Assembly (NCBI GenBank): GCA_001768195.1
Contig: MENI01000096.1
Span: 1-64,000, forward strand
DNA from: Bacteroidetes bacterium GWA2_40_15
GTDB lineage: Bacteria; Bacteroidota; Bacteroidia; Bacteroidales; VadinHA17
DNA length: 64,000 bases
Reading direction: 5' to 3'
Below, piece by piece: positions 1-64,000 of the stretch; position 1 is the stretch's first letter, and each line of letters begins with the position of its first letter. Under the pieces are notes generated by a model that was not told the DNA's origin, did not search any database, and saw only the letters and a list, made by a program, of their open reading frames with translations. The position numbers and the translations under genes were made by a program.

Positions 1-69
1 CATTGGGGTAAGGGTTTCAGACTTGAAAAGTCCCTCCTCACCATTTATTAAAGTTCTGATAAATCTCAT
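1..69 (-). CDS. N-terminus of a protein running off the window, probably oxidase subunit I
   Basis: An ATG at 69 opens a frame of 23 codons that stays open to the window edge (it begins MRFIRTLINGEEGLF). It starts 37 bp after the stop of the subunit II-like gene and reads the same way, so the two are probably co-transcribed. Heme-copper oxidase and NO reductase loci often encode subunit II followed by subunit I, which makes subunit I the natural guess. The fragment is too short to confirm a family. Confidence 0.4.
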   Translation of the reverse strand, partial: MRFIRTLINGEEGLFKSETLTPM

Positions 70-105
70 AACTGTAGAATTTATTGATTTGTAAATAGTC
101 GAATA

Positions 106-669
106 TTAATTTGTTGGGTTGGCAGGAATAACTTCCACCGCATCTTTTTTGATCATAAAGACACCTTTCGGTCCCGAATATTCTGTTGAACGTATTGTAT
201 ATACTCCTTCACGATCGAAATGCCATAAAAGATCATTTCTGTGTCCGGGTACCACCTGCATCTGGAACATCATGGTGTTATCGCTCCTGAACAAACCAAA
301 ACCATATGTAAGGTCTTCAGACTGCACGTCGAAAAGGACTTTATCATTAACATTGATTACAAGCTTGTCTGACGGAAGATAGAACTGATGATCTTTTACT
401 GTTATCACAAACGTTTTGTCAGGTTTGTAATCCGACCTGTTCAGATCCATCTCCACCCAGGGGATTGTATTGTAGGTAATTATATGAAGTGAGACACCCA
501 GTATAGTCAGAAACCCGACAAACGTATAGAATATTGCAGGTTTAACTGCAAGGCCTTTTCCTTTGCCTGTAACCTTAATTGCGAACCAGGCCACAAACAG
601 AATGATGACCAGGCAATAGAATGTATATGCCAGGGTCTGTCCTGTTAAAACAACTTTTGAGTCAACCAT
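106..669 (-). CDS. Cytochrome c oxidase subunit II-like cupredoxin protein without CuA ligands
   Basis: This 187-residue protein has two membrane helices (about residues 13-33 and 44-66) followed by a periplasmic cupredoxin-like domain (about 85-180), the layout of heme-copper oxidase subunit II. In ordinary subunit II the CuA site needs two Cys, two His and a Met in the last third. Here the matching stretch reads YTIRSTEYSGPKGVFMI: both cysteines are replaced (S and S) and the usual His and Met positions are changed. No copper centre can form, so it cannot accept electrons from cytochrome c in the usual way. CuA-less subunit II relatives are known from quinol oxidases and some NO reductases. 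The broken Rrf2 gene lies just upstream and the presumed subunit I just downstream. The fold assignment is likely; the substrate is open. Confidence 0.7.
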   Translation of the reverse strand: MVDSKVVLTGQTLAYTFYCLVIILFVAWFAIKVTGKGKGLAVKPAIFYTFVGFLTILGVSLHIITYNTIPWVEMDLNRSDYKPDKTFVITVKDHQFYLPSDKLVINVNDKVLFDVQSEDLTYGFGLFRSDNTMMFQMQVVPGHRNDLLWHFDREGVYTIRSTEYSGPKGVFMIKKDAVEVIPANPTN

Positions 670-746
670 AAAACTTTTTTTTAGATAAATAAATAATTTA
701 CAGATAATTAGTTAAAGGGTATTTTTAAAATGCACAAAATCTATTT

Positions 747-1145
747 TTATTTTATAATAAGGTTAGCTAACGATGTTTCCCTCAGTATCTTAATAATGTT
801 TTTCCTTGAATCATCCCACAAATCATGGATTGCGCATTTGTTATCAAAAGGACATGTTTGAAATCCAAGTACACATTTATTAAAACCTTCAAGACCTTCA
901 GTTATCTCAATAATGTCAGCGATATAGATCGTACTAACATCCCGTGCTAATTCGAACCCTCCCCTTCGGCCTCGTGTGCTATTTATTAAACCATTTTTTG
1001 AAAGTTTTGAGAGTATCTGCCGCAAATATTGATATGGAATATCCAATTGTGAATGGAGGAAGTCGGCTTACATATTCTCATCACTGTGGTTAGCCATATA
1101 TGATAATATATTGAGTGAGTAGGATGTGGTTTTACTGAAATTCAT
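747..1145 (-). pseudogene. Rrf2-family regulator (NsrR/IscR-like) with in-frame TAA
   Basis: The reading frame starts with ATG at 1145 and gives the classic Rrf2 beginning MNFSKTTSYSLNILSYMA, but codon 26 (1070-1068) is TAA. The same frame then continues without interruption as ADFLHSQLDIPYQYLRQILSKL, through the wing (STRGRRGGF) to a cysteine cluster C-x6-C-x5-C, which in NsrR/IscR relatives binds an Fe-S cluster. Restoring the one codon gives a normal length of about 133 residues. Translation from a downstream TTG would lack the first helices of the winged helix domain. The gene sits upstream of an oxidase or NO-reductase-like locus, the usual place for an NO-sensing Rrf2 repressor. Either a true pseudogene or a base error. 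Confidence 0.8.
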
Positions 1146-1468
1146 AATATGATACCTCTTTATATCATTTAATGCAAAAATATTCAATAATTTTTAGCCA
1201 GCAAGTTTATTGTTAATTATTTCACAGATAAATTTTCAGAAAGAATTATATCCATTGAGAAATCACAGAATTGGTGAAAATTAGCCAGTGCAAATTGATA
1301 GTCCCAGGAAAATAAGTTGTTTGATATGAATAATAAGTGTACGCTAATTCGCTTGATTTGGTCAAGCTTGTCAAGTTTTGAAAGCATCCTCTATTTCCAA
1401 CATAAGTGTGAAATCACCAAGGGAAGAAGCTGATTTTCGTAATAAATATTAAAATTTATTTGAAAATA

Positions 1469-1501
1469 CTTGCACGGATCAAAAATATTGTTTTATCTTT
1501 G
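1469..1501 (+). promoter_or_regulatory. Bacteroidota-type promoter of the cupin gene
   Basis: The -7 box TATCTTTG at 1494-1501 is an exact match to the Bacteroidota consensus TAnnTTTG. A -33-like CTTG lies at 1469-1472, 21 bases upstream. The palindromic operator at 1504-1517 begins three bases downstream, over the expected transcription start. The rest of the interval 1146-1552 shows no gene. Confidence 0.6.
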
Positions 1502-1503
1502 CG

Positions 1504-1517
1504 AGTGAATATTCACT
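1504..1517. promoter_or_regulatory. Palindromic operator, probable TetR binding site
   Basis: AGTGAATATTCACT is a perfect 14-bp palindrome directly after the -7 box of the cupin promoter, and is followed by AAC. The same half-sites recur at 2596-2617 upstream of the efflux operon. A TetR-family gene lies between the two sites, so it is the likely regulator of both. Confidence 0.6.
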
Positions 1518-1552
1518 AACTTTAATTGTTAACCTTAAAATAGCATATTAAA

Positions 1553-1891
1553 ATGAAAATTACAAAATACCAAATTCAGGAAATAAAAGATACTCCTCAT
1601 AAGATAGATGTCAGGGAGATGTATAATAAAGAATCGGCCCAGGCAATGCTGATGGTATTAAAACCTGGTGAAAGTTTGAAACCGCATAAAACACCTGTAG
1701 ATGTATTCTTCTTCATCGTTGAAGGCCATCCGACAATCCATATTGGGAATGAAAGCGAAGTTTGCGAGGCAGACACACTTATTGAAAGCCCGGCCGATAT
1801 TGTACATTATATAAGCAATGCATCTGATAGCTTAGCCAGAATTCTTGTTGTAAAAGCGCCACGACCAGTAAGTTTGACTAAAGTGCTTTAA
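1553..1891 (+). CDS. Small cupin-domain protein
   Basis: This is a 112-residue single-domain cupin. Residues about 35-100 hold the two cupin motifs in a reduced form: GESLKPHKTPVDVFFFIVEG and the later SPADIVHYISN, with His residues available for a metal. Proteins of this size can act as small-molecule sensors or isomerase-like enzymes; the substrate cannot be told. It lies under a promoter with the same operator as the efflux operon downstream, so it is probably induced together with the pump and may handle the exported compound. The start has no Shine-Dalgarno sequence, as is usual in the phylum. Confidence 0.75.
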   Translation: MKITKYQIQEIKDTPHKIDVREMYNKESAQAMLMVLKPGESLKPHKTPVDVFFFIVEGHPTIHIGNESEVCEADTLIESPADIVHYISNASDSLARILVVKAPRPVSLTKVL

Positions 1892-1952
1892 AAATCATAC
1901 AAAATAGTAGAAAATAATCCCTAAATATTTACGATAAAAAATTTATACATAA

Positions 1953-2540
1953 ATGGAAATTACTCCTCGTCAATTTGAGATTATTGAAGCCGCCGGCAGA
2001 ATACTTACAGCATCAGGCGTAAGCGGTTTGACCATAAAAAATCTGGCTAAAGAAATGCAATTCTCCGAAAGTGCTATCTACCGGCATTTTGCAAGCAAGG
2101 AGGAAATTATTGTTGCAATGCTTAATTTTTTAGCTGACAGTATTGACAGCAGATTAACAAATGTAATTACATCAACAGATCCGGAAGAAAATTTTAAAGT
2201 TTTATTCTCCGAGCAAATAAGCTTCTTTAAAAAGAATCCACATTTTGTTGTTGCCGTCTTCTCAGATGGACTAATGGAAGAAAGCCAGCTTATCAATGAA
2301 ACTCTCCTGAAATTAATGAATGTAAAAACGAAACACTTAATGCCATTAATAATGGAAGGGCAGCAAAAGGGAATATTTACAAATGCAATTACTACCGAAG
2401 AACTAATACATATTATTATGGGAACGTTCAAACTTCAGATGTTTAAATGGCGGATTGCAAATTTCCAATTTGACATAATCCGGAGCGGAGATAATATGGT
2501 ACAATCTATTCTTACGCTAATTAAAACTAAGCAAATATGA
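1953..2540 (+). CDS. TetR/AcrR-family transcriptional repressor
   Basis: This 195-residue protein has an N-terminal TetR helix-turn-helix (about residues 24-55, including LTIKNLAKEMQFSESAIYRHF) and an alpha-helical ligand domain after it. It is 61 bp downstream of the cupin gene and 109 bp upstream of the efflux operon, all on one strand. Matching palindromes flank it (1504-1517 and 2596-2617), as expected for a local repressor of an efflux system. The inducer is unknown. Confidence 0.85.
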   Translation: MEITPRQFEIIEAAGRILTASGVSGLTIKNLAKEMQFSESAIYRHFASKEEIIVAMLNFLADSIDSRLTNVITSTDPEENFKVLFSEQISFFKKNPHFVVAVFSDGLMEESQLINETLLKLMNVKTKHLMPLIMEGQQKGIFTNAITTEELIHIIMGTFKLQMFKWRIANFQFDIIRSGDNMVQSILTLIKTKQI

Positions 2541-2595
2541 GACAAACATTTACAAATTCAGTAGGCCAGTAGGCATAAAAAATTTTATTAATTAA

Positions 2596-2617
2596 AGTTA
2601 GTGAATGTTTACTAACT
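2596..2617. promoter_or_regulatory. Near-palindromic operator upstream of the efflux operon
   Basis: The core TTAGTGAATGTTTACTAA (2598-2615) is close to self-complementary and shares the half-site AGTGAAT/ACTAAC with the palindrome at 1504-1517. It lies 33 bp before the TolC start codon. It is probably the operator through which the TetR protein at 1953-2540 represses the pump. Confidence 0.6.
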
Positions 2618-2649
2618 ATTCAAAATAATAAATTAAAACAATCTGGAAA

Positions 2650-3993
2650 ATGGTTATTCAAAAGTACAAACTAAAAGAAAAGAGATTTAAAATAGTCCTA
2701 TTAATAGTGCTAATACTTATAATGAATATTACTGCACAGGCACAAACATTATCTCTTGAGCAATGCATTGATACTGCTTTAATTTACAACCGGAATATTA
2801 AGTTATCACAACAGGATGTAGATATTTCCACTGAAAAGAACAAGGAAATAAGAGGGAACCTGCTCCCAAAGCTTAATGGGATAGCCGACTATCGTTATTA
2901 TACTGATCTGCCTTATCAGTTAATGCCGGCAGCGGCTTTTGGCGGCCCCGAAGGTACATATAAGGAAGTTCAGTTTGGTGTACCGCAAAGCCTGAATGCC
3001 AATCTGCAGCTTGCCGTGCCCATTTTTAACAGCACGGCTTTAAATGCGATAAAAAGCACAAGAATAGCCACTGAACTGTCTGAAATTCAAAAGACAAAAA
3101 CAGATGAAGATGTGGTACTGGAAGTTTCGAATGCATACTATAATGCCCAGATTCTTTTAACACAGATAACATTCCTCGACAGTAATATTATTAACACAGG
3201 TAAACTGGTGAAAACAACCACTTTGTTAAACGAGCAGCAGATTGCGAAAGGAACAGATGTGGACAGGCTGAAATTACAGCTAGAGCAGGTCACTACGCAA
3301 AGAAGCACCGTATTTTCGCAGTATCAGCAGGTCTTAAATGCACTTAAATTTCTTATGGGAAAACCAATTTCAGATCCCATCGAAGTTTTACTAAACGAAA
3401 AATCTATAGTTGAAACAAATTTTCAATCGCAGATTACTACCGATATGCTACTTATTGATAAAAAAATAGAGTTTAATAATTCAGAGTTAAGTGGTATCAG
3501 AAATTTGAGATTACCTTCCCTGAGCGCCTATGGAGTATATGGAACAACTGGTTTTGGTACCACAGGGAGTAATAGCTTTTTCAATTTCCATCCGATAGGA
3601 TATGTCGGAGCCCAATTATCGGTTCCACTCTTTAATGGCAGGGTTACCCAACATAAGATCGCCGGTAAAAAGATAGAGATTATAAAATCAAATATTCAAA
3701 AAGAAATAGTGACCGAAAAATCAAAACTTGACCTTAAAAACGCCGAAATGCAATATGCACTTGCAACCAGGAATATTACTATGGTGAGTTCTCAAACAGA
3801 TCTGGCAAAAAAGATTTATGACAACACCGTGTTGCAAAACCAGCAAGGAGTTGCAAACATAACAGATTTGTTATTGGCTGATAATGCCCTTCGCGAAACA
3901 CAGCAAAACTATCTGGTTGCTTTGATCAATCTGCGCAGAGCAGAGTTAGAGTACAAAAGAGTAACAGGAAACCTGATTACAATTAAGAAATAA
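2650..3993 (+). CDS. TolC-family outer membrane efflux channel
   Basis: This 447-residue protein starts with a signal peptide (about residues 1-32, ending AQAQ), followed by LSLEQCIDTALIYN, the typical opening of an OEP repeat. Two long helical repeats follow with the usual pattern of small polar and hydrophobic heptads, and the second ends in LRRAELEYKRVTGNL, a common TolC ending. It forms the outer membrane tunnel of a tripartite pump together with the two genes downstream, which follow at spacings of 18 and 12 bp. Confidence 0.92.
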   Translation: MVIQKYKLKEKRFKIVLLIVLILIMNITAQAQTLSLEQCIDTALIYNRNIKLSQQDVDISTEKNKEIRGNLLPKLNGIADYRYYTDLPYQLMPAAAFGGPEGTYKEVQFGVPQSLNANLQLAVPIFNSTALNAIKSTRIATELSEIQKTKTDEDVVLEVSNAYYNAQILLTQITFLDSNIINTGKLVKTTTLLNEQQIAKGTDVDRLKLQLEQVTTQRSTVFSQYQQVLNALKFLMGKPISDPIEVLLNEKSIVETNFQSQITTDMLLIDKKIEFNNSELSGIRNLRLPSLSAYGVYGTTGFGTTGSNSFFNFHPIGYVGAQLSVPLFNGRVTQHKIAGKKIEIIKSNIQKEIVTEKSKLDLKNAEMQYALATRNITMVSSQTDLAKKIYDNTVLQNQQGVANITDLLLADNALRETQQNYLVALINLRRAELEYKRVTGNLITIKK

Positions 3994-4011
3994 AAACAAA
4001 GAATTAAAATC

Positions 4012-5067
4012 ATGAAGAAAACGATTATTTACACAGTGTTGGCATTAGCGTTAATAGCCATCGTGGTAATTCGCCTGAAAAGTAATAAAGAAACGACCTT
4101 AAACAGAGTTTATCACTATAATAAAGAAGAGGCCATTAATGTTCAGGCCATCACTTTAAACCCTGAAAGTGTTAACAACGATATTTCTTATCCGGGAACT
4201 TTTGAACCCAATAAAGAAACTAAAGTCAGCGCGGATATCCAGGGTAAGATTAACTCAGTTCTGGTGGATGTTGGCAGCATTGTCAAAAAAGGAGAAGCTT
4301 TAATTCAATTGGATAATGCCTTACTTAAGCTTCAATTGCAAACTGTTGAAATTCAAATTGAAGGTCTGGAAGCCGATGTAAACAGGTATACAGTACTTGC
4401 TCAAGCTGATGCTATTCAAGGTGTTCAATTAGAAAAGACAGAATTGGCTTTGAAATCGGCCCGGGTACAAAAAGCCACATTAATGGAGCAAATCAATAAA
4501 ACCAATATTATAGCTCCTTTTAGTGGGATTGTTACGGCTAAACTGACCGAAGAAGGTGCTTTTGCTGCACCGGGAATTCCATTGCTTCAAATTACTGATA
4601 TTTCTTTTTTAAAGTTTACTGTAAATGTCCCCGAAAACGAATTATATCAATTTAAACTAAATCAAATTTATACGCTTACAGCAGATGTGTATCCTGAAAC
4701 TGTATTGCCGGGGAAAGTTATTATGACCGGCAGTAAGGCCAATATGGGAAATAGTTTCCCTGTGCAGTTTTCAGTTAATAACACAGCAGACCTAAAGATC
4801 AAATCGGGGATGTTTGGGGAAGTGAATTTGAAAAACGATAGTGAAGCAAAATTTATTATCATACCAGCTTCTTCTATTGTTGGAACAAACATTCAACCAC
4901 AGGTTTATACTGTAAAAAACGGTAAAGCTATTCTGAAAAATATCACCATTTCAACCAGGTTTCAAAATAAAGCAGTGGTGTCAGATGGATTAATCGAAGG
5001 TGATGTGATTATAACCAATGGATTTATTAACCTGTTTAACGGGGCAAATGTGTCAGTCAGCAATTAA
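4012..5067 (+). CDS. RND efflux periplasmic adaptor (membrane fusion protein)
   Basis: This 351-residue HlyD/AcrA-like protein has an N-terminal membrane anchor (about residues 5-22). A first lipoyl half (VLVDVGSIVKKGEALIQLD, about 84-102) is followed by a helical hairpin (about 103-160) and the second lipoyl half (NIIAPFSGIVTAKLTEEGAFA), then a beta-barrel and a membrane-proximal domain. It bridges the RND pump and the TolC channel and is in one operon with both. Confidence 0.92.
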   Translation: MKKTIIYTVLALALIAIVVIRLKSNKETTLNRVYHYNKEEAINVQAITLNPESVNNDISYPGTFEPNKETKVSADIQGKINSVLVDVGSIVKKGEALIQLDNALLKLQLQTVEIQIEGLEADVNRYTVLAQADAIQGVQLEKTELALKSARVQKATLMEQINKTNIIAPFSGIVTAKLTEEGAFAAPGIPLLQITDISFLKFTVNVPENELYQFKLNQIYTLTADVYPETVLPGKVIMTGSKANMGNSFPVQFSVNNTADLKIKSGMFGEVNLKNDSEAKFIIIPASSIVGTNIQPQVYTVKNGKAILKNITISTRFQNKAVVSDGLIEGDVIITNGFINLFNGANVSVSN

Positions 5068-5079
5068 GAATTAAAAATC

Positions 5080-8000
5080 ATGAACATTACAAAAATATCA
5101 ATCAATCGCCCTTCTCTGATCATAGTTCTTTTCAGCGTAATTGCTCTATTGGGGATAATAGGCTTTAAAAACCTGGGGTATGAACTGTTACCTGACTTTA
5201 ATCAGCCGGTAGTTGTAATAAAGACAATGTATCCTGGTGCCGAACCCAATGAAGTGGAAACATCTGTCTCCAGAAAAATTGAAGATGCCTTGTCGAATCT
5301 CGAAGGAGTTGATTACCTGGAGACCAAGTCGATGCCCAATGCCTCTGTAATTATCGCCAACCTGAAATACGGGACGGATTTGAACATTGCCATGCAGGAT
5401 GCCCAGCGCTATATCGACAATATCCGCAAAGACCTGCCTGCCGATATTTTAAGCCCGGTAATGAGTAAGGTATCTCCAAACGATCTGCCCATCATTTCAA
5501 TAAGCGCAACAAGTAAGCTGCCTGCTACGGAGTTCTATCAAAAAATGAAAGATGATTATCTTCCACAGATCCAGCAATTAAAAGGAGTGGCAGAAATAAC
5601 CCTGCTTGGTGGCGAAGAAAGGGAAATCCAGGTTAAGGCAGATCAGGATAAACTTAAACTGTATAAAATATCACTTTCCCAGGTTGTGGAGGCTATTAAC
5701 CGCTCAGGAATTGATTTGCCCGCGGGCAAAGTGCAAACCGATAAAAAAAACAATTCAGTCCGTTTAACCGGTAAATTTTCAACAGTTAATGATATAATGA
5801 ATGTTCAGGTGGCTATGCCTGCACCGGGAATACCGGTATATGTAAAAGATGTTGCTGCCGTTATTGATGGTGTAAAGGAAATAAGTTCCGTAAGCAGGTA
5901 TAACGGAGTTAACGGAATTGGTCTGTTGTTGAAGAAACAAGGTGATGCCAATGCCGTGGATGTTTCAAAATTAGTTCATGCAAAACTTAAGCAAATTGAA
6001 AGTGCAAATTCAAAATACGATGTAAAATTTGATGTTGCCGATGATTCAACAGACATGACTATTGCAGCAGTAAATTCGGTGGTTGATGACCTTATTTTAG
6101 CGGTTATTTTAGTATCACTGGTAATGTTTTTGTTTTTAAGAAGTTACCGGAACTCTTTGATTGTTTTAATCGCAATTCCTACCTCATTAATTACCGCTTT
6201 TGCCGTGATGTGGCTGATGGGTTTCACCCTGAACCTGATGACCCTGCTGGCCATGTCGTTAATTATAGGAATACTTGTGGATGATGCCATTGTAATTCTG
6301 GAAAATATCCAGCGTCACCTGGATATGGGCAAAGAAAAAGGAGCTGCAGCACTTGAGGGACGTATGGAAATTGGTTTTTCAGCCATTTCAATTACACTGG
6401 TTGACGTGGTTGTATTCTTACCCATTCTGTTTTTGCAGGTATTTGTGGCCGATATGCTGAAACAATTTTCAATCGTGGTAATAACATCTACACTTACCAG
6501 CTTATTGGTAGGTTTTACCCTGGTGCCTTGGCTGGCTTCGCGGATTGGGAAGAAGGAAGACTTAAAACCAACCAACTTCATAAATCGATTTTTGCTTTGG
6601 TTTGAAAGACAATTAACAACATTTATTGACTGGTATGGCCGTCAGTTAGTATGGGTACTTAGCCATAAACTCATTTTTACCGGAATCGTGTTTTTTCTGT
6701 TGATAATGACTGTTGTGATAATGAAACAAGGCATTATAGGCAAAGAGATGATGTCGACAGGCGATCAGGGTAAGTTTCGTCTGAATCTGGAATATGATAA
6801 AACAACCACCGTACAGGAGAACAATATCAGGACTCAGAAAGTAGAAAACTTTATCCTGCAGCAACCTGAAGTGGCCACACTTTTCAGCAATATAGCCGGG
6901 CCAGGCACAGGAATTGGAAGTTTAGGGGTTGGCTCGGCCAATTTATCAGAATTTACAATTCAGTTGAAGACTGAAAAGGAAAGAAAAATCAAAACCGAGC
7001 CGTTTATGAAAACGCTCCGCGGGGAACTGAAAAAAGAGTTTCCGGGAGTTAACTTTTCTATGGCAGTTTTAGGCTTGCTGCCAAAACAGGCTCCCATCAA
7101 GATAACCCTGAGCGGAAGCGATCTGGCTTTGGTAATGAAAACAGGGAATGAACTGAAAGCCATAATTGAAAAAATACCGGGTGCCGATAATGTTCAGTTA
7201 TCAGTTGAAGAAGGAAGCCCTGAGTACAAGGTGATACCTGACAAAGACAGGATGCAGCGCCTGGGATTAACTACTGCATATGTCGGATTAAATTTAAGAG
7301 CTGCCTTCACAGGAAACGATGATGCCACACTTACCGAAAATGGGACAGAATATCCTGTCAGAATATGGCTGGATGACTTTGACCGGAAAAATTACGAAGA
7401 TGTACAACGTCTTTCCATCGTAAATCCAATGAACATACCCATCGAAGTTTCACAATTTGCAGAAGTCAGGCAGGATAATTCGCCTTCGTTGCTCGAAAGA
7501 TTAGACAGACAACCGTCAGTAACACTGACCTCCGAATCGTTTGGAAGACCCTCTGGCACTTTAGCCGATGAGGCAATAAGCTTTTTAAGAACACAACCAT
7601 TGCCTGAAGGTGTGAAATTGACCTGGGGTGCCGATATCAAAACTCAGAATGAAAGTTTTGGGGCTTTGGGTTCGGTTCTTCTAATCTCATTTATACTGAT
7701 ATACCTGATTATGGTTGCTCTCTATGATAGCTATGTTTATCCGTTTGTGGCATTATTTGCCATACCAGTGGCTGCCATCGGGGCTTTCCTTGCTTTAAAC
7801 TTATCATTAAACCACTTAACCCTGTTTGCACAACTCGGATTAATAATGCTTATGGGTCTGGTGACAAAAAATGCCATCCTGATTGTTGATTTTACAAATC
7901 AACTAAAAGCCCGTGGCGTACATTATAAAGAGGCGTTAATCATTGCAGGGAAGGAGCGTATGCGACCCATTTTAATGACAACACTTGCCATGTCAATAGG

Positions 8001-8175
8001 AATGTTGCCAATTGCATTAGCCAGTGGGACAGCCAGCGAATGGAAAAATGGACTGGCCTGGGTTATTATCGGAGGTTTGTTGTCATCAATGATCTTGACA
8101 GTTTATTTAGTACCAATGGTTTACTACGTTGTTGATACAATTAAAGAAAGAATTACAAAAAGAAATGGAAAATAA
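5080..8175 (+). CDS. RND efflux permease, AcrB/HAE1-like
   Basis: This 1031-residue protein has the RND layout of twelve membrane helices with two large periplasmic loops. TM4 carries the paired aspartates of the proton relay (GILVDDAIVILEN, about residues 399-400) and TM10 carries the matching lysine (GLVTKNAILIVDF, about 930), so the pump should be proton-driven and intact. It is the inner membrane component of the operon with the TolC and adaptor genes. Substrates cannot be read from the sequence; HAE1 members export drugs, bile salts and similar amphiphiles. Confidence 0.93.
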   Translation: MNITKISINRPSLIIVLFSVIALLGIIGFKNLGYELLPDFNQPVVVIKTMYPGAEPNEVETSVSRKIEDALSNLEGVDYLETKSMPNASVIIANLKYGTDLNIAMQDAQRYIDNIRKDLPADILSPVMSKVSPNDLPIISISATSKLPATEFYQKMKDDYLPQIQQLKGVAEITLLGGEEREIQVKADQDKLKLYKISLSQVVEAINRSGIDLPAGKVQTDKKNNSVRLTGKFSTVNDIMNVQVAMPAPGIPVYVKDVAAVIDGVKEISSVSRYNGVNGIGLLLKKQGDANAVDVSKLVHAKLKQIESANSKYDVKFDVADDSTDMTIAAVNSVVDDLILAVILVSLVMFLFLRSYRNSLIVLIAIPTSLITAFAVMWLMGFTLNLMTLLAMSLIIGILVDDAIVILENIQRHLDMGKEKGAAALEGRMEIGFSAISITLVDVVVFLPILFLQVFVADMLKQFSIVVITSTLTSLLVGFTLVPWLASRIGKKEDLKPTNFINRFLLWFERQLTTFIDWYGRQLVWVLSHKLIFTGIVFFLLIMTVVIMKQGIIGKEMMSTGDQGKFRLNLEYDKTTTVQENNIRTQKVENFILQQPEVATLFSNIAGPGTGIGSLGVGSANLSEFTIQLKTEKERKIKTEPFMKTLRGELKKEFPGVNFSMAVLGLLPKQAPIKITLSGSDLALVMKTGNELKAIIEKIPGADNVQLSVEEGSPEYKVIPDKDRMQRLGLTTAYVGLNLRAAFTGNDDATLTENGTEYPVRIWLDDFDRKNYEDVQRLSIVNPMNIPIEVSQFAEVRQDNSPSLLERLDRQPSVTLTSESFGRPSGTLADEAISFLRTQPLPEGVKLTWGADIKTQNESFGALGSVLLISFILIYLIMVALYDSYVYPFVALFAIPVAAIGAFLALNLSLNHLTLFAQLGLIMLMGLVTKNAILIVDFTNQLKARGVHYKEALIIAGKERMRPILMTTLAMSIGMLPIALASGTASEWKNGLAWVIIGGLLSSMILTVYLVPMVYYVVDTIKERITKRNGK

Positions 8176-8242
8176 AATGAAGAAAGTAATCTATCTCCCG
8201 GACACTTTATAAGGATGTGATTTACATTTATCAAATGATCCT

Positions 8243-9037
8243 ATGAGAATACTGCTTTTAATAATTGTATTAGTTTCTGTCTCCTGTACGGAATTGTTCG
8301 AGTATTCTCCCTATATCGTTGATTTTTCTCCGGAGAACAGTTCTGTAAATGCAAGTAATATTGAAAAGCTGAAAGGACAGACTACTGATAATACAATTAC
8401 AATTGCGGTGACAGGCGATACGCACCGGGCGTATGATGAAACAGCATCATTTGTCGACTATGTAAGCAGAATGCCACGGATTGACCTGGTGATACATACA
8501 GGCGACTTTGCTGATTTCGGTTTGCCGAAGCAGTATGAATGGATTAACAACATTTTACTTAAACTGAAAAGTCCCTGGTTTGTGACTGTTGGAAATCATG
8601 ACCTTGTCGGGAATGGCAGCTATGCCTATGAGAAGATGTTTGGAGATATGAATTTCAGCTTTATTTACAGCGCTGTAAAATTTATTTTCATAAATACAAA
8701 CAGCAGGGAATACAAATTTAATGGGTTAATACCTGACGTTAAATGGCTTGAAAACGAACTTAAGCCAGGAAGCGAATTTGAAAAAGCTGTAGTTGTTTTC
8801 CATACACCTCCATTTGATGACGATTTTGACAGTTCCCTTGAAACAGAATTTCATTCAACAGTATCCATGTATAGCAATGTATTGTTCACCCTGCACGGTC
8901 ATACTCACCGACATGAAATCCTGAGACCTTATCAGGATAGAATCCCCTATATAAACACTTATGGTATAAAGCAAAAAAGCTTTTATGTTATTCAAATCTC
9001 AAATGATGAATTCAATATTGAAACGGTGGTCTTTTAA
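8243..9037 (+). CDS. Calcineurin-like metallophosphoesterase, lipoprotein
   Basis: This 264-residue protein begins with a lipoprotein signal (LIIVLVSVSC, Cys at about 15). All metal-binding blocks of the calcineurin-like family are present in order: GDTH (about 58), GDF (about 87), GNHD (about 116), a lone H in FHTPP (about 186) and GHTH (about 218). It should be an active two-metal phosphoesterase on the outer face of a membrane. The substrate is unknown. The 3' end overlaps the next gene, which suggests co-expression. Confidence 0.85.
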   Translation: MRILLLIIVLVSVSCTELFEYSPYIVDFSPENSSVNASNIEKLKGQTTDNTITIAVTGDTHRAYDETASFVDYVSRMPRIDLVIHTGDFADFGLPKQYEWINNILLKLKSPWFVTVGNHDLVGNGSYAYEKMFGDMNFSFIYSAVKFIFINTNSREYKFNGLIPDVKWLENELKPGSEFEKAVVVFHTPPFDDDFDSSLETEFHSTVSMYSNVLFTLHGHTHRHEILRPYQDRIPYINTYGIKQKSFYVIQISNDEFNIETVVF

Positions 9038-9635
9038 ATCAGGCTTTATTGTGATATTAATTTTTGCATTTTCTGAAAACGGAGACAGTCAGAACTTAAC
9101 GCTTACTGATTCATTGCGATTTAGGAAGTTCCTGCCTGATTACGTCAAATTTCAGTATGCAGGGGGAATTGGTTTTATATCGACAGGAGCCGGTTATACT
9201 TTTCTTAATGATAAGCTGGATGTCTCATTCTTCTATAGTTATATCCCTTATATGATTTCGGAAGATGATCTGCATAGCGTGAGTTTACAGTTTACTTCAC
9301 GACTTTTACATTACAACCTCTCTGAAAATGCTGAGGTATTACCTCTTAATATAGGATTCTTCGTTCATCACACTTTTGGTAACAAATACTGGATAAGGCA
9401 ACCGGCACACTATCCGGATAATTATTACTGGTGGGCCCCGGGAAGAAATGCCGGTTTATTTATTGGTGGTGAGATCAAAACCAAACTTTTATCAGGTATA
9501 ACTCCGGCTTCGGGAACGGCATTTTATTTCCGTGTGGGAAGCAGAGTTTTATATCTGGTGAATATGGTCGGAAATAGTGAAATTCCTTTGCATGAAGTGT
9601 TGGAACTTGGATTTGGGTTGGCTATCTATCGTTAG
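9006..9635 (+). CDS. Unknown exported protein, probably a small outer-membrane barrel
   Basis: The start at 9006 was chosen because it gives a normal signal peptide (hydrophobic FIVILIFAF, processed near DSQ); an ATG at 8985 is also possible. The mature part of about 180 residues alternates hydrophobic and polar residues and is rich in Tyr, Phe, Trp and Gly (GGIGFISTGAGYTF and LELGFGLAIYR at the end), like an outer-membrane beta barrel. It overlaps the phosphoesterase gene by about 30 bp and is probably translated with it. Family not recognised. Confidence 0.6.
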   Translation: MNSILKRWSFKSGFIVILIFAFSENGDSQNLTLTDSLRFRKFLPDYVKFQYAGGIGFISTGAGYTFLNDKLDVSFFYSYIPYMISEDDLHSVSLQFTSRLLHYNLSENAEVLPLNIGFFVHHTFGNKYWIRQPAHYPDNYYWWAPGRNAGLFIGGEIKTKLLSGITPASGTAFYFRVGSRVLYLVNMVGNSEIPLHEVLELGFGLAIYR

Positions 9636-9774
9636 GAACAGTTTCACTTGGGTTAGTTAAGAATTTGTTTTCAATTGTTTGTGAAAATGAAATTGAATTG
9701 TTATCTGAAATTCATTAAAATTTCTTTTAAATCTGCATAGCGATAGATCTGTTATATAATTAAAGTTCAAACAA

Positions 9775-10188
9775 ATGACAAACAATGAAATGAGTACGGA
9801 AGACAAGATATTACTGGCTGCGCATAACATCTTTCTTTTATTCGGATACCATGGAACTACAATCCAGAAAATTGCAACACAGGCAGGTGTCAAAAAGTCA
9901 TCTGTTCATTATTATTATCGATCCAAGGAAAGATTATACGCAGAAGTCGTTAAAATAGTACTTGCCCAGATATTAAACCCGGAGGTAAAAAACAGTTCAG
10001 ATCCTGAAGGTTATGAAAAGACCAAATGGTTTCTGAAAACTGAATTATATAATAATATAAACTTATTTGAAAGAACTCTGAAGGAATTATACCCTGATGA
10101 TAGGGATGAAAAATTAAAGGGTCTAATGAAGTGGCTTGAATTGTTTCAAACAGGTATTTATGCCGGAATTAACCGGTTAAAAAGGTAA
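9775..10188 (+). CDS. Short TetR-family regulator
   Basis: This protein has 137 residues. Residues about 8-60 form a TetR DNA-binding domain (TTIQKIATQAGVKKSSVHYYYRSKE). The ligand domain is short: most family members have 180-210 residues. The last codons overlap tail-to-tail with the SNF2 remnant on the other strand, so the 3' end may have been cut when that locus decayed. No target operon is adjacent. Function beyond DNA binding is uncertain. Confidence 0.65.
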   Translation: MTNNEMSTEDKILLAAHNIFLLFGYHGTTIQKIATQAGVKKSSVHYYYRSKERLYAEVVKIVLAQILNPEVKNSSDPEGYEKTKWFLKTELYNNINLFERTLKELYPDDRDEKLKGLMKWLELFQTGIYAGINRLKR

Positions 10189-11489
10189 TTTAAATTTCAT
10201 TGTAACTTCGCCGGTCTCTGTGTTAATTTCAATATGCCGGTCTTCAGCAGCCATATCTTTTCCTGTTGTCATTTTGTACAAACCTGATAGAAACTGCATG
10301 CCTGAATTCATAACAGTTTCGAGCTTTCTGGTTTTATCTGTTTGTTTTTTAATATTTTCTTCTACCATTTTTTCAGACTCCTGCTTTTCCGATTTTTGTT
10401 CAACAGAATTTCCCGAAAAACTTACTTCATCGTTAGAAATTGACTCTTCTGTTTCCGCATATTGCTCATCGTATTTTTGCAATGGTTCGTAAACAGGTTC
10501 TTCTTCCTTTTCCCATTTTTCAGTCTGCGCGATAAATTCTTCCATCTGCTGAATAAACTGCGAGCGACCTTTGGAACTGAAATCTACGAAATCCGTCGTT
10601 GAGCTGCCTCCCAGTACACCATCGAAAAGGCTCTGTTTTACCAGTAAACCCGATGAAATTTGCTGTTCGATCGAATTACATGTTATGAAGTTATAGATGG
10701 TGAGGTTATTACTCCTCTGGCCTATCCTGTCGATGCGTCCGATACGCTGATTTTTTTTAGCCGGGTTCCAGGGCAGCTCAAAGTTAATAAGCGTATCGGC
10801 AACCTGCAGATTCAGCCCGGAACCTCCGGCTTCAGTGGAAAGGAATATTTTATACCGGGGATCATCTTCAAACTTGCGGATCAGTTCGCCTCTCGATTTA
10901 ATGGGTATCTGCCCGTTAAACTCAACAAAACCTATATTGTTTTCCCTCAACAGGCTTCCAATAAGCTTATGAACTTTGATCCATTGCGAAAAAATGATAA
11001 TTTTGGCATCAGTGTTCTGTACATCAAGTTTTTCGAGAAGGATATATTAGTCAGAATATGATCACCATAAATATTACCGGCCCATTGAATACGATATTCT
11101 GCTTTTTCTGCTTTTAGTTTGCGTTCCTGTAAAACCCGCTTTATCATCCCTTCCCGGGTATATTTCTTATGTGCCTGATGTTCCCGCGGATCAGGTAAGT
11201 GCATTTCGCTTTCTGCCTGCAGCAGACAGGCGTAAGAGTGTCTGTCCCAATCGGCGCTTTTGCCATTTATGACTGGAGTAATTACTCCGTTCTCATCAAT
11301 GTCAAGTGAATATTCAAGAGTTTTGTTACCGGACTCATCGACAATTATAAGCTCATAGCATGAAGGTGATTGTGACAAGATCTGACACCTGCCATTGTTA
11401 AAAATAATTTCACCTGTGGCAAGCTCATTTTTATTGAGATGATTGGTTAACTTCTCCTTTTGTTCAATGATAATATCCTGAATTTTCAT
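10177..11489 (-). pseudogene. SNF2-family helicase remnant with large internal deletion and frame change
   Basis: Two pieces of one gene are visible. The 5' part (11489 to about 11050) encodes an N-terminal region ending REGMIKRVLQERKLKAEKAEY then NIYGDHILTN. The 3' part, in another frame, continues ILLEKLDVQNTDAKIIIFSQW and carries the helicase C lobe (STEAGGSGLNLQVAD, and NQRIGRIDRIGQ, the motif VI region) plus a charged tail. The SWIM-type zinc region and the whole ATP-binding lobe (Walker A, DEAH) are missing between them. The junction is near 11041-11050. The remnant keeps about 435 codons and cannot be an active ATPase. Confidence 0.85.
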
Positions 11490-11622
11490 AAAGTTTTAAG
11501 CCAAAATTACATAAATTTAGTCATAACTGCCCGGCTGAAAGTGTAAGATTATCCATTCAGTAATGGTTTATTATTTGGAAATATCAAAGCAATTGCTTAG
11601 CTTTGTTGAAACATTTTGGTAA

Positions 11623-12201
11623 ATGCCACGTAATAAATCATATAATACCAACGATGTTCTGGAAAAAGCAATGCATGTATTCTGGAATAACGGTTATGAG
11701 CAAACCTCTGTAAGGATGCTTGAAAAGGAAATGGGGATAAACCAGTTTTCGATATATTCAAGCTTTACCAGTAAGCATAATCTGTTTGTTGAATCGTTAA
11801 AAAAGTACCGGGAGTATGTAAATAAAAATGTTTATGCAGATCTTCTAAAACCCGGAGCCAGGCTTAAGGATCTTGAACTTTTCCTGAACCGGTTCACGGA
11901 GCATAAAATAACAGGTAAAAAATACAAGGGATGCCTGGTTGTGAACAGTACAGGTGAGATCAATCCGGCAGATGATGAAGTTTCAGTTGAACTGAATAAC
12001 TATTATATGTTTAATAGAGAAATGCTTAAAAAAGTACTTTCAAATTCGATTGAAGCAGGTGATATTTCACCTGAGACCGATATTGATAAATACTCTAATT
12101 TTCTTCTTGGTGTTATGCAGGGATTATCAGTAGGTGCAAAAGTTCTGCCAGAGACTCAGATTCGTGATTTCATTAAGGTTTCATTATCAGTATTCAAATA
12201 A
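11623..12201 (+). CDS. TetR/AcrR-family transcriptional regulator
   Basis: This 192-residue protein has an N-terminal helix-turn-helix (about residues 20-50, TSVRMLEKEMGINQFSIYSSF) and a C-terminal domain of the TetR_C type found in AcrR/YxaF-like members (YKGCLVVNSTGEI, about 105-117). It starts 133 bp after the SNF2 remnant, on the opposite strand, and precedes the DsrE-like gene by 65 bp, which is its most likely target. Confidence 0.82.
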   Translation: MPRNKSYNTNDVLEKAMHVFWNNGYEQTSVRMLEKEMGINQFSIYSSFTSKHNLFVESLKKYREYVNKNVYADLLKPGARLKDLELFLNRFTEHKITGKKYKGCLVVNSTGEINPADDEVSVELNNYYMFNREMLKKVLSNSIEAGDISPETDIDKYSNFLLGVMQGLSVGAKVLPETQIRDFIKVSLSVFK

Positions 12202-12266
12202 TTTTTTTACCTGAATTCTAAGCAAATGCTTTGTTATAAATAGTATAAATATTAACACTACTTAAG

Positions 12267-12695
12267 ATGAAACCAAAAAATCTGATTATTCTGTTTGCAG
12301 GAATTCTGCTTTCCCTGTCACCAATGATTAAAGCACAGACTGTTAATACTGAAGCCACACCCGATAAACTGGTAGTGGTATGGACCAGCAATGATCCGAT
12401 GGTAGCTGAAAGAGTCGCTTTAATGTACACTCATGCTGCTAAAACTGCCGGTTGGTTCAAAGATGTGACCCTAATAGTATGGGGACCTTCTGCAAAGCTT
12501 ACAGCTGAGAATCTGAAAATTCAGGATAAACTAAAAGCAATGCAAAAAGACGGTGTTGTTATTGAAGCGTGCATTGCCTGTGCAAATGCGTACGGGGTGG
12601 CTGAGGACCTTAAAAAGCTCGGCTATGATGTCAAAGGGATGGGCAAGCCGCTCACAGATTATCTTAAATCAGGTGCGAAGGTATTGACCTTTTGA
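12267..12695 (+). CDS. Exported DsrE-like protein
   Basis: This 142-residue protein has a signal peptide (about residues 1-24, ending IKAQ), which is unusual because most DsrE proteins are cytoplasmic. The body keeps the DsrE fold pattern: KLVVVWTSNDP at the first strand, LIVWGPSAKL in the middle, and a Cys motif IEACIACANAYG (about 99-110) where DsrE proteins carry their sulfur-binding Cys. It may relay sulfane sulfur or act in a periplasmic redox role. It follows a TetR gene that may control it. Confidence 0.75.
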   Translation: MKPKNLIILFAGILLSLSPMIKAQTVNTEATPDKLVVVWTSNDPMVAERVALMYTHAAKTAGWFKDVTLIVWGPSAKLTAENLKIQDKLKAMQKDGVVIEACIACANAYGVAEDLKKLGYDVKGMGKPLTDYLKSGAKVLTF

Positions 12696-12712
12696 TAAAA
12701 TATTTTGTCTCC

Positions 12713-12950
12713 AAAGGAGAGCATCAGTTCTTTGTGACAGCAACGTGTGTGACAACATTAGCCGGAGCATACGACCCGATTGATGAGATGGCAGAGATCT
12801 GTAAGAAATATTATGTATGGCTTCATGCTGACGGCTCGTTTGGCGGCTCATTGATCCTAAGTGATAAGTATCGTCACCTGATGAAGGGAATTGAAAAAAC
12901 TGATTCATTTGCCTGGAATCCCCAACCTCTTCTTCAGTCACCTCTGCGGA
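12713..12950 (+). pseudogene. Fragment of a group II PLP-dependent decarboxylase
   Basis: About 75 codons after the DsrE gene match the middle of glutamate/diaminobutyrate-type decarboxylases: FFVTATCVTTLAGAYDPIDE, then LHADGSFGGSLILSDKYRHL and IEKTDSFAWNP. The family sequence continues with HK, where the Lys binds PLP; here it reads QP, and similarity then fades. Both ends of the gene are absent. It is a non-functional remnant, although the frame happens to stay open to 13063. Confidence 0.75.
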
Positions 12951-13005
12951 CATTGGTATTATCCATTTTGAAAGGATCTGATTATAAAGGGCTATTGTTA
13001 ACTGA

Positions 13006-15915
13006 CTATGTTGTTTTATTAATTGTTACTGGTCCTATCAGTCCCATTGACTGCAACGGCTGAACCTTGTTCTTCTCATTTGTCCAGTATTGGGCGATTG
13101 GATTATCTGTAAGTGATTTCATATAGTTGCCCATGCTGGTTACAACCCTTATTTCAATTTCATTTTTCCCCTCTTTCAGGGATTCGCTGATGCTGTAGAT
13201 CCTCTCTCCATACCACCTGACACCCAGGTTATTGCCATTCAGGATTACTTCACATAATCCATGTACCTTGCCAAGGTTAAGATATGATTTTATTGATTGA
13301 CCGGTTATACTGAAACTGTTAATGTAAGTTATGGTTCCGGCAAAGTTAAACAGTTCCGGGATATCCTTAATGTCACATAAAGTGTTCATTTCAATTGTTT
13401 TTACTGATCCGTCACGGCAATGTGTAAATTGCACAATCCACACTTCATTCACTATTATTTCGGAAGCCCCTGATGCAGGAATAGGTTTCCATTCAGGACC
13501 TTTACTAACATTATCGAATACAAAGAGGAATGATTCAGCCGGACCCATGTGGAGGATCAGGCTGTTATCCCTGTCAGGTTTTATCCTGTACCTGTTTCCG
13601 GTTTCAGGATCCCAGATCCAGCCATACCTCTTTGACGTTATCTCTTTTGAGAAGGAGATCCTTGTATTATGTGAATTATGATTGTGAGAGTTGATAAGAT
13701 ATATAACTTCTGTTCCATTATCGCCCTGATATCTGTTCTGCATAACAAAAGGGTCAGGTTTTTCAATCGTTAGGTATGGTTTAATATTGTACTTTTCCTG
13801 TACTCTTTTATACCAGCCTGTAAAATCCTTTTCAGGTTTTTCGAGAAGAATAAACCTTTCGGGAAATTCCTTCATTTTTTCAACAAGGATCCGGATCTCT
13901 TCATCTTTAACTTTGAAGTTTTTATATCCAGGGGAAGCCGATGGAACCGATTCAATACAAAAAACCCTTCCGCCGCTGAATATAAAATCGAGTAATTTGC
14001 CTGCAGTTTCAGGATGAAGTGAATCGACTTTTACAAGGAATATTGTGCTGTATCTGCGTGTTCCATAGTGCATAAACCCGGCATTCATTTCAGCATCCCT
14101 GATAACCGGTTGTGAAACATAATCACATCCGTTTCCGTTTTTGTTTATTGCTTCCCACACAAGGGTAAAATAATCGACATGGGTTATTGAAGGAAAGGGT
14201 TCCATCTGGGCACCTATCAGGCTCCACATATCATCGAGGGGAGGGAGGATGGCAATATCGGCATACATTGTAACATTCTGAAGCAAAGCTGATAAGCGTC
14301 CTTTGTATTCATTGATAAGATGAAAGTATGGCCACCATGTGTTCTTCTCATTGTAATAGGCGCCATATCTTATCCAGCCGGGATATGGTGCCTCCGGCGG
14401 TGAATAGTTGAATCCGTGAAATATGGAATGAGTGATCCCTGAAATAACCGACTGGTCACTTCCGATCTTTAGATTTTCAAGTGATGTATTGAAAACAGTA
14501 TATGTATCGGTCATCTCTTCACAACTGACTAACCTTTTACTTTTCAGGTGTGCCGCTGAAGAGACAAATTTATTTATCATGGTGTATGCCCTTCCGCGCC
14601 GGTAATCGCTCTCAGGCATCTCTTCACCCACCTTATGTTTAAGCCAGTTCATCGTCCACGATTCTCCCTCAGGGATATCATAATCAAAGCTGCTTTCCAG
14701 CGGAAATAATCCCCGTCCGTATGCCTGGGCACGCGATTTGACTTTCAGTTCTTTGCACCAGTTAATATAGATTTTCGTGAAATTCTCACGGATTATTTCA
14801 GCTTTTGTAACTTCAAAACCATACCTCATCCTTCTGACATCACTTTCCAGTTCAGAAGACAGGGTGACGCCATATCTGAAATCGGTAACATTTCCCATCG
14901 CACCTGTTTTAAACAGCACAAAGGGTAAAAATGGAAAGATATCGTAGCCATTTCTTTTTATGAATTCATTCCTCATCCCCTCATACCAGTTAGACCCTTC
15001 CAGCTCCATGCTGTCGGTGAATAGAGCTCTTATATGGCCTGAGAGAGGACCTGTTTTTTTCTCTATGGTACCTGACATCTTTTCGAGATACTTCGTTACA
15101 GCCTCCCTGTTATAATGGTCCAGAACAGGCCCTGTAGCCCCCGGAGCCCCGTTTATGACCTCCATAAAGGCATTGATCTTTACAAGTCCGTAAAGGGCAT
15201 ATTTGCCCTCAGGAACAGATATTTTAACAGACTCATCTCCCGGTTTAAGATGAATGGATTCCGTCTGTTCAATATTTTCAAGGGGATCGGGTACAAGCTG
15301 AAGAGAAAGCAGCTCCATTGTTCTTCCCGGGAAAGGAGAGCTTATCGCCGGATCAGCCTCTTTAAATAACTCAAATTTTGAGATCTCATAGTCGAGCGGA
15401 CCTGTTAATTTTTTCACAGCAATGACAACAACCTGCGACCTTTCATCCTGAGGAAGGCTTTCCGAGCCAAAGGGCCATCCTGAGCCGACTATCAGATCGC
15501 AGACCATGCCAAGTAACTTTGCTTCATCAAAGACAATCTTCAGCAGGTCGATCCATTCATCACTGAGCCACTTCACTGAAGGCTTTCCAAGGTCATCTCC
15601 TTCAAACCGGGTCGGAAATTCGACAGGATTTATTTCCACACCTCCTATTCCAGCAGCATGAAGCAACCTGAGCTCTCTGATCAGTTCCTTGGCTTCTACC
15701 TTATTACCATTCCACCACCACCTGACATAGGGATGATAATTCATCGGGGGATTTTTGAATAGTTCATAGAGGGAGGCGACCGGCGACCGGCTACGGGCAA
15801 CCGGAGGCCATTCATCAGGATCTTTGCAGTACTTAGAAAGAGGGTAATGCCTGTTAACAAATGCTAAGCCAGAGGAATAAATAATACTGTCTGATATGAA
15901 TTTACGGCGATCCAT
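13006..15915 (-). CDS. GH106-type alpha-L-rhamnosidase
   Basis: This 969-residue protein starts with a Tat-like leader (MDRRKFISDS). Residues about 55-130 hold the characteristic GH106 block VRWWWNGNKVEAKELIRELR with GIGGVEINPVEFP, followed by a long (beta/alpha)8 region, then beta-sandwich domains and a C-terminal galactose-binding-like domain (NLGVRWYGERIYSISESLKEG). GH106 enzymes remove alpha-L-rhamnose from pectic or other rhamnose-containing glycans in the periplasm. It is the distal member of a run of minus-strand sugar genes. The segment encoding ARSRSPVAS near residue 40 is a short tandem GC-rich repeat, see findings. Confidence 0.85.
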   Translation of the reverse strand: MDRRKFISDSIIYSSGLAFVNRHYPLSKYCKDPDEWPPVARSRSPVASLYELFKNPPMNYHPYVRWWWNGNKVEAKELIRELRLLHAAGIGGVEINPVEFPTRFEGDDLGKPSVKWLSDEWIDLLKIVFDEAKLLGMVCDLIVGSGWPFGSESLPQDERSQVVVIAVKKLTGPLDYEISKFELFKEADPAISSPFPGRTMELLSLQLVPDPLENIEQTESIHLKPGDESVKISVPEGKYALYGLVKINAFMEVINGAPGATGPVLDHYNREAVTKYLEKMSGTIEKKTGPLSGHIRALFTDSMELEGSNWYEGMRNEFIKRNGYDIFPFLPFVLFKTGAMGNVTDFRYGVTLSSELESDVRRMRYGFEVTKAEIIRENFTKIYINWCKELKVKSRAQAYGRGLFPLESSFDYDIPEGESWTMNWLKHKVGEEMPESDYRRGRAYTMINKFVSSAAHLKSKRLVSCEEMTDTYTVFNTSLENLKIGSDQSVISGITHSIFHGFNYSPPEAPYPGWIRYGAYYNEKNTWWPYFHLINEYKGRLSALLQNVTMYADIAILPPLDDMWSLIGAQMEPFPSITHVDYFTLVWEAINKNGNGCDYVSQPVIRDAEMNAGFMHYGTRRYSTIFLVKVDSLHPETAGKLLDFIFSGGRVFCIESVPSASPGYKNFKVKDEEIRILVEKMKEFPERFILLEKPEKDFTGWYKRVQEKYNIKPYLTIEKPDPFVMQNRYQGDNGTEVIYLINSHNHNSHNTRISFSKEITSKRYGWIWDPETGNRYRIKPDRDNSLILHMGPAESFLFVFDNVSKGPEWKPIPASGASEIIVNEVWIVQFTHCRDGSVKTIEMNTLCDIKDIPELFNFAGTITYINSFSITGQSIKSYLNLGKVHGLCEVILNGNNLGVRWYGERIYSISESLKEGKNEIEIRVVTSMGNYMKSLTDNPIAQYWTNEKNKVQPLQSMGLIGPVTINKTT

Positions 15916-15942
15916 TTGTATTTCTGATGATCCTGATTTATA

Positions 15943-17709
15943 CTATTTTACAAATGCTTTTACCACAATCGCTTCTGCAGCAGACTGATTTATAATTCTG
16001 TATGATCCTGCTGCGGCAGGTATTACAAAAGTCTCGGCATAGTTGAACCGCTGTGTAAGACCTGACTGTGTCTCGACAATGATACTTTCCCCCTCCACCA
16101 GGCTCAATACGTGGCATTTATTGTCTGTTCTGACATCTATCCTGTTCCTGAAATGGAACCTGTGGACATCATACAGGTGTGTTTCATGAGTCGGTAGGTG
16201 GAAGAGTTTCCAGTCCTTCCCTTCTTCCAGAAGAACTGGTTTTGAAACAAGTCTCTTTTTTACATAATCTCCTTTCCTGTCGAAAAAGAGATTATCCATG
16301 GCCCTCTGGATATTAAGCTGTCGGGGTTTCCCATCCAGATCGGGCCTGAGCCAGTCGTACATTTTAAATGTGAAAATATAGGGGGTTGAGCTTATTTCCA
16401 GGACAAGATTGTTTATACCTGAGCCATGGATAGTGCCATAGGGTATCAGGAAGAGATCATGTTTCGCAGCCGGTAACTTCTGTACATACTTTTCTATTTC
16501 CACAGGCTTTTTTTCAAGGTGACTCGATTCAAGTTCATTCCTGAATCTGACCGGATCAATATCCTCCTGAAAACCAAGGTAGACAACAGCATTATCTTTG
16601 CTGTCGAGAATATAATATGTCTCTTCCTGGGTGAAGTCTTCCCCGAAATGAATCTTTGTATATCCGGGCCGGGGATGGCACTGTACCGAAAGATTTCCAC
16701 CGTTGAAGGTATCGAGAAAATCAAACCTGATGGGGAATTCAAAGCCGAACCTGTCATAAGCCTCTCCCAGCACAGATTCAGATTCCTGGAACATAAGACA
16801 ATCAAATGAAACTTCCATCAGCCTGCCTGAACTTTCAAGTAACAGACCATTTTCGGGAACAATCAGTTCAAACGACCAGGCGTAATTCGGGACATTTTTA
16901 TTCAGGCCATCAACCTTTTCCTTTATCCATGAGCCTCCCCATGCCCCCGGTTCAAACCAGGGCCTTGCCCTGAACAGATTCCGGCTCATTTCCCTGAGAG
17001 ATTCTCTTAACGAATCTCCGGATATCCATTTGGGATTTTCAGGATTCTGCCCATCCACCATTACATTGATGTAAGGAAGAAGGTTCTTTTTATGCCTGTT
17101 GAGAACAATCCAGTCGACAAAATAGAAACGCTTGTACATCTCCTTCGGATCTGCAGGAGCTGATGCACCAAGATTTTTTATGCTTCCGGCCCTGGATCTG
17201 AACTGGATCTCATTTTTTGGCAGGTCAATATAAATAAGCAATCCGGGCCATCCGGCTAATGATGCACCGGTGCCTGAGATAATATTTACATCAGCATTCA
17301 GGTCAGGTGAGAGATCAGTCAATTTCTGAAGGTCGAAAAAATCTTCAAGTACAAGGCTTGTCCTCTTGCCGAATAATGCATCATCACTACCGGTAAACGG
17401 AGCGATCATTTCATTGATTACTCCGGGACTTTTCAGGTAGTTGGAGCTATTTATCCATGAGCATTTTATGCCAGTTTTCTTCAATACTACTTCAAGCTTT
17501 TCCCTGAAATCATTGAAGAGAACGCCACCATAGCCATCAATGGTTACGTTCTTATGTTTATATATTACAGAAGCAAGTGATTCAAATCCTTCAGAGATAT
17601 GATCTTTATCAAGGCTGAATGCAGGGTAAATATCGTATTTCCCTTCGGTGACAGCAGGTTTATTGTCAGGCAACAGATACTGCTTTGTTTTTCTATATTC
17701 TTTTTTCAA
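15943..17709 (-). CDS. Class I mannose-6-phosphate isomerase-like protein with N-terminal extension
   Basis: This 588-residue cytoplasmic protein joins an N-terminal region of about 200 residues (its Walker A is absent, but it looks like a degenerate nucleoside-kinase fold: [22 protein letters not shown]) to a type I PMI cupin. The PMI metal residues are present: QCHP, then QEETYYIL, and IHG in the motif [17 protein letters not shown]. Such long PMI relatives are common beside Bacteroidota glycosidase genes and probably isomerise a sugar phosphate or free sugar released by them. It lies 27 bp upstream of the GH106 gene. Confidence 0.7.
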
Positions 17710-17770
17710 TAGTGTCAGCTTAAATATTCAGATTTAGTAAAAGTATATAATAAAATGTTGTAATGCAATA

Positions 17771-17862
17771 TTAACCACGGAGTTACACTGAGTATCACGG
17801 AGAAAAACACGGAGTTCAAAACAGTGCAACTCAGTGCCAACTCAGTGTTGCTCAGTGGTTAA
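17771..17862. repeat. 92-bp imperfect hairpin built of CACGGAG/CACTGAG units
   Basis: The interval opens with TTAACCACGGAGTTACACTG and closes with GTTGCTCAGTGGTTAA, which are inverted copies with a few mismatches. Inside, the seven-base units CACGGAG and CACTGAG (or their complements CTCAGTG) recur about eight times. The DNA can fold into an imperfect stem of about 40 bp around CAAAAC. It lies between the GH97 remnant and the PMI-like gene, in non-coding DNA. Confidence 0.65.
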
Positions 17863-17888
17863 ATAGAGATTGTAATATGAAAATTATT

Positions 17889-18715
17889 TTATCTGTCAAT
17901 TATTGCAACAAATCCTCCGTTTTTTGCCATTGTAACTTTTAATGTTCCGGGTGATATTAATACTGCTGCTGATTTCTTCAGATCATTCGGTTCCTTATCA
18001 GATTTTTTAGTGTCGCTCCATGTCTCCATTTTGTAACTGCCTGCGGTAAGAAAGCTCATGTCAAGATCAACAGTTTTAGATGTGCTGTTATTCATCACAC
18101 CTATGAACCATTTATCTCCGCTGCGTTTTGCTATTGCCACCCAGTCACCGGGATAACCTCCAGGAAATTTAATATCATCCCAGACGGTTGGGACAATTTT
18201 CAGAAAATCAGCTCCCGGCTGATTAAGTATGTTATTCGGATGGTCGCAGACGACTGTCAGTGGACTTTCATAAATAACGAATTTTGATAGTTCTGCCGCG
18301 CGGGTATTCCATACAAGAGCCGGTACCTGTTGTTTCCATTGCTCTTTCGTGACATTTTAAAATCCTCCGGGGGTATAATCCATCTGCCCGGCCAGCATCC
18401 TGGTAAAAGCCAGCTTGACATTATGTTCGGGGCTCATTTTATCAGAGAATTTATAATATTCATTACCCATTACTCCCTCGCGGGGTATCATATTTGGCCA
18501 GGTACGAATTATTCCATCGGCTCTTCATCCTTAAATTCAAAACCAAGCCGGGAATTCCCGGCAATAGTTCGATTATTAAAGGTTATTGAATAGCATAGTT
18601 TTTCACTGGTATTGATGTTAATAACTATATTGTTATCAGGCGATTTTACAGAAATAACCTGTCCATTGATTATTGATCCGCAGAGAATAAACAGCAGGAG
18701 AATGAGATATTTCAT
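17889..18715 (-). pseudogene. GH97 glycoside hydrolase remnant: internal deletion and in-frame TAA
   Basis: The 5' piece (18715 to about 18535) encodes a signal peptide (ending INGQ) and the start of the GH97 N-terminal domain (KSPDNNIVININTSEKLCYS, then LGFEFKDEEP). In another frame the sequence then jumps to IRTWPNMIPREGVMGNEYYK and MLAGQMDYTPGGF, a TAA at about 18360, and NVTKEQWK followed by the normal C-terminal domain to residue ...FVAIIDR. The middle of the gene, including the N-domain core and the catalytic barrel with the catalytic acids, is deleted (roughly 350 codons by comparison with typical length). Not functional. Confidence 0.88.
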
Positions 18716-18735
18716 GATTTGTCAATTTAGGTTAA

Positions 18736-21024
18736 CTATATCGATATACGGACAGTTTGTCCGGGGTTTGTGTTAATTATCAAAATGTTATCTTCTGTTT
18801 TGAAAGGGGAGGAGCAATTGATTTTCTCATTTTTGAAAGGATTAAATATTTTTATTTCTCTCCCTTTTTCAGAAAAAATCTCAACACTGGTAACCTCTCC
18901 TTTTTCCATAACTGCTGAAATCAGGAAAGCTCCCTCTGCACGAAACTTACTGAAGCTTAAATCTTTCCAGTCGTCAGGTATGGCAGGGAAGATCCTTACA
19001 ATTCCGTTATGGCTTTGCATCAGCATTTCCTGAATTCCGGATGCAAAAGCAAAGTTGCCCTCCAGTGTGAAAGGCCTGTAAACAAATTTCGATTTGCCTG
19101 ATTTCGACTGGTCACCGTTAACATGAAAACTGTTTTTAAGGCAGAAGTACTGCGAAAAGGTCCGGAGTGCTTCAGCAGCTCCGTTTCCGTCAAAGGCCCT
19201 GGCTTTGAGATTACCATGCCAGCTGTACGAGTAACCGGTCCACCATTCGGGACCGATCCTGTCGAGTGTTTCAATTGTCGATTTTATTATCTTCTGATCC
19301 TCTTCACCTTTTGACCAATCGATCACACCAAGGGGATGGAATGCAATAAGATGTGAAAAATGACGGTGTGACTCGTTATAGGGAACTCCTTTAATGAATG
19401 TAAATCCCGTTTCAGGATCTATGTCGTACGATGGCCATTGGGAAAGTGCTTTTTCCCACTTCACTGCCTCATCTGTTTTTCCCAGTTCTGCAGCAAGTTC
19501 GGCTGCCTTTTCAAAAGTCCATCGTGCAAGACCGAGATCGAAATTAGTCGTCTGGTCAAACCATGCCTCGCGTGAGTTATTATATATTTCCGGACTGGAA
19601 CTTAAGGGTAGTTTTTTAAAGCCGCTTTTATCAGTTACTGATAATTCATCAAGAAACAGTGCAACATCTCTGATCCATGGCCAGGCCTCTTTTTCGAGGA
19701 ATTCCCTGTCCATTGTATATCGCCAGTGAAGGTAAAAATGGTGTCCCAGCCAGGCAGAAACCGTTGGCCCGAAAGAGTACTGTATCCATCCGCCCATTGG
19801 TTGCCCTGTAAGGGAAGTGACTCCGGGCACGTTCAAACCTGAAACACCGAAGTATTGCCGGGTATACTTTTCAAATTCAGGCCTGTTTTTCTGCAACCAG
19901 GTAATGAATCCTGTTTCCTGTTCCATATGGTTTGATGAGTATGCAGGCCAGTAGCTGAGCTGTGTGTTCAGGTCGTGATGGAAATCACCCTTCCAGGGCG
20001 GAAGTTTTCCGTTATCGGCTGTCCATATTGCCTGGAGAGATACCGGAGGGGCTCCGTTGCCGGTTGCGGCACCCAGCTTATACATCTCGAGGTACCATTG
20101 TCTGCTCAGGATAGTATCAGGAATTGAAATGGAAGACTTTGACCAGTAGTTTTGCCACCACTTCTTATGATTCTTCAGTTCATTTGAAAAACCTGATTGC
20201 ATTGCTGTTGCTGTCTGCTCATTTGCAGGTATTTGCTTTTCCCAGCCGGGATATCCAGAGCTAATGCTCCAGCACCCCTCGGTAATTCCTTTGTCTTCCT
20301 TAAACCTGAGGCTTACAATATACCTGAATCCTCCCCATCCCACCTGAATGTATGTAATGTGATTCTCCTCCGCCCACATCTCTCCGGCAGGGTAACCCAG
20401 CAATTTGAGATCCTGCCCCGAATGAGAATTGTCGGCAGCTGTATCTCCCTGAATAGAGTATGCTGGAGGGATAAGGCCAAATCCCAATCTGTTCTCAAGT
20501 CCGGTGAAGCGGAACCAACCAGTTGTTTTTTCTGCATTGATGAATGTCTGAAGCGTTATGCCGTTTTTCCATTTTACCTCGCAAAGTGCAGTTCTGATAT
20601 CGAGTTCTGCCGATTCTATTTCACCGAGGGAGTAAATATCAAATTCAAGGGCAGCTCCAGGTATTTTCGAGGGCGCAGGATTCCGGTCATACGGAGCATC
20701 GAACATCTGCTGTACATTCTGATAGGTATCTTTTTCCCATTGCTCTTTCACCCAGGCGAATCTCCATTCAGGCTTGTCAAGGTTTTCCATCGGGCGCAGG
20801 TCCCACAAGTCAGCCCGGTCGAGTGAAAACCTTAATTTGTAATCTTTTTCCCAGATCAGTGCACCAAGCATACCGTTTCCGAGAGGAATTGCTTCGTCCC
20901 AGGTTTTGGCAAGTTCCGTGAAGCGTAAATTAGCTTCAGGTGGAGGCATAAGTTCATTTTTGTTTCGTTCTGTCTTACATGAAAAAGCTGTCAGGATGAT
21001 TAAGAGATATATTTTATGCTTCAT
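18736..21024 (-). CDS. GH95-like glycoside hydrolase, lipoprotein
   Basis: This 762-residue protein has a lipoprotein signal (LLIILTAFSC). The N-terminal beta-sandwich opens with AIPLGNGMLGALIWEKDY, like the GH95 block LP.GNGRLG. The (alpha/alpha)6 barrel shows FHHDLNTQLSYWPAYSSNH, matching the GH95 N..NTQ.NYWPA segment, and ends with WSWHGNLKARAFDGNGA-type repeats and a C-terminal beta domain. GH95 members cleave alpha-L-fucose or alpha-L-galactose, both found in pectic side chains. The family call is firmer than the substrate. Confidence 0.75.
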   Translation of the reverse strand: MKHKIYLLIILTAFSCKTERNKNELMPPPEANLRFTELAKTWDEAIPLGNGMLGALIWEKDYKLRFSLDRADLWDLRPMENLDKPEWRFAWVKEQWEKDTYQNVQQMFDAPYDRNPAPSKIPGAALEFDIYSLGEIESAELDIRTALCEVKWKNGITLQTFINAEKTTGWFRFTGLENRLGFGLIPPAYSIQGDTAADNSHSGQDLKLLGYPAGEMWAEENHITYIQVGWGGFRYIVSLRFKEDKGITEGCWSISSGYPGWEKQIPANEQTATAMQSGFSNELKNHKKWWQNYWSKSSISIPDTILSRQWYLEMYKLGAATGNGAPPVSLQAIWTADNGKLPPWKGDFHHDLNTQLSYWPAYSSNHMEQETGFITWLQKNRPEFEKYTRQYFGVSGLNVPGVTSLTGQPMGGWIQYSFGPTVSAWLGHHFYLHWRYTMDREFLEKEAWPWIRDVALFLDELSVTDKSGFKKLPLSSSPEIYNNSREAWFDQTTNFDLGLARWTFEKAAELAAELGKTDEAVKWEKALSQWPSYDIDPETGFTFIKGVPYNESHRHFSHLIAFHPLGVIDWSKGEEDQKIIKSTIETLDRIGPEWWTGYSYSWHGNLKARAFDGNGAAEALRTFSQYFCLKNSFHVNGDQSKSGKSKFVYRPFTLEGNFAFASGIQEMLMQSHNGIVRIFPAIPDDWKDLSFSKFRAEGAFLISAVMEKGEVTSVEIFSEKGREIKIFNPFKNEKINCSSPFKTEDNILIINTNPGQTVRISI

Positions 21025-21195
21025 AGAATTACTAATTACCAGTAATCTTATTTTATTGGCTTATACTTATCTGGTACTATAATTTCACCCCCAAAAAAAA
21101 TAGTTGTTAACCAAAAGAGTTTGAAAAAAGTTTTGCAGGGAGGATCAATAAAGGCAAACAGATTTTAATATCGAATTTTAGTTCATTTATATTAC

Positions 21196-21477
21196 TTTCC
21201 CCTCCTTTTGAAGGAGGGGTGGCCGCAGCACAACGATAGTTAAAGCATTGCAAAGACTGGTTGCGGCCGGGGTGGTTGACTGCCTCAACAAAAGTGGAAC
21301 TACTCCTGGGAGAGGATCCGATAGTCTTAAGTTCTTTTCTATTGAAGATGTTTTTGTAATTCATAGATTTAAAGTTAATAAAAATGAATAAATCAACCAC
21401 CCCGGCCGGGAAATAAACTTTGTAAAAATCAGATAATCAATTGTCCCGGCCACCCCTCCTTCAAAAGGAGGGGAAAC
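21196..21477. repeat. 282-bp nested inverted repeat (MITE-like element)
   Basis: The outer arms at 21196-21225 and 21448-21477 are perfect 30-bp inverted copies that start TTTCCCCTCCTTTTGAAGGA. Each arm is itself a hairpin (CCCCTCCTT, loop TTG, AAGGAGGGG). A second pair of inverted arms lies inside: GGCCGGGGTGGTTGA at about 21265-21279 and TCAACCACCCCGGCC at about 21392-21406. A 97-codon frame through it is not gene-like. It fills most of the 550-bp gap 21025-21576 and looks like a small non-autonomous mobile or REP-type element. Confidence 0.7.
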
Positions 21478-21576
21478 TTTCCTAATTTCCTCCTTTTATA
21501 GCACTAATCTTAAGTTTACAGCTAGGCCTCTTGCGGTTTGGGGTAGAAATATATTATATATTTAACGTCTGTTTAT

Positions 21577-21984
21577 TCAACTATTTTTATTGTTAATATA
21601 ATCCAATACAACACTTTTAATGATATTGGCAAATTTAACATCCGGGATTTCTTCTTTGGTGAAATACCTTGCATACTGGCCTTCGTATAGAGTAATCTCC
21701 TCTATCGGGATGTTAATTTTACCACTGTAGATATATTTTATATTCTCATAGGTATCACCTTCCAGACATAAAAATTCTTTATAGAACTTATACTCCTTCA
21801 GCTCAATATCCAGTTCTTCCTTAACCTCGCGGATCAGTGCCTCTTCAGGAGTTTCTCCCTCTTCCACATGCCCTCCGATAAGGTCCCAGTGGTTTGAGAA
21901 CGGGATCCACGATTTATTGTCACGGAGCGCTAAAAGGAATTCTTCCTTGTCGTTTTCAAGAATGATAGCAGCGATTTTCTGCAT
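21577..21984 (-). CDS. Nudix hydrolase
   Basis: This 135-residue protein carries a complete Nudix box, GGHVEEGETPEEALIREVKE followed by ELDI (about residues 37-60), with all glutamates needed for Mg2+ binding. It should hydrolyse a nucleoside diphosphate linked to another group, such as an NDP-sugar or an oxidised nucleotide. It lies 4 bp after the amidohydrolase gene on the same strand and so is probably translated with it. Confidence 0.88.
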   Translation of the reverse strand: MQKIAAIILENDKEEFLLALRDNKSWIPFSNHWDLIGGHVEEGETPEEALIREVKEELDIELKEYKFYKEFLCLEGDTYENIKYIYSGKINIPIEEITLYEGQYARYFTKEEIPDVKFANIIKSVVLDYINNKNS

Positions 21985-21988
21985 AGTA

Positions 21989-22912
21989 TCAAATGAGATT
22001 ACTTCCTGACTTTCTCAATACTTCATTGAAGTTTTCAAAGAAGATCTTGCGCCTCTGGTTCTCATTTAGTTTGGAAGAAAGTATTGTTCCAACTCCCTGG
22101 AAATACGATCCGTCGGTACCGAAGAATATCCTGTCTTCTCCGAAATGATCGAGGGTGTAGTCAACCATGGTGCCTTCATTGTTGCTTCCGGAAGTATCGA
22201 TGTAGACATTTTTGTAATCTTTCAGCATCTTGCAGGCATATTGCCAGTCACCTCCACCGCCTGTATGGGCATACTGGAACATTGCTTCAGGGTATCTCTG
22301 AGCCGCTTCGGCGAAATCCTCCGGAATTGAAGAATTGGGCTGGATATTACCGTATTTTGTTCTTTTTCCCCCTACTCCGAGTCCGCAGTGAGCATGCATA
22401 AGGATGATCATTTTCAGGCTGATCATCTTTTCAATAATGGGGTAGAAAAGAGGATCATTTAGCTTTACCTGGTTGTAAACTTTCAGGCCGATCATACCTT
22501 TACCGGTACAGCGGTTTATTTCCTCGAGAGCTTCCTTACCGAAAACCGGATTAATGAAACACCATCCCATATATCTGTCGGGGTAGTTCTTCATTGCCTT
22601 CAGCACTTCGTCATTGCAGGCCCTGAATTCTTCAGGAGTTGTTTTGGAACCTGAGTCGGCAGAAATTACTTTTGATACAACCAGTTTCTCAATCCCAAAC
22701 CTGTCGGCCATATTGAGCTGATATTCAATTGGGCCTGACATTCCCACGTGTTCATGAGCATCTATCTTCCGGTATTTTGATGCTTCCTTAAGAATATCGT
22801 ATGAAGCAGCTGATGCTTTTTCGTAGGGATGGATTGTTTCCAGCTTATCGGCCAGAAAAATTCCTGCAGAGGCAAGGGATGTATTCTTTAAAAATTTTCT
22901 CCGGCTTATCAT
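21989..22912 (-). CDS. Exported amidohydrolase (amidohydrolase-2 type TIM barrel)
   Basis: This 307-residue protein has a Tat signal (MISRRKFLKN, then a hydrophobic stretch). The metal-binding pattern is present: DAHEHVG (about residue 51), MHAHCG (about 172), QYAHTGGGG (about 215) and GTDGSYF (about 266). Relatives hydrolyse or decarboxylate cyclic substrates such as lactones. In a rhamnose-type sugar cluster a lactonase role is plausible, but this is inference. Confidence 0.75.
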   Translation of the reverse strand: MISRRKFLKNTSLASAGIFLADKLETIHPYEKASAASYDILKEASKYRKIDAHEHVGMSGPIEYQLNMADRFGIEKLVVSKVISADSGSKTTPEEFRACNDEVLKAMKNYPDRYMGWCFINPVFGKEALEEINRCTGKGMIGLKVYNQVKLNDPLFYPIIEKMISLKMIILMHAHCGLGVGGKRTKYGNIQPNSSIPEDFAEAAQRYPEAMFQYAHTGGGGDWQYACKMLKDYKNVYIDTSGSNNEGTMVDYTLDHFGEDRIFFGTDGSYFQGVGTILSSKLNENQRRKIFFENFNEVLRKSGSNLI

Positions 22913-22955
22913 AAATTACTGATTTAAAGTGAGGATAAAATTAACAATTCTGATT

Positions 22956-25900
22956 TCATAGTGCCGATATGGATGTGTAAGTTCCGGGTTTAACCTCAAA
23001 GATTACATACCCATCTTTGAAACCCATATTCTTAAACTCTGTATTTCCCTGGCTTTCATTTACAATAATTCCGATATTCTCAGAGCTTTTTGAAGGAATA
23101 TATACAGTAGCAGTAGTGTTCGGGGGAACTGTAAAGTTATATTCAAATTTACCATTCTCTTTTTTCCACGATGTTTCTATTTTTCCCGATATTGAATTAA
23201 AGCTTCCTTTTGCCCATGTGAGAGATCCTCCCGGAAGAGGCTTCAGAATAAAATGACTGAATCCCGGAGAATCATAGTCAGGATTTATTCCCAGGATATT
23301 TTCATACATCCATTCTCCTATGGCTCCGAATGCGTAGTGGTTAAAGGAATTCATTCCGGCACCCTGAAAACCTCTTCCCTTTACATAGCCATCCCAGCGT
23401 TCCCAGATCGATGTTGCACCCTGTTCAATGGAGTATCCCCACGACGGGAACTCTTTGGTTTCCAACAGCTGAAAGGCTTTGTCAGAATATCCTCTTTTTA
23501 CGAGTTCCTTCATCAGGCAAAGTGTGGAATGAAATCCTGTATTCATACGACCTGCATAGGGGATAAACTTATCGATCATCCTTTTTTCAAAGATCTCTTC
23601 CATCCCCGGAGGGAAGATGTCATAATGCAGAGCCATTGCATAACAGGCCTGTGCATCGCCCTCTATTTTCCCTTCGGAATCAATAAAATGTTCCTTAAAT
23701 GCGATCTTTATCCTGTCCGCAAGTTCAGCATAATATGTTGCTTTATCAGGGAATCCGGCACCAGCTGCCATCCTTGACAATGTTACCACAGAGTTGTAAA
23801 ACATGATAGTTGAAAATACTTCTGAAGGGATCTGGGCCCCAGTCTTCGGAAAACCTTCCGCATTAAGTGTATTGCCATTCAGCCAGTCTCCATAGTTCAG
23901 CCCGAGCCCGCTCCTCCAGATCAGATCAGGATTGGTTTTAACTATATTGCCGATGTACCTTTCATAAGCCTCAAAATTGTTTCGGATTATTTCAATATCT
24001 CCGTAATTGATATACATGAAATATGGAAGGCGAATTGCTGCATCAGCCCATCCCGGAGCATTAGTGAAATGCTTTTCGTACCCGAAAGGGTGGGGGGCTA
24101 TATCAGGAAATGTCCCTCTTTCCGATTGTGCATCAATGATATCCGTCATCCATTTGTTGTAGAATGCAGCCATATTGCGGTTAAACATTGAGGTCTGGGC
24201 AAAGATGTAGACGTCGCCCATCCATCCGCAACGTTCATCACGCTGCGGGCAGTCGGTAGGAACACCATGCATGTTGCTTACATGCGACCTGTTAATATTT
24301 TTATATAGCTGATTGAGCATCGGATTTGAACATTCGAAATAACCTGTTCTGGGTTGTTCCGAAGAGATTACCTTCGCATTCAGAATCGCTTTATCGGGTG
24401 GATTCCTTAAGCCCTGTACCTCCACAAACCTGAATCCGTGATAGGTGAACCTCGGTTCATACTGAAGCTTTCCTGATGTTCCCAGGATAATAGTGTCAGT
24501 CTGTATTGCAGCTCCAAGATTTTCGGTATAGAGTTCTCCGTCATCCTCGAGGATCTCTCCGTGTCGCATGACTATCCTGTCGCCAGACTTTCCTTCAATT
24601 CTGATGTTGCACCATCCTGCAATATTCTCCCCGACATCAAAAAGATAGTACCCCTTTCTGGTTTTTGTTACACTTTTTGTCTCAAGGGTTTCAATGATCC
24701 TTATAGGCTGATTGATCTGAGGAACCAGGTTGAGTTTATTCTCTTCTGAAACCGGATTATTCCAGGTTGAATCATCAAAGTCAACAGATTGCCAGTCAGC
24801 AATTTCCTTGCAGGCATCATAGGTTTCCCCGAGGAAATGATCTGCTATGCGAATAGGCCCGTCAGAAAAAAGTTTCCATGATCCTTCGCTGACAATTGTC
24901 TCTTTTGCACCATCAGGATAGACGACTTCCATCTGGAAGAAAAGTCGCCGGTTCAACCCATAGGCTCCCCTTTTCGGGAAGTATTCACTCCATCGTGTAG
25001 GACCAAGCATGCCTGCATACCAGCCATCGGCAAGTTGAGCGGATATAACGTTCTCCCCTGCATTGAGCATTTCAGTTACATCATAAGCCTGGTACTGTAC
25101 ACGCTTGTTGTAGTCGGTCCATTCAGGGGCCAATACCCTCTGATCTGGATGTACTTCATTAAATGCAATTTCATAAATGCCAAGTGCAGAAACAAATGCG
25201 AGTGCCTTAACAGGTCTGGATCTGAGCTCAAAGGTTTTTCGCATCATTGGCGAAGGGGGTATTGGTCTTCGTTCCGGGTAAGGTGGTGTATCAGTTATAC
25301 CGTCGGTAAGCATATCGGGATCATAGCCATCTTCGCGGTCAACTTTTATCAATGCATCCTTATAAGAGACCTTGCAGCCGGAGGACAGTACTGTTTTTTT
25401 ATAACCTGGATCACAAAATGATATTGAATTAATGCTATCATTTATCACTTCCAATTCACCAAGCGAAAAAGCGTACATCTTCCCCGGATCTCCCTGGTCC
25501 TCATAATCAAAGATCCTCTGGTCGTATCCTCTTAGTTTTGTAGCGGTAAGCCTTATGTGTCGGGCAGTGCTTTTATCAAATATGATTATTACAGGGCCAT
25601 CTCCCTGAGCTCGATGATCAGATGCTTCAGCACATTTTTTCCAGATCTGCCCGTCATTACTTGTTTCAATTCTGAAGTCAACAGGAAAATAGTAATTTTT
25701 AATTTTGAGAATATTATTATATGAAGGAAACAGCCGTATCATATTAAAATCCTGACTTTTTCCCAGATCAACCTGGACCCATTTTTCCTCATTTTCATTA
25801 GCGGCATAGGAACTCAGGTAACCGATATGTTTATATAACAGAGGATATTCCAGGGGTGGTTCCGGTTCGTCACCGATCCATTCTGCTTTCCAGTCAGATT

Positions 25901-26315
25901 TTTCAAATGCTCCTGTAATAAATGTTGCAGTTTCGCTCCATTCCGTTACCCTGTTTTCATTGTTCCATACCCTGACCCGCCAGTAATATTTATCAAATGA
26001 ATGCAGTCTGTTTTCCGGCAGCTTGATCCCGAATGTCTGCTTACCTTTTCTTTTGCCGCTGTCCCATATATCACCTTTCCCTGTTTCTGTTTTTTTCTTA
26101 TCACTGCTCACTATTATCTGCCAGGCTTTCTGACTTTGCCCGTTCCCGGAAGATTCCAGTTCCCAGCTGAAACGGGGCGACTGAATGGCTATTAAAGCTT
26201 CATTCATATATTCGCATCTGAGGTTGGTGACATTCAGCTCAGTTGTTAATTCATCTTTACAGCTGAACAGTGAAAACGACAGGAGAATCAGGGTGAGTTT
26301 TAGAGTTTGTTTCAT
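22956..26315 (-). CDS. GH78 alpha-L-rhamnosidase with inserted discoidin-like domain, lipoprotein
   Basis: This 1119-residue lipoprotein (LLSFSLFSC) has, in order, a fibronectin-like domain (about 30-140), an F5/8 type C-like domain inserted at about 165-300 (KWVQVDLGKSQDFNMIRLFP), the Bac_rhamnosid N domain (YKKRVQYQAYDVTEMLNAGE; DGWYAGMLG), the (alpha/alpha)6 catalytic barrel and a C-terminal beta domain. The general acid block DCPQRDERCGWMGDV and the second Glu in GATSIWERWDGY are intact, so it should be active. It probably acts outside the cell or in the periplasm on rhamnosides; the inserted domain may bind sugar. Confidence 0.9.
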   Translation of the reverse strand: MKQTLKLTLILLSFSLFSCKDELTTELNVTNLRCEYMNEALIAIQSPRFSWELESSGNGQSQKAWQIIVSSDKKKTETGKGDIWDSGKRKGKQTFGIKLPENRLHSFDKYYWRVRVWNNENRVTEWSETATFITGAFEKSDWKAEWIGDEPEPPLEYPLLYKHIGYLSSYAANENEEKWVQVDLGKSQDFNMIRLFPSYNNILKIKNYYFPVDFRIETSNDGQIWKKCAEASDHRAQGDGPVIIIFDKSTARHIRLTATKLRGYDQRIFDYEDQGDPGKMYAFSLGELEVINDSINSISFCDPGYKKTVLSSGCKVSYKDALIKVDREDGYDPDMLTDGITDTPPYPERRPIPPSPMMRKTFELRSRPVKALAFVSALGIYEIAFNEVHPDQRVLAPEWTDYNKRVQYQAYDVTEMLNAGENVISAQLADGWYAGMLGPTRWSEYFPKRGAYGLNRRLFFQMEVVYPDGAKETIVSEGSWKLFSDGPIRIADHFLGETYDACKEIADWQSVDFDDSTWNNPVSEENKLNLVPQINQPIRIIETLETKSVTKTRKGYYLFDVGENIAGWCNIRIEGKSGDRIVMRHGEILEDDGELYTENLGAAIQTDTIILGTSGKLQYEPRFTYHGFRFVEVQGLRNPPDKAILNAKVISSEQPRTGYFECSNPMLNQLYKNINRSHVSNMHGVPTDCPQRDERCGWMGDVYIFAQTSMFNRNMAAFYNKWMTDIIDAQSERGTFPDIAPHPFGYEKHFTNAPGWADAAIRLPYFMYINYGDIEIIRNNFEAYERYIGNIVKTNPDLIWRSGLGLNYGDWLNGNTLNAEGFPKTGAQIPSEVFSTIMFYNSVVTLSRMAAGAGFPDKATYYAELADRIKIAFKEHFIDSEGKIEGDAQACYAMALHYDIFPPGMEEIFEKRMIDKFIPYAGRMNTGFHSTLCLMKELVKRGYSDKAFQLLETKEFPSWGYSIEQGATSIWERWDGYVKGRGFQGAGMNSFNHYAFGAIGEWMYENILGINPDYDSPGFSHFILKPLPGGSLTWAKGSFNSISGKIETSWKKENGKFEYNFTVPPNTTATVYIPSKSSENIGIIVNESQGNTEFKNMGFKDGYVIFEVKPGTYTSISAL

Positions 26316-26324
26316 GGTTTTATT

Positions 26325-28337
26325 TTAATTAATCACTTCAAGCACCGAGTGAATATGCAGATCAGGTACAACAACTTTTGAAACTCCATTCTTAAAGTCG
26401 GCTGAAAGCTCTCTTCCTTCGGGCTGAAGAATTATCTTTTTCGGTTGGTTTATTGTATTTATTTCAACCGTAAGATCTTTAAGTGAAGGGACTTCATCAT
26501 ATCCGATTGTAGATTTACTGTTATGGTCACCTGATGTATTTATGAGATTAACATAGGTTTTATCGTTAAGACTGTTTACCGCAACATGCACCAGGTGTGA
26601 TCCGGTTACTTTTACCCTCGGTTCAGGAAACATCGATACTATATGGTCACTGATATAATCCCTCAGGATATGCGATTTATATTCTGCATATGCAGATCCG
26701 GCATTGAAATATATAGCCGAAATTTTTCCTTTACCGGTTTTATTTGATGATGAGGCAATAATTTCTCCTTTCTGGCTGAAATCACTTCCGTTATAAAAAG
26801 TAGAGATGATCTCTGATTCAGGAGATAATTTAACAGTTGCATATGGGGACCGAATTCCTCCTATCCTTTTTTTTGCAGCAATAAATTCAGGTTTTGCTTC
26901 CTGCTGTTCAAGGGATAATATTCCAAGCTCATTTTTAAAAAGTTCTGCCGTTTCAGAGCCAATCACCAGCAGGTTCCCACCATCATTAACATAGCTCCTC
27001 AGCTCTTCCAGAAAAGCAGCATCAAGATAACTGCATTCAGGAATAATGATAAGCGGGTATTTCTCCATATTTCCAAGGAGATGGTGTTCCATCAGAATCT
27101 CAACAGGATACTGTCCATCTAACACCATGTAGAGTGATCCTTCAAGCTTCCAGGTTGAATTCGAATAAGGCCTGGTGCCGTTTTTCTGATGGGAGGCAGT
27201 AGGGAAGAGAAGAGCGATCTGAGGAACTGCTTTGGCTTTATGACAATATTCCTGCCTCTCCCTGCAGAATGTACCTATCTCGGAGAGCATTGTAGCGAGC
27301 CATGGTTTGATTGAAAGGTCTCGGTTCTGCTGGAAATAGAACTGAACACCGCCTCCCATAGCCATTATCTGGGCAGCCTCCTGTTCAAGCTGAACTGCTG
27401 ATTTCACACTCATAGGCATCTTCCCTCCATCCCAGGCAAATCCCCAGGCCATCAGATCCCAGGGTTTACCCTGAGGAGCAAGGCATCTTGCTTCAAAAGC
27501 AGAGCGGTAAACTCCATTCTGTGGAGTTACATCACCCGAAAGATAATCCACGCCGATTGTTACTTTTTCAGGCATTATTGAAGAATAGGCCCAGTTGCTT
27601 GTTATCTGGAACCCGGGATTGTATTGGTGGATAGCATCGATATATTTTGTCATGTGTGCTCTGAATAGTCCTCTGGTATATTCAAGGAATTCAGGATAGT
27701 ACTTGTCAGATGGTGATTTTGGTATTTCTGAAATCCCTGTTTCCTCCTTAAATCTCCTGAGTGATTCCCTTCCATAGTCCGGTTCCACTGCCCAGCATTC
27801 ACCATCTATCCACGCGCCGTCAACTCCGTAATCGCTCAGTTCCTTTAACTGAGGAATCATGTAGGTATCGAGGTACGGGCTGAAAAATGAAACTTTCTGG
27901 GTGCTTGGTTTTCCATCGGCTCTTATCACATCCCAGTCGGGATGCTCTTTAACAACTTTATTATCCCATACGCCTGAAAAGTGCATGAACAGCGCAACAT
28001 TATTCTTTGCCGTCACCTCCCTGAATAGTTTGAGAGGATCCTTTTCGAATCCTTTAACATGGAATCCGACTTTTGTGGGATAGCTCGTAATACCCGCATG
28101 CCCTTTGCAATCGATCTGGATAAAGTCGGGCTTCACTTTCATCAGAAAAGTATCTATCATTTCATCTGTGAGAGTTTTACCTGCATCGGTAATATCTTCG
28201 CTGGCATGGAGATCGAAATGAACCCCGAAAAAGCAGTCGGCTCTTTTTAACTTAACAGCCGGTTTTTCAGGCTGAGGCTGGGTTGTACATCCTGCGACAG
28301 CAAGAAGTATTAAAATTTTCAGTTTGTTCAGGTTCAT
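26325..28337 (-). CDS. Putative glycoside hydrolase, GHL6-like TIM barrel with trimerisation-like domain
   Basis: The start at 28337 is preferred to 28367 because it places a lipoprotein signal at the N-terminus (LILLAVAGC). Residues about 25-330 look like a TIM barrel of the GHL6/GH29-like kind: FFGVHFDLHASED, DFIQIDCKGHAG and YGVDGAWIDGECWA, whose Asp and Glu are candidate catalytic acids. A class-I glutamine-amidotransferase-like or beta-galactosidase trimerisation-like domain follows (LLIIPECSYLDAAFLEEL; GGNLLVIGSE), then a beta domain. The gene is 9 bp upstream of the GH78 gene. Substrate unknown. Confidence 0.65.
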   Translation of the reverse strand: MNLNKLKILILLAVAGCTTQPQPEKPAVKLKRADCFFGVHFDLHASEDITDAGKTLTDEMIDTFLMKVKPDFIQIDCKGHAGITSYPTKVGFHVKGFEKDPLKLFREVTAKNNVALFMHFSGVWDNKVVKEHPDWDVIRADGKPSTQKVSFFSPYLDTYMIPQLKELSDYGVDGAWIDGECWAVEPDYGRESLRRFKEETGISEIPKSPSDKYYPEFLEYTRGLFRAHMTKYIDAIHQYNPGFQITSNWAYSSIMPEKVTIGVDYLSGDVTPQNGVYRSAFEARCLAPQGKPWDLMAWGFAWDGGKMPMSVKSAVQLEQEAAQIMAMGGGVQFYFQQNRDLSIKPWLATMLSEIGTFCRERQEYCHKAKAVPQIALLFPTASHQKNGTRPYSNSTWKLEGSLYMVLDGQYPVEILMEHHLLGNMEKYPLIIIPECSYLDAAFLEELRSYVNDGGNLLVIGSETAELFKNELGILSLEQQEAKPEFIAAKKRIGGIRSPYATVKLSPESEIISTFYNGSDFSQKGEIIASSSNKTGKGKISAIYFNAGSAYAEYKSHILRDYISDHIVSMFPEPRVKVTGSHLVHVAVNSLNDKTYVNLINTSGDHNSKSTIGYDEVPSLKDLTVEINTINQPKKIILQPEGRELSADFKNGVSKVVVPDLHIHSVLEVIN

Positions 28338-28399
28338 GGTAGAAGAATTAATCATCAATATTCTCAATAAAGATAATGTTAGATATGGGAGTTTAATGT

Positions 28400-28975
28400 T
28401 TAGTAGTGGTTATCAGCATCTGATATTGCCCTTAAAACTTTGCAGGGATTTCCTGCAGCCACAACATTGGAAGGGATATCCTTTGTAACAACACTTCCTG
28501 AGCCTATTACAGAGTTTTCTCCGATGGTAATGCCCGGATTGATCACCACATTTCCCCCGATCCAGACATTATTGCCGATTATTATTGGAAGTGCAAACTC
28601 ATATTCCTGGTTCCGCAGTTCATGGTGAACAGGGTGTCCTGCCGTATAAATTCCTACATTCGGCCCGATAAGAACATTGTCTCCGATAACTGTTTTTGCA
28701 CAATCGAGGATAATCAGATTGTAGTTCGAGTAGAAATTATTACCAATTGTGATATTGTATCCATAGTCGCACCGGAATGGTGGTTCGATAAAGAATTTTT
28801 CACCTGTACTGCCGAACAGTTTCCTTATAATTTCCTCTCTTTCCTGAATTTTTGAAGGATGCAGGGCATTGAAAATAAAAACAAGTTCTTTTGCATATTG
28901 TCTTTCTTCAAATAGTTCTTTTCCGAAAGCTTTGTAATGTTTCCCCGCATGGCTTTTTTCTTTTTCGGTCTGCAT
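28400..28975 (-). CDS. Maltose/galactoside-type sugar O-acetyltransferase
   Basis: This 191-residue protein starts with the Mac-type N-terminal region (about 8-60) and continues with left-handed beta-helix hexapeptide repeats: NITIGNNFYSNYNLIILD, VLIGPNVGIYTAGHPVH, IIIGNNVWIGGNVVINPG, SVIGSGSVVTKDIP and NPCKVLR. The His in GHPVH is the catalytic base of the NodL/LacA/Maa group. It transfers acetyl from acetyl-CoA to a sugar hydroxyl. It opens the run of sugar genes on the minus strand. Confidence 0.9.
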   Translation of the reverse strand: MQTEKEKSHAGKHYKAFGKELFEERQYAKELVFIFNALHPSKIQEREEIIRKLFGSTGEKFFIEPPFRCDYGYNITIGNNFYSNYNLIILDCAKTVIGDNVLIGPNVGIYTAGHPVHHELRNQEYEFALPIIIGNNVWIGGNVVINPGITIGENSVIGSGSVVTKDIPSNVVAAGNPCKVLRAISDADNHY

Positions 28976-29043
28976 TTCAGTTCTGCTGTTTATGTTAAGT
29001 ATAAAATGACAGGCTATATCATGGCTTTACGTTTGTCATTATA

Positions 29044-30063
29044 CTACCGGAGGGTTATAATTTTAGGGTTAGCCATAAACTCTATCCCATTCAGGTTTCC
29101 GACCACATTATAGAATCCTTCATCACTCCAGAATACGAATCCAGCCATTTCGGGAAAGCTGTTTTCAAGTTTCGCAAGCACGTCAAGACAATCACGTGGT
29201 GCTTCAGATTTTCCCCTGATACCCAGTTCAGCCCACCATATTACTTTCCCATGATTTTTTTTCTTTTCCACAGCCCATTCGTACTCCGAGAAGATCAGGC
29301 CTGTGCCATATCCGGATTTTCCTATTACGTCTACGTATTCATCTCCCGGATAATACTCCTCGAGGGCTCCATGTCCCTGGGTTGTATGATATGCCCATAT
29401 AATATTGTCAAGTCCTTTTGCGGTAAAATAATCATGGACCAGCCGGTGGAGCCTGATTCCGTTCTTACTTCCCTCTCTTGCGTGCCATTTGTTTTTATCA
29501 TTAAGCTCAACAAAGGGGGTATATACAACAGTAATTCCTCTTTCCCTCAGCCATTGCATATTATTAGCCATCCTGTCCATCTGATTATAGAAATTCGCTT
29601 TTACCGGATTATCACCAGGGGCAAAAATGGGATCGATTGAAACAGTATCCCTCCATCTTCCACCCATGGGGTTCGCGAAAAAATTATAAACTCCGGGGAT
29701 CAATCCCTTTTCCCACATCTTTTTAACACCTTCGTTCCATTCTGCATCGGTAAACGGGTTGTCATCATAGTCATATGTGATGCATCCATACCGGGGCATT
29801 TTCCCTGTGTGATCATATACCTTTTTCAGCCAGTTGGTCGGATGATCCATATCAGGGTTTTCATTATGCACCCAGGTTGCCATCTGTCCGAAAAGATAGG
29901 ATCCGTTTCCAAGGCTTTTCAGATAGTTAAAGACCTCATCTTTTGATTGGGAATTGACTTTGAAAGAAAAGGTTAAGAGTAAACATGTGAGTGCCAGTGA
30001 ATACAGCACTATCCTGTGGCTTATGTAATATTCCGTTAAAGCCTTTAATTTATTGTTTTTCAT
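29044..30063 (-). CDS. GH26-like endo-beta-mannanase
   Basis: This 339-residue exported protein has a signal anchor or late signal peptide (hydrophobic about residues 18-37, ending NSQ). The body fits GH26: YLFGQMATWVHNE near the start, YTPFVELNDKNKW with the presumed acid/base Glu (about 182), and VIWWAELG with the presumed nucleophile Glu (about 286), ending GFVFWSDEG. The spacing and motifs resemble beta-mannanases. It overlaps the rsgA gene by 14 bp. Confidence 0.75.
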   Translation of the reverse strand: MKNNKLKALTEYYISHRIVLYSLALTCLLLTFSFKVNSQSKDEVFNYLKSLGNGSYLFGQMATWVHNENPDMDHPTNWLKKVYDHTGKMPRYGCITYDYDDNPFTDAEWNEGVKKMWEKGLIPGVYNFFANPMGGRWRDTVSIDPIFAPGDNPVKANFYNQMDRMANNMQWLRERGITVVYTPFVELNDKNKWHAREGSKNGIRLHRLVHDYFTAKGLDNIIWAYHTTQGHGALEEYYPGDEYVDVIGKSGYGTGLIFSEYEWAVEKKKNHGKVIWWAELGIRGKSEAPRDCLDVLAKLENSFPEMAGFVFWSDEGFYNVVGNLNGIEFMANPKIITLR

Positions 30064-31120
30064 TTTTCTTCTTGTCTTTATAATAGTTCTTTATAATCTT
30101 TCCGAACACCTTGTCTTTTTTGCGTTTATCGGCCACAGTGGTCTGAAATCGTTCCTGCTCTTTTTGAATTTTCTGGTAGTTGTCATAAGAATCAATGTCG
30201 ATAACCCCATTATTGAGAGCATCAATTACTGCACAACCGGTTTCGTTAATATGTTTACAGTCGGGGAATCTGCATTTTAACGAAAGGGAGTGAATCTCCT
30301 GAAACGTTGTTTCAATTCCTGCTGCATCATCTGTCATTCCAAGCTCTTTCATACCTGGAGTGTCTATTATTATGCCACCATTTTCAAGAACAAATAATTC
30401 ACGATGATCAGTGATATGTCTTCCCTTGTTTGTGCTATGGCTTATTGGTCCGGTTTTGAGGATGTTCCTTTTCAATAAATTATTGATCAGGGTAGATTTG
30501 CCAACTCCTGAGGATCCCACGACACAGTATGTCTTACCTGCTTGTATATTTTCTAATATTTGGTCGAGTCCTTTAAGAGTCATGTTACTGAGCAGGATGT
30601 ACTTTACTTTTTTGTCCCTTTTTTCAAGGTTGCTGATAGCATCCGGGATATCTTTTCCGGCGGACAAGTCAATTTTACTGATTACCAGAACAGGTTCAAT
30701 ACCAGCGGAATAGCAGATTGTAAGATATCTTTCAAGTCTGTTGATACTAAAATTATTGTTTATTGCCTGAATTATAAAAGCAACATCAACATTAGTCGCG
30801 ATTATTTGTTTCTCTCCGATTTTGCCGACAGCCTGTCTTTCAAGGACTGATTTTCTTGGCAGGATATTATGAATAATTGCCTGGTCAGAATCATAAACAG
30901 TCATTGTTACCCAGTCACCAACTGCAGGGAAGTCAGCCCTTGAATTTGCTGAGAATCTAAGGCTTCCTGTAATCTCAGCATCATACTCATTATCGCCGGT
31001 TGAAACGACATATCTTTCCCGGTGTTCCTGGGTTACTCGGCCTGCTGAAAAGTTTGAAAGTTTGTTGTCATTCAGGTATGAGCTGAGCTCGTTAGTTAAT
31101 CCAAGGTCAAATAGGGTCAT
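30050..31120 (-). CDS. rsgA: Ribosome small-subunit-dependent GTPase A
   Basis: This 356-residue protein shows the RsgA order: OB fold (about 25-110), circularly permuted GTPase motifs with SKID (G4, about residue 155), then the P-loop GSSGVGKSTLIN (about 200) and DTPGMKELG (G3, about 248), and a zinc knuckle CRFPDCKHINETGC. It matures the 30S subunit. Its 3' end overlaps the GH26-like gene, an unusual pairing for a housekeeping gene. Confidence 0.95.
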   Translation of the reverse strand: MTLFDLGLTNELSSYLNDNKLSNFSAGRVTQEHRERYVVSTGDNEYDAEITGSLRFSANSRADFPAVGDWVTMTVYDSDQAIIHNILPRKSVLERQAVGKIGEKQIIATNVDVAFIIQAINNNFSINRLERYLTICYSAGIEPVLVISKIDLSAGKDIPDAISNLEKRDKKVKYILLSNMTLKGLDQILENIQAGKTYCVVGSSGVGKSTLINNLLKRNILKTGPISHSTNKGRHITDHRELFVLENGGIIIDTPGMKELGMTDDAAGIETTFQEIHSLSLKCRFPDCKHINETGCAVIDALNNGVIDIDSYDNYQKIQKEQERFQTTVADKRKKDKVFGKIIKNYYKDKKKNEKQ

Positions 31121-31280
31121 TTCTGTTCTGATATTAAAAACTCAAAACACTTAATTATTATTCGTAAAAATAGCATACTTTAACAAACAATATATTTTAA
31201 ATGGCAATCAAATGAGATTGCCTTCTTTATTATTATTATTTTCAAAAGTCTGAGGTTTTGAGTTATTTTGCAATCATTTA

Positions 31281-31353
31281 CGGTCCGTAGCTCAGCTGGT
31301 AGAGCACGTGACTCTTAATCATGGGGTCGAGGGTTCGATCCCCTCCGGACCGA
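31281..31353 (+). tRNA. tRNA-Lys (CTT)
   Basis: All arms can be drawn: acceptor CGGTCCG/CGGACCG (7 bp), D-stem GCTC/GAGC with loop AGCTGGTA, anticodon stem CGTGA/TCATG with loop CTCTTAA (anticodon CTT), five-base variable loop, and T-arm GAGGG TTCGATC CCCTC. The discriminator base is A. CCA is not encoded. It is on the plus strand between rsgA and katG. Confidence 0.96.
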
Positions 31354-31363
31354 CAAAAACAAA

Positions 31364-31386
31364 AGGGTGTCTCAAAGGGGCACCCT
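31364..31386. terminator. Hairpin terminator candidate between tRNA-Lys and katG
   Basis: The arms AGGGTG and CACCCT form a stem (the pairing extends to about 8 of 10 bp with GGGG/TCTC). It lies 10 bp after the tRNA and 54 bp after the katG stop codon, so it could end transcription from either side. Confidence 0.55.
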
Positions 31387-31440
31387 CTTGTCATATCAAT
31401 CCCGATCTTCTACTCCGTTAATTTCGGGTTACTCTGAAAA

Positions 31441-33726
<2,286 letters not shown>

Positions 33727-33741
33727 TTAGTTTTTAATTAA

Positions 33742-34167
33742 TCATTCATTGTCTTTCAAAAACTTACCTATTACCTGAAGCTTTACATCTTCAATTTTAA
33801 AATCCGGGATCTTCTTATTTTCGAAATACTTATCTATCATTTCATTAAGCTCTTTATCAAAAAAATCCTCAATTCTATTGGATTCGGAGCAATATAAATG
33901 ATGGTGGTTTTCCATTACGGCATCATATCTCATAACATCCCTTTCCGTTTTTACTTTTTTTATTAATTCATTAACAACTAAAGCATCAAGAACTTTGTAG
34001 ACTGTTGCTGTTGCAATATTTGGATGGTTATTTCGGATATAGTCAATTATGTTTTCAGCAGTCGGATGATTATTGAGTTTTATAATAGCTTCCAAAATAG
34101 CAATCCTTTGAGGAGTCACTTTTAGTCCTTTCTCAATCAGTTTATTTCTTATTTCGGATATTTTCAT
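33742..34167 (-). CDS. Fur-family regulator, probably PerR-type
   Basis: This 141-residue protein has the Fur winged helix (about 10-85, including TPQRIAILEAI and TATVYKVLDALVVNELI) and a dimerisation domain starting HHHLYCSESNRIEDF. The regulatory-metal His residues are present (ENHHHLYC). The CxxC pairs that bind structural zinc in most Fur and PerR proteins are missing: only one Cys is left in the first pair and none at the C-terminus. The position directly upstream of katG points to peroxide response. Confidence 0.88.
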   Translation of the reverse strand: MKISEIRNKLIEKGLKVTPQRIAILEAIIKLNNHPTAENIIDYIRNNHPNIATATVYKVLDALVVNELIKKVKTERDVMRYDAVMENHHHLYCSESNRIEDFFDKELNEMIDKYFENKKIPDFKIEDVKLQVIGKFLKDNE

Positions 34168-34182
34168 TACTAATAATTTTCA

Positions 34183-34195
34183 AATGATAGTCATT
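34183..34195. promoter_or_regulatory. Fur/PerR box before the fur-katG operon
   Basis: AATGATAGTCATT is a palindrome with AATGA/TCATT arms and differs by one base from the core AATGATAATCATT of the classic Fur box. It lies 16 bp before the ATG of the fur-like gene, in the expected place for autoregulation of the fur-katG operon. Confidence 0.7.
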
Positions 34196-34291
34196 CTCCT
34201 ATAATAATAAGCAAATTTAAGTTAATATTTTAAGAAAGTCAATTATATCCAATATTATTTTTCATTGGAGGCGGATAGAAATGACATGCTG

Positions 34292-36799
34292 TCACTTAAC
34301 CCTGAACGGTTTTACTTTCCATATCTTATTACAATAATCCTGGATAGACCGGTCTGATGAAAACTTGCCCATCCTGGCCACGTTCATAATTGCCATCTTG
34401 CTCCATTTACTGGGATTCATCCATGTGTTGGCAACTAAGTTCTGGCAGGCAATATATAAAGGATAATCAGCCATAAGCATAAACGGATCATGCCATAACA
34501 GGTTGTCGGTGATGGGCTTGAACAGTTTGCAGTCGCCATTGGAGAAACAGCCTGAATTAATCATGTTTATTACTTCGTGTAACTCTTTGTTATGATCGTA
34601 AATAAAGTGCGGGTTGTACTCGTTACGTTTGGCTTCATCAACCTGTGCGGCAGTGAGGCCAAACAGGAAGAAATTTTCGTCACCCACTTCTTCCCGTATC
34701 TCGACATTAGCCCCATCGAGCGTGCCGATGGTGAGAGCACCATTCATAGAAAACTTCATGTTGCCGGTACCACTTGCTTCTTTGCCCGCTGTTGATATCT
34801 GTTCTGAAAGATCTGCTGCCGGGTAAATATGCTGTGCATTTGTTACATTGAAGTCAGGGAAAAAAACCACTTTGAGCCGATCCTTGACATCAGGGTCGGA
34901 GTTTACTACATCACCCACCGAATTGATCAGCTTGATCATGAGTTTAGCAGTATAATATCCCGGAGCTGCCTTGCCACCAAAAATGAATGTGCGGGGAACA
35001 ATATCAATGTCTGGGTTTTGCTTTATACGCGAGTAAAGTGTAATGATATTCAACACATTAAGGTGTTGCCGTTTGTACTCGTGAATGCGCTTTACCTGAA
35101 TATCGAACATGGAAGAAGGATCAACGATAATGCCGGTTCTTTCTTTAATTAAAGTAGAGAGGAGTTTTTTATTCTCCAGTTTTACATTCCTGAATTGTTC
35201 TCTGAAAGCGGCATCTCCGGCAAACGGTTCCAGCTTACGCAATTCATCAAGCTTTCCTGGCCATTTATCACCTATAGAATCTGTAATAAGCTTGCTTAAT
35301 CCCGGATTACTCAATACAATAAAGCGACGCGGTGTTACTCCGTTAGTTACATTATGGAAACGTTGCGGGAACATTTCCACCCAGTCATGTAACACTTGTT
35401 TCTTGAGAAGTTCAGTATGAAGCGCTGCCACACCGTTAATTGCATTGCTGCCTGCACAGGCAAGATTAGCCATGCGGATATATTTTCCTCCGGTTTCATC
35501 AATAATAGACATTCGCGATAGTTTACCTTCATCTCCAGGGAACTGTTTGCTTACTTCTTTCAGAAAGCGGTAATTAATTTCATAAATAATCTCCAGCACT
35601 CGTGGTATCAGGTACGCGAAGAGGCCTACAGACCATTTTTCCAATGCTTCAGGAAGCAGGGTATGGTTAGTATAACTAAATGTTTTACAGGTTGTATCCC
35701 ATGCTGTGTCCCAATCAATTTTATATTCATCCACCAGTATTCGCATAAGTTCAGCTACAGATACTGAAGGATGTGTATCATTAAGCTGTATGGCCCATCT
35801 TTTATGAAAATCCTGTGGCCTTCCATCAAATCTGAGATGCATATTCATCATATCCTGCAGAGAGCATGAAACAAAAAAGTACTGTTGTTTGAGACGCAGC
35901 TTCTTCCCTTCAAGCATTTCATCATTGGGATATAAAACTTTGCTGATATTTTCGGACTTCACCTTATAGTCTACCGCTTTATAATAATCGCCCTGATTGA
36001 ATGATGAAAAGTCAAATGATTCCTCGGCTTCAGACTTCCACAGACGTAGAAAATTGCATGAGAGTACTTTGTATCCCATGATAGGTGTATCGCAGGGTAT
36101 CCCGGTAACTTTATAGGCAGGTTTCCAGCGGAAACATTTACGACCTCCGGAGTCTGTATATGATTCGGTATGTCCACCGAAATTGACACTGACAGCAAGT
36201 TCGGGTCTGACGCTCTCCCATGGATTTCCTTTACGCAGCCATTTGTCAGTTTTTTCAACCTGCCAGCCATCACGGATCTCCTGATCGAAAATGCCAAACT
36301 CATAGCGTATTCCATAACCAATAGCTGGTATTTGTTGTGAGGCAAGCGAGTCGATATAGCAGGCAGCCAAACGACCTAAACCCCCATTGCCAAGCCCGGG
36401 TTCTTCTTCCTGTACTATTATCTTGTCGAAATTGAAACCAAGCTCTTCAACCACCTGCTTCATCTCTTCAAAAATATCAAGGGCAATAAGGTTAACGCCT
36501 AAATGAGGACCCATAAGAAACTCTGCAGACAGGTAACTAACCAACCGTACATTTTTATCTTCAAACACTGCATTCATTGTCTTATGTTCCCGTTGTAACA
36601 GTCTGTCGCGTATGGTATATGAAACAGCCATGTACAAATCATTAAGGGAAGTATTCACAATGTTACGGCCCTGCTGGTAAAACAGATGTTCAGCAACTCC
36701 CTGTTTCAGGGATTCCACATCCATACCGGTGCGCACATTGATAGTTGTTGCCTGAACGCTCTTACGTTTAGTATCGTATGAATACCTCTTTTTTGCCAT
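34292..36799 (-). CDS. glgP: Glycogen/starch/alpha-glucan phosphorylase
   Basis: This 835-residue protein has the normal length of the family. The start region QGVAEHLFYQQGRN is followed by GLGNGGLGRLAACYIDSLAS, IQLNDTHPSVSVAELMRIL and the PLP-lysine block KEASGTGNMKFSMNGALTIG (Lys about 680). It releases glucose 1-phosphate from alpha-1,4-glucans in the cytoplasm. It reads on the minus strand; its 5' region carries the DUF4256 remnant. A TACCTTTT box about 50 bp upstream may be its -7 element. Confidence 0.97.
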   Translation of the reverse strand: MAKKRYSYDTKRKSVQATTINVRTGMDVESLKQGVAEHLFYQQGRNIVNTSLNDLYMAVSYTIRDRLLQREHKTMNAVFEDKNVRLVSYLSAEFLMGPHLGVNLIALDIFEEMKQVVEELGFNFDKIIVQEEEPGLGNGGLGRLAACYIDSLASQQIPAIGYGIRYEFGIFDQEIRDGWQVEKTDKWLRKGNPWESVRPELAVSVNFGGHTESYTDSGGRKCFRWKPAYKVTGIPCDTPIMGYKVLSCNFLRLWKSEAEESFDFSSFNQGDYYKAVDYKVKSENISKVLYPNDEMLEGKKLRLKQQYFFVSCSLQDMMNMHLRFDGRPQDFHKRWAIQLNDTHPSVSVAELMRILVDEYKIDWDTAWDTTCKTFSYTNHTLLPEALEKWSVGLFAYLIPRVLEIIYEINYRFLKEVSKQFPGDEGKLSRMSIIDETGGKYIRMANLACAGSNAINGVAALHTELLKKQVLHDWVEMFPQRFHNVTNGVTPRRFIVLSNPGLSKLITDSIGDKWPGKLDELRKLEPFAGDAAFREQFRNVKLENKKLLSTLIKERTGIIVDPSSMFDIQVKRIHEYKRQHLNVLNIITLYSRIKQNPDIDIVPRTFIFGGKAAPGYYTAKLMIKLINSVGDVVNSDPDVKDRLKVVFFPDFNVTNAQHIYPAADLSEQISTAGKEASGTGNMKFSMNGALTIGTLDGANVEIREEVGDENFFLFGLTAAQVDEAKRNEYNPHFIYDHNKELHEVINMINSGCFSNGDCKLFKPITDNLLWHDPFMLMADYPLYIACQNLVANTWMNPSKWSKMAIMNVARMGKFSSDRSIQDYCNKIWKVKPFRVK

Positions 36800-36945
36800 A
36801 GAAATATCTCTTTAAATGCTCCAACTGCTATTCTTAAAACAGTCAGGAAAAGGTACGAAAAAAAATTGTTTTGCTTTTTAGTAAAAAGGAATAGCAGTTG
36901 TCCGGATACTGTAATGAAAATTTCCCTTAAAAGCTCAATGCCCAT

Positions 36946-37080
36946 GGCAGCAGCCAAATCAATAGCGTTATTTTCCGGTTTATGTTCTTTCCTTGACTCC
37001 AGCCCTTCACGGTCGTAACAAAGACTTCTGCGACCTTTAGGACTTTCCGCTGAACAATCATAAAAAATGCATTCGTCCAT
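36946..37080 (-). pseudogene. DUF4256 gene fragment
   Basis: The frame from ATG 37080 encodes IFYDCSAESPKGRRSLCYD, then ESRKEHKPENNAIDLAAAMG and IELL, a stretch recalled as the conserved centre of DUF4256 proteins (usually about 185 residues). After IELL the similarity stops and the DNA becomes the glgP upstream region. Both the N-terminal and C-terminal parts are missing. The fragment begins next to cassette element A and probably represents a truncated cassette. Confidence 0.65.
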
Positions 37081-37140
37081 CTTATTTTACTTTCTGACAC
37101 TGATTTCTGAATTAAATTATTAGTTTCAATGTTCTCCCGT

Positions 37141-37360
37141 TTCTAATAGTTTAGAAAGGTTAAACCTTCTGGCGGTATAATTAGTAAGCGTTACCCGACG
37201 AATCCGCCAATCGGCGGAGAAGTCGTGGTCTGGGTTTATCACAAGTTACAAAACTGTCATGGGTGCAGGAGTAAAAGTTGAGGAGCGTAGCGACGAAAAC
37301 CCGCCATGGCGGGGCAAAAACCGTGACAGGCAACTTACCTTTATTGTCCGTAATATAAGG
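37141..37360 (-). repeat. attC-like element A, after the DUF1801 gene
   Basis: Read on the minus strand, the element begins 8 bp after the DUF1801 stop with the motif TTATATTACGGACAATAAAG and GGTAAGTTGCC. It contains two strong palindromes, CCCGCCATGGCGGG (37300-37313) and TCCGCCAATCGGCGGA (37203-37218), and ends in a region with GGTTTAACC. The start motif and GGTAAGTTG are shared with elements C and E. Confidence 0.55.
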
Positions 37361-37368
37361 CGTTCCAT

Positions 37369-37797
37369 TTAATTAACCTTATAAGTTTTTTTCATATCAG
37401 AAACTGAAGTTGAGATTATTTCTTTCAATACATCAAAGTTGATATCCTCAATCTTATTGACATAAATACATGACCCAGAACTGATTTTATATTTACCGAG
37501 TTTACTCAGTAAGTCTTTATAATTATTGACTCCTGATATGATGTATATTGCTATGTATTGTTTACGTGGTGAAAATCCCGTTAACGGCCAATCACCTTCT
37601 TGTTTACTACGATCAGACTTGTAATGATACGAACCATATCCTATCATATTGTTGTTCCATAAGGAAGGTTTTTCTTTTACTACACTATCGAAGAGTTTTT
37701 TCAATTCCAAACTATCTACCCGTTTTTTTTCGGGCTCAACACTCATCAGAAATTTATCAATATCAAAATCACTTGGTTTTGTTTTAATTTCACTCAT
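37369..37797 (-). CDS. DUF1801 domain protein
   Basis: This 142-residue protein shows the DUF1801 signature: MIGYGSYHYKSDRSKQEGDW followed by PLTGFSPRKQYIAIYI, then LLSKLGKYKISSGSCIYVNK and a conserved tail (VLKEIISTSV). Biochemical role unknown. Unlike its neighbours it has a near-perfect Shine-Dalgarno sequence, and it is flanked by attC-like elements A and B, as expected of a gene cassette. Confidence 0.85.
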   Translation of the reverse strand: MSEIKTKPSDFDIDKFLMSVEPEKKRVDSLELKKLFDSVVKEKPSLWNNNMIGYGSYHYKSDRSKQEGDWPLTGFSPRKQYIAIYIISGVNNYKDLLSKLGKYKISSGSCIYVNKIEDINFDVLKEIISTSVSDMKKTYKVN

Positions 37798-37801
37798 AGT
37801 A

Positions 37802-37808
37802 TCTCCTT
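37802..37808 (-). promoter_or_regulatory. Strong Shine-Dalgarno of the DUF1801 gene
   Basis: On the minus strand AAGGAGA lies four bases before the ATG at 37797. Most Bacteroidota genes, including those nearby, lack such a site and use A-rich leaders. It supports the start codon and hints at foreign origin of this gene. Confidence 0.75.
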
Positions 37809-37924
37809 CTTTTTGTATATTATCAGTAAGATAACAATTTTCGAAACAGGTTTGTTGGTTATCTGGTCAGAATTTATTCTTACAAGACAATTCGTCCTGA
37901 AATTATCTTATTTGCAGGATTTTA

Positions 37925-38020
37925 ATGCCTAAAACGGCCCGGCAATAAAAGGAATTTGTGTTGCTGAGTGAATGGAGGCTGGAGCAGACAAACAAATAGC
38001 ATTGTCCATGCTTGTTATCT
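37925..38020 (-). repeat. attC-like element B, after the DUF6855-like pseudogene
   Basis: On the minus strand the element begins about 20 bp after the stop codon with AGATAACAAGCATGGACAAT and ends GCCGGGCCGTTTTAGGCAT. The left motif (taAC..GGACAATGCT) matches elements F and G, and the right end (CCGGGCC) matches D and E. Length about 96 bp. Confidence 0.55.
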
Positions 38021-38040
38021 GTAGTGTTTTTCGTATTCTG

Positions 38041-38454
38041 CTACGTCGCTCTCATTTTATTTCCCTTTGCATCATGAGTTACTTCGGCAAGCCCAAGTTT
38101 TTCCATTAATGGCGGAATATACATCCCAAATCGCCCGCGAAGTCCTTTCTTTAGTCCATACCAACCACCAACAGGATTATTTTCAGAACGTCCCCAGGCT
38201 TCAACTGTTCCTCCTTTTGCAGGTTTTTGTTCGTCTGCACTTCCAATCTCCATCCAATCTCCATGCTTTTTAAGCATCGCATGAAGATCATCAAGACATC
38301 TATAGTTATAGTATAATACAGTCTTGCCAACAGTACATACGAGCACTTCTCAGTTGTCCTTCACATCCTTGTGCATCGTAAAGTCGGATGAAAGAGGCGG
38401 CGTTTTAATCGTCCATGGATTTTTTTTTGTGCCTTTTTCTGTTGTCATCGTCAT
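38041..38454 (-). pseudogene. DUF6855-like small protein gene with in-frame TGA
   Basis: The frame starts with ATG at 38454 (MTMTTEKGTKKNPWTIKTPP) and runs through SSDFTMHKDVKDN to a TGA at 38352-38350, then continues EVLVCTVGKTVLYYNYRCLD to the end (137 codons in all). The downstream part (GTVEAWGRSENNPVGGWYGL) is a strongly conserved small-protein family recalled as DUF6855. One codon change separates it from an intact gene. Flanked by element B, it looks like a former cassette gene. Confidence 0.72.
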
Positions 38455-38616
38455 ATATTTTATTTGTAAATATGTCTAAATTAAACACAATTCAATTCTA
38501 TATTGTTCAAAGTCATAATGTTTGCAGTAGTTCCAAACGTTGTTATGGGCTTAAAACAACACGGAAATATTTTCTGCATTACAAATGCAGACAAGTAAGG
38601 GGAAAATAATTTATGC

Positions 38617-39033
38617 CTATTTCTTACCCATACCCATTACCCAGGCAATTACTACTCCGGTAATAGCCGACATAATTGTGAAAACAATAATATCAACAAA
38701 CATTGCGGTTAGATTCGAAAACATACTGGTCATAGCATAAAAACTGAGATCAAGATAAAGAGATAACAACAATCCTGTGATTGCTGCAACTTTTGCTCCT
38801 GCCATTATACCTGTGGTGTTTGACCAACTGAATACTATTGACAACAGGAATCCAAGAGCGAGATTAGATAAAACCAACGCCCACCAAATCATTTCTTGCA
38901 TTGGTCTCATAGCACATTGATTGTAATTAGCTGTCAAGTAATCCATTAGTAGTACTCCATAAATTAACCATCCTAGCAGGAAGAAACTCACACCTCCGGT
39001 TATTCCTCCGAGTAAAATCTTGTTTGTTTTCAT
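38617..39033 (-). CDS. Small four-helix membrane protein of unknown function
   Basis: This 138-residue protein has four predicted membrane helices (about 7-31, 47-70, 77-97 and 106-134). Helix 1 begins ILLGGITGGVSFFLLGWLIY, a pattern seen in widely spread but uncharacterised Bacteroidota membrane proteins. The leader carries a threefold TAAAAATT-type repeat just before the ATG. No clear attC-like element follows it. Confidence 0.7.
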   Translation of the reverse strand: MKTNKILLGGITGGVSFFLLGWLIYGVLLMDYLTANYNQCAMRPMQEMIWWALVLSNLALGFLLSIVFSWSNTTGIMAGAKVAAITGLLLSLYLDLSFYAMTSMFSNLTAMFVDIIVFTIMSAITGVVIAWVMGMGKK

Positions 39034-39493
39034 AATTTTTAATTTTTAATTTTTAAAAAGCTTTTTGATGTAGTCCCGTTTTTTGAGTGGTTGCTGGTTT
39101 CCACTGTTGAAATGAAATATTAAAACATTTTCTAAATGTCAGAAAGTATCTCGGTCCGTTGTTTCAATGCTGTTTTTTAAGCTTGGCCAAAACAACTTAA
39201 TAAATGTAATTGGTTGCATTTATTTGCGCTTTAGGTGAAGCCTGTACTAAATTTAAACATCCTGATAAACAGGTGTATATACAATTTGCTTGTGATTGTC
39301 ATTTAATTGTGTTTATTTAATTAAAATCAAATCAAATCATATAGATGTTTTTCTAACAAACAATTCAAGTTTAAATTTGTTCTTACAAAATATGGAGTTA
39401 TAAAAATTATTTAGTTGAAAATACCAATCCTTGTAGACGGTAAAGAGTTATTTCGTCATGAATAATCACAATATTATGGGAATGAGAAAGATT

Positions 39494-39660
39494 GAGCCTT
39501 TACTGGTGAAATAGAGCTTAAACTTTCATACTTCTTGTCTATGGCTAAAATGCAAAGCATCTTTGCTGCTCTGTCAGGGGCAGATGAAATTGTCTTGAAA
39601 ATATAGTAAATAAGTTTTGGCATGTCTTTAGTCAGGTCTGATTTTACAAGTCCCGGAGCT
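39494..39660 (-). pseudogene. Possible short-chain dehydrogenase C-terminal remnant
   Basis: One minus-strand frame reads APGLVKSDLTKDMPKLIYYI, then SAPDRAAKMLCILAIDKKYE. This resembles the C-terminal part of short-chain dehydrogenases (HPG.V.TDL... then .PE..A....YLA). No start or NAD-binding motif is found nearby. The rest of the 749-bp gap 39034-39782 shows no gene. Confidence 0.4.
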
Positions 39661-39782
39661 GTTTAAGCTCAAATTCTCCACAGTCAATTCTAATGTCTCG
39701 CGAGTCTAATTTTTGGTTGAGTAAATTACAAAAATGTGTTTTGTTTTTGGTTGCATAATGATTGCAGTGGTTTAAAAATTTA

Positions 39783-41279
39783 TTATTCTGAGAAGAAAGT
39801 GGTCACCGAATTAGGTGGTGCATTATAAAGCAGTTTTCCTTCGGCAGAAGATACCTCTCCAAGGTCAGTGTATTTCTCATCTTTGCTGTTTGTTCTGAAA
39901 ATCCTGAATTTTGTCGATTTAGCGCCTTTAATGGTCAGATCAACCTGTTTCTCTATGCTTGCAGAAGTATTGACAACAATAAAGGCATCCTTGTTCATTG
40001 TTCCATTTGAGGCGAATGCAATCACAGGCAATTCATTATCCATACTCATAGTCCAGACTACTTTCATTCCGGGCTGACCAGCCCTTGATACCTGCTTATA
40101 GAAATAATAGCCTGGCTGGATTTCATATTTGCCGTCATCGCTGACTCTTATTGCACACCCTGGATTGGGATCTCCGCCCACCCAGAGAGGAGGCCTCTGA
40201 ATACCAGCCCATGGAATAATTCCGTTGACCTGTACCTCGTAGATATTACCCCATATCTCCTTAATGAATTTTGCATCCATCCGGCTCCATGATGTTGATG
40301 TTACCCATGCATGAAGTTCCGGTCTTAATGATCTAAGATAACTTATACCAACATTGGTATGACTTCCGTACCATCTATTGTCATATCCACCTGCATAGAA
40401 TCCGTGGGAAGTAATAATTCCCAGATTTTTCAGGGCAGCAGGATTTGCGGCAATCTCTTCAGGGAGTCCCCAGAAACTGAAACGATACCAGTTTGTCGGC
40501 TCCCCGTTTGTAACTCTGATATCATTTAAACCTGCTTTATCAAGCTTTGGCTGCATAAATGCAAGGAATTCACAAACCTGCGAAGGAGGCCAGAACATAT
40601 TATAATCGTGTCCTTTGCCTATGTTGCCCTCTTTTCCATCCAATGGCCACCTCTCCCAGTCCTCACCTTCATTATGAAGTGAGATATACTTTACAGGAAA
40701 TTTTTCTTTCTCCTTAAGGAATTTAACCCAGTCAATCAGATATTCAGCCAGATCGTTTTTATGTGCCGGATCAAGATCGCGGCCCCGCATTACCTTCTGA
40801 AGTGTCATGTAGGCAGGTGGTCCGTAAAGTGTAGTAATGATCTGAAGATTTCCACCCCATGAGTGGGTTTTTTCCAAACCCATACGGACGAACATCATCA
40901 TGTTTGAAGTTGAGCTTACATGATTGTATTTACCCTCGGGATTGTTCTGATGGAAGGGATCAAGAAACATTTTCATCAGACCTACCTTTAGTCCATTTTC
41001 GCCGAAGACAAGGTCGATGATCTCATTTCTGCTATGTGTTGTCATAATGCTGAAGCCTCCATAGTCTTTAGCGTCGGTATTATAGTCAATGGTCTGGGCT
41101 GTCTCAACATAATTAAAGCCAAAACCATCCCAGTCCCTGAGGACCTTTGAAAAATCCACTGTAGCCGGGCATCCTGTAAATACCGCATATTGTGCCTGAA
41201 TTCCATGAATCATAAAACACAGTAAAATAAAAATCAGTAAAAAGTCAATTCGTCTCATATAGTGTAGTTTAAGTCTCAC
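39783..41279 (-). CDS. GH30-like exported glycoside hydrolase
   Basis: This 498-residue protein has a signal peptide (cleavage after IQAQ; the ATG at 41258 would give a shorter leader). It has a TIM barrel beginning WDGFGFNYVET and a C-terminal beta-sandwich ending NSVTTFFSE, the GH30 layout. The acid/base position is in ISLHNEGEDW. At the place where GH30 enzymes have the nucleophile Glu (W.TE), this protein reads AWVTSTSW, so the nucleophile is either elsewhere or lost. Possible substrates are beta-glycans such as xylan or glucan. Confidence 0.65.
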   Translation of the reverse strand: MRLKLHYMRRIDFLLIFILLCFMIHGIQAQYAVFTGCPATVDFSKVLRDWDGFGFNYVETAQTIDYNTDAKDYGGFSIMTTHSRNEIIDLVFGENGLKVGLMKMFLDPFHQNNPEGKYNHVSSTSNMMMFVRMGLEKTHSWGGNLQIITTLYGPPAYMTLQKVMRGRDLDPAHKNDLAEYLIDWVKFLKEKEKFPVKYISLHNEGEDWERWPLDGKEGNIGKGHDYNMFWPPSQVCEFLAFMQPKLDKAGLNDIRVTNGEPTNWYRFSFWGLPEEIAANPAALKNLGIITSHGFYAGGYDNRWYGSHTNVGISYLRSLRPELHAWVTSTSWSRMDAKFIKEIWGNIYEVQVNGIIPWAGIQRPPLWVGGDPNPGCAIRVSDDGKYEIQPGYYFYKQVSRAGQPGMKVVWTMSMDNELPVIAFASNGTMNKDAFIVVNTSASIEKQVDLTIKGAKSTKFRIFRTNSKDEKYTDLGEVSSAEGKLLYNAPPNSVTTFFSE

Positions 41280-41318
41280 ATCAAATGAAAATTGGAAGTA
41301 AAAGAGCAGCCAGCAATA

Positions 41319-41747
41319 TTATAAGGCGATTAAGTTTATAGTTTGGTTACATTGAAGGCATTTTTCCCGGTGGACACTTAATACAGATCCACAATTTTTA
41401 CAAGTCCTGCGTTTTGATTCAAATGTTAAAAACTGGTCTAATCCTTTTTCCTTTATTATCGCCAGGTTCTCAATAAAGCTTGTTCTATATTTTGTCCGGT
41501 ATCTTTTGTCAAGGTTTTTTATTCTTTGACAAGGGTATTTTTCACAATCAAAACAGAATTTTGATGATGTTTTTTGAAGATAGCTGCAGTCCGGGACAAT
41601 GCATTTTTTTACTGAAATAGCTTTGTCAAAGGAGATGATCCTGCAACCAGGACACCTGTTTTTATTTCGGAGATATGCAATACAAGTCCCGCAATTCATA
41701 CCACAGGGTGCAATCAGATGATTTTTAAAAGAGACTGTATGATTCAT
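41319..41747 (-). CDS. DUF3795 cysteine-rich protein
   Basis: This 142-residue protein has at least fourteen cysteines: APCGMNCGTCIAYLRNKNRC, PGC, KKCIVPDC and FCFDCEKYPC form the DUF3795 domain, and a second zinc-ribbon-like pair follows (CKNCG ... CLQCNQ). It probably binds zinc or an Fe-S cluster. Function unknown. DUF3795 genes are common in mobile cassettes and accessory islands, which fits the setting. Confidence 0.82.
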   Translation of the reverse strand: MNHTVSFKNHLIAPCGMNCGTCIAYLRNKNRCPGCRIISFDKAISVKKCIVPDCSYLQKTSSKFCFDCEKYPCQRIKNLDKRYRTKYRTSFIENLAIIKEKGLDQFLTFESKRRTCKNCGSVLSVHREKCLQCNQTINLIAL

Positions 41748-41757
41748 GTATTTGTTA

Positions 41758-42233
41758 CTAAATATTGATCAGGTCATTAATCTCATCAAGATGCAATTTA
41801 AGATGTGTGGGGAAATCTACAATCATTGTTCGTAAAGTCATATTTTTTTCGGGACCTGAAATCCACTCATTTTCCAGTTTTCATCATTTACATTATTGAT
41901 CACATGACATAAATGAAGAAGGGAATATTTCCAGAGCTGGATCATGTTATTCCAGTCTGCAACCTCATAATTTTGAATTGCTATCCAGCGATCGTTGTTT
42001 CCAAATGTTGCATAGTTTGGAAAGGAGAATGGACTCTTCTGATATTGCAGATGAACTACTCTGTGGGTGTTGTTTGATGTTGAATCAATCAAGTGACCGG
42101 GTATTTGCTTAATATTTCGAAGCCGATTGTTTCTTGGTTCTGTAATTGATTGTTCTGACAGGGATGTCAGCCTGGGTACCCATTTTTCAATCAGTGTGCA
42201 AATTTCGAATGTAATCTGAGTGGCTTCTTTCAT
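41758..42233 (-). pseudogene. DinB-like protein gene with frameshift near its 3' end
   Basis: From ATG 42233 the protein follows the DinB-like four-helix pattern (QIPGHLIDSTSNNTHRVVHL; ADWNNMIQLWKYSLLHLCHV) up to NDENWK. It then ends at a TGA in the frame reading MSGFQVPKKI. In the next frame the DNA continues EWISGPEKNMTLRTMIVDFP to HLDEINDLINI and a TAG at 41760-41758, a natural ending. A small indel near 41870-41885 has split it. DinB-like proteins are putative metal-dependent thiol or DNA-damage-related enzymes. Confidence 0.82.
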
Positions 42234-42269
42234 AGTAAGTGTCTAGTGTGTAAGTAATTGCTTTATAAT

Positions 42270-42340
42270 GGGAGGAGAGCAAAAAGTGTGATACCTGTCC
42301 CGCGGATGCGGGAAACAACTTACCACCGACCGTGTTAGCT
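42270..42340 (-). repeat. attC-like element C, after yoeB
   Basis: On the minus strand, 5 bp after the yoeB stop, comes AGCTAACACGGTCGGTGGTA, then AGTTG and the hairpin TCCCGC-GGAT-GCGGGA type palindrome (42298-42313), followed by TATCACACTTTTTGC. The same series of blocks occurs in element E. The far end is not clear. Confidence 0.55.
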
Positions 42341-42345
42341 TGTGC

Positions 42346-42615
42346 TCAATATTTTTTGTCATAATGAAACCGACAAGCAAAGATCAAGATATCTGAATCA
42401 TTAACCTGGTAAACTAATCGATGCTCAAGGTCAATACGCCTTGACCAATAACCAGCGAGATCAAATTTCAATGGTTCTGGTTTGCCAATCCCCTCATAAG
42501 GAGTTCTTTGAATGTCCTTAATCAGGGCATTTATTTTCTTGAGGGTCTTTTTGTTTTCGGTTTGCCAATAGACATAATCTTCCCATGCATTTTTTGAAAA
42601 AATAATCTTTATCAT
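42346..42615 (-). CDS. yoeB: YoeB toxin, ribosome-dependent mRNA interferase
   Basis: This 89-residue protein matches YoeB along its length: YVYWQTENKKTLKKINALIK, IGKPEPLKFDLAGYWSRRID and EHRLVYQV, ending in CRFHYDKKY. The catalytic Arg (SRRI/EHR) and the C-terminal His-Tyr are present, so it is probably active. It cleaves mRNA in the ribosomal A site when released from YefM. It overlaps the antitoxin gene by 4 bp. Confidence 0.95.
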   Translation of the reverse strand: MIKIIFSKNAWEDYVYWQTENKKTLKKINALIKDIQRTPYEGIGKPEPLKFDLAGYWSRRIDLEHRLVYQVNDSDILIFACRFHYDKKY

Positions 42616-42866
42616 TCTTCAATCAAGCTATGTTTAACCCTCTTTCCGGTTTTCATCTGCTCGATTGATTCAAAAAGTCTTTTTGCATTTTTCTTAGAAC
42701 TTAATAAATGCAAAGTCTCCATGATTGAATTATATTCGTCAAGGGATATTAATACAGTCCCTTTTCCGGAGCCTCTCTTGATAATCAAAGTCTCATTGTT
42801 ATTTTCAACATTGTCAAGATAGTTTTTAAGTCCGGTCCTGAATTCTGTATAATTTGCTGCTATCAT
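42612..42866 (-). CDS. yefM: YefM antitoxin (Phd/YefM family)
   Basis: This 84-residue protein has the Phd/YefM DNA-binding part (NYTEFRTGLKNYLDNVENNN, ETLIIKRGSGKGTVLISLDE, YNSIMETLHLL) and a C-terminal tail that would wrap YoeB. It neutralises the toxin and represses its own operon, for which two GTAC-centred sites lie just upstream. Confidence 0.95.
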   Translation of the reverse strand: MIAANYTEFRTGLKNYLDNVENNNETLIIKRGSGKGTVLISLDEYNSIMETLHLLSSKKNAKRLFESIEQMKTGKRVKHSLIEE

Positions 42867-42892
42867 TGTATATTAATTTAAGTGTCTAATTA

Positions 42893-42910
42893 AGTACAAA
42901 TATAAGTACT
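42893..42910. promoter_or_regulatory. Paired YefM-like operator sites
   Basis: Two sites, AGTACA (42893-42898) and AGTACT (42905-42910), lie 27-44 bp upstream of the yefM ATG. Their centres are 12 bp apart, the same spacing as the two TGTACA palindromes of the Escherichia coli yefM operator. They are probably bound by YefM-YoeB. Confidence 0.55.
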
Positions 42911-42960
42911 TTATTTTGTAATTGCAAATATTTACTGAACGATTAATAAGTCTACAATGT

Positions 42961-43091
42961 TGCCAGACGGCCCGGTGGTATTGGGAGTTGCCGTTCCGCC
43001 AGCTGGCGGATCAGGGTTGGCATGTGTTTTTGCACATCCCGATAGCTATCAGGCCCGGCGCAGTCCTTTCCCACATTGTCCGTATCAGCGG
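42961..43091 (-). repeat. attC-like element D, after the SpoIIE sensor gene
   Basis: On the minus strand it begins 16 bp after the sensor stop with CCGCTGATACGGACAATGTG and ends CCACCGGGCCGTCTGGCA. A perfect 16-bp palindrome TCCGCCAGCTGGCGGA (42995-43010) and the palindrome GATAGCTATC lie inside. The right end matches elements B and E (CCGGGCC). Confidence 0.55.
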
Positions 43092-43107
43092 AGTGGTGTT
43101 CTGTTTC

Positions 43108-46100
43108 TCATAAACGGATTCCAATCACGGTAATATCATCAGTTTGATTCCAATCTTTCTTCCAGTTTAAAAGTTTCGTTTCGAGGATTTCTCTTTGGTG
43201 CGACATTGGCAATTCATGTATTTCCAATAACGTCAGATAAAAATGTTGAGATAAATATTTTTTGTCAAAATCTCCGCCAAACTGATCCTGATATCCATCG
43301 GAAAACAGGTAAAATACATCACCTTTTCTGTATTCAATTTCTTTCATTGTAAAAGGACCAGCATTACCATATAAAACGCAAACAGATAAGCGATCTGCTT
43401 TTATTATTTCCATTTTTCTATCACGTATGAAGACAAGATTACTCATCCCTCCTGTATATTGAATTCTTTTCTTTTCCTGATCAACTACGCATAGAGCTAT
43501 ATCCATTCCATCTGATGTTGGAATATCATTCCTGCTTTGCTGAAGTGAACCAATAACTCTTTCACGTAACTTAGTGACGATGGCATCCGATTGTGTGATT
43601 CCTTCAACATTAACTATCTCATTTAATAATGTAATGCCCAGGAGGCTCATGAATGCGCCAGGTACTCCATGTCCGGTACAATCAGCCACAGTAACAACAA
43701 TTTTATTATCTTTTTCTGCCAGCCAGTAAAAGTCACCGCTTACTATGTCTTTTGGTTTATTCATTAAAAAGTTGTCGGGCAATAATTTATCAAGGAGCTC
43801 CAGGGGAGGTAAAACTGCATTTTGGATGTGGCTCGCATAGGTTATACTTGAAATGATATTGGTATTCTTTACATCAATCAGATTACGTTGCAATTCAATT
43901 TCATCTTTCTGACATTGAATTTCATAAGTCCGTTCCCGGACTTTTTCTTCGAGTATTCTTTTCTCAGCCAGGAATTTATATTCACGCCTTTTTATATAAA
44001 CGAATGTCACGATGAACAGAAGAATGACGGCAGAAGGATAGAACCACCATTTCTTCCAGACAGGCTTTTCTATGATAATATTTATGGTCAACGGATTTTC
44101 CGATACAGCACCATCTCCGCTGGAGGCTTTTAAAATAAATGTATAGTTTCCTTCAGTCAGACGGGGAAAAGTGACAAATGTGCTTTTTGTAATTTCAGAC
44201 CATTGATCATAACCTTCCAGTTTGTACTGATAGTTGACAAGTGCCGGGTCCTTTAAATTGATTCCCAAAAAATCAATTCGTATTTTGTAATTACCGGGAG
44301 ACAGTATTATTCTATCAGAAATATCTTTTTCTATATCGTTAATCCTTATTGATGTAATTCCTAAAGCCGGTGGTTTTATCTGAGGATACTCCATTGATGG
44401 ATCATAGGAAACCATCCCTTTATCAGATCCGAACCAGATTTTTCCCTGTTGATCATTAATTATTGCATTCGGATTAAACTGGTAATTTTCCGTCAGGCCT
44501 TCAATACGTTGGATAGGTTTAACTGAAAAATCAGAGGTTCTGATTCTGCTTAATCCACCCTTATGCCCCACCCAAATGTTCTTATTATTATCAGAAACAA
44601 GCGAATAGCAATAATTTGATAAAAGACCTTCTTTCACAGTAAGATTTGCAACAGAATCGGACTCAGAGGCTATCATAAAAACTCCATTCCCATACGATCC
44701 AACCCAAATTCTTGAGTCAGAATCTTCAGTAATCGGCCCTAATGTTAAAATTCCGCTCCCCGGATTTACAGGTATCTTAAACACCTTTTCATCCTGAATG
44801 TATGCCAGCGTATTACTGTGAGTGCTTATCCATAGTTTACCTGTTCTGTCTAAAAATAAGCAGTTAATAAAATTATGAGGTAAGCCGCCCTGGTTAATAG
44901 AATACCAATTTATACTATTGGTAGCTGTATTAATACTGCATAATCCTTTTTTTGTGCCGATCCAAACCTGTTCTCCTTTACCGGTAATAATGTTTATAGA
45001 GTTTTCAAGTGTTCCACTTCTTATCGGGTACTTAAGAATCCTCTCATTCCCTGCTTCCATCCGGAATACCCCGTTACTTTCAGTTCCGATCCAAAGTTCT
45101 TTTCCATCGGTAGAATATATCGATGTAACCGTATCTTTTGGTAATCCGCTCTCTTTGCCATAAAATTTAACAAATTTACCTGTCATATGATCCATTTTTA
45201 CCAGGCCATTTTCTGTCCCTATCCACCTGTATTGCCTGTTGAACCAGATTGAAAAAATGTTGTTTCCGAATAAAGGATTATCAAATTTACTGACGGAAAA
45301 AGTTTTCGGTGTGATCAGTGTTAATCCCTGACCATAATTGCCACTCCATATATTCCCTTCACGGTCTTCATAAACAGTATTTACATCATTTGTTGCAAAG
45401 TTATTGGCCCTATTAAAATAAATAATCTTTGTTGACTCTCCAGAGGCGGAATAACTCATTTTAATGAGCCCATTCTCATTTCCTTTAGAACACAACCATA
45501 AATTTGACCGGCTGTCTTCATAAATATCCTGTATACCGGTGAAGTCAAAATCCGTGGAGGCAATTATCTTTGAAACCTTAATCTGGTTGTCTAAAAAAGT
45601 AAGTTGAAATATGCCATCATCTTCTGTTGCAATATAAAATCCGGACTTATTTCTCATTTTTTGAATACATATGACTTTGGATTCAGGAATTTCTGAAACA
45701 GACCGGATTATTTCAATTTCACCTGATTCTTTTAATCTGCAATATAATAAACCGGTATATGTACCAACAAGCAATTCACTATTATCAAGAAAGGCAAATG
45801 ATATTATAATTGTTTGATCCTTAAACACATAATGTTCTATCACACCTGTATCTTTACTCAATTTCAATAAGCCATCGGAATAGGTACTAACCCATATCCG
45901 GTTATCCGGGCTTTTTGCAAAATGTGTAATAGAGCTTAAATCCGGTTGGGTTATGTTGAAAGTAATGAACTTTCTGCCATCAAAGTATGATAAGCGGCCA
46001 TTCCTATGGCCAAACCACAGGCTTTCCCCATCGCTAATACTGTTAGCAATAAAATTGTCTGCCAATGAGTCACTGGTAGGATAGTTTTCAAATTTAAATC

Positions 46101-46290
46101 CATCATATCTGAATAATCCGTTATCTGTGCCGACCCACAAATAGCCTTGCACATCCTGGATGATCGAATAAACATAGGATTGGGTCAATCCGTCTTCTGA
46201 ATTGAAATTACGGAAATTATAGCTCTGAGGAAATGCCTGGCTGGTCAGAGCCGAAAAGAATAAAAGTAATATCCCTTTCCAATTTTTCAT
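43108..46290 (-). CDS. Propeller sensor protein with SpoIIE-type phosphatase output
   Basis: This 1060-residue protein has a signal peptide (ending SQAFPQ), about thirteen two-component-regulator propeller repeats (each like LWVGTDNGLFRYDG; residues about 25-640), a Y_Y_Y domain (about 650-725, ending YTFILKASSGDG), one membrane helix (about 735-755), a coiled coil, and a SpoIIE/PP2C domain (about 830-1060). The phosphatase has SGDFYWLAE, VTVADCTGHGVPGAFMSLLG and FYLFSDGYQDQFGGD, whose Asp residues bind metal. It should sense a periplasmic ligand and dephosphorylate a partner inside the cell, probably an anti-anti-sigma factor. It ends an operon of four surface-related genes. Confidence 0.88.
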   Translation of the reverse strand: MKNWKGILLLFFSALTSQAFPQSYNFRNFNSEDGLTQSYVYSIIQDVQGYLWVGTDNGLFRYDGFKFENYPTSDSLADNFIANSISDGESLWFGHRNGRLSYFDGRKFITFNITQPDLSSITHFAKSPDNRIWVSTYSDGLLKLSKDTGVIEHYVFKDQTIIISFAFLDNSELLVGTYTGLLYCRLKESGEIEIIRSVSEIPESKVICIQKMRNKSGFYIATEDDGIFQLTFLDNQIKVSKIIASTDFDFTGIQDIYEDSRSNLWLCSKGNENGLIKMSYSASGESTKIIYFNRANNFATNDVNTVYEDREGNIWSGNYGQGLTLITPKTFSVSKFDNPLFGNNIFSIWFNRQYRWIGTENGLVKMDHMTGKFVKFYGKESGLPKDTVTSIYSTDGKELWIGTESNGVFRMEAGNERILKYPIRSGTLENSINIITGKGEQVWIGTKKGLCSINTATNSINWYSINQGGLPHNFINCLFLDRTGKLWISTHSNTLAYIQDEKVFKIPVNPGSGILTLGPITEDSDSRIWVGSYGNGVFMIASESDSVANLTVKEGLLSNYCYSLVSDNNKNIWVGHKGGLSRIRTSDFSVKPIQRIEGLTENYQFNPNAIINDQQGKIWFGSDKGMVSYDPSMEYPQIKPPALGITSIRINDIEKDISDRIILSPGNYKIRIDFLGINLKDPALVNYQYKLEGYDQWSEITKSTFVTFPRLTEGNYTFILKASSGDGAVSENPLTINIIIEKPVWKKWWFYPSAVILLFIVTFVYIKRREYKFLAEKRILEEKVRERTYEIQCQKDEIELQRNLIDVKNTNIISSITYASHIQNAVLPPLELLDKLLPDNFLMNKPKDIVSGDFYWLAEKDNKIVVTVADCTGHGVPGAFMSLLGITLLNEIVNVEGITQSDAIVTKLRERVIGSLQQSRNDIPTSDGMDIALCVVDQEKKRIQYTGGMSNLVFIRDRKMEIIKADRLSVCVLYGNAGPFTMKEIEYRKGDVFYLFSDGYQDQFGGDFDKKYLSQHFYLTLLEIHELPMSHQREILETKLLNWKKDWNQTDDITVIGIRL

Positions 46291-47246
46291 TTCATCCGTA
46301 TTTTCGGAGAATAAACAGGTCTACCTCCTATAGGAACCACATAAAATGGCAACGAAATCCCATACTGGTTCCTGACAGTGATCACAACATTATTGTTTTT
46401 TACCTGCACGGATTTATTCTTAATGAATTGTATCTCAACAGTTGAATTTTTTTCTTCATCCAATATCGGGAATTCCCTTATTATCCAATTGTCGTCTCCT
46501 GAAACATCACATGGGATGCCATTCTTGGCAACTGAAAATATGCGGATTATTCCATCATTGTCCCAGTCAAAATTTGAGACCTGGATAGAGATGGTCCTGT
46601 CATCCACAAAAGGATATATCTGTGATACATGTTGTTGATCATCCGATAACCTCAAATGATATTTATAGGTAAATAAATTACCTCCCTCAACAGCAATATT
46701 TTCAACCGGGCTCGTACTTAAAAAGTATTTATATAAATTTCCGTCATCCCCTGATATCCCCTGAGCGATTATTTTAAATACCCTACCCCCAAGTTTCGCA
46801 ACATATTCTCCTTCAGAAGGATTAAAAGGTCCAAAACTATACCACTTTTTATCGTATTCCGGATCAAACCCAAATGATTTGGATGACGATAAATATCCGT
46901 TCCTATAATTTCCAGTTTTACTAATAACCAGAGCTGCTGTATCCAACCAGCAACCTTTCCCAGCATAAATTGAGAAGTTTGTAATAGTATTATATTCTCC
47001 CTTGGGTTCATCAAGGGCTCCTCCTGTATCGGGATCATAAACCCGGATATATACAGGATCAGTTTGTGATGAAGGAATAAGACAATAGAATATCTGACAC
47101 AAATCATCATCCCCCCAGGATGTACTGGCGTTTCCTCCAAAAGTCATCAGGTAAGGAATGTTTTCATCGATCGCAGGAGCAGATTGTGAAAGGAGAGGTG
47201 TGGCCGCCAGTAGAAGAAATAATATTATGCAGATATATTTTTTCAA
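46287..47246 (-). CDS. Exported protein of unknown function in the sensor operon
   Basis: This 319-residue protein has a signal peptide (ending LLSQS). The mature part is rich in beta strands and aromatic residues; it has segments such as IYAGKGCWLDTAALVISKTG and FDPEYDKKWYSFGPFNPSEG, and a late domain with repeated short Val/Asn strands (VQVKNNNVVITVRNQYGISL). It ends four bases inside the sensor gene, so the two are translationally coupled. Perhaps it supplies the ligand or scaffold for the sensor; no family is recognised. Confidence 0.65.
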   Translation of the reverse strand: MKKYICIILFLLLAATPLLSQSAPAIDENIPYLMTFGGNASTSWGDDDLCQIFYCLIPSSQTDPVYIRVYDPDTGGALDEPKGEYNTITNFSIYAGKGCWLDTAALVISKTGNYRNGYLSSSKSFGFDPEYDKKWYSFGPFNPSEGEYVAKLGGRVFKIIAQGISGDDGNLYKYFLSTSPVENIAVEGGNLFTYKYHLRLSDDQQHVSQIYPFVDDRTISIQVSNFDWDNDGIIRIFSVAKNGIPCDVSGDDNWIIREFPILDEEKNSTVEIQFIKNKSVQVKNNNVVITVRNQYGISLPFYVVPIGGRPVYSPKIRMK

Positions 47247-47247
47247 A

Positions 47248-48549
47248 TTAATTGATTATTATTTTTTTCATGACACAAATCTTAGGGATCACTCTGAGAC
47301 TATCTTTTTCAGCAAGTAAGCCCAGCTTAACCATATATTCACCTTTCTTTTTGAATGTTGTATTCATTAATGTACCGCCTGTTTTAAAGCCATCTCCAAA
47401 GTCCCAGAAATAATCTGTTATCATGATACCTTTAAGGTCTCTTGTAATCCCCTCAAATGAGATTGGTTTCCCCACATTACCAATATTATATGAATTAATG
47501 TAAGCCTGTTCAATGTTTTCAAGTTCAACTTTATAGTTAACCTGAAACGCTAAAGTGTCGCCTGTAAGTTCATCAAATATACTAAGCTTAACCGAGAATT
47601 TTCCCGGACCTGGAAAGCAATGTCTCACCTCTTTCCCAAGTCGTATTATTCCATCGCTAAAATCCCACTTATAAATTACTTGTACAGTATCAATAAGTTG
47701 ATGATGTTCATCATAGAATGTAAAACAATAATTATTCTCCTTTACTGTATCGCAATTCGTAAATTCTACCGGTGCTGAGTTGAAAATGAAAATATCATCT
47801 GTTTTCAGTCTGTTTGTAGAAAAATACCCGTTCTCAAAAGTTGAATCAGTAACAAGGCAAAAATTATCAGCTGTTGAATTTATTGCTGAATCGAGGTGCA
47901 CCGGAACTATCCATTCTCCATTTATCTCCTGAGTATAATAAAGATCCTTCCCGCCAAAACCATTTCGTCCGTCTGATGCCAAAAAGAGTTTGCCAAACTT
48001 ACCTGCAAAAGGGAAGGATTCATTTTTTGCTGTATTTATAACCGGTTCCAGATTTACAGGTATATCCCAGTCATTATTGCGTCTGTTGCAATAATAGAGA
48101 TCTATTCCCCCACTGCCACCTGGCATATCAGAAGAAGAATAGATACCAAGTTTATTTGAGGTATCGGAAATGTTTCTCATAGAATTCTTGATGAAACTGT
48201 TTCTGGAATAGTACATGATATTCCCATTTTCATTGAATGTTACCGGCCCATCGTTAAAATCAGTTGTTATCTCCTTTGCCAGTATCTTTGGAAAGTTCCA
48301 TCCCGAAATGCCCTTTTTTGTTACAAAGAATATTTTAAAAAGCTTATTTTGTTCATCAACATAACTAACCAGGGAATTGGTGCTTTGGTTTGAACAAAAA
48401 ACTATTCCTCCCTTATAAAATACAGGGGAGAATTCATCATATATCCTGGAACTAAATGGGGCCGGTTTTACATTAAAACGCTCAGGTTGGGCATATAATT
48501 CAGTATTTATCAACGATGTTAAAATTATTATAAAAAAATACCTGCTCAT
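47248..48549 (-). CDS. Exported protein with PD40-like repeats and PKD domains
   Basis: This 433-residue protein has a signal peptide (ending LYAQ), WD40-like PD40 strands (FSPVFYKGGIVFCSN; NESFPFAGKFGKLFLASDGR, then GGKDLYYTQ) and two PKD-type domains (KWDFSDGIIRLGKEVRHCFP; DYFWDFGDGFKTGG, each followed by KKGEYMVKL-type strands). The layout resembles surface or type IX secretion-related proteins of Bacteroidota, but the OmpA-like C-terminal domain of many such proteins is absent. It lies 1 bp before the next gene of the operon. Confidence 0.7.
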   Translation of the reverse strand: MSRYFFIIILTSLINTELYAQPERFNVKPAPFSSRIYDEFSPVFYKGGIVFCSNQSTNSLVSYVDEQNKLFKIFFVTKKGISGWNFPKILAKEITTDFNDGPVTFNENGNIMYYSRNSFIKNSMRNISDTSNKLGIYSSSDMPGGSGGIDLYYCNRRNNDWDIPVNLEPVINTAKNESFPFAGKFGKLFLASDGRNGFGGKDLYYTQEINGEWIVPVHLDSAINSTADNFCLVTDSTFENGYFSTNRLKTDDIFIFNSAPVEFTNCDTVKENNYCFTFYDEHHQLIDTVQVIYKWDFSDGIIRLGKEVRHCFPGPGKFSVKLSIFDELTGDTLAFQVNYKVELENIEQAYINSYNIGNVGKPISFEGITRDLKGIMITDYFWDFGDGFKTGGTLMNTTFKKKGEYMVKLGLLAEKDSLRVIPKICVMKKIIIN

Positions 48550-48581
48550 AAAAATAATCTTCTAAAAATGTCTTGGCCCAG

Positions 48582-50162
48582 TCACTTTTCGTACATATCT
48601 GAATACATTGCATATGGACCAAATCCTGTTGCATTCAGGTCGATGTTGTAGTTTGTTGATGCCAGGGAATTCTTAGCCAAAGCGGACCAATAACCTGTTG
48701 TGAACTGGTTTATTATCTGAGATCCATCTCCATCAGTTAGAGGAAGATCCAAATTTCCAGGATCACTGGTTATATATTGAACAAGCAATGAGCCTGCAGT
48801 CAGATTAGCAAAATTTGCTGTTAAAGATTGAATTTGGCCAATTGTACCAACCGGGGAAAAATAATTTATTGAGGTTGTATTAATAAATCGTTCGAATCTG
48901 CCAACTATGCCTGCGGTGTAGTTAAGGGCAGTCGATAGGGGATTTGATAATATAAGTGTATTAGCGGCTGTGCTGATATTTCCCGAGTTCATGTACAGCG
49001 TACCACCTGCAGTAACCGTGTTAGTTAAGGTTATACCGTTAATATTGTTAATTGTAAAATTATTTACAGTAGCTGGCAAATAAGTGCCGGTAACCTGAGC
49101 TGCAGTTCCATCAAAAGTATAATTAGCAGAAGTGGATAAAGACCTCGACGTTGTTTGTATTGATCCATTCACCCCTAAAAGATTAGCAGTTTGTAAAGTT
49201 GCCCCGTTGCTTAGGGTAAATGTACCACCACCATTAGCGTAATCATTTGCTCCAAAATCAATTGTAACAGTTGAATTTACTGCAAATCCGATATTATTTG
49301 AAATGGCGCCGGCAGTTCTTCTGAAGTTTTGGGTTGTTCCCCCATTATCAAAGACAAATATCCCTGAGCTGATGTCGGTCTCACTTAGTGTACCTCCGGT
49401 CATATTGAAATCGCCACCGATGTTAACGGTACCGGAACCTGTGTTGGTTGCCAGATTAAATGTGCCACCAGATATATTAAAATCACCGGAAATATCAAGA
49501 ATCCTTGGGATAATATTTGAGAGTCGTATTGATCCAGTACCAGTGCTTACCAAAGTAAAATCTCCTGTAACAGCTCCACCATTATCTACCGCTAATGGAT
49601 TAATATTAAGATCTGATACAGTCTGTCCTGAGCAGTTCCAGGGAAAATTGCCAAAAGATTGACCTAATCCATTAGGAACATTTGTGGTTACTCCTGTAAT
49701 ATTACAATTTGACGATGCGTTCCATGTAATATTAGGAATTGATCCCTTATCCCGGTTGTGATTATACGTGGAAAAAGCATTAAAAACTACTGTGCCAGGT
49801 TGTGACAGAATTCCTGAATTATTAACTGTCCCCGATACAGTTAAATCTATTCCGGGACCATTGGATAAAGTAAAGTCTTGTCCCGCATCAATGGTCAGGA
49901 CTCCGCCACTTGCAACAACTACCTGATCTAACGCCTTATTTGCAGTTACTGTTGCTGTATGATCAGCTCTGATTGTAATTACATTATCTCCCTGGACAGG
50001 AGCAGCACCATCAGCTATCCAGGCTACTCCATTGTACCGTTGCCAGTTTGCTGCTGCCGCAAATGTCACATTACCGTTAGTCCTGAAGTCATCTGCTGAT
50101 TGTCCAAAGGATGCATTTGCAACTAGCAGCCAGCAACCAGCGACCAACCACAACTTCTGCAT
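48582..50162 (-). CDS. Secreted beta-strand-repeat protein, apparently C-terminally truncated
   Basis: The start at 50162 (MQKLWLVAGCWLLVANASFG) gives a standard signal peptide; an upstream ATG at 50231 would add 23 residues. The rest is a run of beta-helix repeats (IDLTVSGTVNNSGILSQPGT; VNIGGDFNMTGGTLSETD). After ATGFGPYAMYSDMYEK comes a TGA; comparable proteins usually go on for a further 100-150 residues to a type IX sorting domain, so the 3' end may be cut. It opens the four-gene operon. It is probably exposed at the cell surface. Confidence 0.65.
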   Translation of the reverse strand: MQKLWLVAGCWLLVANASFGQSADDFRTNGNVTFAAAANWQRYNGVAWIADGAAPVQGDNVITIRADHTATVTANKALDQVVVASGGVLTIDAGQDFTLSNGPGIDLTVSGTVNNSGILSQPGTVVFNAFSTYNHNRDKGSIPNITWNASSNCNITGVTTNVPNGLGQSFGNFPWNCSGQTVSDLNINPLAVDNGGAVTGDFTLVSTGTGSIRLSNIIPRILDISGDFNISGGTFNLATNTGSGTVNIGGDFNMTGGTLSETDISSGIFVFDNGGTTQNFRRTAGAISNNIGFAVNSTVTIDFGANDYANGGGTFTLSNGATLQTANLLGVNGSIQTTSRSLSTSANYTFDGTAAQVTGTYLPATVNNFTINNINGITLTNTVTAGGTLYMNSGNISTAANTLILSNPLSTALNYTAGIVGRFERFINTTSINYFSPVGTIGQIQSLTANFANLTAGSLLVQYITSDPGNLDLPLTDGDGSQIINQFTTGYWSALAKNSLASTNYNIDLNATGFGPYAMYSDMYEK

Positions 50163-50640
50163 ACCTATCCCATTCAGCCTTTTAATTGCTGTCATTAATC
50201 CAGAATCAATATTTGCATACGAAGCAATCAAGCTATCAGGTTCAGTTCAATCAAAATAAATTACATCCGACTTCATAATCTTTTTTTTTAAAAGCCGATC
50301 AGTATTTATTCTATTTTCAATATCCGTTTAATAATAAAAACGGACAAATCTTATATCCTGTTTAAAGACTTCTATAAACAAATCAAAGTTGCACAGCAGC
50401 AACCGTTTGTTAACATATAAAGATAAGAATTATTATGAAAATTTGTATTTTTTTTGACCAATTAGGGAAATGCATTGATAGCTGTATTATTCAAAAAAAC
50501 TTACAATACTACAGGTTAAACGGACATGAAATTATGAATGTTCTAAAAGGACTAAACGTCGTTAGTCGTTTATTTGGGAAATCAAGGTTAAGGACTAATC
50601 AGTCTCACTTTAGAAGATCCACCCCAACTCCAGGTTCATA

Positions 50641-50805
50641 GAATATTGCACGGACGGTTAGCATGCAGGTGAAACAGGTAGTAGACGACTGTCAGCTAAA
50701 GTCTTCATTGTATATTTTATTAGTATCTTATAAAGGCATATGCTATTTTGAGATTATCCAAATTTTTGTCATTTCCGAAGTTCTGATTCTGTTGAATTTT
50801 TGTTT
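50641..50805 (-). repeat. Truncated copy of the TA1 cassette (leader, 16-codon start, attC-like left half)
   Basis: Positions 50698-50805 repeat 51551-51658 (the TA1 promoter and start codon) with four mismatches in 108 bp. After the copied ATG the frame ends after 16 codons (MKTLADSRLLPVSPAC). The stop TAA is part of GCTAACCGTCCGTGCAAT, a match to the start of the attC-like elements. So the antitoxin and toxin genes were lost from this copy, while its two boundaries remained. Confidence 0.65.
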
Positions 50806-50810
50806 TGTAT

Positions 50811-50984
50811 GCCAGCTGATGGCCCGGCGGTTGAGGGAGAAAACGTAGGTGGCGCCGTCCGCCGATACGAGTCCCGGTACTTTAGCCACGAAACTCCGCC
50901 TTGGCGGGCGCAAAAAGTGTGAGAACCGTGCCAGCCATAGCCTTGGCGAAGGCTGGACAACTTACCTTTTGTCCGTGTTAGCTG
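50811..50984 (-). repeat. attC-like element E, after the TA1 toxin gene
   Basis: On the minus strand, 14 bp after the toxin stop, comes CCAGCTAACACGGACAAAAG, then GGTAAGTTGTCC. The element ends CCGCCGGGCCATCAGCTGGC. Between them are several inverted repeats (CCAGCC..GGCTGG; CGCCCGCCAAGGCGG). The blocks match elements A and C at the start and B and D at the end. Length about 174 bp. Confidence 0.6.
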
Positions 50985-50999
50985 GTGAACTATTATAAA

Positions 51000-51365
51000 T
51001 CATTCAAGATCAAGCACTATTTTGATATTCTCTTTTATTTTTTGTTGAAGATCTTGGGGTAGTTCTCCAACTTTATTTGTTAGTCTTCGATTGTCAATCG
51101 CCCTTATTTGATCAATCATTATATCAGACTCACTTTTTAGGTTTGCGGTCCCATTTTTAAGATGAACCCTCAATATATCACTTTCAGGAGCGACATTTGT
51201 AGTTATAGGACAAACAATCGTTGAAGGATGCTCCCGAAGGAGATTTGTTTGGACAATCAAAACAGGTCTTACTTTCCCAGTCTCGGTTCCTCTTTGTGGT
51301 TCCAAGTCCGCTATCCAGATATCAAATTGCCTAATTTTCATCCTGAAGCGTTTCAAATTCAGCAA
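51000..51365 (-). CDS. TA1 toxin, PemK/MazF family
   Basis: This 121-residue protein has the MazF order: IWIADLEPQRGTETGKVRPV (the loop and conserved RPV), LIVQTNLLREHPSTIVCPIT (with the Thr/Ser near the RNA site), DIMIDQIRAIDNRRL and a C-terminal helix. It should be an mRNA interferase. It overlaps the antitoxin gene by 35 bp, and element E follows it. Confidence 0.9.
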   Translation of the reverse strand: MLNLKRFRMKIRQFDIWIADLEPQRGTETGKVRPVLIVQTNLLREHPSTIVCPITTNVAPESDILRVHLKNGTANLKSESDIMIDQIRAIDNRRLTNKVGELPQDLQQKIKENIKIVLDLE

Positions 51366-51561
51366 GGACAGTAAGAGATTCTTTCTTAACTATTCTGGAT
51401 TCTTTTGCTAGTTTTTTAGCAATAAGACTTCTGCGATTGATCCTGTTATAGTAATCAACAGCTTCATTAATGTATCTGTTTCTTGACTTTTTAACTTTAG
51501 TCAGAAGATCTTCGGTTTCGTCAAAGATGTTGTCATCGAGTTTTAAAGACAAAGTCTTCAT
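51331..51561 (-). CDS. TA1 antitoxin
   Basis: This 76-residue protein has a ribbon-helix-helix-like N-terminus (MKTLSLKLDDNIFDETEDLL, then VKKSRNRYINEAVDYYN) and a charged C-terminal tail. It fits the antitoxin of a MazF/PemK-type toxin. The promoter and an inverted repeat across the -7 box lie just upstream, and a second decayed copy of this leader lies at 50698-50805. Confidence 0.85.
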   Translation of the reverse strand: MKTLSLKLDDNIFDETEDLLTKVKKSRNRYINEAVDYYNRINRRSLIAKKLAKESRIVKKESLTVLAEFETLQDEN

Positions 51562-51573
51562 TGTATATTCTAT

Positions 51574-51615
51574 TAGTATCTTATAAAGGTATATACTATT
51601 TTGAGATTATCCAAA
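51574..51615 (-). promoter_or_regulatory. TA1 promoter with operator-like inverted repeat
   Basis: On the minus strand TTTG (51612-51615) and TACCTTTA (51584-51591) are spaced by 20 bp, as in Bacteroidota -33/-7 promoters. The inverted repeat TAGTAT/ATACTA (51574-51579 and 51593-51598) brackets the -7 box and is a likely antitoxin binding site. In the decayed copy at 50698-50805 one arm is broken (ATGCTA). Confidence 0.6.
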
Positions 51616-51660
51616 TTTTTGTCATTCCCGAAGTTCTGATTCTGTTGAATTTTTGTTTAT

Positions 51661-51753
51661 CTAGTTTTTTGTCCGGGTGTAGTCTGCAAAAATTGTGACT
51701 GCCTGTCCCGCACAGCGGGAAGCTTATTAAATATAGCATCGTCCGCGTTAGCC
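51661..51753 (-). repeat. attC-like element F, after the TA2 toxin gene
   Basis: On the minus strand, 18 bp after the toxin stop, comes AGGCTAACGCGGACGATGCT, then ATTTAATAAGC and the palindrome TCCCGCTGTGCGGGA (51706-51720), followed by CAGTCACAATTTTTGC as in element C. It lies directly upstream of the TA1 leader. Length about 93 bp. Confidence 0.6.
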
Positions 51754-51771
51754 TTAGCTTTTTATTTTTTT

Positions 51772-52095
51772 TTAATCAACGAAAGTCTCCTTTAAGATTG
51801 CTTTGACCTCTTTAATTTCATGTCTAGATAGTTTTCCAAGGTCCTTGACAATACGTTGTTTATCAATAGTTCTGATCTGATCTAGCACTATCCATCCGAT
51901 TTTATTGTCATGTTTAATCTCGACTCGAGTGGGATAGTTCTTAGAACTTGTTGTCATTGGGGCTATTGCAACAGTTCTTAAATGATTATTCATCTCGTCA
52001 GGAGAGATTACAACGCAGGATCTGGTTTTCTTGATCTCGCTCCCAATGGTTGAATCAAGGTTTACCAGAATGATTTGGTATTGCTTTATTTCCAT
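51772..52095 (-). CDS. TA2 toxin, MazF family
   Basis: This 107-residue protein has the MazF pattern IILVNLDSTIGSEIKKTRSC, VVISPDEMNNHLRTVAIAPM, TTSSKNYPTRVEI and GWIVLDQIRTIDKQRIVKDL. Length and order are normal, so it is probably an active mRNA interferase. It overlaps the MazE-like gene by 10 bp and is followed by element F. Confidence 0.92.
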   Translation of the reverse strand: MEIKQYQIILVNLDSTIGSEIKKTRSCVVISPDEMNNHLRTVAIAPMTTSSKNYPTRVEIKHDNKIGWIVLDQIRTIDKQRIVKDLGKLSRHEIKEVKAILKETFVD

Positions 52096-52331
52096 TCTTC
52101 AAGGTTTTCTTCTTCGAATATGTCTGGCATAATCAGTTTGTCGTCCCCATTTGCATGCATTTCAATAAATGCTTTGTCCCAGCCTTTTCTTGGTTTTGCG
52201 AGCGGCTTGATAATGATATGCTCTTTATCCAGAATCATTTCAACTGTATCACGGATATTATACCTCTCTATAATAATTTTACTGAACCTTATCCCCCTCG
52301 AATTTCCAATTTTTATTACTGATACTTCCAT
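52086..52331 (-). CDS. TA2 antitoxin, MazE/AbrB-like
   Basis: This 81-residue protein starts with a swapped-hairpin AbrB domain (VSVIKIGNSRGIRFSKIIIE, then VEMILDKEHIIIKPL) and ends in an acidic tail (MPDIFEEENLEEWK) that would bind the toxin. A palindrome that fits an autoregulatory site lies 17 bp upstream of its ATG. Confidence 0.92.
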   Translation of the reverse strand: MEVSVIKIGNSRGIRFSKIIIERYNIRDTVEMILDKEHIIIKPLAKPRKGWDKAFIEMHANGDDKLIMPDIFEEENLEEWK

Positions 52332-52347
52332 GACATTTTCAATTTAT

Positions 52348-52370
52348 ATGTAATTACAAAGTAATTACAT
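52348..52370. promoter_or_regulatory. Perfect inverted repeat, probable operator of TA2
   Basis: Two perfect 10-bp arms, ATGTAATTAC and GTAATTACAT, are separated by AAA. The repeat lies 17-39 bp before the mazE-like start codon, in the promoter zone. MazE proteins with MazF commonly repress from such sites. Confidence 0.65.
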
Positions 52371-52484
52371 TTTTTTGGATTTCCAAATTATGTGATTCTA
52401 TTTTATTGGTTTTCTGTCTCGGTGCAGTAATTATCAGATTATGATCAGGAATTTAAGAAAACTGAATTTGTGTAGGAGGCACCT

Positions 52485-52541
52485 TGTTAAGTCTAACAGC
52501 CCTGCAATAAATAGGGCCGAGCATTGTCCTTGTTATAGCCA
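52485..52541 (-). repeat. attC-like element G, short form
   Basis: On the minus strand it reads GGCTATAACAAGGACAATGC, then TCGGCCCTATTTATTGCAGG and GCTGTTAGACTTAAC. GGCCC/GGGC arms form a hairpin. At its right end GTTAGAC is an exact match to the integron core consensus GTTRRRY. At about 57 bp it is the size of minimal attC sites. It lies about 180 bp after the usp gene and next to the TA2 operator. Confidence 0.6.
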
Positions 52542-52717
52542 GTGTTATTTTAAAGTTGTCAGGATGTGACAAATCTATGAGCCAAGGTTTTGCAGGATTT
52601 ACTATTTGCAAGCTCTTTTAAAAGCTTTGGTTGTGTTTCAGTCAGTGGGGCTATTAAATGTGCTTGCAAAATGTTTCAATTTTGTTTAAATGATGTAAGT
52701 ACCGAAGCATAATAATC

Positions 52718-53866
52718 CTAATCTTCATATCTATAATGTCTTCTGATTTCCAGCTCAATTTTTTTGTCCCATAACCTGGCAGAAATATCTTTAGCCATTT
52801 TATCGAAATGTTCTGCTTTTGCAGTATCTCCTAAAATTCTGTGTACTTCTGAAAGTTTATTGATTGATGGAATATGCATGTCATTAATTTTCAGACAAAT
52901 CATATATTGATTTATTGCCTCTGCATATGCCCCTGTTTCAAATAATTCATTCCCATTTCTAAAATGTATTTCTATCTCCTTAATCTCATTGTTCAACTTT
53001 AAACGAATAATATCCAGAGTTTTAGTTGTTATAAAAGAACATGGCACTTCCCTGATAACTTTTTCTGTGATACTACCCATGAAGAACCGGCTTAATCCTG
53101 AGCGTCCATTTGTTCCCATTATCAATAAACCATAGCCATGTTCTTTAATTGATTGCAATATTTTTTCATCGACAATACCAGTCTGAATGACTATTTCGTG
53201 ATTTATTCCATTTAAATCAAATTCTCTGATAAATTCTTTCATTTCATTTTCAAACCTTTTTAGCCTTAGTGCATTCTCTTTCTCCAGGTTCACATTAATT
53301 CTCGGTGAAACATATGTAATTGGCTCAAAAACAGCTAGTATTGTTAATCTAGCCAGAAGTTTAGCTGACAAAAAAATGGCGTTTTTAAGAGCACGCTTTG
53401 AGGGATCTGAATAATCAACAGGGCATAATATACTTTTCAGATCGGTTGTTTGATTCGATTTTGCAACCCAAACTGGTACATCTGACAGACTTATCAGCCT
53501 TTCGGCTGTGGTGCCTAGTTTAAATTTTTTTCTTTTGCCCCTGGTGCCTGAACCAACAAGAATAAGATTAACATTTTCCTGGGTGGCTATCTGAAGAATT
53601 TTATCAACCGGTTTGCCAAATTCTATTAATGGTTCACTAATTATTACCCTTTCTATAATGAGAGCCTTTTTAAGACTATTTAAAGAGTCAGAAATCGCAT
53701 TCATTACAATCTCTCTTATTTCATCATGTAACACTTCTTCAGGAACTACATAAAGGAGAATTATTTCTGAATTATATGACCGGGCAATTTCAATTGCTGT
53801 CTTCATCTGAGCTTTTGAGTTGGTATTTACATCAACCGGAACCAGAATTTTTTCAAGTAGTTTCAT
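52718..53866 (-). CDS. Tandem-domain universal stress protein
   Basis: This 382-residue cytoplasmic protein has two UspA domains (about 4-142 and 144-280). The second has the nucleotide-binding pattern GTNGRSGLSRFFMGSITEKV in full (G2xG9xGST-like); the first has GSGTRGKRKKFKLGTTAERL. A C-terminal helical region of about 95 residues (TPR-like: NELFETGAYAEAINQYMICL) is attached. It may bind ATP and act in stress survival. The LapA-like and cation ATPase genes come before it on the same strand. Confidence 0.88.
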   Translation of the reverse strand: MKLLEKILVPVDVNTNSKAQMKTAIEIARSYNSEIILLYVVPEEVLHDEIREIVMNAISDSLNSLKKALIIERVIISEPLIEFGKPVDKILQIATQENVNLILVGSGTRGKRKKFKLGTTAERLISLSDVPVWVAKSNQTTDLKSILCPVDYSDPSKRALKNAIFLSAKLLARLTILAVFEPITYVSPRINVNLEKENALRLKRFENEMKEFIREFDLNGINHEIVIQTGIVDEKILQSIKEHGYGLLIMGTNGRSGLSRFFMGSITEKVIREVPCSFITTKTLDIIRLKLNNEIKEIEIHFRNGNELFETGAYAEAINQYMICLKINDMHIPSINKLSEVHRILGDTAKAEHFDKMAKDISARLWDKKIELEIRRHYRYED

Positions 53867-53914
53867 TGTTATTCTTATTTGCTAGTGTTGTTTCTTTCGT
53901 AAAAACAATTGTAT

Positions 53915-54163
53915 TTAATCTTTTTTGTCTTCCGGTACATTTTTATCTTGATTCTTTTTCATTGAAAATGCTTTTGCAGTGAAGAATCCAATGAAAAACG
54001 AAATGGCAATGATTATAATAAGTGGCATTTCAAAACAGAAAAAAAGGAATTTAACTGTTGCACTTTGAACGTTTTGTCCAATGAACAATAATAGAAGTGC
54101 TATCAGAGCGATATCGATTACCTGTTTAGGTGTCATGTTGATTTTTTCGAATAACTTTTTCAT
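53915..54163 (-). CDS. LapA-like small membrane protein
   Basis: This 82-residue protein has two hydrophobic helices (about 16-36 and 43-66) and a charged tail (SMKKNQDKNVPEDKKD). The pattern FEMPLIIIIAISFFIGFFTA is typical of DUF1049/LapA proteins, which take part in lipopolysaccharide assembly in other bacteria. It is 48 bp upstream of the usp gene and probably in its operon. Confidence 0.65.
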   Translation of the reverse strand: MKKLFEKINMTPKQVIDIALIALLLLFIGQNVQSATVKFLFFCFEMPLIIIIAISFFIGFFTAKAFSMKKNQDKNVPEDKKD

Positions 54164-54247
54164 CTCTTATTTTTTTAAGGTTAATGGATCTGTTATTTTG
54201 ATATTTGAAGCAGGAATACAAGTATCTTTAAGTTCTGCATTAAATTA

Positions 54248-56974
54248 TTAAATTGTTTTTTTGCTGTTGAAAAGCTTAAATAACTCCATTCCCAATATCA
54301 TGGGAACTGCCAGGACAAGAATATAGAGCCATTCGTTAAATGTGACAGGCTCAATTCTAAGTATATTCTGCATGAATGGAATCTGCATGCTTAGGATATG
54401 AATTCCCTGAGCTGCCATAACGCCGAATATAAGTATAAGGTTCCTTTTCAATGGCACTCTGAAAGCAGATACTCTTTCTGACCGGCAATTAAACACATGA
54501 AAATTCTGCATAAAAACCATAAGTAAAAGAATGAGATCCCTTGAATGGGTTTCATCCATTTGGGTGTAATTATTCAACCAGTACCATAAACCGAAAACCA
54601 CTCCTCCCATGATTGCACTTGAAACAAGTGTTTGTTTAATCATCAGGGGGTTGAATATTTTTTCATTTGGTTCCCGGGGCGGACGTTTCATAGCACCGGG
54701 TTCGCCTCCTTCAAATGCAAGCGCAACATCCTGAATGCCATTGGTAACAAGGTTTAACCAAAGCAGTTGAACTGCCAGAAGCGGAAGAGGTAAACCTGCA
54801 AATATTGATGCCAGGAAAAGGATAATTTCAGCAGATCCTGTAGAAATCAGAAGGTATATTACTTTTCGCACATTGTCGTATGCAAAACGTCCTTCTTCAA
54901 CGCCCGCAACAATGGAAGAGAAATTATCATCAATAACAATCATGGAACCAACCTCCTTTGCCACATCGGTACCTGAGCCCATGGCTACACCAATATTGGC
55001 ACGTTTCAGAGCGGGTGCATCATTCACTCCGTCGCCGGTTACGGCAACAAATTCGCCTTCGCGAATCAAAACATCAACAATTTCAAGTTTATGAGCAGGC
55101 GAAACCCGTGCAAAAACTGATGTAGATGTTACAAGTTCTTTGTAAGCAGGACTGTCATATGCTCCTGACTCAGCAAGCATCTGACCGGTTACAACATTTG
55201 TATATTCGCTGGCAATGCCCAGTTCTTTTGCTATTGTACCGGCAGTGGATGGATGATCGCCGGTGATCATAATAACTTTTATTCCGGCTTCCCGGCACTG
55301 TTCAACTGATCTTTTTGCCTCAGGACGCAATGGGTCGATAAAGCCAACCAAACCGTAAAATGTTAATGAAGGAATGTCATCATTTTTATAATACTCCTTT
55401 TTTTCATACCCGGGATATTCCCCGCTGGCAAAAGCCAAAACGCGGTATCCTTCTTTTGCGATCCTGTCAGCATCGCTGAGAATCTTATCCTTATTCAGAC
55501 CAACAGATTTTCCATTCACTGACATATTATTGCAAAAATCCAGTATTGTCTCAACTGCTCCTTTCATTCCAATAAAAACGGAGCCATTCATCAGGCAAAA
55601 GGAAGCAGAAAATTTTCTTTCCGATTCATAAGGAATTTTTCCGAAGGATGTTTTATCGGCACGCAATTCTTCGGGATTTATGCCAAGTTTATAACTCATA
55701 CCCAGCAAGGCGACATCCATGGCATCGCCATGATAAACCCATTTATTGTTTTCATTCAATAATGAGCCTTCATTTGCCAGAACTGCAATCCTGTTTATTT
55801 TCTGTAACTCGGTAATTTCTGATAAAGCAACCTTCTGTTCTTCATTATTCTGCTTCAAAATGTTGCCATTCCCGTTGTATCCTTCACCTGTTAAATTAAA
55901 CCGGCTATCATCGGGCAGTATAATCATCCTGGCTGTTTGCTCATTCACAGTAAGTGTTCCGGTTTTATCACTGGCTATTATGGTGCAACTTCCAAGACTC
56001 TCCACTGATGTCAGCTTGCGGACTATTACATTGCGCCTGGCCATACGTTTGGTGGCAATGGACAAGGCCACTGTTAAAGCAACAGGTAATCCTTCGGGGA
56101 TAGCCGAGATTGTTAAGGCTACTACAAAAAAGAATATTGCTGTAATATCCATCCCCCGGGTACGCAAAACCACTGCAAGGACTATACCAAGTGCTATGAT
56201 AAATATGCTTATTTGCTTTATGAATTTTTCCATGCGCTGAACCAGCGGAGGCTTTGCTGATGATGATTCATTCACATCCTGTGATATTCTGCCTACCTGT
56301 GTATCAACACCTGTGGAAACTACAACACCCCAACCTCTGCCTTTCATAACTGTAGCGCCGGCAAATGCCATATTGGTCCTTTCGGCTACGCCAAGATTTT
56401 CCTGAAGAATTCCAATTTGTTTTTTTGATGCTATTGATTCTCCGGTCAGAAAACTCTCGTCAATTTCAAGGTTCGATGCTTCCATCAGGCGAACATCGGC
56501 CGGTACTTTAACTCCTGATTCAAGCAGGACTATATCGCCAGGAACAACCTCTTCTGCCTGAATAACAGCTTCTTTACCATTCCTTTTAACCATTGCCTTT
56601 ATCTTAAGCATCTTTTGCAGCCCGGCAGCGCTTTTTTCGGCATTATATTCCTGATAAGACCCCAAAGCACTGTTAATAAAAATGACAAGGAAAATAAATA
56701 TGGCATCCTTCCCTTCCCCAATTGTAAATGAAGCGATGGCTGCTGCAATAAGGATGAAAATCAACGGATTTATCAGCTGATGAAGAATAATTTTAAAAAG
56801 AGTGACCTTTTTGCCATCGGGGAGTTTGTTCTCTCCGTAAAACTGCAGCCTTTTGCTGACTTCTTCTGCAGACAATCCTGCTTCAGAAGTTTTTAACTCG
56901 TTATAGATTATTTCATATCCGAATGCATGCCATGCCTCTTTGGCAATTTTCTCCTGATGTTTTATTTTTTCCAT
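54248..56974 (-). CDS. P2-type cation-transporting ATPase
   Basis: This 908-residue protein has the full P2 architecture: N-terminal cation-ATPase domain, SFLTGES in the actuator, SAIPEGLPVALTVALS in M4 (the Glu of the ion site), the phosphorylation site SDKTGTLT (Asp about 336), TGDGVNDAPALKRANIGVAM and the M6 motif LWLNLVTNGIQDVALAFE. The M6 Asp of SERCA is replaced by Asn, with an Asp three residues later, so the exported ion may not be Ca2+. It lies in the inner membrane. Confidence 0.93.
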   Translation of the reverse strand: MEKIKHQEKIAKEAWHAFGYEIIYNELKTSEAGLSAEEVSKRLQFYGENKLPDGKKVTLFKIILHQLINPLIFILIAAAIASFTIGEGKDAIFIFLVIFINSALGSYQEYNAEKSAAGLQKMLKIKAMVKRNGKEAVIQAEEVVPGDIVLLESGVKVPADVRLMEASNLEIDESFLTGESIASKKQIGILQENLGVAERTNMAFAGATVMKGRGWGVVVSTGVDTQVGRISQDVNESSSAKPPLVQRMEKFIKQISIFIIALGIVLAVVLRTRGMDITAIFFFVVALTISAIPEGLPVALTVALSIATKRMARRNVIVRKLTSVESLGSCTIIASDKTGTLTVNEQTARMIILPDDSRFNLTGEGYNGNGNILKQNNEEQKVALSEITELQKINRIAVLANEGSLLNENNKWVYHGDAMDVALLGMSYKLGINPEELRADKTSFGKIPYESERKFSASFCLMNGSVFIGMKGAVETILDFCNNMSVNGKSVGLNKDKILSDADRIAKEGYRVLAFASGEYPGYEKKEYYKNDDIPSLTFYGLVGFIDPLRPEAKRSVEQCREAGIKVIMITGDHPSTAGTIAKELGIASEYTNVVTGQMLAESGAYDSPAYKELVTSTSVFARVSPAHKLEIVDVLIREGEFVAVTGDGVNDAPALKRANIGVAMGSGTDVAKEVGSMIVIDDNFSSIVAGVEEGRFAYDNVRKVIYLLISTGSAEIILFLASIFAGLPLPLLAVQLLWLNLVTNGIQDVALAFEGGEPGAMKRPPREPNEKIFNPLMIKQTLVSSAIMGGVVFGLWYWLNNYTQMDETHSRDLILLLMVFMQNFHVFNCRSERVSAFRVPLKRNLILIFGVMAAQGIHILSMQIPFMQNILRIEPVTFNEWLYILVLAVPMILGMELFKLFNSKKTI

Positions 56975-57013
56975 ATTTGTTTTCCATTTTTTTTATTGTC
57001 ATGAGCGAACATT

Positions 57014-58624
57014 TTAGAAAGCATTGTGCAGGCTGTTCATAGAAGAGACAGTTTGCTTTATAACATTTGTTAAAGATGATACTGAAATAGTTTTCTTTGG
57101 CTGATTCTTAATGTTATCATATAGAAAAGCTATTGTCTGTACGTAAAAAACATTGGTGTTATCCATTCGTTGTTGCAACGAAACAAGTTCTTTATTTGAA
57201 CGGGAATCTGCAAGTTTTATGATTTCAATCTGTTCGTTTATAAAAGTTTGTAATTTAATTAATAAGTCTTTAGCCAACGGATTTTCGCTCTCAGTCATTT
57301 CTATAATGTTATGTATCACATCTTTTATATGTTTTGCACTATAAACCAGAGAGCGAAGAGACATCATACAGGAGGTTAAATTCTCTGCGTCCTGCGTTGA
57401 AAGGCTTTGTTTTTGAATCTCATTATAAAAAAGGAAAATCTCATCTTCAATGTGTTTTAATTTTTCATACTTACTGTTCAGGCTCACTGGACTTCTGAAA
57501 ATATGCTTCCATCCTTTTAACGTTGATAACTCTTGCCCGATTCCAAAACTCTCTATTAAAAAACTGATTGTTTGATATTTAACTTCATGAAGTTCCTGTT
57601 CGACAGCCTTAAGAGCGACTTCGGTAATTGCCGGATCAATGTTTTTAATAAACAAAGTTTCTCCTTTAGGTTCCGAATTCATAAAACGTCTTCTCAGAAA
57701 TTTCTGGAACTGACCTAACAGCGGCCAGAATAAAAATATAATGCTCAAGTTCAGAAGCGTGTTCAGCAACACCAATTCCATCAAAGGATCTTTAATCCCG
57801 GATAAATTATAAACCAAATCAACTGCCTGACGTAGAAATATAAACATAAATGTACCACCGGTAAGATTAAAAATTACATTGGCAAATGCCAAACGTTTTT
57901 TGTCGGCGGTACCTCCGATCGAGCCCATTAATAAGGTTGTTGTAGTGCCCATATTGGCGCCAATTATCATCGCAAAAGACTGGTAAACATCTATAAGTTC
58001 TGCGTTCAGGGCACTTAAAATAATTACAATCATTGCAGAGCTTGATTGAATCAGAGCAGTAATGATCAATCCTAATAATAAAAATGACCAAAGTCCATAC
58101 TGTGAAAACAATGTAATGTCTATCTGATCTGCAACCCTATCGAGGGTCACCTTCATGAAATCTAACCCTAAAAAAATCAATCCAAACCCAATCAGAAACA
58201 CCCCGATATTTTTCAATACTGGTTTGCTTTTGAGGAACAGGTATGACAAGATTCCAACTGCCAGAAAAGGGTAGGAGAAATCAGCTATATTCATTTTAAA
58301 CCCCAAAGCTGCAACTATCCATGCAGTTATTGTCGTTCCCAGATTGGCTCCCAGTACTATACCCAGAGCACTTTTTAATCCCAGAATCCCGGCACCCAGG
58401 AATGCTAAAACCAGAAGAGTGACCATTGAACTGCTTTGTAAAACTGCAGTAACAAAAGTTCCTGTTAAAATGCCTTTCCAGCTTTTACTGGTAAACCGCT
58501 TTATGAAGTTTTGAAACGATTTACCCGCAAGCCCTTTTATTCCATCTTCCAGATGGCGCATCCCGAAAAGAAAAACTCCCAATCCGGCCAGAAACATCCA
58601 AAAATCAAAAGGGATCTTTTGCAT
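57014..58624 (-). CDS. Na+/phosphate cotransporter, NptA-like with PhoU domain
   Basis: This 536-residue protein has the two inverted Na/Pi repeats, each with the QSSS motif (TAVLQSSSMVTLLVLAFLGA and ALIQSSSAMIVIILSAL), about nine membrane helices (residues 1-305) and a cytoplasmic PhoU-like helical domain (about 335-530). It imports or balances phosphate with sodium. It lies 39 bp upstream of the ATPase gene on the same strand, so both may respond to the same ion stress. Confidence 0.93.
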   Translation of the reverse strand: MQKIPFDFWMFLAGLGVFLFGMRHLEDGIKGLAGKSFQNFIKRFTSKSWKGILTGTFVTAVLQSSSMVTLLVLAFLGAGILGLKSALGIVLGANLGTTITAWIVAALGFKMNIADFSYPFLAVGILSYLFLKSKPVLKNIGVFLIGFGLIFLGLDFMKVTLDRVADQIDITLFSQYGLWSFLLLGLIITALIQSSSAMIVIILSALNAELIDVYQSFAMIIGANMGTTTTLLMGSIGGTADKKRLAFANVIFNLTGGTFMFIFLRQAVDLVYNLSGIKDPLMELVLLNTLLNLSIIFLFWPLLGQFQKFLRRRFMNSEPKGETLFIKNIDPAITEVALKAVEQELHEVKYQTISFLIESFGIGQELSTLKGWKHIFRSPVSLNSKYEKLKHIEDEIFLFYNEIQKQSLSTQDAENLTSCMMSLRSLVYSAKHIKDVIHNIIEMTESENPLAKDLLIKLQTFINEQIEIIKLADSRSNKELVSLQQRMDNTNVFYVQTIAFLYDNIKNQPKKTISVSSLTNVIKQTVSSMNSLHNAF

Positions 58625-58848
58625 GGAGTAAAATTAAAAATAATGTCGGATTTATTACCTGAATACTGATGAAACCCTCATGGTTGACCACAATCACAAA
58701 CACGGATGAATATAATTACAATCATGTGCGGTTCCATCATACCATTGAAATCAAAGTTATATTATGATAAAATGCATAGTATATCAGATTGTTCTGAAAT
58801 TATATTTTCCTTTGAGAACCTGATTTATTAAAGAGGAGGAACGAAAGC

Positions 58849-58920
58849 ATTTGGCTCTTTTGGTTTTGCACGTGCGTTGGGTTGTGTTCCGCGCAAAAAC
58901 AAATGTGCCCAATAAGCGGT
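58849..58920. repeat. Hairpin-forming GC-rich element
   Basis: An imperfect inverted repeat pairs TTTGGTTTTGCACGTGCG (58858-58876) with CGCGCAAAAACAAA (58890-58903) around TTGGGTTGTGTTC. Both arms contain a TTTTGC core. It differs from elements A to G. The interval 58625-59110 holds no gene apart from this element. Confidence 0.5.
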
Positions 58921-59109
58921 TACGGTATATTATGTTGTTGTCTCGGAGTAGTCTATCTTGCTGGTTCACATTGGCTATAACAGGAGTCTGTCTAATAACC
59001 TCTTTGAATTACCGGATTCCAGGACTATTTAAGCTGTTAAACCCGGGGTATGATTTTTTTTTATCCAGATCAGTGTCCGGAAAAAGAGTTCGTCAAACAG
59101 GCTGATATT

Positions 59110-59391
59110 TCGCCCTGAGCGATAAAATATGACCGAAAAACACGAGACAAGCATCCTCAGATACTCTTTCAGCACATTCAATGTTATAATATTACCAATG
59201 CGCCGCAGGTTATATGCAATGAATATAAAACCAACGTCAGCGCTTGCCCTTTTCATTACTTTCCTTTCTACCATAAAAAGAGGGAAAACAGCGTAAGCCC
59301 AATCAGAAACATCCCTAAACAATTTTAAATCCTGCAGGAGTTTGTTGTCATAAGTTATTTTTATGATATTAAGGGTCACGGGAGCAGACAA
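59110..59391 (-). pseudogene. C-terminal remnant of an IS1182/IS4-like transposase
   Basis: The minus-strand frame contains KRASADVGFIFIAYNLRRIG followed by NII, the ending typical of IS1182-type transposases (..A..VGF.F.AYNLRRI.NIL). The DDE core is absent in the window on either side, and the frame carries unrelated sequence at both ends. It marks an old IS insertion or recombination site between the phosphate transporter and the prenyltransferase. Confidence 0.65.
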
Positions 59392-59455
59392 AAATCTTTT
59401 AAACCTTGTCCGATTTTATGCTAAATTTACAATTAATTGACGAAAAAAACAGCTA

Positions 59456-60385
59456 ATGAAAGATCAACCCGGAATTGCAAAAATGATCAGGGCTCATTTT
59501 CTTTCTTCCATTATCGCTCCCATTATATTGGGAACCCTGCTGGCTGTTCATCTGAACGGCAGACTGGAGGTGCTCAATTTTATGATAGTGTTGATTATTG
59601 GTATTGGTTTGCATGTAGCTACGAATGTATATAACGACATTTATGATACCATACAGGGAACAGATAAGGTGAATGTGCACCGCAATGAATCAAGCGGAGG
59701 ATCGGGGGTATTACTTGATAATCCTGAACTTATGGGCAAGATGTATCTTCTTGACCGCATAGGATTGATTATGGCACTTGCGTGAACCATAGCACTTATG
59801 CCACTTATAAATAAGATGCTCTGGCCATATCTGTGGGGACTATATTTACTTTCAGCCTTTTTCAGCAAATACTATACTGCACCACCTTTTAAGCTGGCTT
59901 ACAGGGGTTGGGGTGAAATATCTGTCTGGTTCGCTTTTGGTCCCATGGCTATACTGATAGCTATAGTGAGTCAAAACCTGGGATTGCATCCTTTGGTTTG
60001 GCTGTTGATGCCTGCTACAGGGCTCAGCACTTCATCAATATTACTGGCAGGCCAGATGATTGATCTGGACGCAGATCGTGCAGGAGGTAAACACGGAGTA
60101 GCATCACGTATGGGTACCAGGTTTACATCTGTACTTTATCTTCTTGTGCAATCAGGAATTATAGCAAATGTAATTTTATTGTTCATCTGTTTCCCGGGTA
60201 ATTCATGGATTTTCCTTTTTGCACTTATCCCTTACATTCTTATTTTTCCCAAAGCGGCTGGTATTATATATAAAAATCATAACAATCCTGATCTGATAAA
60301 GCAAGGCGCTAAACTTACAGTGCTTATCCATGTGGCATTTTCTTTTTTACTGATCGTTGGTTTCGTGATATATATACTTTTGTAA
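59456..60385 (+). pseudogene. UbiA-family prenyltransferase (MenA-like) with in-frame TGA
   Basis: One frame of 309 codons runs from ATG 59456 to 60385, interrupted only by TGA at 59783-59785 (ALA, stop, TIALM). Both Asp motifs are intact: NVYNDIYDTIQGTD before the stop, and GQMIDLDADRAGGKHGVASR after it. The TGA lies in a membrane helix where Trp (TGG) would fit. Restored, it is a normal membrane prenyltransferase that attaches an isoprenoid chain to a quinone precursor. It converges with the DUF92 gene. Confidence 0.85.
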
Positions 60386-60405
60386 TCGCTAAACCTGATT
60401 GATAC

Positions 60406-61731
60406 TTATTTAAAAATCCAGGATAGTAAAATGTAAAAAACAAAAGCCGTAACAGAACCAATCATATTTACCAGATCATTAGGAGTGATGGATTCTAATG
60501 TCTTTCGTTCCTTAAAATTATTCATCTTAAGCATTTTTTCTTCGACAAAAGTTCCAAGCAGGGAATCCGCAAAGCAGGCAATAAAAGCAGAGACGCTAAG
60601 AATTGCTATAATATCCCAATGCCAGGTGCCAAAAAAGATGTAGTACGATAAGGAAGAGATAATAGTTGCACCGGCCAATGCAGCAAGACTGCCAAAAAAT
60701 GAAATTCCGCCAGTGGTACCAGCCGGTACCGTGCCCATTTTCGCCAAAGAAAAGCATCTTTTATTAAGCAAAGAACCAATTTCACTGGCCCAGGTATCAG
60801 CAGTCACAGCAGCCACGAAAGCAATAAAGAATAGTATAAATATTTCATTTTGCGTAAATAAGAATAAGGCAGAGCTGGTTACTCCCCATACTATATTAGC
60901 TATAACCTGCCAGGCATTGCGGGTTGTGGGTTTATTTCCAACGCCTTTTATTGCATGCTGTAATTTTGTAAAAGCTGCAGAGCTCAGAAAGAAGAGCAAA
61001 ACGGGCATCAACCAATGCCAACCTCCAATGGCTGTAAAATAAAAACCCAGTAAAAAGGCAACAAAGCTTCCCCGGCGGGTAAGAATATTGAATTTAAATA
61101 ACAAAAAACACGCTGGCGCCAAAGCAAACAGAATTGCGGACAAATAAAGGTAATCAACCTCATAATGATAAGTCAGAAAGAAAAACAAGGCGAGACCGGC
61201 CGGAATACTGAAATTATCAGAACCTCGCATTGATGCAGTTTCAAGAATAACTGCCCATGCTAAGGCAAAAATGATAAACAAGATATTTGAACGCAAAAAA
61301 TCAGGTAAAAACATATATAGAATCAAACAGGCAGAAAGGGAGTACGCTAAAATTCCGTAAATACTCTTTCTGTCATGGAACGTCCGTATCCAACTATTAC
61401 CCTTCTGTATCTGACCTGTAAAATTTGCCAATGTATCTGAAATTGAGAGCACCATCAAAGAGGAATGAAAAAAATACAAAGGCAGGTTGAATAAAATCAA
61501 ATAGGATGATAATATACCCAGGGGATAATATAAAGTGCCCAGACTCGCATCTGTAGTTTTATGCAAGAGATGAAATTTATTATAATTGAAAGTCAAAAAA
61601 GAGAAAATTGTACCAGCTAAAATCAAGTACAACAAAAGATTCTTTTCTACAACATTGCTAAGTATCAATATAATCAGACCTGTAGACAGATGAATGAGTT
61701 TCCTGATAATTAGTCCCTTCTGAAATACCAT
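60406..61731 (-). CDS. Fusion of phytol-kinase-like (VTE5/SEC59) and DUF92 (VTE6-like) membrane domains
   Basis: This 441-residue membrane protein has an N-terminal polyprenol/phytol kinase-like part (about 1-190: IRKLIHLSTGLIIL, LGTLYYPLGI and SDTLANFTGQ) and a C-terminal DUF92 part (about 215-440: RRGSFVAFLLGFYFTAIGGW, FVAAVTADTWASEIGSLL, FADSLLGTFVEEKML). In plants and cyanobacteria VTE5 and VTE6 phosphorylate phytol in two steps to phytyl diphosphate. The fusion could make a prenyl diphosphate from a free isoprenoid alcohol. It sits tail to tail with a UbiA prenyltransferase that would use such a product. Confidence 0.8.
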   Translation of the reverse strand: MVFQKGLIIRKLIHLSTGLIILILSNVVEKNLLLYLILAGTIFSFLTFNYNKFHLLHKTTDASLGTLYYPLGILSSYLILFNLPLYFFHSSLMVLSISDTLANFTGQIQKGNSWIRTFHDRKSIYGILAYSLSACLILYMFLPDFLRSNILFIIFALAWAVILETASMRGSDNFSIPAGLALFFFLTYHYEVDYLYLSAILFALAPACFLLFKFNILTRRGSFVAFLLGFYFTAIGGWHWLMPVLLFFLSSAAFTKLQHAIKGVGNKPTTRNAWQVIANIVWGVTSSALFLFTQNEIFILFFIAFVAAVTADTWASEIGSLLNKRCFSLAKMGTVPAGTTGGISFFGSLAALAGATIISSLSYYIFFGTWHWDIIAILSVSAFIACFADSLLGTFVEEKMLKMNNFKERKTLESITPNDLVNMIGSVTAFVFYILLSWIFK

Positions 61732-61817
61732 ATTTCTAATGTCGCCTGGTTAATTTTCCAGTCAACTGCAAAATTAATATTAAAACTCCAACTGTTCATT
61801 GTCAATCTCTTTTGTAT

Positions 61818-62280
61818 CTAAGCAGGAACTTTACCCTTTTTTTCACGATCCCAGAAACGATGATGAGCAATTGCCTTTATAAACTCTTTTGGGCTGCGAT
61901 TAAGCAATATGGCCACTTTTCTCAAAAACAACGATGTGGGAACCGGAGATTCCGGTTTTCATCTGTCCGGCCAGGTCGAATGAACATATTAAATCTTTTT
62001 TATATCCAACGCATGTACATCGTAATTATATGCTCCGTAAGGTTTATCAGATTTGCCAAAACCTCTTAAAGTAATACCTATAACGCGGAAATTTTTATTT
62101 AGCAGATCGTTGTACTGGTATTCATACATTTCATCACTTAATGGCCATCCGTGTATCAATACAATTGGCCGGCCTTCGCCTGCATCTGTAATATGAAGAC
62201 GAACATTAGGTTCTACCTCAATATATTCTGCCCGAGCCGGTTGGGCATTGGTTTTTCTATAACTTGTTTCATAACTTTGA
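61818..62280 (-). pseudogene. Alpha/beta hydrolase remnant with central deletion and frameshifts
   Basis: The upstream part encodes EPNVRLHITDAGEGRPIVLI, HGWPLSDEMYEYQYN and GFGKSDKPYGAYNYDV in one frame without an ATG, then a TAA at 61991-61989. In another frame follows CSFDLAGQMKTG and HIVVFEKSGH, which is the C-terminal Asp/His region, then a third frame ending KEFIKAIAHHRFWDREKKGK and TAG. The nucleophile elbow (GxSxG) between the parts is deleted. It lies 15 bp behind a complete hydrolase gene. Confidence 0.75.
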
Positions 62281-62295
62281 GTATTAAATAATTAT

Positions 62296-63120
62296 TTATG
62301 TATGCTTTATTAATGAAATAAATCCGGTCAGCTGGTTGTTAAATTCCCCTGAATTTTCCATATTGCTTAAATGTCCGGCATGATCAATAATGTGAATGGT
62401 GGAACCTTTAATTTTTGCATGCATCAACATGGCAACATCAGGCGGCGTAATTTCATCTTCTTTCCCCACTATGATGAGTACCGGCACTTTTATCTGATGC
62501 AGTTTGGTGCAGGTCTCTTTACGCTCAGCTAAAGCATGCAAGGTTTTGAAGAGTGACTGTTCGGATGTTTTCATGATCATTTCCTTCACTACAGCTATTT
62601 CTTCCATGTGTTTTGAAAATGATATTGGAGCAAAAAGTTTTTTCAGACTTTCTTCGGCATATTGTTCCAATCCTTTTTCCTTGATATTTTTAATGGACTT
62701 CATCCGTTTTTCTTTTGCTTCGGGTATATCTTCTGTGCAATTTGTATCACATAAAAGAAGTGCATTAAAACATTCGGGATAGTTTTCAATCGCATTTAAA
62801 GCAATGTATCCCCCCATGGAAAAACCACATAGTATGGGTTTTTTAATCATCAGGGCATCCATCATACTGAGCAGATCATTTACAAAGAGCTCAATCGAAA
62901 AACTGTCACTCCCGGCATCGGTGTTCCCATGCCCGCGAATGTCATAGGCAATTACACGGTAATTTTCTTTTAATATTTCGATCTGCTTTCCCCACATCGA
63001 TTTATTCAGCGGAAATCCGTGAATGAAAATGATTGTTGGAGAATTGGTTGGTCCTTCATCGATATAACTAACTGTTAGATCATTAACAGTTATTGTGAGA
63101 CTATTTTCTGAGTAATGCAT
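62296..63120 (-). CDS. Alpha/beta hydrolase
   Basis: This 274-residue protein has the oxyanion HGFPLNKSMW, the nucleophile elbow GFSMGGYIALNA (Ser about 99), the acid in VGKEDEITPP (about 220) and His in DHAGHLSNME (about 248). It is a cytoplasmic esterase, lactonase or C-C hydrolase of the 3-oxoadipate-enol-lactonase-like kind; the substrate is not known. It keeps all catalytic residues, unlike the remnant downstream. Confidence 0.88.
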   Translation of the reverse strand: MHYSENSLTITVNDLTVSYIDEGPTNSPTIIFIHGFPLNKSMWGKQIEILKENYRVIAYDIRGHGNTDAGSDSFSIELFVNDLLSMMDALMIKKPILCGFSMGGYIALNAIENYPECFNALLLCDTNCTEDIPEAKEKRMKSIKNIKEKGLEQYAEESLKKLFAPISFSKHMEEIAVVKEMIMKTSEQSLFKTLHALAERKETCTKLHQIKVPVLIIVGKEDEITPPDVAMLMHAKIKGSTIHIIDHAGHLSNMENSGEFNNQLTGFISLIKHT

Positions 63121-63270
63121 AATGTGTAGTGTTTTTAAAATGCTTCTTTTATGATATGTTTCTTATCTGGGTATCATCCTGATCATTATAGTAATTTAGT
63201 GCATAATAAACAATGACACGCGTTGTATTTCTACCCGATCCACATAGATTTATTACTCTTTGTTATAAAA

Positions 63271-63360
63271 TTAATCTTGTTTTTTCGTAGGAACAATAAA
63301 CACCGGTACAGTAGTGAGTTGCAATACTTTTTCCGTAACGCTTCCCATGTCTCGTCCTGA
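63271..63360 (-). pseudogene. 3' end of a universal stress protein gene cut by an IS element
   Basis: The frame reads GRDMGSVTEKVLQLTTVPVF, then IVPTKKQD and a TAA at 63273-63271. This is the usual C-terminal sheet and helix of a Usp domain (GSVTEKV...VPV.IV). The upstream part of the gene is replaced by IS3-type sequence beginning at about 63360. Confidence 0.7.
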
Positions 63361-63375
63361 AATAGGTTGTCACTT

Positions 63376-64000
63376 TTAGGTGTGACATAATTGATTTAAA
63401 GTTAAAATATTTTCTTCTTTCTTTTTTCTAAATCTGATGGGCCATTTTTTAAGTTCGATATTTTCGTTGGTATGAGTTTCTCGAGGGGTTAAAAAATTAC
63501 AACTTTCATGAGGTCTGAGGTTGTTGTAAATCCAGATAGCTTTCCTGAGTTCACGCTCGGCATTTTTTTGATCTGGTAGACGATCGCCCAGATCAAATTC
63601 ATTCTTTAGAGTTCCATTAATCCTTTCAGCAACAGCATTTTCATAAGGATCATGCTTTGTTGTCATACTGATCCTTATATTGTTTTTTTCGAGTGTTTCA
63701 ATGTAGTCAGGACTGCAGTACTGGAAACCACGATCGGAATGATGTATCAGAGGTCTGTCTGGGTATTTACGGTTTTTAATAGCTGTTTTGAGTGCGTTTA
63801 TACAGTTAATAGTCTTGAGATTATCCGAGAGCTGATATCCAACGATCTGCTTTGAGTAAACATCAGTAATAAGGCTCAGATAGAGCCATCCCTGGTTTGA
63901 TCTGAGGTAGGTTATGTCTGATGCCCATACTTGCTCAGCACGATTAATATTAAGGTCTTTAATGAGGTTAGGATGCTTGTAGAACCGGTGATATGAGTTG
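63376..64000 (-). CDS. IS3-family transposase (integrase core), truncated by the window edge
   Basis: The frame is open from 64000 to 63376. It begins within the protein (YHRFYKHPNLIKDLNINRAE) and contains the DDE triad of the rve domain: ASDITYL, HHSDRGFQYCSP and ENAVAERINGTLKNEF, ending NNLRPHESCNFLTP-like. The protein continues beyond the window. The IS end lies about 15-25 bp after the stop, against the usp remnant; TGTCACACCTAAAAGTGACA at 63366-63385 (minus strand) is probably in its terminal repeat. Confidence 0.92.
   Translation of the reverse strand, partial: NSYHRFYKHPNLIKDLNINRAEQVWASDITYLRSNQGWLYLSLITDVYSKQIVGYQLSDNLKTINCINALKTAIKNRKYPDRPLIHHSDRGFQYCSPDYIETLEKNNIRISMTTKHDPYENAVAERINGTLKNEFDLGDRLPDQKNAERELRKAIWIYNNLRPHESCNFLTPRETHTNENIELKKWPIRFRKKKEENILTLNQLCHT

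Follow-up and report, generated by a model that had tools for sequence, protein, structure and literature searches.

Integrons are gene-collecting systems that spread antibiotic resistance, and their integrase gene is usually, but not universally, divergent from the cassette array. In the class Bacteroidia they appear to be hardly known, judging from those passages of the IntegronFinder 2 paper (PMC9024848) in which one complete Bacteroidetes integron, that of Salinibacter ruber M1, is added to the ones of Chlorobi and Ignavibacteriae. The use of folded single strands by the integrase is credited to its I2 helix in the relevant part of PMC7790495, and in passages of work on this subject (cf. 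PMC7790495) 'the lack of intermediates' is one reason given against ancestor reconstruction. Smyshlyaev et al. 2021 (PMC8138268), in the section concerned, distinguish an 'integron-like' subgroup of simple tyrosine recombinases, said to include integrases whose CAT-domain insertion 'is not fully conserved'; that section describes no cassette array, attI or Bacteroidia system for such members. As a guess, the patch-less relatives reported below may fall within this subgroup. Our search of the open-access literature found no description of the Bacteroidia system presented here.

The window is a 64,000-nucleotide stretch of contig MENI01000096.1 from Bacteroidetes bacterium GWA2_40_15. An earlier note had proposed an integron-like cassette array in it, and our analysis supports such a system, of which the window holds only a decayed part. 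The seven elements are very probably attC-like sites of an integron-type system of class Bacteroidia with a dedicated, IntI-related recombinase that lacks the IntI patch. Like canonical integrons, this system has a recombinase with an SPx(D/E) C-terminus, one attI-like primary site, tandem directional cassettes, and sites with R''/L''/L'/R' boxes, a GTT core, an extra-helical base and a variable arm. Unlike them, it has an integrase without the patch/I2 region (GKG-HxLRH spacing of 65-67 versus 107 residues), in part of the family with an N-terminal extension; the integrase gene lies on the array strand with attI behind its 3' end, the cassettes carry a 9-nt cassette-specific end pairing with a conserved A.C mismatch, the R box is GTT[AG] without RRRY, and the variable arm often spans some hundred nt.

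Elements and cargo in the window

All seven elements were found where they had been placed, on the 3' side of minus-strand genes. The genes judged real between 36.7 and 54 kb share that strand, in agreement with the single reading direction described before; this is a judgement on a frame list that also contains overlapping plus-strand frames. The features are:

37141..37360, minus strand: element A, an attC-like site in degenerate form that follows the DUF1801 gene; ACGGACAATAAAGG of the 5' half retained, R'' decayed
37369..37797, minus strand: DUF1801 protein (Pfam), cassette-type cargo of the unit from B to A
37925..38020, minus strand: element B, attC-like and degenerate; retains GCCGGGCC followed by GTTTTAGGC on the R' side; crossover base 37935
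38041..38346, minus strand: DUF6855 protein (Pfam), cargo upstream of element B
42270..42340, minus strand: element C, 5' half alone (AAGCTAAC-ACGGTCGGTGG); L'-R' half not recognised by eye
42346..42866, minus strand: YefM-YoeB toxin-antitoxin pair (Pfam), cargo of the unit ending in C
42961..43091, minus strand: element D, chimeric or nested, with a spacer of the GCCGGGCC/ACCGGGCC type present twice; crossover at bases 43051 and 42968
50698..50805, minus strand: cassette head in its second copy, matching 51551-51658 at 96%; begins six bases past the R' box of E
50811..50984, minus strand: element E, attC-like; R'' CCAGCTAAC, R' ATCAGCTGG, taken to be GTTAGCTGG in decayed form; crossover base 50820
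51000..51365, minus strand: MazF/PemK toxin (Pfam), cassette between F and E
51551..51658, minus strand: first copy of the duplicated cassette head
51661..51753, minus strand: element F, attC-like; R'' TAAGGCTAAC pairs 8/9 with its own cassette head; R' side lost
51772..52331, minus strand: MazF/PemK toxin (Pfam) and upstream small protein, unit from G to F
52485..52541, minus strand: element G, short attC-like; R'' TATAAC-AAGGA-CAATG ... R' GTTAGACTTA; crossover base 52497

A start motif shared by the elements, GCTAACACGGACAATG with at most three mismatches, was found at C, D, E, F and G, while A and B diverge more from it; the pattern occurs at five places in the window versus a shuffle mean of 0.24, and none of 100 shuffles reached five. 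The same pattern search gave eight places in the organism's own genome, where one match (C10:6711) was not site-like on inspection. The proposed common end of B, D and E is indeed GCCGGGCC (in D, ACCGGGCC), and G terminates in CTGTTAGAC as expected. A stop codon shortly before each element holds for six of the seven, at a distance of 5-20 bases by the coordinates of the earlier note; G lies 176 bases behind its stop.

A Pfam scan of 10 window proteins bore out most of the cargo named earlier, namely YefM-YoeB, two PemK/MazF proteins, DUF1801, DUF6855 and DUF3795. Three of the 10 had no match, among them the supposed DinB-like protein (41838-42233), and none matched DUF4256. The small protein upstream of MazF in 51772..52331, also without a Pfam match, is a probable antitoxin. 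Two further genes, 39783-41279 and 43108-50231, are large and not cassette-like in appearance.

Well-matched ends were seen in a single unit of the window, the MazEF unit, whose head (at G) and tail (at F) are complementary at 8/9 positions and show the A.C mismatch of the family; no other of the 35 head-tail pairs tested matched as well. Element E follows with 7/9, a value equalled by the unrelated pair of B head and G tail. The unit from G to F is the best-preserved cassette here, and the stretch 50698..50805 may be read as a tandem cassette copy that was truncated later. Raw folding of the seven elements gave no common hairpin by eye. The window contains an old, decaying remnant of an array of toxin-antitoxin and DUF cassettes.

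Cassette ends and site anatomy in better-preserved arrays

Better-preserved arrays are found in relatives and on further contigs of the organism's own genome. The cassette ends, site anatomy, attI, linkage and distribution described from here on rest on sequence evidence. In these arrays the elements recur as partners of gene 3' ends, as the earlier interpretation would have it. A cassette starts with TTRnnnnnn, which is complementary, over up to 9 nt, to the end of the same cassette, ...nnnnnnYAAC. Complementarity of at least 8 nt between a head and its own tail was found in 78 of 108 cassettes versus 128 of 11352 control pairs (1.1%); it measured exactly 9 nt in 62 cassettes, never 10 nt, and fell below 7 nt in 23. 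Of the 85 cassettes matching over 7 nt or more, 84 have an A at head base 10 and 72 have a C opposite this position, and the tail matches the head of the next cassette over only 2-5 nt in 78.

The sites have the order R''-[AT]CGG[AT]-L''-(variable arm)-L'-CCGGGCC-R', and L'' and L' covary (60 sites; mean match 8.1 of 9 versus 5.5 in mixed pairs), with their first six bases agreeing in 50 sites and unlike in 10. In the R box, GTT[AG] is retained and the bases after it vary; the RRRY of the GTTRRRY core is absent. In 27 of 28 pieces the sites share a strand. The gene lists of contigs C125 and C79 show tandem cassettes in one orientation, in C79 together with an opposite-strand transposase. Arrays of different genomes share homologous cassettes; contamination could account for the near-identical ones of G035 and G040. 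Two controls gave no usable comparison: the reversed pattern was discarded, since reversing GCCGGGCCGTTA yields ATTGCCGGGCCG, which is the L'-spacer found in the CAATA class, and the minus strand of a Chryseobacterium plasmid was uninformative, its repeat being palindromic.

The hairpin folding that the earlier note had put forward as a check was predicted for five short, well-kept sites of relatives. In all five, the circle form was predicted to be more stable than the array form, partly as a consequence of how the circle was constructed, and the bottom strand more stable than the top strand. Folding, high GC content and a position behind stop codons would also suit structural repeats at gene 3' ends (REP/BIME-like sequences, terminators or RNA elements) with no role in recombination. 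We regard this as very unlikely, given that the far ends of each gene unit are complementary in a cassette-specific sequence, that the sites keep to one strand and that an attI lies beside an integrase; in addition, at the gathering score Rfam reported one tRNA only in the window and no family overlapping the elements.

The linked recombinase and its attI-like site

A tyrosine recombinase linked to the arrays was found outside the window. The array lies downstream of the integrase gene on the same strand in five genomes (G039, G038, G036, G040 and G063), and in G043 an integrase fragment shares the strand of the array. Contrary to expectation, alignment and motif spacing show that this integrase lacks the IntI patch of about 40 residues (patch III / I2 helix); the corresponding aligned-block interval is 23 residues versus 66 in VchIntIA (2a3v). 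Profile scores fail to separate the integrase from Xer: its best NCBIfam model is the XerA-type NF040815 (216.8 bits, cut-off 220), followed by the IntI model TIGR02249 (179.6 bits, cut-off 265), XerD (175.2) and XerC (171.4). Among solved structures, archaeal XerC-like and XerA ones rank first, ahead of IntI. Where the N-terminal extension is present it reaches about 200 residues in the Bacteroidales type; it gave only sub-threshold Pfam matches to HARP (E 0.028, 0.018) and DUF5710 (E 0.018, 0.00018) and, by hhalign, a weak repeat within itself (probability 31%, P 5e-4).

Xer proteins and archaeal XerA resemble the integrase in catalytic fold, in similar profile scores and in the missing patch (spacing of 71-73 residues in seven Xer rows). 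In a quick tree, from which 25 of 109 rows had been dropped by name (fragments, near-duplicates, outliers) and on which archaeal XerA is not placed, the integrase groups with IntI, apart from the sampled Xer rows; the seven Xer rows from Bacteroidia fall into a clade of their own, without the SPx(D/E) C-terminus that integrase and IntI have in common. These observations bear on XerC/XerD-dif (pdif) modules, in which genes between sites are worked by the host XerCD and small genes, toxin-antitoxin pairs included, are likewise flanked by tyrosine-recombinase sites. Dif is a conserved 28-bp site, whereas the sites described here are long, directional and hairpin-built with cassette-specific ends, and the arrays are linked to a dedicated recombinase that stands outside the XerC/D rows of the tree, so there is little to recommend a pdif origin.

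The attI site sought outside the window has a counterpart beside the integrase gene: an attI-like motif, TATAAACRA|GTTA, lies behind its 3' end and shares its strand. A position-weight matrix, trained on other loci and with no test locus a near-copy of a training locus, scored at least 12 at 20 of 27 test loci versus 2 of 81 control stretches, and below 10 at five of the 27. The first cassette head was matched over at least 8 nt in 7 of 15 cases versus 0 of 313 in the control. An earlier attI set had given 15/26 versus 16/642. At 32 of 69 loci no attI pattern lies within 400 bp; when 20 of these were scanned to 4 kb, without a control run, 12 scored at least 12. Not every relative is an integron integrase, because three of them, L201 (G010), L139 and L158, have no attI match of at least 8.5 within 4 kb. 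The integrase of the organism's own genome, on a contig other than that of the window, has no attI in the 750 bp available there.

With E up to 1e-60 as the limit, an integrase relative is present in 147 of the 295 genomes sampled from class Bacteroidia, most of them fragmented MAGs. Among 118 genomes of the family, at least two exact site motifs occur in 15 of 27 with an integrase match (at least 50% identity, among the matches listed) versus 13 of 91 others (P = 4e-5), which hold these motifs without a close integrase match; the fixed 50% rule replaced a loosely chosen integrase set (15/26 versus 13/92, P 2e-5).

The window itself resembles a CALIN, defined by at least two attC sites without a neighbouring integrase: it holds seven attC-like elements and cassette cargo, and the IntI search of the own genome gave integrase-type matches only on contigs C77 and C39, none on the contig of the window. 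The C39 match proved to be XerC/D-like, near EF-Tu. With the integron-like box order, GTT core and cargo types, these features could indicate an ordinary integron remnant, whose canonical attC sites were moved by a patch-bearing IntI since lost or acting from elsewhere. We consider this improbable: a canonical IntI above the curated cut-off occurs in one of the 295 genomes and is absent from the own genome (G000), the R box retains GTT[AG] and not RRRY, and in many genomes the patch-less integrase has an array or a conserved attI next to it. Unlike those of an ordinary CALIN, the sites of the window belong to the patch-less system, whose integrase lies elsewhere in the genome.

Proposed mechanism and its meaning

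Our verdict is a widespread integron-type system in class Bacteroidia, apparently run by an integrase without the patch/I2 region described as essential for integron recombination. The recombination, single-strand use and cassette circles that we infer would proceed as follows. The patch-less tyrosine recombinase would insert circular cassettes at the attI-like site that follows the recombinase gene and shares its strand. Each cassette would comprise one gene or operon, beginning with TTR... and followed by R''-[AT]CGG[AT]-L''-variable arm-L'-CCGGGCC. In the circle, the two cassette ends would meet and could pair into a stem of about 10 bp; once in the array, most such stems would shrink to 4-5 bp, since there the R' half is part of the next cassette. 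This difference makes recognition of a folded single strand probable, with the circle as the probable favoured substrate.

A more far-reaching reading, which we offer only tentatively and hold to be rather less likely true than not, is that Bacteroidia possess an integron type of their own that reads folded cassettes without an I2 helix. The end match would then act as a licence, with the full stem present only in the free circle and broken on insertion, favouring capture at attI over loss, and the integrase would descend from, or be, a pre-I2 stage that gave rise to IntI. The Xer-like profile scores were weighed against this reading.

In contrast to the scarcity of integrons known from Bacteroidia, about half of the sampled genomes carry a patch-less relative. 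Natural I2-less relatives beside attI and attC-like arrays make the origin of folded-strand use directly testable, and the matched ends offer a rule for reading many unannotated cassettes of Bacteroidota.

Elements and cargo of the window

The window covers 64.0 of the 64.8 kb of contig C96, in a genome of 4.77 Mb and 127 contigs. The seven GC-rich palindromic elements (A to G), which the earlier note had placed on the 3' side of genes on the minus strand, were borne out at their places, and cassette-type cargo (toxin-antitoxin systems and DUF proteins) was present. With up to three mismatches allowed, the window has five occurrences of the motif GCTAACACGGACAATG, where 0.24 would be expected. 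When 35 pairs of cassette tails (ends) and heads (starts) were compared, the best was the tail at F with the head at G (8 of 9 nt matched, the A.C mismatch also present); the tail of E matched the head behind E at 7 of 9 positions, a score equalled by one unrelated pair, and no clear match was found for the remaining units. Since few unit ends are well matched, the window is, judged by its sequence, a decaying array stretch. The following features also lie in it.

Further features of the window
43108-50231, between elements D and E: big genes, not cassette-like in appearance
50698-50805: one copy of a 108-nt repeat
51551-51658: other copy of the repeat (96% identity)

The repeat, whose start is six bases past E's R' box, can be read as tandem copies of a single cassette, the second one shortened. 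The big genes are possibly a later insertion into an old array.

Matching of cassette ends in better-kept arrays

Searching the same genome pointed to contigs C79, C125 and the end of C26 as sites of better copies. On C125, small units of one gene or operon appear to form an array, with plausible genes on a single strand in a frame list read by eye. In the intergenic sequences, a unit starts with TT..., directly behind GCCGGGCCG, and ends with a sequence reverse-complementary to that start, then C; behind this tail follow, in order, ACGGA, a box (L''), a long arm, the complementary box (L') and CCGGGCC. By eye the rule fits five units of C125, and by script a matched tail preceded the ACGGA spacer in four of five same-contig intervals, one being matched elsewhere.

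For the rule test, 108 cassettes were cut between successive cores from 28 contig pieces of 11 genomes; the set includes the arrays of an earlier scripted head/tail check, and some cassettes are non-independent (three consecutive ones are common to G035 and G040, with 99-100% identity). As control, heads were compared with other cassettes (11352 pairs).

Matches of cassette heads to their own bodies and to other cassettes
Match length; own body; control
at least 7 nt; 85/108; 403/11352
at least 8 nt; 78/108; 128/11352
9 nt; 62/108; 56/11352
at least 10 nt; 0/108; 9/11352

The match ends at 9 nt because head base 10 is mostly A (84 of the 85 cassettes with at least 7 nt matched) and the facing base mostly C (72 of 85). 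Between a tail and the head of the cassette that follows, the match is just 2-5 nt in 78 of 85 cases; the long match therefore mainly joins head and tail of a single cassette, as they would meet in a circle. Arrays of different genomes hold two more cassette pairs, 75-78% alike. At the two loci with common cassettes (L212 on G035:C63 and L099 on G040:C5, from two species), the three cassettes are near-identical over most of their length, with unequal total length in two of them, which may reflect recent transfer or binning contamination. Another genome, G066, carries 87 exact GCCGGGCCGTTA motifs and several integrase relatives, and possibly contains a very large array.

The inner boxes covary as well. 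In 60 regular-spacer sites, L'' and reverse-complemented L' are alike at 8.1 of 9 positions (mixed pairs, 5.5), perfectly in 37 sites; across the 23 distinct L''/L' combinations, agreement is 7.2 for own and 4.7 for mixed pairs. The first six bases meet their own partner in 50 of the 60 sites and do not in the other 10; the classes among the 50 are CGGTTT (25 sites), CAATAA (11), TGGTAT (5), CAATAT (3), CGGTTG (3), CGGTAT (2) and CGGTAG (1). DNA folding of five short sites, four of them containing N, predicted for each of them a circle form of higher stability than the array form (e.g., -40.4 vs -34.8 and -50.5 vs -42.4 kcal/mol), in part because its complementarity is longer. The predicted bottom-strand fold was more stable than the top-strand fold, and the first site folded gave a predicted near-perfect hairpin with one extra-helical base and GCC unpaired.

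The recombinase and its attI

The IntI profile had two matches in the same genome, an IntI-like recombinase on contig C77, whose closest named relatives belong to Bacteroidales MAGs, and a XerC/D-like one. Five relatives (G036, G038, G039, G040 and G063) have a member of the C77 family upstream of an array and on its strand, and G043 has a fragment; in G039 the integrase lies at 45.5-47.1 kb and 18 cores run downwards from 41.9 kb. Among 118 family genomes, at least two exact site motifs occur in 15 of the 27 with an integrase, defined as a listed match of at least 50% identity, vs 13 of the 91 others (P = 4e-5); motifs therefore occur also without a close integrase match. At loci L100-L159, the contig end is closer on the downstream side of the integrase in 41, upstream in 8 and equal in 11, as repetitive arrays would cause.

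Behind the integrase stop, TATAAACRA|GTTA or a similar sequence (attI, the putative primary insertion site) is found in many genera: Lunatibacter, Lunatimonas, Algoriphagus, Brumimicrobium, a Saprospiraceae MAG, Spirosoma, Dyadobacter and a Chryseobacterium plasmid. Within 400 bp, 37 of 69 loci have the pattern (26 with enough downstream DNA, 11 with too little) and 32 have none; the first cassette has at least 8 matched nt in 15 of the 26, vs 16 of 642 in the control. A matrix built on those loci was applied to 29 further ones, the best matches, after G000, of a class-wide search among those with loci given, of which two were too short. A score of at least 12 was reached in 20 of 27 test loci, and in 2 of 81 stretches used as control; the first head was matched by at least 8 nt in 7 of 15 (control, 0 of 313). 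No near-identical DNA was found between test and training loci (best match, 87% over 127 nt). Among 20 of the 32 pattern-less loci, scanned to 4 kb without control stretches, 12 score at least 12. In G000 itself, the genome of the window, attI was not seen in the 750 bp between integrase and contig end. In relatives of the G000 type, the distance from the gene to attI ranges from 62 bp (L108) to 921 bp (L113), with 782 bp in G073, so the attI of G000 may sit past the contig end. The Chryseobacterium sp. SNU WT5 plasmid (L255, 11956-24988) is the same system on a complete plasmid, with an attI-like ATATAAACAA|GTTGGG, an integrase annotated as 'site-specific tyrosine recombinase/integron integrase', and a same-strand gene row, broken where the opposite strand carries transposases and a group II intron reverse transcriptase.

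A recombinase and an attI-like site, for which the earlier note suggested looking outside the window, were both found in relatives, but the IntI patch is absent, as the spacing from GKG to HxLRH indicates (65-67 residues in the measurable patch-less rows; IntI, 107; seven Xer rows, 71-73). The patch is a feature of canonical IntI; what IntI and the patch-less rows have in common is the C-terminal SPx(D/E) motif. On a quick tree of 84 rows, 11 IntI rows group as a single clade (100%) that falls among patch-less ones, and seven Xer rows lie outside both (100%); long branches were flagged, archaeal XerA is not among its rows, and just where IntI branches is uncertain. In profile scores, the C77 protein comes as close to Xer models as to IntI (XerA-type 216.8 bits, IntI 179.6, XerD 175.2). 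Integrases of L050-L066 are extended at the N-terminus (residues 1-200) by two repeats of weak similarity, in which HARP or DUF5710 matched below threshold; as a guess, this extension might bind branched or single-stranded DNA.

Counted by E-value alone, 147 of 295 genomes of class Bacteroidia have an integrase relative at E <=1e-60 (246 at 1e-40, rows at about 1e-41 to 1e-52 being taken for Xer). Canonical IntI exceeds the cut-off in one of the 295 (G154:C40; L197, L254) and, phylum-wide, in 105 of 395 genomes; 104 of these belong to other classes.

Earlier reports and a proposed mechanism

According to passages in PMC9024848, the integrons reported from Bacteroidetes were In0 and a single complete one, found in Salinibacter. 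Passages of the archaeal-integron paper (PMC9668308) list Bacteroidota among integron-bearing phyla and treat the additional domain as a defining integron feature, and an excerpt of Smyshlyaev et al. (PMC8138268) describes an integron-like subgroup with an incompletely conserved insertion. Among the matches listed from the open-access literature, a scope outside which bioRxiv and most subscription papers fall, no description of such a Bacteroidia system was found.

Matched ends, covarying inner boxes, one-way arrays, a conserved attI and linkage have been shown by comparison of sequences. The R box is free in sequence but its pairing is kept, which suggests that the form recognised is probably a folded strand. 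We propose that the circle would be the better substrate, that insertion into the array would break the end-pairing stem, and that the putative actor would be a recombinase without I2.
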